From: Clostridia bacterium
GTDB lineage: Bacteria > Bacillota > Clostridia > Christensenellales > UBA1242
Direction: 5' to 3'
Assembly: GCA_028709705.1 (NCBI GenBank)
Contig: JAQVWL010000007.1
Span: 1 to 43,477, forward strand
DNA length: 43,477 bases
Every line of letters starts with the position of its first letter. Positions within the stretch are counted from its first letter, which is position 1. Positions 1-43,477 of this stretch are shown one piece after another. The translations under genes and the position numbers were made by a program. Below the pieces are notes generated by a model, which was not told where the DNA came from, did not search any database, and saw only the letters and a list, made by a program, of their open reading frames with translations.

Positions 1-1904
1 AGTATGTTGTGCATAATATCCACGGCATTGGCAAGTGTGTTGGGCTTGAAAAATTAAAATTTTCTGACTATGAAAAAGACTATTTTATTATTGAATATGC
101 AAATGGCGATAGGTTATATTTACCGACCGAGCAAACCGATACCATTTCTGCTTTTTATGCGGGCGAAAAAGAACCCAAGTTAAACAAATTGGGTGGCGTT
201 GAATTTGCAAAAATAAAAGAAAAAGTATACAAAAATGTAAAACAAATTGCCTTTGATTTGTTAGAACTTTATGCAAAAAGAGAAAAGACCATGGGAAATG
301 TTTATGTCAAAGATGATTATCTTATGGAAATGTTTGAAACCGCTTTTCCCTTTGAAGAAACCGCGGACCAACTTCAAGCAATTAATGACATAAAAACTGA
401 TATGGAAAGCAAAAAAATAATGGATAGACTTGTTTGTGGAGATGTTGGCTATGGCAAAACCGAAGTTGCCTTGCGTGCAATTTACAAAGCAGTTTTAAGT
501 GGAAAGCAGGTTGCTTTTCTTTGCCCAACAACTATTCTTGCCGAACAGCATTACAAAACTTGTCAGTCAAGATTTAATGGTTTTATGGTCAAAGTGGCAA
601 GATTTAACCGCCTTGTGAAAAAAGCGGAGCAAGACGAAGTTGTCAAAGGACTTGCCGATGGCAGTATAAATGTTGTTTGCGGAACGCACAAACTTTTAAA
701 CGACAAATTAAAGTTCAAAAACTTAACACTTTTGGTATTAGACGAAGAACAAAGATTTGGCGTTGAAGACAAAGAAAAAATAAAAAATATGAAAAACAAC
801 ATAGATGTTTTGTCGTTAAGTGCAACGCCAATACCACGAACACTTCATATGTCTTTATCTGGCATAAGAGATATAAGCATTATAGACACGCCGCCAAAAG
901 AAAGATTGCCTATTCAAACTTTTGTCACTCAATACACAGAAGATTTAGTCGAACGGGCGTGCAATCAAGAACTTTCTCGTGGCGGGCAAGTGCTTGTTAT
1001 TTTTAACCGAATAGACAAAATTTATGATTTTGCTAACAAAATGAAAAAAATGTTGCCAAACGTAAATATTGGCGTGGCACACGGAAGATTATCCCAAAAA
1101 CTTTTGGAAGATGCTATTATGAAATTATATAATCACAAATATCAAATTTTGGTTGCAACAACTTTGATAGAAAACGGAATAGACTTGCCAAGTGCAAACA
1201 CATTGATTGTTGTAGATGCTGACAAATTGGGACTTTCTCAACTTTATCAAATAAGGGGAAGAATAGGTAGAAGCAATAAAACAGCCTATGCTTATTTGAC
1301 ATTTAACGCCAACAAACAACTTACAAATACCGCTTATCAAAGATTGACTGCAATAATGGAGCATACTGCACTTGGAAGTGGTTTTAAAATTGCAATGGCA
1401 GACCTTGAAATTAGAGGTGCAGGTAATGTTTTGGGCAAAGAACAGCACGGAAATATGGCAAAAGTTGGTTATGATTTGTATTACAAACTTCTAAATATGG
1501 CGCTTAAAGAAATCAAAGGAGAAAAATCAGAAGATAAAAAAGATATGAAATTGGATATAAATATAAGTGCATATATTGATGAAAATTATATCACAAACGA
1601 AGATGACAGAATAAAAGTTTATGGGCAAATAAGTTTGCTAAATTCGCAACAACAACTGCAAAATTTAAAAACCGATTTAACTTGTGTTTATGGCAAAATG
1701 CCAACAGAATTGGACAATCTTATGAAAATTGCACTTATAAAAAACCTTGCAACAAATCAAAACATAAAAAGAATAATTATAAATCAAAATGCTTGCAAGG
1801 TGTATTTTTATGACAACAAGGATATAATATTTTCTGAATTTTTAAGCGTAAATGACAAAATGGAACAAGTTTTGGAGTTTTTGTCTTCCAAAGCAACTTT
1901 GTAA
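1..1904 (+). CDS. mfd: Transcription-repair coupling factor Mfd, C-terminal part (5' end outside window)
   Basis: Frame stays open upstream of the listed GTG (reads YVVHNIHGIGK..., the CarD-like RID region). Helicase motifs GDVGYGKTEVALRA, LDEEQRFGV, SATPIPRTLHMS, HGR, LIENGIDLPSANT, QIRGRIGR, then a C-terminal TRCF domain. Confidence 0.97.
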   Translation, partial: YVVHNIHGIGKCVGLEKLKFSDYEKDYFIIEYANGDRLYLPTEQTDTISAFYAGEKEPKLNKLGGVEFAKIKEKVYKNVKQIAFDLLELYAKREKTMGNVYVKDDYLMEMFETAFPFEETADQLQAINDIKTDMESKKIMDRLVCGDVGYGKTEVALRAIYKAVLSGKQVAFLCPTTILAEQHYKTCQSRFNGFMVKVARFNRLVKKAEQDEVVKGLADGSINVVCGTHKLLNDKLKFKNLTLLVLDEEQRFGVEDKEKIKNMKNNIDVLSLSATPIPRTLHMSLSGIRDISIIDTPPKERLPIQTFVTQYTEDLVERACNQELSRGGQVLVIFNRIDKIYDFANKMKKMLPNVNIGVAHGRLSQKLLEDAIMKLYNHKYQILVATTLIENGIDLPSANTLIVVDADKLGLSQLYQIRGRIGRSNKTAYAYLTFNANKQLTNTAYQRLTAIMEHTALGSGFKIAMADLEIRGAGNVLGKEQHGNMAKVGYDLYYKLLNMALKEIKGEKSEDKKDMKLDINISAYIDENYITNEDDRIKVYGQISLLNSQQQLQNLKTDLTCVYGKMPTELDNLMKIALIKNLATNQNIKRIIINQNACKVYFYDNKDIIFSEFLSVNDKMEQVLEFLSSKATL

Positions 1905-1910
1905 AATTTG

Positions 1911-1939
1911 TTGCAATTTTTATGGGTATAATATATAAT
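1911..1939 (+). promoter_or_regulatory. Predicted SigA-type promoter TTGCAA-N17-TATAAT upstream of the PrsA-like gene
   Basis: TTGCAA at 1911-1916, TATAAT at 1934-1939, 17-bp spacer; SD AGGAGA before ATG 1965. Confidence 0.6.
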
Positions 1940-1964
1940 AGTCCTATATGTTTTAGGAGAATAG

Positions 1965-3647
1965 ATGAAAAAGAAAATCGCATTTTTATTGGTCTGTGTG
2001 TTTTGCTTGACATTTGCATTAAGTGGATGTGATTTATTTGTGCTTGATTACAACAAATATTTATCTCAAACTATTGCCACCGTCAATTATCCAACCCAAA
2101 ACGGAATAACCAACACAATAGTTATAACAAAAGAAGATTTGATTCAATCATATAACAAATATGGCGAAAATTTGACCCAAAATGGTTACACTACCCAAAC
2201 AGCAGTTGAATATTTGGTGCAATATTTAATCAATCAAAAAATTATGCTAAATGAAGTTGAAGCATTGATTGAAAGTGACAAAATAGTTTTGACAAACAAT
2301 GATTATAACAATATGTGGACACAAACTTATGAAGGTATGATTTCCTTGCTTGCTGATTATGAAGAAGAAATAATTTCAGATTGGAAACTAACCACCCCAA
2401 GTGTTTTGACGGAAGATGCAGAAGACACAAACACTTATTTTAAACCTTTTGAAAAACAAGCCGAATTGGTGAAAGACACAGATGGAAATTGGCATATAAA
2501 AACAATAGTTAACCCCGAAGAAGAAAATGAAGACTTGATATATACCGCAATAGGAAAAGAAGTTGAAACAATTATAACTGCTTTAACACAAAAAATTGGT
2601 GATAATGCAGTTTTGGTAGAAGCAAAAAAACGATATATTGCAGACCTAAAAACTTATGAAAAAGGCAAAAACCTCAGCACGATAAACAATGAAATTTTTG
2701 CTCGTGAAGTTGAAAGAGTTTATACAAATGTAAAAAATAATATATATTTAAGTTTATATTCAGAATATTTTGAAAACAAAACAGGTTATTCTCCAATAAG
2801 TGTTGAGCAAGTTTTAAATTATTTAACTGCTGATATGCTTGCAAGTTATACTGAATATAAAATTACCCCAGATGCTTACAAAACAGATATTTTAAGTTCA
2901 AGGGCAGATGCAAAATATGTTATGGACGGCAACTATTTTTATGTTTCACACATTTTGATTAAATTTACCGATGAACAAACAAGCAAATTGGAAGATTTGA
3001 AAACAAAACTTGAACAAGGAGCAATATCTTCATCTGTTTATAACACTGAAAGGCAAAAAATTGTTGACAGCACTCTTGCAAAAGAATACGGCGAAACAAC
3101 AAATATAACTGCTTCAACCTTGTTAAACAATTTGAAAGATGAGTTGCTACAAACAACATCAGATGCAGACAAAGTAGATATTTTTAATGAATATATTTAC
3201 AAATACAATGAAGACACAGGCAACAAAAATCAAACTTATGACTATGTTATTGGAACAACTGACTCCAAAATGGTAGAAAGTTTTACCCAATCAGCAAGAG
3301 AACTTTACAACAACGGTGGTGGTTCTTTTGGTGACATTTCTGATTTGGTGGAATCTGAATATGGTTTGCATATTGTTATATATCTAAATCCAGTTACAAA
3401 TGCTTTTACAATAACCAATGCAAGTACTTTTAATTTGTTAACCTTAAATCAAGATGATTTAGATGAAATAATATATACAATTAACATAACAAAACTTAGT
3501 CTTTTAAACACAAAAACAATTTTTGATAATGTCTATGAAACTTTGTTTAAAGACAATTTTTCAAAATTTGAAGCAATGCACCTAAACACTTTAAAAGAAA
3601 ATTTGACAATAGAATTATATTCAACCAATTATAGCGACTTGTATTAA
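1965..3647 (+). CDS. PrsA/SurA-like peptidyl-prolyl isomerase lipoprotein
   Basis: Lipoprotein signal MKKKIAFLLVCVFCLTFALSGC; parvulin-like segments FYVSHILIKF and GGGSFGDISDLVESEYGLHIVIY; SD present; located directly after mfd. Confidence 0.8.
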   Translation: MKKKIAFLLVCVFCLTFALSGCDLFVLDYNKYLSQTIATVNYPTQNGITNTIVITKEDLIQSYNKYGENLTQNGYTTQTAVEYLVQYLINQKIMLNEVEALIESDKIVLTNNDYNNMWTQTYEGMISLLADYEEEIISDWKLTTPSVLTEDAEDTNTYFKPFEKQAELVKDTDGNWHIKTIVNPEEENEDLIYTAIGKEVETIITALTQKIGDNAVLVEAKKRYIADLKTYEKGKNLSTINNEIFAREVERVYTNVKNNIYLSLYSEYFENKTGYSPISVEQVLNYLTADMLASYTEYKITPDAYKTDILSSRADAKYVMDGNYFYVSHILIKFTDEQTSKLEDLKTKLEQGAISSSVYNTERQKIVDSTLAKEYGETTNITASTLLNNLKDELLQTTSDADKVDIFNEYIYKYNEDTGNKNQTYDYVIGTTDSKMVESFTQSARELYNNGGGSFGDISDLVESEYGLHIVIYLNPVTNAFTITNASTFNLLTLNQDDLDEIIYTINITKLSLLNTKTIFDNVYETLFKDNFSKFEAMHLNTLKENLTIELYSTNYSDLY

Positions 3648-3655
3648 AATTTGAT

Positions 3656-3700
3656 AAAATCACATAAGAAAAAAACATTTTGACTTATGCGATTTTTTTT
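3656..3700 (+). terminator. Rho-independent-like terminator after the PrsA-like gene
   Basis: AAATCaCATAAG ... CTTATGcGATTT stem with one mismatch, followed by a T-run. Confidence 0.6.
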
Positions 3701-3708
3701 GTTATTAT
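3680..3708 (+). promoter_or_regulatory. Predicted promoter TTGACT-N17-TATTAT, 7 nt before ATG 3716
   Basis: TTGACT 3680-3685, TATTAT 3703-3708, 17-bp spacer; overlaps the preceding terminator stem. Confidence 0.6.
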
Positions 3709-3715
3709 TAAGAAA

Positions 3716-5020
3716 ATGAAATATAAAGTAAAAATTTATAAAAGAGATAAACTTTTAAAATATGCTAGCGGAACCTCAAAAGAAAGAGGTTTTGCTTTTA
3801 ATTTGTTTACTTTACCAAAAAACTTTCAAAAAAATATTGATGAAGCCGAACAAGCCGTTGCAAAGCAAAAAAGCAAAAAGAAAAAATATATTAGTTTGAT
3901 TTTTTTTGTAATAAATTTGGTGATTATTGCTGTTATTCTTGGAGTTCAAATAGCAAAAGCGGAAGATATGTCAATAACAACTTTGCTGAACTCAACTTTT
4001 TCCACAAGCATTTTTTTGGCAATGCTTGTTGTTTGGGCTTTGTCTATGATGATTGAATCTTTTAGGGCTAATATTTTGATAAAACGTTCAACGGGCAAGT
4101 CTAGACCTTTTTTAAGTTACAAAGTCTGTGCCTTGGGTAGATATTATGATTTAATAACACCGATGGCAACGGGGGGACAACCATTTCAAATTTTTTATTT
4201 GGCAAACAGGGGGCTTAACGCATCTTCGGCAATCTCCGTACCCATGGGAAGATATGTTGTCAACCAAATAGTGCTTTCACTTGTTTGGACCATTGCAATG
4301 ATAGTCGGACTTCCAATGGATTTGGGACCAAATTTTGCCTTTATTAAACCACTTTGCGTTATAGGTTGGTTTTTAAACTTTGTTTTGATTGTTGGAGTTG
4401 TTGTTTTAAGTGTAAATCAAAAATTGGGAAAAAAACTTGTTATTTGGGTATTAAAATTTTTGCAAAAAATAAAAATATTAAAAAATTATGAAAAACAATA
4501 TACAAGAGTTATAAAAACCGTTACCGATTTTCAAGCGACCATAAAAAACTTTGCTCGGGCAAAAGGTACATTTTTGTTGCTAGTACTTTCTTCGTTTTTT
4601 TATATTTTTATTGCATATTCAATGGCGTTTTTGGTATATAGTTCGCTTGTTGGTTTTTTTGATTTTTCTATGTGGCCATACATTATCTTGTTGGGTATGC
4701 TGATTGATATGGCGGCAAGTTTTGTTCCTTTGCCAGGTGGAACGGGTGTTAGCGAATTGACTTTTACAACACTTTTTGCTGTCATTTTGGCAAACAGTGC
4801 AATGCTTGTTTGGGCGCTTATTTTTTGGAAATTTATGACATATTATATTTATCTTTTGCAAGGTATTTTGATTTTGGCTTATGACAATTTTTGGGGCAAC
4901 CAAAAATATAATTGGCTTAAAAAGAAATGGGAATTGGAAGCAGAGAGTATGAATTTTACACAAATAAAATTACACGAATTTAGTCAATCCAAGAAAAAAA
5001 ATCCTAAAAAATTGGTATAA
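3716..5020 (+). CDS. Lysylphosphatidylglycerol synthase TM-region / flippase-like (UPF0104-type) integral membrane protein
   Basis: Multiple TM segments; YYDLITPMATGGQPFQIFYLANRG and FVPLPGGTGVSELTF motifs typical of this family. The listed 3680 TTG start lies in the -35 box; ATG 3716 is preferred. Confidence 0.8.
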   Translation: MKYKVKIYKRDKLLKYASGTSKERGFAFNLFTLPKNFQKNIDEAEQAVAKQKSKKKKYISLIFFVINLVIIAVILGVQIAKAEDMSITTLLNSTFSTSIFLAMLVVWALSMMIESFRANILIKRSTGKSRPFLSYKVCALGRYYDLITPMATGGQPFQIFYLANRGLNASSAISVPMGRYVVNQIVLSLVWTIAMIVGLPMDLGPNFAFIKPLCVIGWFLNFVLIVGVVVLSVNQKLGKKLVIWVLKFLQKIKILKNYEKQYTRVIKTVTDFQATIKNFARAKGTFLLLVLSSFFYIFIAYSMAFLVYSSLVGFFDFSMWPYIILLGMLIDMAASFVPLPGGTGVSELTFTTLFAVILANSAMLVWALIFWKFMTYYIYLLQGILILAYDNFWGNQKYNWLKKKWELEAESMNFTQIKLHEFSQSKKKNPKKLV

Positions 5021-5048
5021 ATTTGCTTGCAACACACACCATACTTTT

Positions 5049-5630
5049 ATGGCAAAAATACAAGCTTTTGTTAAAAAAAACAAAAAGAAAATTTCAACAA
5101 AAGAAAGTTGGTATATTTTTTTTGTTGTTAGCCTTTCAGTTGCTCTTATTATCTTAATCTTGCTGTTTTTGTACAATCCCTTATCTCCAACTTATCCAAC
5201 GATAAATCAAAGAATGATTGGCACCCCTGTGAATGTAACAGTGGAAGATAGTGGGGCGTTTTCGGAAACAGTTTTATTTTTTGGTTCTCTTTTGCCGGAT
5301 TTTGAAATTCCGCAAGATGCAACTTTAACTTTAAAAGCAAACCAACAAAATTGCAGGGCAAGAATAAAAATTTTTATGTTTAATGACCAAAATCAAATTA
5401 TAAATTTGTCTGCAAATTTTACTAGCAGTTGGGAACCAAATGCAGATGGTTATTATTATTATATTGAAGAAATAACTCCCGATTTGGTGTTAAAATTTTT
5501 GAACAGTATTCAAGTTCCAAGCGTGGAACAAAATCTATGTTCTTCAAGTATTTACAATTTTATAATAACCATTGAAACTTTGCCTGTTACCGCAGATTAT
5601 CTCACTTTATGGAAATTGGCGGAAGTTTAA
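5049..5630 (+). CDS. Membrane-anchored small extracytoplasmic beta-rich protein, possibly TasA/camelysin-like
   Basis: N-terminal basic stretch plus one TM segment; RARIKIFMFNDQNQ...SSWEPNADGYYYYIEEITPD resembles the W..dGYYYY pattern of TasA-like proteins. No clear SD. Confidence 0.5.
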   Translation: MAKIQAFVKKNKKKISTKESWYIFFVVSLSVALIILILLFLYNPLSPTYPTINQRMIGTPVNVTVEDSGAFSETVLFFGSLLPDFEIPQDATLTLKANQQNCRARIKIFMFNDQNQIINLSANFTSSWEPNADGYYYYIEEITPDLVLKFLNSIQVPSVEQNLCSSSIYNFIITIETLPVTADYLTLWKLAEV

Positions 5631-5659
5631 AACACATTTTTTCTGTCAACAATAAAAAT

Positions 5660-6118
5660 ATGAAAAGAATTGGTTTGTTGTTGGCGGTATTAAGTATATT
5701 TTCGTTTTGTAGTTTAGACAATTCAACCGCTACAAAACTTTTTTCATATTTTGAAAATGGCGAAGTTTGTTTTTTTTGCTCTTCTGCTGAAACTGAAATA
5801 AAAAATACAATAATTCAAGCGAATGGAAATGGTTTTATTGTTGCAACAAATATAAAAAATGCTATTCAAGTTAACAAAGAATTAACAAATTGCAATGGTT
5901 TTAGTATAAAAATTGACAAAAATGAAAACATTGATTTGATTTTAAAAAATATTGAAATAGTAAAAAAGGAAACTATCTCAAATATCAAAATAGTTTATGG
6001 TTACACTTGCGGTCTAACCTTTTGTACTTTTATTGATGGCAAAAAAGTCAATATTCAAATTGCCGAAAACAACGATTTTATTACTATTGGTTCGCCAATT
6101 ATTTTGGGTTCGTATTAA
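5660..6118 (+). CDS. YwmB-like secreted protein (TATA-box-binding-like fold family)
   Basis: C-terminus KKVNIQIAENNDFITIGSPIILGSY resembles the YwmB ending (NLQIA...TVGTPI...); signal-like N-terminus MKRIGLLLAVLSIFSFC; lies beside spoIIQ-like and spoIIID genes. ORF is open from 5609; ATG 5660 gives a better signal peptide. Confidence 0.5.
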   Translation: MKRIGLLLAVLSIFSFCSLDNSTATKLFSYFENGEVCFFCSSAETEIKNTIIQANGNGFIVATNIKNAIQVNKELTNCNGFSIKIDKNENIDLILKNIEIVKKETISNIKIVYGYTCGLTFCTFIDGKKVNIQIAENNDFITIGSPIILGSY

Positions 6119-6153
6119 TATTTTGCAATTTTATTTCTTTTTTTGTCGAAACT

Positions 6154-6183
6154 GTATATAAAAATTTATAAAAGTTAACAATT
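6154..6183 (+). promoter_or_regulatory. Tentative SigF-type promoter GTATA-N15-GTTAACAATT before the spoIIQ-like gene
   Basis: Near match to the forespore SigF/G consensus, but the implied start site nearly overlaps the SD (AAGGAGG 6188-6194). Confidence 0.2.
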
Positions 6184-6199
6184 AAAAAAGGAGGTAAGA

Positions 6200-6799
6200 A
6201 TGGAAAAGGAAACATTTTTGAAAAAGTCGAAAAAATATGCTGGTTATCTTGTTGCGGGAACACTTGTTCTTGCGTTGGCAATAACAATAATTGTTACAGG
6301 TGGCAATTTGGCGAGAACAGACAACAATATTTCACCTGCAACCAATCCGGTAATAAGTGTTGGTGCCAACCCTGTAAGTGTGCTTTCATTTACATTGCCT
6401 ATGATGAATGCTACTGTTATAAAAGATTTTTCTAGCACTCAATTATACTTAAATCAAACATTAAATAAGTGGGAATATCACGATGGTATTGATTTTGTTG
6501 CAAGTGATTTAAGCGTTTATGCTGTTGCTGATGGAGTTGTAAGTGAAGTTTATAGCGATTATGCGTTTGGAAACACTGTTGTTATAACTCATTCAAACAA
6601 CCTAAAAAGTGTTTATAGTTCTTTAAGTTCAAATGTGTTGGTGGAAGTGGGCGATGATGTGCAAAAAAATCAAAAGATTGGCACTGCTGACCAAAGTGCA
6701 TCAAACGAGCAAGCCGATGGCGCACACTTGCATTTTAAACTAATTGAAGACAACCAAAACATTGATCCAGCAAATTATCTTGACCTTGAAGTTAAATAA
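6200..6799 (+). CDS. spoIIQ: SpoIIQ-like M23/LytM-domain membrane protein
   Basis: One N-terminal TM segment; M23 motifs YHDGIDF and GAHLHFKL; SASNEQADGAHLHF resembles SpoIIQ; strong SD AAGGAGG. Confidence 0.7.
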   Translation: MEKETFLKKSKKYAGYLVAGTLVLALAITIIVTGGNLARTDNNISPATNPVISVGANPVSVLSFTLPMMNATVIKDFSSTQLYLNQTLNKWEYHDGIDFVASDLSVYAVADGVVSEVYSDYAFGNTVVITHSNNLKSVYSSLSSNVLVEVGDDVQKNQKIGTADQSASNEQADGAHLHFKLIEDNQNIDPANYLDLEVK

Positions 6800-6810
6800 T
6801 AATAATTTTC

Positions 6811-6839
6811 TTTACAAAGTTTTTTTCTTGTGTTATACT
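6811..6839 (+). promoter_or_regulatory. Predicted promoter TTTACA-N17-TATACT upstream of acpP
   Basis: TTTACA 6811-6816, TATACT 6834-6839, 17-bp spacer. Confidence 0.6.
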
Positions 6840-6853
6840 AAAAAATAGTAAAA

Positions 6854-7096
6854 ATGGAGGAAAAAATGACGCTAGAAAAAGTAAAAAAACTTGTTGCATC
6901 TCAACTTAATATATCTCTTGAAAAGGTTAATAACAACTCAAAATTGATTGAAGATTTGGGTGCCGACTCGCTTGATATAGTTGAAATGTTAATGTCTTTG
7001 GAAGAAGAATTTGGTATTAGCATTCCGGACGAAGATACTGCCAATATGACAACAATTGAAGAAATTGCCAAAGTGATTGACAGCAAGAAAAAATAA
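6854..7096 (+). CDS. acpP: Acyl carrier protein
   Basis: LGADSLDIVEMLMSLEEEFGISIPDEDTANMTTIEE; phosphopantetheine Ser in the DSL motif; SD GGAGG. Confidence 0.96.
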   Translation: MEEKMTLEKVKKLVASQLNISLEKVNNNSKLIEDLGADSLDIVEMLMSLEEEFGISIPDEDTANMTTIEEIAKVIDSKKK

Positions 7097-7107
7097 CAAA
7101 AAAAATA

Positions 7108-7150
7108 AAGAACACTATTTGTTATTAATGGCGAATAGTGTTCTTTTTTA
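7108..7150 (+). terminator. Rho-independent terminator after acpP
   Basis: Perfect 12-bp stem AAGAACACTATT / AATAGTGTTCTT followed by TTTTT. Confidence 0.85.
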
Positions 7151-7195
7151 TTCTTTACTTTCATATATTGTAGAAAAACCAAATATGGAGGTAAA

Positions 7196-7447
7196 ATGAA
7201 TTTTGTGATTAACCAAAGGGCAGTTGCTCTTGGTAGATATATACTCAAAACAAGACAAACGGTTAGGCAGGTGGCGGGGGTCTATGGGATTAGCAAAAGC
7301 ACTGTGCATTTTGATGTGTCAAAAAGACTAAAAAAAATTGATTATAATTTATATTTAAAAACAAAAAAAATATTAAACAAAAATTTTGAAGAAAAACATT
7401 TAAGGGGTGGAGAAGCAACAAGAAAAAAATATTTAAAAAATAAATAA
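7196..7447 (+). CDS. spoIIID: Stage III sporulation transcriptional regulator SpoIIID
   Basis: RAVALGRYILKTRQTVRQVAGVYGISKSTVHFDVSKRLKKID...HLRGGEATRKKYL; SD GGAGGT. Confidence 0.92.
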   Translation: MNFVINQRAVALGRYILKTRQTVRQVAGVYGISKSTVHFDVSKRLKKIDYNLYLKTKKILNKNFEEKHLRGGEATRKKYLKNK

Positions 7448-7464
7448 ATATTAATAAAATAAAT

Positions 7465-7496
7465 AAAAAATAATGTTTTTTTATTATTTTTTTAAT
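7465..7496. terminator. Possible AT-only bidirectional terminator between convergent spoIIID and ttcA-like gene
   Basis: AAAAAATAAT / ATTATTTTTT stem with a T-rich loop in a convergent gap; low GC makes it weak. Confidence 0.3.
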
Positions 7497-7505
7497 TAAT
7501 TTAAT

Positions 7506-8240
7506 TTATTTTATTAATTTTTTTGATTTATCAAACAAATTATATCTTTCAGTTTTGCACAAACTTTCTAACAAATTGTTTTTAAATTTTGGTATTTTTT
7601 TGTTTAAGTCTTCCAATATATTTTTCATATTTTCTCGTTCAGTTAATTTATTTGCGGGGCAACAACTTTTTATTATTGGCAGAAATTCACTATGCGAAAT
7701 TATTTCATTTTCCCAAACATAAAGAAAAGGGCGAATAACAAACAAATCAATTCTTGACAAATATGACAATGGCCAAAAACTGCTCAATCTATTTTCTTTT
7801 GTTACGCTCATAAAAAAAGTTTGGATAAAATCATCTGCGTGATGACCCAAAGCAACTTTGTTGCAACCAAGTTCTTTTGCTTTTGAATTTAACATTCCTC
7901 GCCTTAAATTTGCACACAAAGAGCAGGGATTTTTTTCTTTTTTTATGTCAAAAACAATTTCTTTTATATTGGATTTTATTACAAAAAATGGAACTTTTAG
8001 TTCGTTGCAAAAGTCTTCTATTTTGGTATAATCTGTGTTTCCAAAAACATCAACCGAAATTGCGACAATATCAAAATCAAATTTTTGTTTGGTTTTGTAA
8101 ATTGCCAAAGTTTGCAAAAGCAACAAACTATCTTTTCCGCCAGACAACGCCACTGCAACTTTGTCGCCTTGTTTTAGCATATTGTATTCAACAATCGCTT
8201 TGTGTGTTTTGGAAACTATTTTTTTTAAATTATTTATCAT
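7506..8240 (-). CDS. TtcA/TtuA-like PP-loop tRNA thiolation enzyme
   Basis: VAVALSGGKDSLLLLQTLA PP-loop, CSLC and CCPA cysteine motifs, VALGHHADDFIQTFFM. Confidence 0.85.
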   Translation of the reverse strand: MINNLKKIVSKTHKAIVEYNMLKQGDKVAVALSGGKDSLLLLQTLAIYKTKQKFDFDIVAISVDVFGNTDYTKIEDFCNELKVPFFVIKSNIKEIVFDIKKEKNPCSLCANLRRGMLNSKAKELGCNKVALGHHADDFIQTFFMSVTKENRLSSFWPLSYLSRIDLFVIRPFLYVWENEIISHSEFLPIIKSCCPANKLTERENMKNILEDLNKKIPKFKNNLLESLCKTERYNLFDKSKKLIK

Positions 8241-8246
8241 AAAAAC

Positions 8247-8275
8247 ATAATATCATTTTTGTTTTATAATTTCAA
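8247..8275 (-). promoter_or_regulatory. Predicted promoter TTGAAA-N17-TATTAT, 6 nt before the ttcA-like ATG
   Basis: On the minus strand: TTGAAA (8275-8270), TATTAT (8252-8247), then GTTTTT and ATG at 8240. Confidence 0.6.
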
Positions 8276-8361
8276 TAAATAAATAAAAAAATGTCAAAAT
8301 AATACCAAAAATATCTTTGCAATTTATATATATATTAATAATAAACTTTTTTATATTTAAG

Positions 8362-8391
8362 TTGACATATTTCTACATTTTTTGATATACT
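8362..8391 (+). promoter_or_regulatory. Predicted promoter TTGACA-N18-TATACT driving the giant lipoprotein genes
   Basis: Consensus -35 TTGACA 8362-8367; TATACT 8386-8391; GTGAGGGA SD-like before ATG 8426. Confidence 0.65.
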
Positions 8392-8425
8392 AACATTGAT
8401 GATATTTTTCATTTGTGAGGGATAA

Positions 8426-11400
8426 ATGAGTATAATTTTTAACAAAAATTTCTCAAAAAATTTAAGCAGAATTGTTTTAATGATTTTTTTTGTTTTTTGC
8501 TCAATATTTTTTACCGCTTGCAAAGAAAATTATGAAAATATGTCTATCACTTTATCAAATAACGGCGGGGAAGTTATCTTGTTCATAAATGAAGGTGTTT
8601 CCACAACCCAATCAGTTGTTGCAACAGTCAATGCAAACGCAAATATAGACAAGCGAATTTTGGTTAGTGCAGAAAGCAATATGATTTTAATAACCCCCCC
8701 AGAATTTGATGGCGAAAATAATTCTACCATAACTTTGACTGCTATTGGTGTTTGCAAAAATGTGCCTGTTAACATAACTTCTGTTGAAGGCGGAAAAACC
8801 GCTGTGTTTTATGTAAGTGTTATTATACCGCTTAATTTACTAAGCGAAACAACAACGCTTGACAATCTTTATGTGGTAAAGGGCGAACCCAAAAACCTTA
8901 ATGTTGAAGAACTTGTCACATTTTCGCCAACCAACACAACACAAAAAGAAATAACCTTTTCTTTGCAAAATCAAATCGCAAATGTTACCCTTGAAAACAA
9001 TGTTTTAACAGTGGGCGAAAATTTTAGCTCAAGCACTATTACCTTGGTTGCAACATCAAAAAGTAATGAAACACAAAAAGCCAATATCACATTAAACGTG
9101 CTTGCACCAATAAATGCCGATATGCTAAACTTTTCAGCCAGATACCCAAACCACACTCAAACTGTAAACTTGCAAACGCAAATTGAACTTACAAAAACAT
9201 TTCAAAACAAAAATAGTGTTGAATTGACAGTTGTTGTTAACTCAATTGAAGATATTGTTATAAATCCCTTTATCAACAGCACATTAACTTTGGCATCAAA
9301 CATTGCAAGTGTTTCCACCTACACTGAAACAAAAAACCCAATAAACACAACCTTTGTTTTTAGCATAAATGCACAAAACACAAACGGAACAGATGCAATA
9401 TTTTTTGAAATTTCTTACAAAAACTACAATTATGTTTACCAAACACAAAAATTTAATATTTATAATTTTGACGCCGTTGCAAGTTTAAGGTATTTGGTTG
9501 ATGGAGTTGTTCCCGAAAGTTATTATTTTACTGTCTATGACAAATACACCGGAACTTATGGAATGGAAATACTTACCGAAGCATTGCCAAACACTGTTCC
9601 GATTTCTGAATGTGGACTTACATTGACTTTGTTAACAGGTGCAAGCGATTATATTTATTACAACCAGTCTGGACAAGTTATTGTTTTTCAAAACAACAAA
9701 TATACCTTTTTAAGCGGTTCAAAAATATATGTTGTTGCAAAAACTCAAAATTCTGCAAATGCACAATTTACAATTTCTTCAAACTCAAACACAGAACTTT
9801 CAAGATTGTTTAATATTAGTGCCGAAGCGGGCGAAACTGCAATTCAATTCAACAATTCGGTAACAGTTGGAACAAATCCAAATTATTATTATTTGACAAC
9901 AAACACTTCAATGGAGCAAAAAATTGGTTTCAACGTTGCCAGCAATAATATTGAAAACATTACCATAACTTCGAGCGGTAGCGGATTTACCGTAAACAAT
10001 ACAATTTATCCAGATGTTAACTTTGGTTCTTATTATTTCTATATAAACTCTGTTATGGGTAGTACCAATCAAACAGGTACTTTGACAATAAGGGCGGGCA
10101 ATGGTCTTACCGCTACTGCCAGAGTGGAAACATTTGTTGAGTTGGTTCAAAACTTGGTTAGTTTTTCTGTTCCCAATTCGCAAGCCAATTCTGCTGTTGG
10201 TCAAGTCAACATTTTGTCTGCAACGCAATTAAACAGCACAACTTTTGACACCAAATTTGCAGTGGCGGTCAAAATAGGAAACAACATAACTTTGACAAAA
10301 AATGTTAAAGGTTCAACAAGCATAAATTATTCTTATTATGATTTTCTTCTTGGCGAAGGCTCTGCCTATGATGAAGATTACATAAATTTCAATCAATTTT
10401 CAAACGCAATGACACAAGTTGCAAATTACAAAGATTATTCCAATGTTATTCGCCCAATATATTTAACTTCGTTTTCTCAAATTTATGCCGGGCAAATAGG
10501 CAAAGTTTGGGTCAAGGTCGAAATAAATGGCAGTCGTTTGGAGGGCGGTGTAAAAACAGCAACAACTTTTGCTTATTATTTTTTGGTAGAATGTTACCAA
10601 CCTATTCAAAACTTAACACTTTCCAACACAACAATAAATCTTTATGCAAAAAATAGCGTTGGTGATGATAATTATGATTTGACATCAAAAAATATTGATG
10701 TTTATCTTAACAATAATGTAACTTACAATCAAATAGTTTGGTCAAACGTTTATGGTTTGAATTATACTCTCAACTCGCAAAAAGTTTATGAGTTTACAAA
10801 CAACATAAATTCAATAAAAATTGAAGCATTTAGCACTCTTGCACCTTATGAAATGAACGGAGTAACTCATTTTGCGAACAAAAATTCTTTGACATTTTAC
10901 TTTGTTGCCAAAATTTTTGAATTTAACAAAGTTTACAGCGTTTCATTGAAAGTAAACATTTTAAAAGCACAACAAGTTGAAAACATTTTTGTGCAAAATG
11001 TTAATGTTCAAAATGGAATTTATATTGAATTAGATTATAGCGGTCAACAAATAACATATCAAATTCTAGCCCAAGCACAAAAAGGCGAAAGCGGTATTAA
11101 ACCTTATAACAACGCATTAGTTTATTCTTTTCAACAAAATGGAAGTACTTCTTCAACAATTTTGTCAATCAACAGTGCAAGCGGTCTTATTACTTTAACA
11201 AACAATGCAAATGCTGTTGGCGGAACGGGCTTTGTAAGAATTGCACCTGCTGATAGATATGTCAACGGGCAATATGTTGCAGGCGAAACAGATATTGCGG
11301 TTTATATCCCTGTCACTATCGCAGATGGCAGAAGTCGAGAAAGTTCTTTTAGAATATCAAGTTTGCAAGAAATTGATAATCTTAATTTGCATTACACTTT

Positions 11401-14400
11401 GATGATAAGTGACATAATCACAAGCGAAGATACTTATGCAATATTTGAAAATTTTGGTGGTGGATTGTATGGTTGTTTGATTGGGCAAAGCAATTTTGCA
11501 ACAATAACAACAAACAAAACGCTTTTTGGTACTTTGTCAAATACCGCACAAATCAAGGATTTGATAATTGTTGGAACAATAACAAACAGTGGAAACGGTT
11601 TTGTTGCAGACACAAACAATGGTGTTGTTTCCAATGTTACAATCGAAACTTTGATAAATGAAAGTCAATACTACGCAAGCAGTTTAACAGTTTCAAATGC
11701 AAACGCAGTTGGCGGTATTGTTGGCACAAACAATGGCGAAATAGCATTTTGTAATTTTTATGGCAAAATAACGTCAACAAATTCAATTGTTGGTGGACTT
11801 GTTGGTATAAACGAAGGCAACATAAACAATTGCAAAGTTGAAATGTATAACTTTTTAAACGAAGATAATATAACCTTTGCAACTATAAATGGTGGCGAGT
11901 TTGTCGGCGGTTTGGTTGGCGAAATGTCAAACGGAACATTGACAAATTCTTATGCTTATTCTTATGCTTATTCTGGCAGTGAAACAAAAAATTATATGGG
12001 CTTAAACATTCTTGGCGGAACAAATGTCGGTGGTTTGGTTGGCAATCTTTTGGGCGGTTCTATCAATATTTGCTTTGCAAACATTAATGATATTACAACC
12101 TTAACGGGCAATTCTTTTACAAGTGGCGAAATTATAAATGCTTATATAATTTACAAAACAAGCAATGAAGCAACAAACGCAAATTATACTGTAAACAAAA
12201 TTGCAAATTACAACTATAACACTCTTCCAATAAACTCAACTTGGGGGAAAGATATAAACAAAAATAGTGGATACCCTTATTTTAAGGCAATTTTGCAAGC
12301 AGATTCAATCGCATCAATGCCAGACACATTGGCAACAAATCTTGAAAATATTATTTCGAAAACAAATACTTCAATAATATATTTTTATGCAAGCAATTTG
12401 ACACTTACTTCACAAGAAATCATTGCTTTAAACAAACTAAACACAATTTTGTTTGGTGATTTGCTTGGTGGCAATGCAAATGGAGTCAAAGCACTTACAA
12501 GCAACAAAAACATTTTAGATGTTTATGCAAATGGCATAACAATAAAAAACACAGGTTTTGCAACTTTAACTTTGTTCTCTAAATATGACTTTTCAATCAT
12601 AAAAACTTTTACAATTTATGTTATTTATCCAATATCAAACTTGACTTTGGTTTATGAAAATTCGCAATTTGCAAATGGTGCAAGCATAAATGTTAAAATT
12701 AGCGATGGTTTTGCCCTAAATGGACAAACAAAAAACTCACTTTTGCTAGTAAACAAAGATATTTTAATAAAAACAAATCAACTTAATCTTGATTTAAGTT
12801 CAAATAATGAAAACGACTATTCTGCCTTTATTTTGGGCAGTGGTCTTGGTGCTTACAATTTTAACACACAGGCACTATACGATTTGGAAAACAATTCGCA
12901 AATTGCAATCAAATATAGCATTTCGCTTATTTCAAATACTTTTGATAGTGGAAAATTGACCGACATAAACTCAATGCTAAAAACCAAGTTTGACAGTCGA
13001 TTTACAATCAATCTCTACAAAGGTGCAGACCAAATAACAACTTCGACTTCCAACGCACAAATTGAACCAAGCGATGTTTATACTTTTGAAACATATATCT
13101 TTTCCGACTTGCCTTATTTGCAAAACAACAGTGAAGAAGATGTTATTGTTTCTATTGATACAAAAAATTATAATACTGACTTATTTACAATAAATGTTAA
13201 TTATATAGGAACTATTTATTACACTAACAAAACTGACTTAACTCAAACAACTGACAATGCAAGTTTGGCGGTTTATTTCCAACATATATTTAGCATTAGC
13301 ATAATGGTTACTGAAAATTATAAGCATTTTGACTTTGATGGAGAAAGTTTTACTGTTTCATTAATTGCAAAATCTTCACAGACCAATTCAATAAATTATA
13401 ATTCAAGTGTGATAGAAAAAAACTTTGATTTGACAATAAATTCTCAATCTATTGTAAGTGTTAATGCAACACATTTTGCGTTGTTGCCAAATGGCAAAAC
13501 TTTGATAAGTCAAAATCAAAAAAATTATGTTTATTATGAATATTCAACTCAATCAAACAGTGTTTTGACTCCGGGCGATGAAGGCTTGCTTGCTGTCAAT
13601 ATTTATCCCGTTTTTGCCAACTATGATTATTTGACCATAACTTATACAACAACAACGGGCGAAAGTGCAAATCTTAGACTTGGCGTTATGAACAAGGAAT
13701 CAAATGGCAAATTTACAAAAAGTAATATTGGCTTTGAAACTCTTGAAAATGGAATAAAAATTTACAATTTATATTCATATATAATTTCACAAATCAATCA
13801 AAACACCTTATATTTAAGCACTTTTATTCCTACTGAAATAGAAAAAGACACCGTTTTTATTATTACTATAAGAGCATATAACGAGGACAACGAATTGGTT
13901 TATCAAGGTGTAAACTTTAACTTGGTTGTGCAATATCTTGAAGGTGCCGAAATTTCAATTTCTGACAGCGATGGCAAAAAAATTAGCACAGTTGCAAGGG
14001 GAACGGAAGAATATCTTGTTATTACAATTCAAAAAGACCAAACTGTCGACCTTGAAAATATTAGTATAGATGGCAGGTTATATGACGGAGATGTCAACAA
14101 CTATATAACATATTCAGGTTTTTCTATCAAAGAAGAAGAATTTTCCACTACAAGAACGTACACAGCATCTTTATATATTGGTTCAAGTCTTAAATTGGAA
14201 GACAATGCAAATTATATAACCGTTGGTGTTACAGTATCTTGGATAATAAACGGCAAATACCAATCAAAAACAACTTATATAAATGTTGGAGTGGTAGACT
14301 TTTTGATTGATGAAGTAAAACTTTTGACTGACAAACCTAACAAAACAAACTTGACTGCCTATATTGGCATTCAAACACCTTTGTTATTTGATTTTTATTC

Positions 14401-17400
14401 AGCAAACAACACAAATCAAAACGCTTCACTTGAAATGTTTTTGGCAAATTATTATTATGAAAACTTGTCAGGTGTCAACACATTTGGTGACTATGTTGTA
14501 AATCGTGGCAATGAAAACATTGGCAGTTTTATGGCAAATTTGTATTATGTAAATGGCAATAATTATTCTCAAATTTTGGGCGGAAATGGCAATATTCAAT
14601 CAAACTCTTATTTCAATTTTTCAGTTGAAGAAGATGGCACAATAAAAATAACAGGAAAGCGAAGCGGTTCTGTTGCACTTTTGTTAAGAATTGAAGTCAA
14701 ATTGCCAAGTGCAACGCAAAATGTTTATAAGTATGTTGACTTTTTGTTTTCAATTACCGTTGGTATTTATAGCGATGAAGACACGCCACTTATTATTGAC
14801 AACGAAACTGCTTTTTATGATGCAATAAATGGCGAAGTGCGACAAAATTATATTTTGATGACCGACATAAATCTTACAAATTATTCGCCGGTTAGCACAA
14901 ACGGAATAGCAAGTTTAGATGGCAATAACTACACAATCAATATTTTAAGTTGGAATACCGAAACCACAGAAGCAGAATTAAAACTTGCTTTGTTTGATAC
15001 TGTAAATGACAATACAACCCTAAAAAATCTTTGTGTAAATGTTTATCATTCAAGCAATATTGTGATAAACACAACCAAACATACAACAATAAATGTTGCA
15101 GGTATTGCAATCACAAACAATGGCGTAATTTACAACTGCTCTGTTGTTGCATACAAAACAAACAACTCACTACCAAATCTTGCTGTCAGTGCTGGTTTTT
15201 CTTTATCATACTCTGTTGGGCAAATTTCTGAAACTATAACAAGTAAACTTGCGGGTTTTGCAATTACAAATAATGGAAACATAACAAATTGTAGAGTTGG
15301 CGGATACAGTGTTGACTATGTTAACAAAAGCAATGTAAATTTGGGTTCTTTCAATTTGACAGGTCAAGGCAATATTTGTGGATTTGTTTTTGAAAATAGC
15401 GGAGTTATTGCAAGCAGTTATTTTGCAAATGCAACAATAAAAAACAACTCAACAAGCGGGTTGACAACATATTCAACAGGCTTTGTTGGCAACAATAATG
15501 GCGACATAAACTTGTCTTATTCAAAAGGTGTGGGCGAAAACAGTTTCAGTTTGTCTGGTGGCGGAATTTCAACTTCAAGCATTAGTGCTGGCTTTGCTTA
15601 TACAAATGGTGGCAGTATTAGTGATTGTTATTCCAACATTATGCTTGCAACAACAAACTTGGCAACACAAAACTTGTATGCAAGTGGCAGATTGACATCT
15701 GGTTTTGCTTACAAAAACGATGGCACGATTGACAGGTGCTTTACTGCAAGTAAAATTGAAGATGCAAAAACAACTCAAATGAATTTTGTTGGTGTTGACA
15801 ATTTTGGTGAAATGCAAAATACAGGTAAAATAACAAACAGTTATTATTACAACCTTAATTCTGACCTTGACAATGCTTATGCAAACACAAATAGCAATAT
15901 TTCTGTAAAAAGAATAAGTGAACCAGACTTGATTGACAATTATTATGGCTTTACTTTTGCTGATTCTGCAAGCAGTATAAATGGAGTTTGGTTTATTACC
16001 GCTTATGGAATAGACTTGGTAAGTGCAAATCAAATTGCAATATCTAATAGGTATGTGGCAAATGAAGTTAGGGACTTAATAACAAATGAATTGACATCTT
16101 ATACTTTGCCATACACAAGCGGTTATGAATATGGCAGTAAAAAGAATCCTATTATCATAAGAAATGCAAGCGAGTTTAACCGAGTTTTTGGCGGAGATAA
16201 CAACAATGCAGGCACTGCTATTGCAAGTTATTACAATTTAGACAATCAAACTGTGTTTGGCAATTACAGAATTGTAACCAACATAAATTTGGGCGAACTA
16301 ATAGCAGATGAAACAAACAACATAAAAATAAAATCAAGCGATATGAGTCTTATTGGCGGAACAATTGATGGAAACTCTTTTGAAATAAGCGGTTTGGAAT
16401 TGGTCGCAAGGGCAGAGTCGGCGGTAAAAAATTATGGACTTTTTGCAACTGTAAAAAACAATTCAATCATAATGAATTTAAATATTCAAGTTATTGCAGT
16501 AAATGCGGCAACCGTTCAAAATGTTGGTGCTATTGCCGGAACTTTGGAAAACTCAAAACTTATCAATTTGTCATTATATTCTAAAAATGTTGACGAAACT
16601 GCAACAATAATAGGAAACAATATTGTTGGTGGTGTTGTTGGCAAAATATTGGGCGAAAGCGAAGTAAAAAATATTTCTATCAACAACATAAATGTAACAG
16701 CAAATCATATTTCAACTTCAACTTCTCAATATTTTGTAAGAGACCAAAGCATTTCAAGTTTGTCAAACACAAATATTTCTTATGCTGGCGGTATTGCGGG
16801 CGTGGTTGATATTTATGAAAAATCACAAATAACAAATTTTGTTCACAACGAAGATATGTCAAAACCGCATTTGGCCTTTTTGAAAGTAAGTGGCTCAATG
16901 TCAATAAACGGTTCAACTGTTGGTGGTGTTTTAGGGTATATGGGACCAAGAACATATTTAAAAGATGCGACCCTAGAACTTTCAAGCAAACTTGACCAAA
17001 AATTGATTGCTTACAATTGTTATGCTGGTGGAATAGTGGGCGAAAACTATGGCGATTTGAATATGCTAAAAGCAGAACACGAACAAACAGTTCAAAAACA
17101 AATTGAATCACAGGTGTCTAGTTATTACAAAAATTCAAGCACGACAGTTCAAAGAGGAAATATGACATTGTTTGAATTTGGCAATGCACAAGATTATCAA
17201 CCTATTGCAATTGGCGGTTTGGTTGGGCAAATGGTAAGTGGCAATTTGCAACACTCTTATTCAAAAGTAAATGTAAGAAATTCAACCGCACTTTATGCTG
17301 GCGGTGTTATTGGTATGGTTCCTTATGCTCCCAACATAAAACAAAATTATATTGACCTTTATGAAGTCTTTGCTTTTGGCGATGTTTTTGCAAGTATTGC

Positions 17401-20400
17401 TGAAAATGTTGTTTCTGGTGCTGGCGGTATTTTGGGCTATGTCAATTTTTCAAGAACACTAAACTTTACCAAAGTAAATGCAGTAAACTATTGGTCTTTA
17501 ACACTTGACACAAAAACAAATACCTATTATTTGCCAAGCAATATTTACGATATTTATGCCGTAACGGGCAATACAAATGCTTATACAAACATTGCTCCAA
17601 TAACTCTTAACAACCTTGTTGTTGACAACAGTGGTGCAATCTCCATAAAAGCAGAATATTTGAATTTGTATAACTTGCCAACTATTGCTTGTGCCGTTAA
17701 CAGCGATAGTATGTTTGCAGTAAAAAATATTGATTTTGACTTAAATGGTGCAAATTCCACTTCAAAAACAAACAATGCTTATGCAAGTTTGGGGTCTTCT
17801 AGTTTTTACAAAATGATAAACGAAGATACTCAATCAATCACAAGTTTTTACACTTTTACAAGCACACAAGTTAGTGGCAGTGAAATGGACACTTATTTTA
17901 GAAACAGTGATTGGGACCCAAATTATTGGTATAGATACCAAAACAATATGCTTCCTTCACTTATAACATACTCTGAAAATCATATTTATTATATATATGT
18001 TGCACAAGACCTAAAAAATATGGTCGCTTATCCAGATGCAACTTTCATTGTTGTTGGTCAAAACAATAATGGAATTGTAAAAGTAGGCAATTATATAAGA
18101 AACACAGGTCTAAACATTGACAACTTCTCCGGCGTTTTGAAAGGTTATGACAGCACAGGCGATTATGGTTTTGACTTTGAAGGTTATTCGCTTACCTTTA
18201 TTTCTTCAACAACCGCGGGTGCAAAAATTTATAACTTGTCAATAAAAAATTTGGGTTCAGCAAGTTCAATGTATCAAGAAAATTTTGGTTCGTTTGTTGA
18301 CCAATCAATCCAAACAACTTATGAAAACTTAACATTTTCAAATTGTCAATTATATTCTTCTGCTTCAAGTGCCACAACAAGCATAGGTCTTATGGCAAAC
18401 AGCATAACAGGTGGTTATATTTCAAACATAACATTTGTTGATTGTTCGGTAAACGCAAAAGCAAATGCTAATATAACAAACCTAAATGTTGGTCTAATGG
18501 CAGGTCAAATTACAACACAAAGCAATTCTTATGTTCAAATTTATGATGTTACCGCATACCTATCAAACGGAAACATAAACAATTCTATTCTTAACGACAT
18601 CAATGTAGATGTCAATGGCAAAACGATAATCAACCTTTGCGTTGGAACAGTTGCGGGCAAAACAACAGGTTCTGTTATGCTCTATTATACCGCAAATTCT
18701 AACACAGAAACTCGAATAAAAGGCGTAGGTGTTTCTGGCACAAGTTCTAATCCTTACTCTGCCGATAGCAGTTTTTCAAGTATTTACAAAGGTATTGTTT
18801 TTGATGTTCAAGACAACAATTTGTCGCAAAATGGTGCAATAATAAACTACAATGCTGGTCTTGTAATTGGCGAAACAAATTCCCTTAACTTGTCTTTCCA
18901 AAGAAGCAGTGCAACACAAAAACTTAATATTGTTGGCGGTTTGACAAACAGCGGTAATGTTGACATAACAAATGCAAACTTGGGCGGTGCAATTGGTAAA
19001 GTGGCGAACAGTATTTCAATTTCCAACAGTGCAAGTTTTGTTGACAAATATGTAAATGTTGATTGTGATATAAACTTTTCTGCTCAAAAAGTAAATGCGG
19101 GAATGTTGATAGGTACTTCTGGAACAGTTTACACAATAGACAATATTGACACCTATGGAACAATAAATGTAAAAGCAACAGAAGGGGCTTCAAACATTGG
19201 TGGATTTGTTGGCAAGGCAAATGCAGATATCAACATTTCAAATGCAGTTAGCAGAACAAAAATAACAGTAGATGACGACAACAATTCTAGCAGTGCACTT
19301 ACCACTGTTGGTGGGCTTGTAGGTTTGTTTAATTCAACAACAAGCAAAATGGTTATTGGTGAAAACAATTTCAATACCAAATATTTGGGAACAATTATAA
19401 TTTCCACAAACAATGTTTATGCGGGCGGAATTTTGGGTTCTGCACTTTCAACTTCAAGTGCAGTAAACAATGACAATGGCATAAGGATAACAAGTGCAGT
19501 TTTTGGTGGTGATATAATAATTGAAAGCACAGCACTATCTTATATTGGCGGAATTATGGGTGCTTCAAATTATAACGGACTAACAAACAACGAACCAAAA
19601 AGACTTTTGAAAAACAATTTGGCTTATGGCAATATTTATGTCAATTGCGATTTGGCAGAAAACGAAGACGCAAGTTACGTTGGTGGATTGCTTGGCAAAG
19701 GTTCAAGTTTTACATATCTAAACAGCAATTATTCGGTTGCAACAATTTTCACAGCAGGCACTCAAACGCATGAAAATGCCAACATAAACGCACTTGTGGG
19801 CGTGTCAAATGGTTCAAAAACCGATACAGACACAAACAACCAAAAATATGTTAACTACTATTCAAACCAAGTTAGTTTGTGTTTGGATTATAACCCAAGT
19901 GAAAGTGTTGATGCTTTTGCAAGCGAAAATGTTTATTATTTGACAAACAATGGCACAGGCACAAGTACTATGCTTGATGTTTTAACAGCATACAAAAATC
20001 AACTTACAGAATTAGAAAAAACCTATGAAATATATTATGGTTCAAAAATAAATCCAATTTTGATAAACGAAAGCGGGTATTCAACCGCTAGCGGTTACTT
20101 TAATGACGATTTTGGTGGCAAGGCAAAATATTTTGTTATAAATCAAGCATTGTCAGAAAACAAAATGCAAAACATAACACTCAAAAATGCGTTTATTATT
20201 GGCGATGGTTTTACTTTGACAAACAAAAACAATGCAGTTTTTGCTGAAATAGATGCAAAAAGTGTTGTTAGTGGAATAAAAGTTAAGGCGGAAATAACAA
20301 CGTCAAATACAAACTTTTTTAGCGGTGGAACTGTTTCAGCAACGGGTGTTGGAACACTTGCAAATGTCAACAAGGGCACAATTTATGCGTGCAATACCAA

Positions 20401-23400
20401 TGAGGTGCAAAGTGCTTCGATTTATGATGTTTATGGAATAAAAAACACAAATAGCGGAGTTTATGTTGGCGGTCTTGTTGGTGTCAATGGCGGTTATATT
20501 TTAGATAGTTATGCCGATGTTGATGTAAAAGGTTCAAGCAATGCAGGCGGTCTTGTTGGCCTTAATGCTGGGCTTATCAGCAACAGTTATAGCACAGGCA
20601 AAGTTGTCAGTCCAACTGCTTATGCGTTCGGTCAAGGCAATGGTGGAAAAGTATATTATTGCTACACTTCTTCAATGGTTGAAGGCAGTTCTGCAAGCGT
20701 GTTTGGAAATAATACTGCAATTGGTTGCTATTATGATCTTTATGGAACAGGTGTTTGGCAAAACATTCAAAACGGAGATGAAAACACAATTATAACAAGC
20801 AACACAAACACAATGGCGGTTATTACCGAAAACACAGGCACAGAAATATTCCTATCAAACCCAACCGCAAGCATAAAATTTGGTTATGATTTTACCAAAA
20901 ATTATGGTTACTTAACTTTTAACGGAGAAGCATACAGCAATTTCAGTTATATGCAAAATGGGTCAACAGGCAATGGATCAGTAAGTAACAACGCAATTTT
21001 GATTCCAAATGTTGGAAAATTGCAACAACTTAATGATAATGCCACCCAAGCAAAACATTACGCATTGATAAACGATATTTCTTTGACAAGTGATATGGCA
21101 AGCAGAGGTGCTGATGACTATGGCATCAAAAATTGGAAAGCGATTGGCATAAGTGAAGGTTCGGCATTTGCGGGAACATTAACAGGCGAATATTTTGTCA
21201 ATGAAGAAAGCAACAATCACTCAATTTCTGGGCTTGCAAGCACAACGCTTACGGGTTATGTTTATGGTTCAATTTTTGGCGAAACAAACAATGCGGAAAT
21301 AACAAACTTAACAATCAAAGATAGCAGTTTTGAAAATCAAACAGATTATATTGCAGGTCTTGTTTCAAGAGCAAACAACACAACTATTGAAAATATTACT
21401 GTTGAAAATTGCACCTTTAACTATACAGCAAGCGGAGGAATTAACCTTGGCGGTATTGTTGCAAAAGCAACGGGTTTGACAACAATAGAAAACTGCTCTG
21501 TTAGCCAAAGCACAACTTTTGGATATGGTCAGGAAAACAGTTCTTCAAGTTATACAAGCAATATTGGTGGTTTGGTGGGCAGTGCCTTAAATTCTGTATC
21601 TATTAAAAACAGTACAGTGGGAAATGCTTGTCAATTTGGTTACATATCTAGCGGTTCTGTCAAACTTGGTGCAATTTTGGGCAGTGCAGATGGTTCTCAA
21701 CCAATCAACAATCAACCAATAAGCATTGAAGATTGTTCAGTTGGAAATGAAATAGTATTTAGTTATTCACCTGAACAAAGCGTAAGCAGTAAAAGCAATA
21801 TTGGTGGCATTGTTGGATATTCAAAAGGACTTGATATAACAAATGTTGAAATGGGTGCAACAAATCAATTCAACTACCTTGCAAATGGCACAAGTTATAT
21901 GGGCGGAGCGGTTGGCTTTGCAGACCAAAACACTTCTCTTGATACAGTAAAATGTGGCGAAGGTTATGCTTTTAAATACACAGCAACAACAGGGGCAAAT
22001 TCAAGTTATATGGGTGGTATGTTTGGCAAGGCAAGCAATGTTTTAATCACTTCAAGTTCAATTGCAAACGCATACTCGTTTGAATATAGTTCAAATGGCA
22101 CAAGTTATATGGGTGCATTGGCGGGTATTATAGATGCAGGTCAAGCAAGTTCAGTTAATTTGTCTGGCATTACATATGGCACAAATTATGATTTTAGTTT
22201 TGCAACAACCTTAGCGGGAACAAACACAAATTATTTGGGCGGTTTGGCTGGCAAAATTGATGGTGCAACAATAACAAATTCAAGCACACAAACAATATCA
22301 GGCAGTAGTTGGAATTATAAGTACACACTTTCAGATTCATTTTCAATTCAAAACTATGTTGGCGGTGTTGCGGGTTATATTGACAATTCAACCATAAGCG
22401 GTTTCAGTGTTGAAAATGTTAACTTTGGCGGAAGCATAAGCAGTGCAAGCCTAGGCGAAAATTATCTTGGCGGTGTTGCAGGCTATATTGCAAACTCAAC
22501 CATAAAAACAATCAAAGTTTTAAGTTGCACGAATTTATGTTCTTATAGCGGATATGTTGGAGGTATTGCGGGCGTTGTTGAAAACACAGAAATAGGAAAA
22601 GAATTTACAGGTGGAACAGCAAATATTACACTTTCAAACTTGAATATTGATGGTGTTGAAACCGCCAAAATTGGTGGAGTTGCTGGAAAAATTAACAATA
22701 TAAGTGAAGAAGAGAAAAATATTCAAAACATTTCTATTTCAAGTTGCCATATAAACAACCCAAGCTTATCCGCAAAAGTTGGAGGTGTTGTTGGCGAAAG
22801 CGATAGTGCAACCCTTTCAATTAAATATGTTGACATTGATGGCTCTTCAACTATAACAAGCAACAACACAGCGGGCGGAATTTTGGGCGAAGGTTCGATT
22901 GACACGATTTATAAGTGCAACAACAATGCAAGTGTTAGCGCTTATGCACAAAGTTTAGAAATTTCTGGCGGTGAAAATGATGATACAATTACCCCTTATG
23001 CCGGCGGAATTGTCGGAAAACTTGTTGCGGGAATTATAAGTGAATGCGACAACACAGGTTTAATAAATGCGGGTTATAATGTGCCTAATGCAAAATGGTT
23101 TAAATATAATTTTACAGATATGATAATTGGTGAAAATATTGAATATTCAAAGGGTTCAAATCAAAGTTTTGCGGGCGGAATTTCGGGGTATAGTGGAGCA
23201 GAAGTTGTTGTTTTAGATTCAAGGAACTTTAACTCGGTAACAGCAAAAGCAAAAATAACAGTTGCAATCAAAAAAGCCAATTACTCATTCGAAGTGTTTG
23301 GTGTTGGTTATAGAGCCGAAGGTTATTTGGGTGGAAAAGTTGAAAAAGCATACGCAAACGGCATTTCCTATATAAGCAATGGAACAAGTTTGCTAAATTG

Positions 23401-24007
23401 TTCTAACAGCGGAAGCATAATCGGTGGAGATTCAACATATTGGAATATGTTCCACAGCAATTATGATGACAGTTTCTATGTTATTGATTATGGTTACCAA
23501 TACAATTCATCAAGCGCAGATGTTTATGCTTCTTGGGTGGCATATGATGATGATGCGTATAGTGGCGGTATTTTGGGCGGTGCAAGGTCAGTGTGGGAAA
23601 ATGATTTTGGTTTGTATATGGTTTCAAACAGTTATTACGGTTCAAATGACATCAACATCATTATTTATGATGTTTGCTACCCAAGCATTGAAAATCTTTA
23701 CTATGCAAATCAAATTTGCAATAACCCAATTGTTTCAACAAATAACATGAGTGGCAACTTTGGTTATATTCTTAATTGTCAATCACTTGTTAGTTATCCA
23801 ACCTATAACAATGTTTCAGGTTGCACAAGTTATGCTTTAAATTATCCAATAAGTATGCTAGGGTCATTAAACGCGATACTTGAAAATTCAATAAGTGTGT
23901 TAAGAAATCAAAGCACAGAATCAAACCCACAAACAGATGTAAACACATCTGTTGGCAATTTACCTACAAACTATATTCACAATGACGGCGGACTTGGCAT
24001 TGCATAA
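8426..24007 (+). CDS. Giant (5193 aa) GLUG-repeat surface lipoprotein
   Basis: Single uninterrupted ORF; lipobox-like signal (..VFCSIFFTAC|KENY); N-terminal beta/Ig-like region; many GLUG-type repeats such as GGIVGTNNGEIAFCNFYG, GGLVGINEGNINNCKV, GGLVGEMSNGTLTNSYAYS. Confidence 0.9.
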   Translation: MSIIFNKNFSKNLSRIVLMIFFVFCSIFFTACKENYENMSITLSNNGGEVILFINEGVSTTQSVVATVNANANIDKRILVSAESNMILITPPEFDGENNSTITLTAIGVCKNVPVNITSVEGGKTAVFYVSVIIPLNLLSETTTLDNLYVVKGEPKNLNVEELVTFSPTNTTQKEITFSLQNQIANVTLENNVLTVGENFSSSTITLVATSKSNETQKANITLNVLAPINADMLNFSARYPNHTQTVNLQTQIELTKTFQNKNSVELTVVVNSIEDIVINPFINSTLTLASNIASVSTYTETKNPINTTFVFSINAQNTNGTDAIFFEISYKNYNYVYQTQKFNIYNFDAVASLRYLVDGVVPESYYFTVYDKYTGTYGMEILTEALPNTVPISECGLTLTLLTGASDYIYYNQSGQVIVFQNNKYTFLSGSKIYVVAKTQNSANAQFTISSNSNTELSRLFNISAEAGETAIQFNNSVTVGTNPNYYYLTTNTSMEQKIGFNVASNNIENITITSSGSGFTVNNTIYPDVNFGSYYFYINSVMGSTNQTGTLTIRAGNGLTATARVETFVELVQNLVSFSVPNSQANSAVGQVNILSATQLNSTTFDTKFAVAVKIGNNITLTKNVKGSTSINYSYYDFLLGEGSAYDEDYINFNQFSNAMTQVANYKDYSNVIRPIYLTSFSQIYAGQIGKVWVKVEINGSRLEGGVKTATTFAYYFLVECYQPIQNLTLSNTTINLYAKNSVGDDNYDLTSKNIDVYLNNNVTYNQIVWSNVYGLNYTLNSQKVYEFTNNINSIKIEAFSTLAPYEMNGVTHFANKNSLTFYFVAKIFEFNKVYSVSLKVNILKAQQVENIFVQNVNVQNGIYIELDYSGQQITYQILAQAQKGESGIKPYNNALVYSFQQNGSTSSTILSINSASGLITLTNNANAVGGTGFVRIAPADRYVNGQYVAGETDIAVYIPVTIADGRSRESSFRISSLQEIDNLNLHYTLMISDIITSEDTYAIFENFGGGLYGCLIGQSNFATITTNKTLFGTLSNTAQIKDLIIVGTITNSGNGFVADTNNGVVSNVTIETLINESQYYASSLTVSNANAVGGIVGTNNGEIAFCNFYGKITSTNSIVGGLVGINEGNINNCKVEMYNFLNEDNITFATINGGEFVGGLVGEMSNGTLTNSYAYSYAYSGSETKNYMGLNILGGTNVGGLVGNLLGGSINICFANINDITTLTGNSFTSGEIINAYIIYKTSNEATNANYTVNKIANYNYNTLPINSTWGKDINKNSGYPYFKAILQADSIASMPDTLATNLENIISKTNTSIIYFYASNLTLTSQEIIALNKLNTILFGDLLGGNANGVKALTSNKNILDVYANGITIKNTGFATLTLFSKYDFSIIKTFTIYVIYPISNLTLVYENSQFANGASINVKISDGFALNGQTKNSLLLVNKDILIKTNQLNLDLSSNNENDYSAFILGSGLGAYNFNTQALYDLENNSQIAIKYSISLISNTFDSGKLTDINSMLKTKFDSRFTINLYKGADQITTSTSNAQIEPSDVYTFETYIFSDLPYLQNNSEEDVIVSIDTKNYNTDLFTINVNYIGTIYYTNKTDLTQTTDNASLAVYFQHIFSISIMVTENYKHFDFDGESFTVSLIAKSSQTNSINYNSSVIEKNFDLTINSQSIVSVNATHFALLPNGKTLISQNQKNYVYYEYSTQSNSVLTPGDEGLLAVNIYPVFANYDYLTITYTTTTGESANLRLGVMNKESNGKFTKSNIGFETLENGIKIYNLYSYIISQINQNTLYLSTFIPTEIEKDTVFIITIRAYNEDNELVYQGVNFNLVVQYLEGAEISISDSDGKKISTVARGTEEYLVITIQKDQTVDLENISIDGRLYDGDVNNYITYSGFSIKEEEFSTTRTYTASLYIGSSLKLEDNANYITVGVTVSWIINGKYQSKTTYINVGVVDFLIDEVKLLTDKPNKTNLTAYIGIQTPLLFDFYSANNTNQNASLEMFLANYYYENLSGVNTFGDYVVNRGNENIGSFMANLYYVNGNNYSQILGGNGNIQSNSYFNFSVEEDGTIKITGKRSGSVALLLRIEVKLPSATQNVYKYVDFLFSITVGIYSDEDTPLIIDNETAFYDAINGEVRQNYILMTDINLTNYSPVSTNGIASLDGNNYTINILSWNTETTEAELKLALFDTVNDNTTLKNLCVNVYHSSNIVINTTKHTTINVAGIAITNNGVIYNCSVVAYKTNNSLPNLAVSAGFSLSYSVGQISETITSKLAGFAITNNGNITNCRVGGYSVDYVNKSNVNLGSFNLTGQGNICGFVFENSGVIASSYFANATIKNNSTSGLTTYSTGFVGNNNGDINLSYSKGVGENSFSLSGGGISTSSISAGFAYTNGGSISDCYSNIMLATTNLATQNLYASGRLTSGFAYKNDGTIDRCFTASKIEDAKTTQMNFVGVDNFGEMQNTGKITNSYYYNLNSDLDNAYANTNSNISVKRISEPDLIDNYYGFTFADSASSINGVWFITAYGIDLVSANQIAISNRYVANEVRDLITNELTSYTLPYTSGYEYGSKKNPIIIRNASEFNRVFGGDNNNAGTAIASYYNLDNQTVFGNYRIVTNINLGELIADETNNIKIKSSDMSLIGGTIDGNSFEISGLELVARAESAVKNYGLFATVKNNSIIMNLNIQVIAVNAATVQNVGAIAGTLENSKLINLSLYSKNVDETATIIGNNIVGGVVGKILGESEVKNISINNINVTANHISTSTSQYFVRDQSISSLSNTNISYAGGIAGVVDIYEKSQITNFVHNEDMSKPHLAFLKVSGSMSINGSTVGGVLGYMGPRTYLKDATLELSSKLDQKLIAYNCYAGGIVGENYGDLNMLKAEHEQTVQKQIESQVSSYYKNSSTTVQRGNMTLFEFGNAQDYQPIAIGGLVGQMVSGNLQHSYSKVNVRNSTALYAGGVIGMVPYAPNIKQNYIDLYEVFAFGDVFASIAENVVSGAGGILGYVNFSRTLNFTKVNAVNYWSLTLDTKTNTYYLPSNIYDIYAVTGNTNAYTNIAPITLNNLVVDNSGAISIKAEYLNLYNLPTIACAVNSDSMFAVKNIDFDLNGANSTSKTNNAYASLGSSSFYKMINEDTQSITSFYTFTSTQVSGSEMDTYFRNSDWDPNYWYRYQNNMLPSLITYSENHIYYIYVAQDLKNMVAYPDATFIVVGQNNNGIVKVGNYIRNTGLNIDNFSGVLKGYDSTGDYGFDFEGYSLTFISSTTAGAKIYNLSIKNLGSASSMYQENFGSFVDQSIQTTYENLTFSNCQLYSSASSATTSIGLMANSITGGYISNITFVDCSVNAKANANITNLNVGLMAGQITTQSNSYVQIYDVTAYLSNGNINNSILNDINVDVNGKTIINLCVGTVAGKTTGSVMLYYTANSNTETRIKGVGVSGTSSNPYSADSSFSSIYKGIVFDVQDNNLSQNGAIINYNAGLVIGETNSLNLSFQRSSATQKLNIVGGLTNSGNVDITNANLGGAIGKVANSISISNSASFVDKYVNVDCDINFSAQKVNAGMLIGTSGTVYTIDNIDTYGTINVKATEGASNIGGFVGKANADINISNAVSRTKITVDDDNNSSSALTTVGGLVGLFNSTTSKMVIGENNFNTKYLGTIIISTNNVYAGGILGSALSTSSAVNNDNGIRITSAVFGGDIIIESTALSYIGGIMGASNYNGLTNNEPKRLLKNNLAYGNIYVNCDLAENEDASYVGGLLGKGSSFTYLNSNYSVATIFTAGTQTHENANINALVGVSNGSKTDTDTNNQKYVNYYSNQVSLCLDYNPSESVDAFASENVYYLTNNGTGTSTMLDVLTAYKNQLTELEKTYEIYYGSKINPILINESGYSTASGYFNDDFGGKAKYFVINQALSENKMQNITLKNAFIIGDGFTLTNKNNAVFAEIDAKSVVSGIKVKAEITTSNTNFFSGGTVSATGVGTLANVNKGTIYACNTNEVQSASIYDVYGIKNTNSGVYVGGLVGVNGGYILDSYADVDVKGSSNAGGLVGLNAGLISNSYSTGKVVSPTAYAFGQGNGGKVYYCYTSSMVEGSSASVFGNNTAIGCYYDLYGTGVWQNIQNGDENTIITSNTNTMAVITENTGTEIFLSNPTASIKFGYDFTKNYGYLTFNGEAYSNFSYMQNGSTGNGSVSNNAILIPNVGKLQQLNDNATQAKHYALINDISLTSDMASRGADDYGIKNWKAIGISEGSAFAGTLTGEYFVNEESNNHSISGLASTTLTGYVYGSIFGETNNAEITNLTIKDSSFENQTDYIAGLVSRANNTTIENITVENCTFNYTASGGINLGGIVAKATGLTTIENCSVSQSTTFGYGQENSSSSYTSNIGGLVGSALNSVSIKNSTVGNACQFGYISSGSVKLGAILGSADGSQPINNQPISIEDCSVGNEIVFSYSPEQSVSSKSNIGGIVGYSKGLDITNVEMGATNQFNYLANGTSYMGGAVGFADQNTSLDTVKCGEGYAFKYTATTGANSSYMGGMFGKASNVLITSSSIANAYSFEYSSNGTSYMGALAGIIDAGQASSVNLSGITYGTNYDFSFATTLAGTNTNYLGGLAGKIDGATITNSSTQTISGSSWNYKYTLSDSFSIQNYVGGVAGYIDNSTISGFSVENVNFGGSISSASLGENYLGGVAGYIANSTIKTIKVLSCTNLCSYSGYVGGIAGVVENTEIGKEFTGGTANITLSNLNIDGVETAKIGGVAGKINNISEEEKNIQNISISSCHINNPSLSAKVGGVVGESDSATLSIKYVDIDGSSTITSNNTAGGILGEGSIDTIYKCNNNASVSAYAQSLEISGGENDDTITPYAGGIVGKLVAGIISECDNTGLINAGYNVPNAKWFKYNFTDMIIGENIEYSKGSNQSFAGGISGYSGAEVVVLDSRNFNSVTAKAKITVAIKKANYSFEVFGVGYRAEGYLGGKVEKAYANGISYISNGTSLLNCSNSGSIIGGDSTYWNMFHSNYDDSFYVIDYGYQYNSSSADVYASWVAYDDDAYSGGILGGARSVWENDFGLYMVSNSYYGSNDINIIIYDVCYPSIENLYYANQICNNPIVSTNNMSGNFGYILNCQSLVSYPTYNNVSGCTSYALNYPISMLGSLNAILENSISVLRNQSTESNPQTDVNTSVGNLPTNYIHNDGGLGIA
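21480..22700 (+). repeat. Run of diverged tandem GLUG repeats with an aromatic-rich motif inside the giant CDS
   Basis: Recurring F/Y-x-Y...NGTSYMGG..G pattern, e.g. FNYLANGTSYMGGAVG, FKYTATTGANSSYMGGMFG, FEYSSNGTSYMGALAG; near-identical DNA around 22351-22400 and 22457-22505 (GGCGGTGTTGCxGGxTATATT). Confidence 0.75.
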
Positions 24008-24038
24008 AATTTCAATTCAAAACTTTTAGGAGAACTTT

Positions 24039-27000
24039 ATGAAAAAAATTTTGGTATTAATATTTGGTTTTTGTTTAGTACTCTCGGGAATGCTTTTCTC
24101 GGGTTGCGGGGACCCTTATGCCAATGTTTATTTAAGTTCAACAAAAAGTCAAATACAATTAGCAGTGGGCGAAACAAAAATTTTTGAAGTACAAATTGAA
24201 AATTATTTTGCAGAAATGAGTTCAAGAATGAGTGCAAACAGCGATGGCGAATTTGCAAGAATTGTAGACATAGATTATCAAAGCAACGGAAAAGCATTTA
24301 TAAGTATTGAAGGTTTAAAAGTTGGAAACGGAGCAGTTCGTGTTTCAACCTATGAAGGTTCAAAAAGCGTTAGTTTAAATGTGGAAGTTTATCAAAAAGT
24401 AACAGGTTTTGAACTAAAAACAAATCCATATGTTGTTAAAGAAAGCGGTTTTGAATTGGTTTTAAAAAATGCAAACTTCTTTGATTTTGAACCAGTAAAT
24501 TCAACCGAAACTCCAATAAAATATACTTATAGCAACCTTAGCGAAAATTTGGAAATCAAAAAAATAATTACTGTTGAAGAAAACGACCAAATAAAAATTG
24601 CTTTACTAACAGCAGAAAATGAAACAATTTTTATAACAGAAGATTATTTTCGGTTGTCAGCAACACTTACAGAATATCCAGAAATAAACCCAATTGAAGA
24701 CTTTTTGGTTGATATAATTGAGCCAATCCAAATTGGCGACCTTAATATAATAAAAAAGGGTTATGACACAGAAAATTATTTGAATGGCGAAAATATAGAA
24801 AAAGTTGAAGAAAATGGTGAAATTACTTTAATTTCAAACAAAAGAGAAAACAGTTATATTGAACTTGAATTGCAAGTTCAAACAGCAAATGTTTTGATTG
24901 AATTAAGTTCTTCAAAAAGTGTTTTGTCGCCTATTTTGGTAAGCGAAAATGACTTTGATTATACTTCAAGTAACAGTTATTTTTTCAGCATTCAAGCCAG
25001 AGATTTGGGTTATGACACCTTAACAATAAAAGCATTTTATGAAAATTATGACGAATATTTGGTAGAAAAAAGTTTTGCAATAAATACTTTAATTATGCCA
25101 ACAAATATTGTGGTTAATGATTTAAGTATGTTTGAAACGCCCGTTATTTTGTATGACCATAATTATGGCAACGAAACAGAATACAAACTTACAGTTGCAG
25201 TAAATTCCTTGGACTCGCTTTTTGAAAGTATTAGTTTTGATGTGATGACTTTTGCAGATGAAACATATACAAATCTTGAAAATTGGAGTCAATACTTATT
25301 TATAAAAGAAAAAGGTATTACAAAAACAACAAACTTTCAAATTCCTTATAGCAGTTTTTCGGGCAATGTATTGTCAAATTCAATCACTTTGTTGGGCAAT
25401 GTTCAATATCAAGGCACAATTTTTATAAGACTTACACTTAACAGCAATTTGATTAGCGAAGGCTCAGTTGTTTTCTATATTCCAATTGAAATCAAAAAAG
25501 GTGCTTTTGGCTTTGAAGTTGAAAGTCAATACGCAAATGGCATTGTTTTGGACCTTAATGAAGAACCACAATATTTTGACGCCTTGTTAATAGACGACCC
25601 CGCATCTTATATAGGCAAAATGGCATTCAACTATCTTTCAACTGCAAGTTTATATTTCAAAGTTGAACAGTCTGCCTTTGGTTCTTTGCAAATCAAACTA
25701 ACACCACTTGCGATTGGGCAGGGCGAAGTAAATTTAATTTTGCCAAATGGTAAATTTGTAAAAATAAAAATAATAGTAAAACAAAGTTTGACTGATGCAA
25801 ACTTAACACTTTTAAACTCAAATTATATTTCAAAAATAACAACTGATGATAACAACAACTTAACAAGTTTTGCAATAAAATATTATTTGGAACCAGATAG
25901 CAAAGACACAGTAAAAACTTATTTAAAATTGCTTACAAATCCAAGCACAGCAAATCTTTTTTCGGCAAGTTACACAATTGAACAAGAAGAAAGTAATATA
26001 AGTTTTGATGTTAACACTTATGAAATTTTGATAAACAAAACAGGCAGTGCAATATTAAATATAAAACTTCAACTTTTGCGTGTCGAAGATTTTGAAATTG
26101 CAACAACAGAAAACGAAATCAATTTTTCTGTTGAAATATTAATCTATTCACCATTAAATAGTTTTGAATTTGAACAAAATTCTACTTCTGTTAGCAACAT
26201 AGAAATTTATAGAAGCAGTGATGTTGGCTTTATTTACATACAACAAAACTATTCTCAAATTGAACTTGATTTGGTTGCAACTCTTCTTAATGGCACCCAA
26301 ATTGAAAACATATTTACATATTTTTCTAGCAATGAAGATTTTGCAATCACAAAATCAAGCCAAAACACTTATACTTTTGTTGCTGATGACAACTTTGGTC
26401 TTTCTGGCACAATGTTAAACTTTGGAACCTATGCCATTAGTGGCAACAAATTAACACTTAATTGCAATGATGTTTTTGCCAAAACAAACATAAGTTTTTG
26501 GATAGCAATTTCAATCAAACAATACAACATAACAATTACAAAGGTTTTAAACATAAAAATTTTGGAATACACACCGCTTTATTCTGTTGGTTTTTATAAT
26601 TATCAAGAAGAAATATACTTGTCGGAAACTTCTCCAAGTTATACATTTTCAACATTCCTTGACCCCAATGCTGACTGCCAAGAATTTAGGGCTTTCTTCA
26701 AGTCAAGAACGGGTGGCGGTGATGATTTGATAAATGTTATTGTCAGAAATGATTTTAAACAAGTTAAAATCGAATACAACAAAAACAAAGGAACAGGTTA
26801 TGGAACCTTGTATTTTGTTCCTTTAACTTCATACACAAGTCAAGACACATATTCTTATTTTACCAGTCTTACTGTTTATGTTTCTGATGGAAGTGATATA
26901 GATAACCCTATGCCAATAAATACAGCACAAGAGTTTAAACAGGCAATGCTCAACGCTCAAACAAGCACCGCAAAACATTTTAAAATAACAACTACTCTTG

Positions 27001-30000
27001 ATTTTGCAAATGTAAATTTATCTGGTATTGGCGAATTTAATGGAACAATCACAGGTGCAAACAGTTCAGCCAAACTTACAAACATAACAATAAATACTGT
27101 TTATACAACCGGCGATAATTCTTATTATGGTATTTTTCAAAAATTGGGTGCAAATGCTGTAATAAAAAATCTTGTTTTTGAAGGAAAAATTTTGATAGAC
27201 ATAAATTCTAGCAACAATTTTGCCATAGGCTTGCTTGCGGGCATAAATTTGGGAACAGTTCAAAATTGCAAATTTTTGTTAAACGCTTCAAGTATATTGA
27301 TAAAAGACACGGCAAACGCCACCAGCACCAAAAATATTTTTGTAGGTTCAATTGTTGGTGTTAACAATGGTACAATAAAAAATATAGTTGATTTGGAAAA
27401 CAACACATTCAACCACACTTTGCTAAATCACAACGGTCTGTTCGCTTGTGAATATCGTGGATATTCAAACAACACTGCAATAGGCGGAGTTGCAGGCATC
27501 AACAATGGCGTAATTTTAAGAGAAAATCCAAACGGTTTTGTTGTATACAATTCAAGTGTTTATAGCGCGGTTGAAAACATACTTTCAACGGGATTTTACA
27601 CAACGGGCGGTGTTGCGGGGAAAAATAATCTAACCGAAATTGCCATTGGAGATTATACCAACTCAACAATTTCTGACTTGCTTGTTGATGGAACGATAAG
27701 AGCAGTTGGTTATGGTATCACAACCGAACTCAAAATTGGCGGAAAAAATGTTGGCGGAATTGTTGGAACAAATAATTCTTATATAAATAATTGCACAATT
27801 CGTACAAAAATAAGTGGTATCAATTTTGTTGGTGGAATAGTTGGCAATGACAATACAATTCAAGGTTATACGGGCGTAAATACCAACTATCAGTTTATAA
27901 CAAATTGTGAAGTGCAAGCAATTTACAATGGCACTTTTGCATATATGATAACCGCGTTGGAAAACTTGGGCAATATTGGTGCAATAGCAGGCAACGAAAC
28001 AACATTTTTAAATGAATATCTTTACAGCCAAAACAATAACAATGCGTATTATTATTACACAATAAGTGAAACTAACAAAATTTTCCCTGTTGCATATGAA
28101 TATGCAAACAACAAATTTACAAAAATAAAATACAATTCAGACAATCCTTATTACAATTTATTTACATTCAAAGCAGTTGCAATAAACGTTCAAGAAATCA
28201 CACCAGATTATGAAAAAGGTGCACAAAAACTTGAAGTAGAAAACACAATTTTTGACAACCTTGTTTGTTTTATGTTTTTCTACCAAGCAGAAAATACTGC
28301 TTTGCAAAGTACTTTGAATAGTTATAACAACAACCGTGAAATTCCTTTTGTTTTTGAAAACAGCAATAGTTTGATTTTGACACCTGAATCAACAAATATT
28401 TTAAGCATAACCCCCGAAGGCAAAATTAACTTAAACGGAACGGGTCTTGCAATTGTAAAAGTAACAAGTTTGTTAAACACAACAATAAGCAATTTTTATG
28501 TTTATATTTATGTTATCAATGCTTTTGATGGTTTTAAAGTGTTTACTTCAAACAATGACTTGATTACAACCAACGCTGTTTTGACAATTTATGAAAAAAG
28601 GCCCATTGAACTAAACTATCAATTTACACATTCAAATATCGAAGTAAGGGACAATTACAACCAAATTGTTTGGGCAAAATTGGTTAACAACACAAAAGGT
28701 AGTTTGTTGACAACCATAAGCGGAGACACTCAATATATAAACATAACACAAACGGGCAATTTGTTGATATTGTCTGTCAACACCGTTTCAGGACTAAATC
28801 AAAACAATATAATAGTTTTATCTCCAATATTTAGCAATTCCATAAATATTGTGGGCAATGTTTCAATTCCTAATACCGAATTGGAAAAGTTTATTTCAGC
28901 GACAAATGATTCAGTAACAATGCTTGCTTATGCAAAGCGTGGCACAGAAAGTATCCAAACAAATATTTCCAGCACAACAGTTGAACCAATAGATGTGTTT
29001 ACAATTATTGTTAACCAAAAAACAGATTATCAAAATGATTATTTAAATATCACAAGCACAAAAGTTGGTGACACAAGTGGCAACAATGACTATTTTATAA
29101 TAAAAACAGCAAGCGGATATACTTTTGATGAAACAAATAATGTTTATTTATATAATGGAACAAATGGCAGTTTTGCCTTCCAATTCAATTACCAAAAATA
29201 TGTCAACACAGATTACGCAGGTCAATATTATATAACATTTATGGCAGACAATGGAGAACTAATAAATGTATATGTCAATATTGAAACTCAACAAGTTTCC
29301 AACATTATCCTAAAAAGTTTTTATAACATTGGCACAACTTTTGACAATACAATGCTAGAAAACAATTATATGGCAAGCAACGCAAACAATTTGCTTTTGA
29401 TTGAAGTTTTTCCAAACTTTGCTAATTATGATTACATTTTCGTAAGAAACGATGCTATAAACACACAAAATGAAAATATTGTTTTGTTTGAAGTTGTTAG
29501 TCTTGATGAAGAAAATCAACTAAACTTTGTATTTGGAGTAACTTATACAAATGGCGGAGCAAAAATACCAAGAAGTGTTTTGCAAAACTTTGCTCCAAAC
29601 AGTTACGGTGCAAGACTTTATGTAAAATATACAACAACTTCAAAAGCCAAAGTTGACAGTCAAGCAAAAATTGTTGTTGAAGCAATCAAAACTACAAACA
29701 ACGTTGACACAGTAGTTTACAGCACTTCAAAAACAATTACAGTCATTATAAAAGACAATGTTTCATTCAGCATTGTTGGCAAAGAAATTGTTTCTGGGCA
29801 AAATATTTATTTGGCAAAAGGCAAAACTTATGAACTAAACCTTAATATTTATGGCTTTACTGAAAATCAAATGCAAATAGAAATCACAAACAGTTATGGT
29901 TTGAACACAAACGCAGTTGCAATAACCAAACAAAACAACAAATGGTATTTGACAGTAAATACTGATGTAATTTACACAACAGGCGAAGAAGGTTATTTTG

Positions 30001-33000
30001 TAAAAATTGCAACATATGGCGAAAACACAATAGATGGTTTGTATTATTCAAGTGGAAAATCATATTTAAACATAATCATTGTTGATTTTGTTATTTTGAC
30101 AAGCAATATTGATGGTTTCGATTTTGAAACTGAAAATATAAGTGATTATGCAAAAAATACAATAATAAAAAACGCAACAAAGGCAGTTGCAAAAGTTGCA
30201 GTTGGAAACAAATACGATTTGGAAATTGGCTTTGAAAATGGCTTGACAATAGAATATGACACAACAAATGCAAATGTATATAACCAAGTTGTTGCTTTTC
30301 AAAATGCTTTAAAAACAAGCGGGGTTTGGCAACTCAACGCAACTGAATTTGGCATTGCAGGCGAATATGACTTGACAAAAATATTGACAACAGCAACAAA
30401 CATATCAAATCAATATTTAAGAGTTTGGTCATCTAGTGCAAACACGATTTCAGTTAGTCCTATGAAGTTGATTGATTATTTGTTAACCAATTACTATTTC
30501 AATTTTTCAGCAAAATTTGAATATCAAAATGGTTTGCCAACAATAACAAGCAGTCAAAGTGGTTTTAGTTTTGAAACAGATTTTGTGCTTGATGTTTATC
30601 CAACAAGCACCGAAGAAAACGCAATTCCAATTTATACATACAATGATTTGCTAATAATGAAAGAAAACAGTTGGTATATTATGATGAATGATATACAACT
30701 TGAAAGCAGTTTTATCCCGCTTAACATAAATATTGCAGGTCTAAATGGAAATGGGTATTCAATAATTTATCCACTAACCTTAACAATAAACAATTTTGAA
30801 AATGTTGGTCTTTTTTCCCAAGTTTATGAAAAAACAATATTAAAAAATATTACAATAAAAATAAAAAACACTTCTTTAATTACTATTGAAAATGAAAATG
30901 CAATAAATTTTGGAATGTTGGCAGGGTTTAATAACGGAGTTATAACAAATTGCTCGGTATTTTCAGAAAATTACAATACTTTTACTGTTATTATCAAAGG
31001 TCAAGTTGCCAATTTTGCGGACAATTATGTTGCTGGTCTTGTCGGGCATAATGCCGGATATATTACAAATTCAAGAGTGGAAATGAACTTGATTGCAAGT
31101 GCAAACATTGCTGGCTTTGTTGGAATAAATGAGTCAAAAATTGCAAGCAGTTATGTAAAAAATACTTCAATCATAAACAAAATTTCATCTACAGCAAACT
31201 TTACTGCTGGATTTGTGGTAAAAAACGGAATCTCGGTAGATACAAAAGCAAGCATTACTTCTTGTTATGTGGGTCGTGATTCTAGCAGTACAACACTTTC
31301 TTCTCCTAGCACAACAAAATTTTTGAGTTCAAATAGTGAAGTTGCTGGTTTCGCTTATTATAACTATTCAAAAATTTCTAATTGCTATTCTGATATTTTT
31401 ATCAGGTCAAGTTCACTTAGGTCTGGTTTTGTGTTCCACAATGCAGGCACTATTAGCAACGCATATTCAACTTCAAATTTTGAACTTAGTGGTTCAACTG
31501 CATATGGTTTTGTTTGCAATATCAGCATAGGTAGCAACAGGGGAACAATAACAAATAGTTTTTATCAAAAAAGTACAAACAACACAACAGTTACAAATCC
31601 AGTAAATTCTGGTGTTTTGGAATTGACAACAAGTCAGTTTGCAAGCACAGTAATATTTAAAGCGTTTGTAATTTCTTCATCAACAAACAAAACAGAAGGT
31701 GTTTGGTTCTATCCATCAAGCAACACAGAAGCATTGTTCAAAATTGATGGAGTTGCACAAAAATTTACTTATGGAAAACTTGAATTGGTTAGCCCAAATT
31801 TGATTGCAAGCACTCAAAAGAAATTGGATTTGGCAAACACAACTTACAACCAATCAACAGGCGAAACAATATATAAATATTATGAAACAAGAGAAGCAGA
31901 TGGAGCATTACTAAATCCATATTTAATCTATTCTGCAAACAATTTTGAAAATTATATTTTGTCAAATTCATTAAGTTTTACAAACAGTTCTATGTATCGC
32001 ATAGTATGTGATATAGATTATGTTGCGGAAGGAAAACTTACTTCCAATTTATACAAAACAACTTTCAAAGGTGTGCTTGAAGGCAATGATATGACTGTTG
32101 CAGGTTATGTTATAGACACAAAAGAAAGTTTGACAAATGGCGGTCTTTTTGCCAAAATTGGCAACGGATATTCAAATGAAGGTTGTGTAAAAAACTTGAA
32201 CATTCAACCAAAATATATAAATATGCCAAACACATCAAATGTTGGTGCGTTGGCGGGAACATTGCAAAGCGGTAAAATTTACAACATAACAGTTGATGGT
32301 TTCAGATACGAAGAAACAGGTTTGGTTATTATAGGTTACAATTGCGTTGGCGGAATTGTCGGCGTTGCAAACAACAACTTTATTGTCAAAAATGTGACAA
32401 GTTCAGTTTCTGCTCGTGCAAGTTACAAGTCTTCATTGGTTGGTGCAAACTTGGGTATTTATTCTTCTACAAACACAACTCAAATTTCATATTCTGGCAC
32501 AATTGTTGGAGTTACAGATAACTCTGGCACAATTTCTTATGTTAGCACAACAAACAATGTTGCTTCAATGGCAGAAATTGCAGGACTTATGTTTGGCAAA
32601 ATTGGCACAAATGTCAAAGTAAGTGAAATAAATTTGACAATAAACAACGAGCAATTTGTCAACGCATCTAGTTATGGCGGTATCATTGCAGGGGAAAATA
32701 ACGGACAGATAACCAATGTAAACATAAGTGGAACAGCAAGTCAAAACTTCTTCAAAACAAGCCCAATCATTCCTCTTGCTGTCGGTGGTGTTGTTGGCTT
32801 GAATATAGGTGGAAAGATTGAAACAGTTATTTGCAATCTTAACTTTGGTTGGTTAACAATAAGCCCAACAATTGTTAGCGGTCTTGTTGGCGAAATGCTT
32901 GGTGGAGAAATAAAAGACAGTCAATTTGATGGCGATATTAACATAATTGCTGATATCAATTTTGCAACTTCTTTTAGTGCAACAGTTGGCGGTATTGTTG

Positions 33001-33707
33001 GCAGAATTGCTTGTGTTCCAACAGCAAGCATAAGCGTTTATGCAAGCAATGCAACACTTTATAATTGTCACACTTATGGCAACATAAATGTAAGCACAAA
33101 TAGCATTTATAGAATAAATATTGGCGGACTAATTGGCGAAACAGTCAACACATATACAAGCACAACATCAAACACAACAACAAAATATGCTTATACATTA
33201 AACAAGTGTACAAATGCTTGCAATATCACTCTTGATTCCAAAATGTATGATGGGGTTATGTATTGTGCAGTTGGTGGGTTGATTGGCGGAGCGTATGCCG
33301 ACACAACAAAAACTTTTGCCGGCGAAATTATAATTTATGATAGTGTAACTGCTGTGCCACAAACAAACAAATACGAAAGCAGTTCCACCGCGAGATTTAA
33401 TATAAGCATAAAAGATTATAAAAACAATGGTATTTTATATTTACAATATGGCGGAATTTTGGGTTATGGATACCCTGTAAGTCAACTTACAGTTGTTGAT
33501 GAAGTACCAACAAAATCAAACTCTTGGGGACTTATGCTCCAAGGTGCAGACAAATCAACAACCGCACCAAGTTATGATGGTCAATATGACACAACAGACC
33601 CAGAAAACATTGTTCCGATATTGGATATGAAAACAACAATATATTTGATTTTAAACATCTATGTTATAGAAAAAAATTATATTGACAACAATTATTGGTT
33701 AGAATAA
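24039..33707 (+). CDS. Giant (3222 aa) GLUG-repeat surface lipoprotein, paralogue of the upstream gene
   Basis: Lipoprotein signal MKKILVLIFGFCLVLSGMLFSGC; Big_2-like YLSSTKSQIQLAVGETKIFEV; GLUG repeats GGVAGINNGVILREN, GGIVGTNNSYINNC, GGVVGLNIGGKIET; SD AGGAGA 31 nt after the previous stop. Confidence 0.9.
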   Translation: MKKILVLIFGFCLVLSGMLFSGCGDPYANVYLSSTKSQIQLAVGETKIFEVQIENYFAEMSSRMSANSDGEFARIVDIDYQSNGKAFISIEGLKVGNGAVRVSTYEGSKSVSLNVEVYQKVTGFELKTNPYVVKESGFELVLKNANFFDFEPVNSTETPIKYTYSNLSENLEIKKIITVEENDQIKIALLTAENETIFITEDYFRLSATLTEYPEINPIEDFLVDIIEPIQIGDLNIIKKGYDTENYLNGENIEKVEENGEITLISNKRENSYIELELQVQTANVLIELSSSKSVLSPILVSENDFDYTSSNSYFFSIQARDLGYDTLTIKAFYENYDEYLVEKSFAINTLIMPTNIVVNDLSMFETPVILYDHNYGNETEYKLTVAVNSLDSLFESISFDVMTFADETYTNLENWSQYLFIKEKGITKTTNFQIPYSSFSGNVLSNSITLLGNVQYQGTIFIRLTLNSNLISEGSVVFYIPIEIKKGAFGFEVESQYANGIVLDLNEEPQYFDALLIDDPASYIGKMAFNYLSTASLYFKVEQSAFGSLQIKLTPLAIGQGEVNLILPNGKFVKIKIIVKQSLTDANLTLLNSNYISKITTDDNNNLTSFAIKYYLEPDSKDTVKTYLKLLTNPSTANLFSASYTIEQEESNISFDVNTYEILINKTGSAILNIKLQLLRVEDFEIATTENEINFSVEILIYSPLNSFEFEQNSTSVSNIEIYRSSDVGFIYIQQNYSQIELDLVATLLNGTQIENIFTYFSSNEDFAITKSSQNTYTFVADDNFGLSGTMLNFGTYAISGNKLTLNCNDVFAKTNISFWIAISIKQYNITITKVLNIKILEYTPLYSVGFYNYQEEIYLSETSPSYTFSTFLDPNADCQEFRAFFKSRTGGGDDLINVIVRNDFKQVKIEYNKNKGTGYGTLYFVPLTSYTSQDTYSYFTSLTVYVSDGSDIDNPMPINTAQEFKQAMLNAQTSTAKHFKITTTLDFANVNLSGIGEFNGTITGANSSAKLTNITINTVYTTGDNSYYGIFQKLGANAVIKNLVFEGKILIDINSSNNFAIGLLAGINLGTVQNCKFLLNASSILIKDTANATSTKNIFVGSIVGVNNGTIKNIVDLENNTFNHTLLNHNGLFACEYRGYSNNTAIGGVAGINNGVILRENPNGFVVYNSSVYSAVENILSTGFYTTGGVAGKNNLTEIAIGDYTNSTISDLLVDGTIRAVGYGITTELKIGGKNVGGIVGTNNSYINNCTIRTKISGINFVGGIVGNDNTIQGYTGVNTNYQFITNCEVQAIYNGTFAYMITALENLGNIGAIAGNETTFLNEYLYSQNNNNAYYYYTISETNKIFPVAYEYANNKFTKIKYNSDNPYYNLFTFKAVAINVQEITPDYEKGAQKLEVENTIFDNLVCFMFFYQAENTALQSTLNSYNNNREIPFVFENSNSLILTPESTNILSITPEGKINLNGTGLAIVKVTSLLNTTISNFYVYIYVINAFDGFKVFTSNNDLITTNAVLTIYEKRPIELNYQFTHSNIEVRDNYNQIVWAKLVNNTKGSLLTTISGDTQYINITQTGNLLILSVNTVSGLNQNNIIVLSPIFSNSINIVGNVSIPNTELEKFISATNDSVTMLAYAKRGTESIQTNISSTTVEPIDVFTIIVNQKTDYQNDYLNITSTKVGDTSGNNDYFIIKTASGYTFDETNNVYLYNGTNGSFAFQFNYQKYVNTDYAGQYYITFMADNGELINVYVNIETQQVSNIILKSFYNIGTTFDNTMLENNYMASNANNLLLIEVFPNFANYDYIFVRNDAINTQNENIVLFEVVSLDEENQLNFVFGVTYTNGGAKIPRSVLQNFAPNSYGARLYVKYTTTSKAKVDSQAKIVVEAIKTTNNVDTVVYSTSKTITVIIKDNVSFSIVGKEIVSGQNIYLAKGKTYELNLNIYGFTENQMQIEITNSYGLNTNAVAITKQNNKWYLTVNTDVIYTTGEEGYFVKIATYGENTIDGLYYSSGKSYLNIIIVDFVILTSNIDGFDFETENISDYAKNTIIKNATKAVAKVAVGNKYDLEIGFENGLTIEYDTTNANVYNQVVAFQNALKTSGVWQLNATEFGIAGEYDLTKILTTATNISNQYLRVWSSSANTISVSPMKLIDYLLTNYYFNFSAKFEYQNGLPTITSSQSGFSFETDFVLDVYPTSTEENAIPIYTYNDLLIMKENSWYIMMNDIQLESSFIPLNINIAGLNGNGYSIIYPLTLTINNFENVGLFSQVYEKTILKNITIKIKNTSLITIENENAINFGMLAGFNNGVITNCSVFSENYNTFTVIIKGQVANFADNYVAGLVGHNAGYITNSRVEMNLIASANIAGFVGINESKIASSYVKNTSIINKISSTANFTAGFVVKNGISVDTKASITSCYVGRDSSSTTLSSPSTTKFLSSNSEVAGFAYYNYSKISNCYSDIFIRSSSLRSGFVFHNAGTISNAYSTSNFELSGSTAYGFVCNISIGSNRGTITNSFYQKSTNNTTVTNPVNSGVLELTTSQFASTVIFKAFVISSSTNKTEGVWFYPSSNTEALFKIDGVAQKFTYGKLELVSPNLIASTQKKLDLANTTYNQSTGETIYKYYETREADGALLNPYLIYSANNFENYILSNSLSFTNSSMYRIVCDIDYVAEGKLTSNLYKTTFKGVLEGNDMTVAGYVIDTKESLTNGGLFAKIGNGYSNEGCVKNLNIQPKYINMPNTSNVGALAGTLQSGKIYNITVDGFRYEETGLVIIGYNCVGGIVGVANNNFIVKNVTSSVSARASYKSSLVGANLGIYSSTNTTQISYSGTIVGVTDNSGTISYVSTTNNVASMAEIAGLMFGKIGTNVKVSEINLTINNEQFVNASSYGGIIAGENNGQITNVNISGTASQNFFKTSPIIPLAVGGVVGLNIGGKIETVICNLNFGWLTISPTIVSGLVGEMLGGEIKDSQFDGDINIIADINFATSFSATVGGIVGRIACVPTASISVYASNATLYNCHTYGNINVSTNSIYRINIGGLIGETVNTYTSTTSNTTTKYAYTLNKCTNACNITLDSKMYDGVMYCAVGGLIGGAYADTTKTFAGEIIIYDSVTAVPQTNKYESSSTARFNISIKDYKNNGILYLQYGGILGYGYPVSQLTVVDEVPTKSNSWGLMLQGADKSTTAPSYDGQYDTTDPENIVPILDMKTTIYLILNIYVIEKNYIDNNYWLE

Positions 33708-33729
33708 AAAATCAAATCAAACAAAACTT

Positions 33730-33758
33730 TTGATTTTTGAAAAATAGCGAGTTATAAT
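33730..33758 (+). promoter_or_regulatory. Predicted promoter TTGATT-N17-TATAAT
   Basis: TTGATT 33730-33735, TATAAT 33753-33758, 17-bp spacer, upstream of ATG 33776. Confidence 0.65.
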
Positions 33759-33775
33759 AAAACAAGGAGAAAAAA

Positions 33776-34381
33776 ATGAAGGGACTGCCTTTGTTGCAAG
33801 CGATTGCTTCCGTATTGATTGTGTTAGTGGTGGCGGGTTTCGGTGCTTATGCCGTTATTATGTCAATTGCAACAGTTCGTTCAAAAATCAATTTTGTTTT
33901 GATAGACACAACCAATATTAACTTGCATATTACTGCCAATGCAGAATGGGTTGAACCGAGTGACCAAAATTTTCAGTTTATAACCGAAACTCAAACAGTT
34001 GGTTTTACAAAAACTTCTTGGTCTATGCCTGACATAAATTTTTCAAACGAAGAGCCAATAATGAATAACGCGGTTTTAAGAATGTTGATAGTAAATAGAA
34101 ATCAAGCGGGCGGTAATAGTGTCAAAATTATTTTGTCAAATATTGCATATGATGTGGCAAAAAGTGACCCTGTTAATTATAGATTTCGGTCAAAAGTTTC
34201 AACTTCACAAGACGATTTTTACACCAAACAAGAAATAATGGTAAATCAAGTTACAAAAGAATATACTTTGCCAGCAAGCCAAGCAATAATAATAAAAATT
34301 GAATATAGTTTGGCAATTACAAATTCAATTTTCAGCATAGATCAAAACATAAATATTGCTTTTGAAAGTATAATAGAATAA
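33776..34381 (+). CDS. Small single-TM extracytoplasmic beta-rich protein, possibly TasA-like
   Basis: N-terminal hydrophobic anchor LPLLQAIASVLIVLVVAGFGAYAVIMS; W.MPDINFSNEE...NNAVLRMLIVNRN resembles the beta-sandwich pattern of TasA-like proteins; SD AAGGAG. Confidence 0.5.
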   Translation: MKGLPLLQAIASVLIVLVVAGFGAYAVIMSIATVRSKINFVLIDTTNINLHITANAEWVEPSDQNFQFITETQTVGFTKTSWSMPDINFSNEEPIMNNAVLRMLIVNRNQAGGNSVKIILSNIAYDVAKSDPVNYRFRSKVSTSQDDFYTKQEIMVNQVTKEYTLPASQAIIIKIEYSLAITNSIFSIDQNINIAFESIIE

Positions 34382-34391
34382 AGGAAGAAAA

Positions 34392-35801
34392 ATGATAAAA
34401 TTTGGAACCAGTGGGTTTAGAGGTGTTTTTGCAGACACTTTTACAAAAGAAAATGTTCAAAAAATTGGTTTTGCTTTGACCAAGCATTTTAAAAACAATT
34501 TGTCAAATTGGGTGTATGTTGGATATGACAACAGGTTTATGGGCAAACAATTTGCAATGTGGATTAGTGAAGTGCTTGTTGCTTATGGTGCAAAGGTGAT
34601 GTTTTATAACAAATCAGTGCCTTCAACTCTTATTGCTTTTCAAACAAAAAATTTGGATTTTGGAGTGCATATAACCGCAAGTCATAATCCTTATACTTAT
34701 AATGGAATAAAAATATTTTTGAAAAATGGTTGCGAAAGCACAACAGAAACAAATGATAATATTTCAAAAATTGCCAACAAAAAACCTTACAAAAAAATAA
34801 GAACAATGGATTTTGAAAGTGCAGTAAAAAACGGAAACATTGCAATTTGCCAAGACATAAAAACATATTGCAACAGTATGCTAAAATTTGCTTTTAAAAT
34901 AAAACAAAACAACCCAAAAGTTTTGTTCAATGCAATGCATGGTAGTTCAGTTGAATGTATGGAATATGTGTTAGAAAAAAGCGGTGTAAAATTTAAGACA
35001 ATAAATCAAAATATTGACCCGTTTTTTGAAAATATGCTTCCAGCCCCATATGAAAAAAATTTACAAGACCAAATAAATATGTTAAAATCTGGTGACTTTG
35101 ATTTTGGTTTTGCACTTGATGGCGATGGCGACAGAATTAGTTTTTTGGATAAAGATGGAACATTTTATGACTGCAATTATGTTTCCGCATTGTTTTTTCA
35201 ATTTTTTTTAAAAAACAAAAAACTTAAAGGTGGAATGGTAAAAAACTGTGCCTTAACTGAACTTGTAAACAAAATTGCAAAAGAAAACAATTGCAAAATT
35301 TTTGATGCAAAAGTGGGCTTCAAAAATGTTGCAAAAGCAATGCAAGAAAATCCAGACATTTTGCTTGGAGCGGAGTCTAACGGCATTGCAATAGGCAAAC
35401 ATATTTTGCACAAAGATGGTCTTTTGTCAGCACTTATAATGATAGAAATTTTTGCAACTTATAAAAAATCCTTAAAAGAAATAATTGCTGATTTAAAAAA
35501 ACAATACAAATATCCTTGCGAAGTTGCAGAATTTGCATATTCAATTACGGAGCAAAAAAGACAAGAAATTTTGCAAAAAGTTTTTGCAAACAAAAACTTG
35601 CCACAAACTCCGCAACCAATCTTGCAAGCAATTTATGATGACGGAGCAAAATTTGTTTTTGAAAACGGATATTGGGCTGTTATAAGATTTAGTGGCACAG
35701 AAAATGTTGTAAGAATATTTGCCGAAATGAAAAACAAACAAGAATGCAACAAATACATAAAAATTTTTGAAGATTTTATCTCTGTAAAAACTCGCCAATA
35801 A
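34392..35801 (+). CDS. Phosphoglucomutase/phosphomannomutase (alpha-D-phosphohexomutase)
   Basis: FGTSGFRGVF, ITASHNPYTYNGIKIF (catalytic Ser), ALDGDGDRISF (Mg site), RFSGTENVVRIFAE. Confidence 0.95.
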   Translation: MIKFGTSGFRGVFADTFTKENVQKIGFALTKHFKNNLSNWVYVGYDNRFMGKQFAMWISEVLVAYGAKVMFYNKSVPSTLIAFQTKNLDFGVHITASHNPYTYNGIKIFLKNGCESTTETNDNISKIANKKPYKKIRTMDFESAVKNGNIAICQDIKTYCNSMLKFAFKIKQNNPKVLFNAMHGSSVECMEYVLEKSGVKFKTINQNIDPFFENMLPAPYEKNLQDQINMLKSGDFDFGFALDGDGDRISFLDKDGTFYDCNYVSALFFQFFLKNKKLKGGMVKNCALTELVNKIAKENNCKIFDAKVGFKNVAKAMQENPDILLGAESNGIAIGKHILHKDGLLSALIMIEIFATYKKSLKEIIADLKKQYKYPCEVAEFAYSITEQKRQEILQKVFANKNLPQTPQPILQAIYDDGAKFVFENGYWAVIRFSGTENVVRIFAEMKNKQECNKYIKIFEDFISVKTRQ

Positions 35802-35817
35802 AATTTGCCCAAATCTA

Positions 35818-35846
35818 TTGTAATTTTAAAATTTATGTGTTATTAT
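35818..35846 (+). promoter_or_regulatory. Predicted promoter TTGTAA-N17-TATTAT upstream of rplS
   Basis: TTGTAA 35818-35823, TATTAT 35841-35846, 17-bp spacer. Confidence 0.55.
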
Positions 35847-35853
35847 ACAAAAG

Positions 35854-35905
35854 ACTTTGGGTGGTCCGCTATGTAAATTATGTATGAACACCTTATATAA
35901 ATAGG
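35854..35905 (+). promoter_or_regulatory. Candidate rplS 5' leader (possible L19-type leader hairpin)
   Basis: GGGTGGTCCGCTATG...GAACACCTT: GGGTG can pair with CACCT; lies between predicted promoter and SD of rplS. Confidence 0.4.
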
Positions 35906-35914
35906 AGGAAAGTC

Positions 35915-36256
35915 GTGAATATTGTAGACATTATAGAAAAAGAAAATGAAAAAAAAGATGCCCCAATGGTAAATGTTGGTGACACTGTAAAAGTTTTCTA
36001 TAAAATCAAAGAAGGCGAAAAAGAAAGAATTCAAGCCTATGAAGGTGTTGTTATTGCCAAAAAGAACGGCAGTGTTAGGGAATCTTTCACAGTTAGAAGA
36101 GTTTCTTTTGGTGTTGGAATAGAAAGAACATTTCCTGTTCATTCTCCACTTATTGACCACGTTGATGTGGTTAGAAAGGGTAGTCCACGCAGAGCAAAAC
36201 TTTACTATGTTAGAAACCTAACCGGCAAAGCAGCAAAAATCAAAGGTTCAAACTAA
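35915..36256 (+). CDS. rplS: 50S ribosomal protein L19
   Basis: [97 protein letters not shown] start with SD GGAGG. Confidence 0.98.
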
Positions 36257-36302
36257 AAAAAATCTTCCATTTAACTTAAAAGTTGAAAGGAAGTTTTTTT
36301 TT
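36255..36302. terminator. Bidirectional terminator between convergent rplS and zinc-ribbon gene
   Basis: CTTCCaTTTAAC-TTAAAA-GTTGAAaGGAAG stem flanked by an A-run on the left and a T-run on the right. Confidence 0.8.
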
Positions 36303-36307
36303 ATTCT

Positions 36308-37006
36308 TTATACAAAATAAATAATTCTGTTGCAGTTTTCACATTCAAGAAAACCATCTTTTTTTAGTTTTTCAATTTGACCAGAAGGGAGTTCCATCAT
36401 ACAACCACCGCAAGAATTTGAATTTACTGCCACAAAAATAGGGAAAAGTTTGTCTTGCCTTTTTGCTTTATATCTATTCAAAACTTTTGGTTCAATGCTT
36501 TTTTCCATTTCTTTTAGTTCTTGTGCCAAAGCATTTATTTGCGGTTGTATTGTTTCAAGTTGAGTGTTAAATTTTTCTTTGTGAATTTTATGTTTTTCTC
36601 TTGCAATGTTATATCTTTTTTTTGTGTTGTCAAAATCTGCCAAAATAGCGTTGATTTTGTCCGCTTGTTGCAAAAGTTTCTTTTCCAAAATGTTCAAGTT
36701 TGTTGAAATGTTGTTTGCCAATTTCATTATATCGTTGATTTCATTTTCTGTTAATTTATCAACTTCTTTTCTGTTCAATGTTTCATATGTTTTTATATTA
36801 TCTTCATAATTTTTTTTCATATTGTTGTATTGCAACAAAGTTTCTTCCGCTTCTTTTTCAAGCATTGCAGATGTATTTTGAGATTCTTTTACCAATTCAA
36901 CCAAATTATCCAAAATTTTTTTGTCTGCACTTTCGTTCAAAGTTCGTTCAAGTTTTATAATTTCAAAGTCTTTGGTCTGATAGTCCAAAATTTTTTTTAT
37001 ATCCAT
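36308..37006 (-). CDS. Coiled-coil protein with C4-type zinc-ribbon domain
   Basis: Long charged coiled-coil then CGGCMMELPSGQIEKLKKDGFLECENCNRIIYF; ATG at 37006 has SD GGAGAA (listed 37042 start is upstream). Confidence 0.85.
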   Translation of the reverse strand: MDIKKILDYQTKDFEIIKLERTLNESADKKILDNLVELVKESQNTSAMLEKEAEETLLQYNNMKKNYEDNIKTYETLNRKEVDKLTENEINDIMKLANNISTNLNILEKKLLQQADKINAILADFDNTKKRYNIAREKHKIHKEKFNTQLETIQPQINALAQELKEMEKSIEPKVLNRYKAKRQDKLFPIFVAVNSNSCGGCMMELPSGQIEKLKKDGFLECENCNRIIYFV

Positions 37007-37030
37007 TTTTTCTCCTTTTCTTGTAAAGCA

Positions 37031-37059
37031 ATTATAACACAATTAATCACGGTAGTCTA
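37031..37059 (-). promoter_or_regulatory. Possible internal promoter (TAGACT-N17-TATAAT, extended -10) at the end of rpoD
   Basis: On the minus strand TAGACT, 17 nt, TGT-TATAAT, just before the zinc-ribbon gene. Confidence 0.4.
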
Positions 37060-38101
37060 CAAGTTTTTTGGAACGGGTAGGGTGGCGTAGTTTTCTTAAT
37101 GCCTTTGCTTCAATCTGCCTTATTCTTTCTCTTGTTACATTAAACTCTCTGCCAACTTCTTCAAGCGTTCTTGTGCGGTTGTCATCAAGCCCGTATCTCA
37201 TTTTTATCACTTTTTGTTCTCTGGGTGTCAAAGTTTCAATAATAGAAAATAATTGTTCTTTTAGCATATTTTCGCTAACCGATTCCATTGGCGATTTTAT
37301 AGTTTCATCTTCAATAAAGTCGGCAATTTTGCTGTCTTCTTCTTCGCCAACAGGGTTTTCAAGCGAAATAGGTTCTTGTGCAATTTTTTGAATTTCGCTA
37401 ACTTTTTCTTCGGGTATTCCCATTGCTTCTGAAAGTTCTGAAACTGTTGGGTCTCTGCCCAATTTTTGAAGCAGAGTTCTTGTTGTGCGTGTAAGTTTGT
37501 GGATAGTTTCCACCATATGCACAGGTATTCTTATTGTTCTTGCTTGGTCCGCCATTGCTCTTGTGATTGACTGTCTAATCCACCAAGTTGCATAAGTAGA
37601 AAACCTAAAACCTTTTGTGTAATCAAACTTTTCAACCGCTTTCAAAAGCCCCATATTACCTTCTTGAATAAGGTCCAAAAAGTGCATATTGGACCTGCCA
37701 ATATACCTTTTTGCAATGCTAACAACTAGCCTTAAATTGCATTCAGAAAGTTTTGAACGCGCAACCAAGTCGCCTTCGCCCGCCCTTTTTGCCAAGTCCA
37801 ATTCTTCTTCGCCTGTCAAAAGTGGAGATTTGCCAATTTCTTTCAAATATACTTTTACGGGGTCGTTGACGGTGACATTGATTTGTGAAACTATGTTGTC
37901 CATATTTTCAATAGTTTCGGGTGTTGGGTTTTTAATAATTCTTATATCCATATCTTCAAGTTTTTTTATAACATCATCAATATCTTTTGCTGTTGCTTCG
38001 TATTTTAACATTCTAAAATAGATATCTTCTTCATTAATAGAGCCCTTTTTTTGCCCCATTTCCACAAATTTTTTTATTTCATTTTCAATTTTTTCTTTCA
38101 T
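37043..38101 (-). CDS. rpoD: RNA polymerase primary sigma factor (RpoD/SigA)
   Basis: [17 protein letters not shown] (1.2), [58 protein letters not shown] (2), [26 protein letters not shown] (4.2). Confidence 0.98.
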
Positions 38102-38104
38102 AAA

Positions 38105-39886
38105 TTATAAACTCCCTAAATTTTTATTCATTAGTTGCTGATTGATTTTGTTTATTTCAAACAAAATATTTTTTCTATTTTCTTGTAATTTTTCTTCTGA
38201 ATATTGTTTACTTAATACACTTTTTTTAAACTTTAACTCGCTTTCAACAACAAGCCAAAGACATTCATTAAAGTATTTTTCTTGATTTTCAATAATCTTA
38301 AAATCAAAGTTGATAATATCTTTTATATTTGGTTCATTGTCAATATCAAACTCATCAAACAAGCAAGAAATTATCAATTTTTTGTTTGCTTTTTTCTTGT
38401 CCAAAATCAAGTTATAAAGTTTTTTTAGAGTTGGGTTTGATATGTAAGGTTCAATATTACTTTCAAAATTTACAAAAGATTTGTCTGTCAAATAACACGC
38501 CAAAACATATTTGATTGCTTTTGTTGTTGCATCTTTTTCGCTGGTTAAAGGTTCAACTTCTTTCTCGCTAGTTGTTTTTGTTTGTGAAGTATTTGTCAAA
38601 TCTCGCCTTAAAATGTCTATCGGGATTTTTGTCAAGTTTTTTATTTCGTTCAAATAAATTTCTTGCTCTGCGTTTGCGGAAAGTGTGGAAATTTCTTTCA
38701 AACAATTTTTAACAAATTTAGATTTTTCATCATTTTTGCTTATGTCATATTGCAGTTTTATCAAATGTATTTTAAATGCCATAGGTGCAATTGCATTTTT
38801 GATTAAATCTTTCAATGCTTCGCTTCCGTTGTTTTGCAAAAACTCATCAGGGTCTTGCTTGTTTGGAAGAACAACAACTTTAATGTTAAGCCCAGAATTT
38901 TCAAAAACACCCAAAGCTCGAAGTGTTGCTTTTTGCCCCGCACTATCGCCATCAAGGCACAAAACAATGTTGTCAACAAACCGCTTTAAATCTCGAATAT
39001 GGTCTTTTGTGATTGCAGTGCCAAGGCACGCAACTGTGTTTTCAAAACCATAGCGGTGCATTGTGATAACATCAAATTGCCCTTCAACCAAAATGATTTC
39101 GCCAAGTTCGCCACTTTGTTTAAGTTTTTTTATCAGATTTATGCCATAAATTGTTTTGCTTTTGTCAAAAACAAGTGTTGCAGAAGTGTTTTTATATTTC
39201 ATAATGCCAGAATTTTTTAAATCTCGCCCGCTAAAACCAATACAGTCGCCCATCGTGTTAACAATGGGGAACACCAATCTTTCGGCTAAAAAGTCATAAG
39301 GTTTTCCACTTTTGCTAATCTCGCAAACGCCAGACAATTTTAGTTCTTCGTTTGAAAACCCTTTTTCTTTCAAAAAATTGACAATTTGAAAAGGGTCAAC
39401 GCTATATCCAAGTTCAAAATCTTCAAGTTCTTTTTTTGTTACTTTTCTTTTTTTGATATATTCTTGTGCAAGTTTTGCTTCGGGTAAGTAAATATTTTTT
39501 TTGTAAAACTCTTTTGCCAAGTTTAAAATTTCCAAACTTCTGTCTTTGATTTTTTTGTTTTTTATGTATTGGTCATTGTTTTCAAAAACGGGCAGTTCCA
39601 TTCCCACATTTTCGGCAAGAAATTTGATTGCTTCGGCATATTCCATATTTTCGTATTTTCGCAAAAATGTGATAACGTCGCCCGACTCGCCACAGCCGAA
39701 GCAGTGATAAAATTGTTCGTACTCATTAATGCAAAAGGAAGGGGTTTTTTCGTGGTGAAAAGGGCAACACCCCCAAAAATTCTTTCCTTTCTTGTCAAGC
39801 CGAACATATTTTGAAATTATAGAAACAATGTCATTTTTTGATTTTAACTTTTCAATAAAGTCTTGTCCATATAAGTTTTCTTTCAT
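38105..39886 (-). CDS. dnaG: DNA primase DnaG
   Basis: CHC2 zinc finger CCPFHHEKTPSFCINEYEQFYHCFGCGESGDVITF; TOPRIM EIILVEGQFDVI and LCLDGDSAGQKA. ATG 39886 has SD AAGGAAAA; the listed 39901 start is TTG. Confidence 0.97.
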   Translation of the reverse strand: MKENLYGQDFIEKLKSKNDIVSIISKYVRLDKKGKNFWGCCPFHHEKTPSFCINEYEQFYHCFGCGESGDVITFLRKYENMEYAEAIKFLAENVGMELPVFENNDQYIKNKKIKDRSLEILNLAKEFYKKNIYLPEAKLAQEYIKKRKVTKKELEDFELGYSVDPFQIVNFLKEKGFSNEELKLSGVCEISKSGKPYDFLAERLVFPIVNTMGDCIGFSGRDLKNSGIMKYKNTSATLVFDKSKTIYGINLIKKLKQSGELGEIILVEGQFDVITMHRYGFENTVACLGTAITKDHIRDLKRFVDNIVLCLDGDSAGQKATLRALGVFENSGLNIKVVVLPNKQDPDEFLQNNGSEALKDLIKNAIAPMAFKIHLIKLQYDISKNDEKSKFVKNCLKEISTLSANAEQEIYLNEIKNLTKIPIDILRRDLTNTSQTKTTSEKEVEPLTSEKDATTKAIKYVLACYLTDKSFVNFESNIEPYISNPTLKKLYNLILDKKKANKKLIISCLFDEFDIDNEPNIKDIINFDFKIIENQEKYFNECLWLVVESELKFKKSVLSKQYSEEKLQENRKNILFEINKINQQLMNKNLGSL

Positions 39887-39962
39887 TTTTTTCCTTATCA
39901 AAATAATCTTCTAAATCTTTTATTCGACAGTACTTGTTGTTTACCTTTATTTTTTTAAAATA

Positions 39963-39990
39963 AAATAAAAAAGGCACTTTCGTGCTTTTT
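39963..39990 (-). terminator. Terminator between rpsU and dnaG
   Basis: On the minus strand AAAAGCAC-GAAA-GTGCCTTTTTT: GC-containing stem, GAAA loop, T-run. Confidence 0.75.
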
Positions 39991-39991
39991 G

Positions 39992-40174
39992 TTATTGATG
40001 CTTTCGCGCTTTCTTTCTTGCCGCTTCTTGTTTTAGTTTTTTTGCGACAGAAGGTTTGTGGTATGCTTCTTTTTTTCTTATATCGCCAATAATGCCGTCT
40101 TTTTGGCATTTGCGTTTAAATCTTTTTAAAGCACTTTCCAAAGTTTCGTTTTCGCCAACTTTTACTGTTGTCAT
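39992..40174 (-). CDS. rpsU: 30S ribosomal protein S21
   Basis: [58 protein letters not shown]. Confidence 0.97.
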
Positions 40175-40212
40175 TCTTTCATCACCACCTTTCAGTTTAT
40201 AAATGTGAAATC

Positions 40213-40241
40213 ATTATATATTACAAACAAAAAAAAGTCAA
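40213..40241 (-). promoter_or_regulatory. Predicted promoter TTGACT-N17-TATAAT of the rpsU-dnaG-rpoD operon
   Basis: On the minus strand: TTGACT (40241-40236), 17 nt, TATAAT (40218-40213), then SD AAAGGTGGTG before rpsU. Confidence 0.7.
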
Positions 40242-40387
40242 TAAAAAATATTGATTTTTCTTAATTGATTTATTTTAAAAAATTACCAAGATGTTCTGTT
40301 TTCCATTTTCATATTAACCCCCAAAAATTTTGTTTGATATTAATTTTTTGTTAAATAGTTTGTAACTTCAGCCACTTTCCTGATCTA

Positions 40388-41665
40388 TCATAATAAACCT
40401 CCAATAACCCCATCTTTGTTTCTGCCTTTAATTTTAACTCTAATAATATTATATGGCATTTCTTTTAAGTCGTCAACAAAAACCTTAACATAATTTTCTG
40501 AATGGCCCACATAAAAAGTGCCATTTTTTTCTTCAACAATCACCGAAAGCGTTTTGCCTATTTGCTTTTTGTTGTAATTTCTGTTGTTTTTTTCGTTTAT
40601 TTTTGCAAGTTTTTTCGCCCTTTCTTTAATAATATTGCCGTCCACAATAAAATATGCCTTGTTTGTTTTCAAAGCCAGCAACTTATCGGCTGTTGTTCCG
40701 CTTCGGCGAGAGTATGGAAATATGTGCATATATGCGAACTTGCATTTCTTAATAGTTTTAATTGTTTCTTCAAACTCTTTGTCAGTTTCGCCGGGGAAAC
40801 CCACAATAATGTCGGTTGTTATATTTGCGTTTTTAAAGTGTTTTCTTATTTTTTTAACAGCCAAAACAAAATCATTGCTAGTGTAGTTCCTGTTCATTCT
40901 TTTCAAAACGCTTGTAGACCCGCTTTGCATTGAAAGGTGAAAATGCGGGCAAAAGTTTTTCAAGTTTTTCAAAGTTTTCACAAACTCGTCAGTTATCATT
41001 GTTGGTTCCATTGAACCAAGTTGAACTCTAATGCTATAATTTTCAAGTTGTTTTAGCAGTTCCAAAATTCCGGGATTGTCATCAATTTTGAAATCAGAAA
41101 TATCGATTCCGCTTAAAACAATCTCCTTGACCCCTGTTTGCATTAATGTTTCAACTTCTTTTAAAATGCTGAGTATATCTCTTGACCTACTTCGCCCGCG
41201 AATGTAGGGGATAATGCAATAAGAGCAAAAACGGTTGCAACCATCTTGAATTTTAACATATGCACGAGTGTTGCTTGAAGTTGAAATGCCAACATTTTCA
41301 TAAAAATCAGGAAATTTATCAATTTTTTTGCCCTTTTTGTTTAAATGCTCCAAAATACTTAATTTGTTTGCACTTCCACAAACAAAAAAAACATTTTTTA
41401 AATCTTTGAATTGGTCGGGGTTGTTTTGCGAAGCACAACCACAAACAAAAATTTTTGCGTTTGGGTTTAGTTTGTTAAATTTTGCAATCATTTGCCTTGA
41501 TTTTCTTTCCGCTTCGTTTGTAACCGCACAAGTGTTTAGCACATATATATCCGCTTCTTCTAAATTTGTTGTTGTTTCATATCCCAAATTTTTTAATGCT
41601 TCGCCAATTGTTTCGGTTTCATACTGGCTAACTTTGCACCCTAATGTTAATAAAACTGCTTTCAT
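40388..41665 (-). CDS. mtaB: tRNA (N6-threonylcarbamoyladenosine-37) methylthiotransferase MtaB
   Basis: MiaB-family: TLGCKVSQYETE, VLNTCAVTNEAERKSRQ, radical-SAM CNRFCSYCIIPYIRGRSRSR, C-terminal TRAM-like region; SD AGGAGA. Confidence 0.92.
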   Translation of the reverse strand: MKAVLLTLGCKVSQYETETIGEALKNLGYETTTNLEEADIYVLNTCAVTNEAERKSRQMIAKFNKLNPNAKIFVCGCASQNNPDQFKDLKNVFFVCGSANKLSILEHLNKKGKKIDKFPDFYENVGISTSSNTRAYVKIQDGCNRFCSYCIIPYIRGRSRSRDILSILKEVETLMQTGVKEIVLSGIDISDFKIDDNPGILELLKQLENYSIRVQLGSMEPTMITDEFVKTLKNLKNFCPHFHLSMQSGSTSVLKRMNRNYTSNDFVLAVKKIRKHFKNANITTDIIVGFPGETDKEFEETIKTIKKCKFAYMHIFPYSRRSGTTADKLLALKTNKAYFIVDGNIIKERAKKLAKINEKNNRNYNKKQIGKTLSVIVEEKNGTFYVGHSENYVKVFVDDLKEMPYNIIRVKIKGRNKDGVIGGLL

Positions 41666-41687
41666 ATTTTCTCCTGTATCATAAAAC

Positions 41688-42413
41688 TTAATTGTTTGTC
41701 AAAAAACTTAAATACCCAACAAGTGCTATTGTTGCAGTTTCTGTTCTCAAAATTCTTTTGCCTAGTGAAATTTTTTCAACTGCCAAAGTAGAAATAAAAT
41801 CATTTTCTCTTTCCGAAAATCCGCCCTCACTGCCAATAATTATTGCAATATTTTTTGAATTTATTATTTTTTCATTAATATTATTTATTTTATTTAAAAT
41901 AGAATTATTTTCATATAAAAATAAAATCAAATCATAATTCATTAAATATTTTTTTATATTTAATAAATTAATTGTTTCGCCAATTTCCAATGGTTTGCTT
42001 CTGCCACATTGCTTGCTTGCTTCTTTTGCAATTTTGTTTAAGCGTTCCATTTTTACTGCATTATTTTTTGCAATTGTAAATTCACTTTCAAAAGGTATTA
42101 TTTTGCTTGCCCCAAGTTCACTTATTTTTTGAATTATCATTTCAAGTTTTTCGCCCTTTGGAAGCCCTTGAAAAACTGTAATATTTGATTTTGGGTTTGA
42201 TAGGCAAATTTCTTTGCTGTCAATTTTTGCACTTGCAAAAGTTTTGGTTATGTCGACAACTGTGCAGTTGTAAATATAATCATCTCCGCACAAACAAACA
42301 ATTTTTTCGCCAATTTGTGTTCTCAAAACTTTTGACAAATGAAAAAACTCATCGCCCACAATTTGAATTGTTGCGTTTGACATATTTTCTTTGTCGACAA
42401 AAAATTTTTTCAT
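41688..42413 (-). CDS. rsmE: 16S rRNA (uracil1498-N3)-methyltransferase RsmE
   Basis: HLSKVLRTQIGE, VFQGLPKGEKLEMIIQKISELGASKIIPFES, EASKQCGRSKP, IIGSEGGFSERE, LGKRILRTETATIALVGYL. Confidence 0.95.
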   Translation of the reverse strand: MKKFFVDKENMSNATIQIVGDEFFHLSKVLRTQIGEKIVCLCGDDYIYNCTVVDITKTFASAKIDSKEICLSNPKSNITVFQGLPKGEKLEMIIQKISELGASKIIPFESEFTIAKNNAVKMERLNKIAKEASKQCGRSKPLEIGETINLLNIKKYLMNYDLILFLYENNSILNKINNINEKIINSKNIAIIIGSEGGFSERENDFISTLAVEKISLGKRILRTETATIALVGYLSFLTNN

Positions 42414-42419
42414 AAATAA

Positions 42420-42448
42420 ATTATATTACATTTTTATAGTTTTTTCAA
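42420..42448 (-). promoter_or_regulatory. Predicted promoter TTGAAA-N17-TATAAT, 6 nt before rsmE ATG
   Basis: On the minus strand TTGAAA (42448-42443), 17 nt, TATAAT (42425-42420), then TTATTT and ATG 42413. Confidence 0.6.
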
Positions 42449-42544
42449 TTAAATATAATAAAAATAAAAAAAGCAAATTTTGCTTTTTAAGTTTGAAGAC
42501 AAATGGCAATATAAACAAAAAAACAAAAAATGTTTTTTAAAATA

Positions 42545-42922
42545 TTAACCTGTATATGCCGCTGCACCTATTGCAAAGACAATAATAAAAAGAAGCATAA
42601 AAAATATTAATGGCACAAAAACCCAATACGCCCAAATTGGCAAGTCTTTTTTCTTGGTGTAGTCGTTTATCAAATCAATATTATAAATATTGTTTTTTGC
42701 AGTTGGATTAATATTTTGGTTTAAAATTTTTAAAGTGCTTGGCACTTCAATTTTGGTTTCAGTTTGAATTGTTTCCCAATTTGGTAATTCAGTTTCCTTT
42801 TTTGTTGTTGGTGTTTTGCTTGCAACCTTTTTTGTTGTTGCTTTTGGTGGTGGGGGAGGCAAGTCTGGTTTTGCAGTTGTTTTGGTTGTAATTTTTTTTG
42901 TTTTCAAATTTTCTTTTTCCAT
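42545..42922 (-). CDS. Hypothetical Lys/Thr/Pro-rich protein with C-terminal TM segment
   Basis: KPDLPPPPPKATTKKVASKTPTTKKE low-complexity region; C-terminal TM WAYWVFVPLIFFMLLFIIVFAIGAAAYTG; SD AAGGAGA. Confidence 0.75.
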   Translation of the reverse strand: MEKENLKTKKITTKTTAKPDLPPPPPKATTKKVASKTPTTKKETELPNWETIQTETKIEVPSTLKILNQNINPTAKNNIYNIDLINDYTKKKDLPIWAYWVFVPLIFFMLLFIIVFAIGAAAYTG

Positions 42923-42959
42923 AAAAATTTCTCCTTAATTACAATAACTTTTATAATTT

Positions 42960-42988
42960 ATTATACTAACATAAATAATTTAAGTCAA
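42960..42988 (-). promoter_or_regulatory. Predicted promoter TTGACT-N17-TATAAT for the Pro-rich membrane protein gene
   Basis: On the minus strand TTGACT (42988-42983), 17 nt, TATAAT (42965-42960). Confidence 0.65.
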
Positions 42989-43054
42989 ACAATAAAGTCA
43001 ATTATTTTTTTGTCATAATATATTATATTTTAATTATGTATATGTAATAAAAGC

Positions 43055-43087
43055 AAAAAAAAGTCTTTCCCGAAGGAAAAACTTTTA
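43055..43087 (-). terminator. Terminator at the dnaJ stop codon
   Basis: On the minus strand AAGTTTTTCC-TTCG-GGAAAGACTT then T-run; one mismatch in the stem. Confidence 0.7.
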
Positions 43088-43477
43088 TTTTTTTTCTTTA
43101 AACTTTTTAAATTTTACAAAACTGTTTTCGTTGGTTTCTTTTTGCAAAATTTTTAAATGCTCTTTTGTTTTTTTGTCAAGCGAAGCGGGAAATTCTGCTT
43201 TTATTGTGATAAGCATATCTCCAAAAACTTCTCGATTTAGCATCTTGACACCTTTGTTTTTAAGTCGCATAACTGTGTTTGTTTGTGTAAGTTCAGGTAT
43301 TGTTAGTTCGTAAGTTCCGTTTATTGTAGGTATTTCAATTTTGTCGCCCAATATCAAAGTTGTGTAAGGAAGCCACAAATCAAGAAAAATATCTATGCCT
43401 TTTCTTACCAATATTTTGTGTGGCAAAATATTGATTTTTATGTTCAAATCGCCCGGTATTCCTTGTCTTGTTGGAGC
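43085..43477 (-). CDS. dnaJ: Chaperone DnaJ, C-terminal part (5' end outside window)
   Basis: Frame open to the window edge (APTRQGIPGDLNIKINILPHKILVRKGIDIFLDLWLPYTTLILGDKIEIPTING...MRLKNKGVKMLNREVFGDMLITIKAEFP), typical DnaJ C-terminal domain. Confidence 0.9.
   Translation of the reverse strand, partial: APTRQGIPGDLNIKINILPHKILVRKGIDIFLDLWLPYTTLILGDKIEIPTINGTYELTIPELTQTNTVMRLKNKGVKMLNREVFGDMLITIKAEFPASLDKKTKEHLKILQKETNENSFVKFKKFKEKK

Follow-up and report, generated by a model that had tools for sequence, protein, structure and literature searches.

The question raised by this locus is what two giant lipoprotein genes of unequal length, one directly behind the other, might do for a genome-reduced bacterium. 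The window, by which we mean the whole stretch of 43,477 nucleotides that was analysed, is one contig of a 924 kb genome (99.5% complete, approximately 31% GC), and the two loci, here called A and B, together occupy 25 kb of its 0.9 Mb. Named records with a relative of B include Christensenella sp. UBA5489, several 'Clostridia bacterium' MAGs and Candidatus Caccopulliclostridium. Caccopulliclostridium is placed in the GTDB family UBA1242 (PMC8035907), and UBA5489 is a genus of the same family, order Christensenellales (PMC12306168); it is through these relatives that the window is assigned to UBA1242. The family is described as an uncultured gut lineage of reduced genome size (about 1 Mb), probably an obligate symbiont or parasite, which has an incomplete glycolysis, no ATP synthase and no standard sugar, amino-acid or peptide transporters (PMC12306168). 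On its interaction with other cells that study names only 'hypothetical membrane-bound proteins', and a search of the literature covering giant surface proteins with GLUG repeats, lipoproteins of Christensenellales and type IV secretion in UBA1242 found no description of the A/B pair.

The first-pass annotation, made from the sequence, had claimed tandem giant lipoprotein ORFs, each running from a lipoprotein signal through a beta region, a short GLUG block and a second beta region to a long GLUG block. Both ORFs are present and uninterrupted, and the features of the locus are as follows.

8362–8391, + strand: promoter-like site, TTGACA-18-TATACT with an extended -10, placed 34 bp upstream of the start codon of A
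8426–24007, + strand: ORF A, giant lipoprotein of 5193 aa, the upstream paralogue
8426–8521, + strand: A, predicted signal peptide with its lipobox, up to Cys32 (FFTA|C)
8522–11341, + strand: A, first stalk, beta-rich and Ig-like by homology to the modelled part of B; aligned to B 1–950
11342–12293 (end approximate), + strand: A, GLUG1 solenoid, with a Glug match over the cut-off at 11780
12294–14779, + strand: A, second beta stalk; diagonal of A 1316–1877 to B 1410–1934
14780–17977, + strand: A, solenoid core (modules 2a and 2b), the most conserved part of A
17978–24004, + strand: A, specific C-terminal extension with cap motifs; modules A3 (from 17978), A4 (from 20048) and A5 (from 20987)
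24008–24038, + strand: gap of 31 bp between A and B, with no terminator-like site
24039–33707, + strand: ORF B, giant lipoprotein of 3222 aa, the downstream paralogue
24039–24107, + strand: B, predicted signal peptide with its lipobox, up to Cys23 (LFSG|C)
24108–26900, + strand: B, first stalk, a predicted string of Ig-like domains (AlphaFold2 and Foldseek)
26901–28028 (end approximate), + strand: B, GLUG1 solenoid, modelled as a cap helix and short repeated strands
28029–30614, + strand: B, second beta stalk, aligned across eight species and to A
30615–33704, + strand: B, solenoid core (2a from 30615, 2b from 31911) and C-terminus (AlphaFold2)
33776–34381, + strand: o201, an ORF of 201 aa after B, conserved in the window's genus and in G019; its association with the pair is uncertain

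GLUG1 begins at residue 973 of A and 955 of B, and the long GLUG block at residues 2119 and 2193 respectively. These starts agree with the segment sizes that had been claimed, as do the C-terminal GLUG parts of 9.2 kb in A and 3.1 kb in B. All eight landmark peptides cited in the annotation were found, the four with positions lying within 3 nt of where they had been placed (13058/28977 and 13601/29406). The claimed order of segments thus holds, with two refinements: the first 'beta region' of B is a predicted Ig-like string, and the long GLUG block consists of separately capped solenoid modules, of which 2a and 2b occur in both proteins and A3–A5 only in A. The promoter-like site matches the consensus at 11 of 12 positions and is the best in the region; this is a consensus match, not functional evidence. 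An Rfam scan of the window found nothing, and o201 matched nothing in Pfam or NCBIfam.

Both proteins are predicted to be lipid-anchored, as judged from a signal peptide followed by a lipobox that is kept in nearly all relatives. A has a hydrophobic window at residue 13 and none comparable elsewhere, and no second clear transmembrane segment was detected by hydrophobicity in either protein. Neither carries a C-terminal LPxTG sorting signal (the LPxTG-like matches in B are internal and have no tail), and Pfam scans gave no match to SLH domains at E up to 5; anchoring by LPxTG or SLH was rejected, as neither signal was found. The GLUG motif (PF07581) scored over its cut-off of 20.5 bits at 11780, 20531 and 21434 in A and at 32334 in B. 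In whole-protein and piecewise Pfam scans it passed in B (22.4 bits) and fell just below the cut-off in pieces of A; a Pfam search with whole B at E 0.01 returned nothing, and GLUG appeared with shorter pieces and in the genome search.

Structure prediction was run on parts of B. For residues 23–1202 AlphaFold2 gave successive beta-sandwich domains with GLUG1 after them (pLDDT 78, pTM 0.39), and a Foldseek search with the first stalk matched titin, contactin, cadherin and the Ig strings of S-layer proteins, including Sap, SbsB and SbsC. Residues 2175–3222 (30561–33704), modelled together with 15 orthologues, gave a two-part beta-solenoid (pLDDT 81, pTM 0.81). The best PDB matches of this core model were the beta-helices of IgA1 proteases, with lyases and phage tailspikes matching weakly; full-chain TM-scores were 0.09–0.19, and the core profile had no match among PDB sequences at E up to 1. 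The modelled parts of B are predicted to be strings of Ig-like domains and GLUG beta-solenoids; the fold of A and of both second stalks is predicted from homology and sequence.

To compare the two proteins along their whole length, a profile of nine A sequences was aligned with a profile of eight B sequences. A single alignment was obtained, covering A 1–3020 and B 1–3006 with probability 100, E 2e-108 and 22% identity; BLASTP of the C-terminal part gave 161 bits (E 2e-42). When the proteins were compared in steps of 200 residues, the best match stayed on the A/B diagonal, weakly so at A 400–600, 1400–1600 and 1800–2000. The continuous N-to-C diagonal on which the claim of colinear paralogy depended is therefore present in both comparisons, and the claim is borne out over approximately 3000 residues. 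As a control, four GLUG proteins that this genome encodes besides the pair matched A and B over GLUG stretches only. The large GLUG ORFs of the genome other than A and B comprise 3887 aa (G000:C18; L084:656–12319), 945 aa (G000:C20; L086), at least 984 aa (G000:C7; L085) and 2361 aa (G000:C6; L083), and none of them shows colinearity with either member of the pair.

When the solenoids were divided wherever a recurring cap motif occurs, the result was modules GLUG1, 2a and 2b in both proteins and A3, A4 and A5 in addition in A. The modules of the shared part were reciprocal best matches between A and B (2a with 2a, score 300; 2b with 2b, 210), GLUG1 excepted: GLUG1 of A matched that of B best (124) and A4 next, and GLUG1 of B was slightly nearer to its own 2a (136) than to GLUG1 of A (126). 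Chance repeat similarity of A and B was rejected on the full-length profile alignment, the GLUG controls from the same genome and the module matrix. The surplus of A over B, about 2,100 residues, consists of further GLUG solenoid modules. A3 and A5 are similar to one another and to 2b, and A4 is similar to GLUG1 and 2a, so the extension of A looks like added copies of existing module types. Conservation peaks in the solenoid core, where different species are up to 70% identical, and falls to its minimum toward the C-terminal end of A.

We then searched related genomes for the pair. With the core profile at E 1e-10, the solenoid core was found in 101 of 118 sampled UBA1242 genomes, representing 37 of 42 genera. 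In an order-wide sample of 151 genomes there were eight core matches at E 1e-30, all in UBA1242, and none in the 143 genomes of other families; in the samples searched the pair is family-restricted. Among the matches listed, 83 genomes had strong cores, 67 of them two and none more; these counts cover the matches listed, and weaker further copies are possible. Divergent relatives in single copy occur in G010 and G021. A and B lay on one contig and strand less than 30 kb apart in at least 32 genomes from 17 genera, among the matches listed. In one of these genomes (G052) other genes lie between the two same-strand core genes, and genus g50 has a block of other genes between A and B. In the remaining 31 two-core genomes among the matches listed, A and B were on separate contigs. 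For some genomes this reflects an assembly break at the pair, as in G006 and G007, where the tail of A opens the contig that carries B. In a further genome A was read as two ORFs of 1654 and 3907 aa (G004:C59; L054, L055), reflecting a frameshift or an assembly error. The pairing seen in the window is thus conserved, and relatives retain the two genes in tandem on the same strand.

The gene order in many genera is mfd, a prsA-like gene, a lysylphosphatidylglycerol-synthase-like gene, small ORFs, a SpoIIQ-like M23 gene, tilS, A, B, rpoB and rpoC; in the window's genus A and B are followed by o201 and phosphomannomutase. In the window, within 5609–6799, the M23 peptidase ORF upstream of tilS resembles SpoIIQ with 77 bits, far below the equivalog cut-off; the preceding ORF (5609–6118) has a very weak DUF1779 match only. 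UBA1242 is reported to possess sporulation genes (PMC12306168).

A recent duplication within the window's genus was rejected, because separate orthologues of A and of B occur in many genera. At 15 further loci the upstream gene scored higher with the A core profile in every case, and the downstream gene favoured the B core profile in 13, being ambiguous in G047 and G052. In a tree of 49 rows, built by a quick method with no bootstrap and with no root inferred, one branch (SH-aLRT 96) parts all A from all B. Forty-five of the rows were labelled by gene position or genus orthology; for four solitary genes, two in G008 and two in G009, the labels were read off the tree, which makes the single-branch result partly one of construction where these rows are concerned. 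With these labels G008 and G009 each carry one A and one B. In a first, less well-sampled tree, where the four genes were unlabelled, two changes were needed for A and two for B. A and B share a common ancestry, and as one supported branch divides them, these sequences are most simply, though not conclusively, explained by a single tandem duplication that preceded the divergence of the sampled genera.

The length asymmetry proved to be a matter of lineage. The annotation had described a C-terminal solenoid expanded in the upstream protein, and the expansion of A is real in this genome; as a general direction it does not hold, since among the matches listed the upstream protein was longer in 20 of 32 same-strand pairs and the downstream protein in the other 12. 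Genera with a longer downstream protein were, among the matches listed, g9, g14, g40, g41, g44, g45 and g46, and the longest relatives reach 8752 aa, or approximately 26 kb. Within the window's genus B is near-constant at 3220–3281 aa, as it is within many genera, and A has 5193 aa here and 5622 aa in G001. In several other genera colinearity of the A orthologues reaches to about residue 4400, which makes a large part of the C-terminal extension old. Two giant paralogues that stay together while their C-terminal lengths shift by lineage open the evolution of fibre length to comparison.

The pair is giant, predicted to be membrane-anchored and probably older than the diversification of the family, and so A and B are good candidates for touching or holding other cells. 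We consider it somewhat probable that they are adhesive lipid-anchored fibres, descended from a giant lipoprotein gene that was duplicated in tandem long ago in UBA1242, and that they support a partner-dependent life. Each protein would be exported and anchored by lipid at its N-terminal cysteine, and would form a fibre in which an Ig-like stalk leads into a short GLUG beta-solenoid and a second beta stalk into a longer solenoid. The conserved core of the solenoid may be the common working part, and the added, faster-changing solenoid modules, which may lengthen either partner according to lineage, probably set reach or binding specificity. The most likely targets of the fibres would be glycans or proteins on partner cells, or host mucus. 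Contact with such targets, the identity of the partner and joint action of A and B are what we infer here, and the single paired surface structure that the annotation suggested reaches further than the data; searches of A and B showed no known binding domain. Giant ORFs have been proposed to serve cell-cell contact in Omnitrophota (PMC10066038). The core is missing from some UBA1242 genera and is therefore not indispensable for how the family lives. As an orthologous pair found family-wide, A and B offer a handle: probes or antibodies to the conserved core could reveal the partner and test attachment.

An architecture of solenoids and Ig-like domains also fits a structural role, and the main rival to adhesive fibres is a lipid-tethered, S-layer-like coat that would shield or shape the cell without a specific binding partner. 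The likeness of the B stalk to Sap, SbsB and SbsC, the retention of the pair beside housekeeping genes including rpoBC, and the near-constant length of B in many genera all favour such a coat. Against it, Pfam scans showed no SLH domain, the predicted anchor is a lipid instead, and the lengths of both proteins differ widely among genera; we regard a coat as rather unlikely, though a serious competitor. A less probable reading still is that A and B process glycans, their solenoids being catalytic beta-helices like those of polysaccharide lyases or hydrolases, or that they are relatives of M26 IgA1 proteases. It draws on the structural matches of the solenoid model and on a weak M26_N match in A (19.6 bits against a cut-off of 27.7), but the TM-scores are low over the full chain, Pfam and NCBIfam give no enzyme family, and HExxH is absent from A and B, on which ground identity as an M26 protease was rejected. 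We find an enzymatic role improbable. That A and B are alike only through recurring GLUG and Ig modules, and are adjacent by accident, is already disfavoured and seems very improbable indeed: GLUG proteins are common, several others being encoded in the same genome, but those match over GLUG stretches only, the stalks outside the GLUG blocks are colinear as well, one branch divides A from B family-wide, and 67 genomes have two strong cores and none more among the matches listed.

A VirB4-like ATPase was observed in the same genomes. That of the window genome (G000:C21:62342–65008; L142:8342–11008, minus strand) scores 583.7 bits against a cut-off of 590 for the Mbov_0397 ICE ATPase family (NCBIfam). 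Relatives occur in 58 of 59 sampled UBA1242 genomes and 41 of 42 genera, and in only 10 of 68 genomes of the order's other families, as if a conjugation-type ATPase had been turned into a family trait. The sole sampled genome with no match, G062, belongs to genus g56, and the A/B core is absent from all four sampled genomes of that genus (G062, G085, G104 and G122). In genus g50 and at loci L096, L098 and L099 the gene directly 5′ of B encodes a VirB4-like ATPase, and in one lineage (L096–L100; G056, L117–L119) B is separated from A and is flanked immediately by a VirB4-like gene of about 900 codons on its upstream side and by rpoB on its downstream side. A polytopic membrane protein adjoining the VirB4-like copy of G008 (L145:4923–7871) passes the cut-offs of two conjugal-transfer families, MMCAP2_0566 and Mbov_0396 (NCBIfam). 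Relatives of this type were found in all 44 sampled genomes and adjoin the VirB4-like gene in several; that of the window genome (G000:C6:21587–23113) is on the same contig as the 2361-aa GLUG protein. Any functional link of this module with A and B is speculation. It is an improbable proposition that A and B together with this VirB4/VirB6-type (Mbov_0397/Mbov_0396-like) module, near-universal in the family, form a dedicated partner-contact apparatus of UBA1242, in which two fibres of unequal length would hold the partner and a domesticated conjugation-type channel would move material from cell to cell.

Among known systems, A and B resemble GLUG-motif proteins (PF07581) in their repeats over the cut-off, but the motif covers only part of either protein, and the order of Ig-like stalk, solenoid, second stalk and solenoid, like the paired locus, lies outside the family definition. 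With Ig-repeat surface proteins and S-layer proteins such as Sap, SbsB and SbsC they share the predicted tandem Ig-like stalk of B; they differ in having neither an SLH nor an LPxTG anchor and in the interleaving of GLUG solenoids with stalks. The M26 IgA1 metalloproteases, with their N-terminal beta-helix, provide the closest solved structures to the core of B and the weak M26_N match in A, and are set apart from A and B by HExxH and by the low full-chain TM-score. Omnitrophota and other bacteria that depend on partners (PMC10066038) likewise have very large surface-type ORFs in small, presumably host-dependent genomes. The threshold applied to these giant ORFs was >20 kb, above the 15.6 kb of A and the 9.7 kb of B, and they are described as poorly conserved and often rich in transmembrane helices, whereas A and B are predicted lipoproteins that occur as a pair and have orthologues throughout their family.
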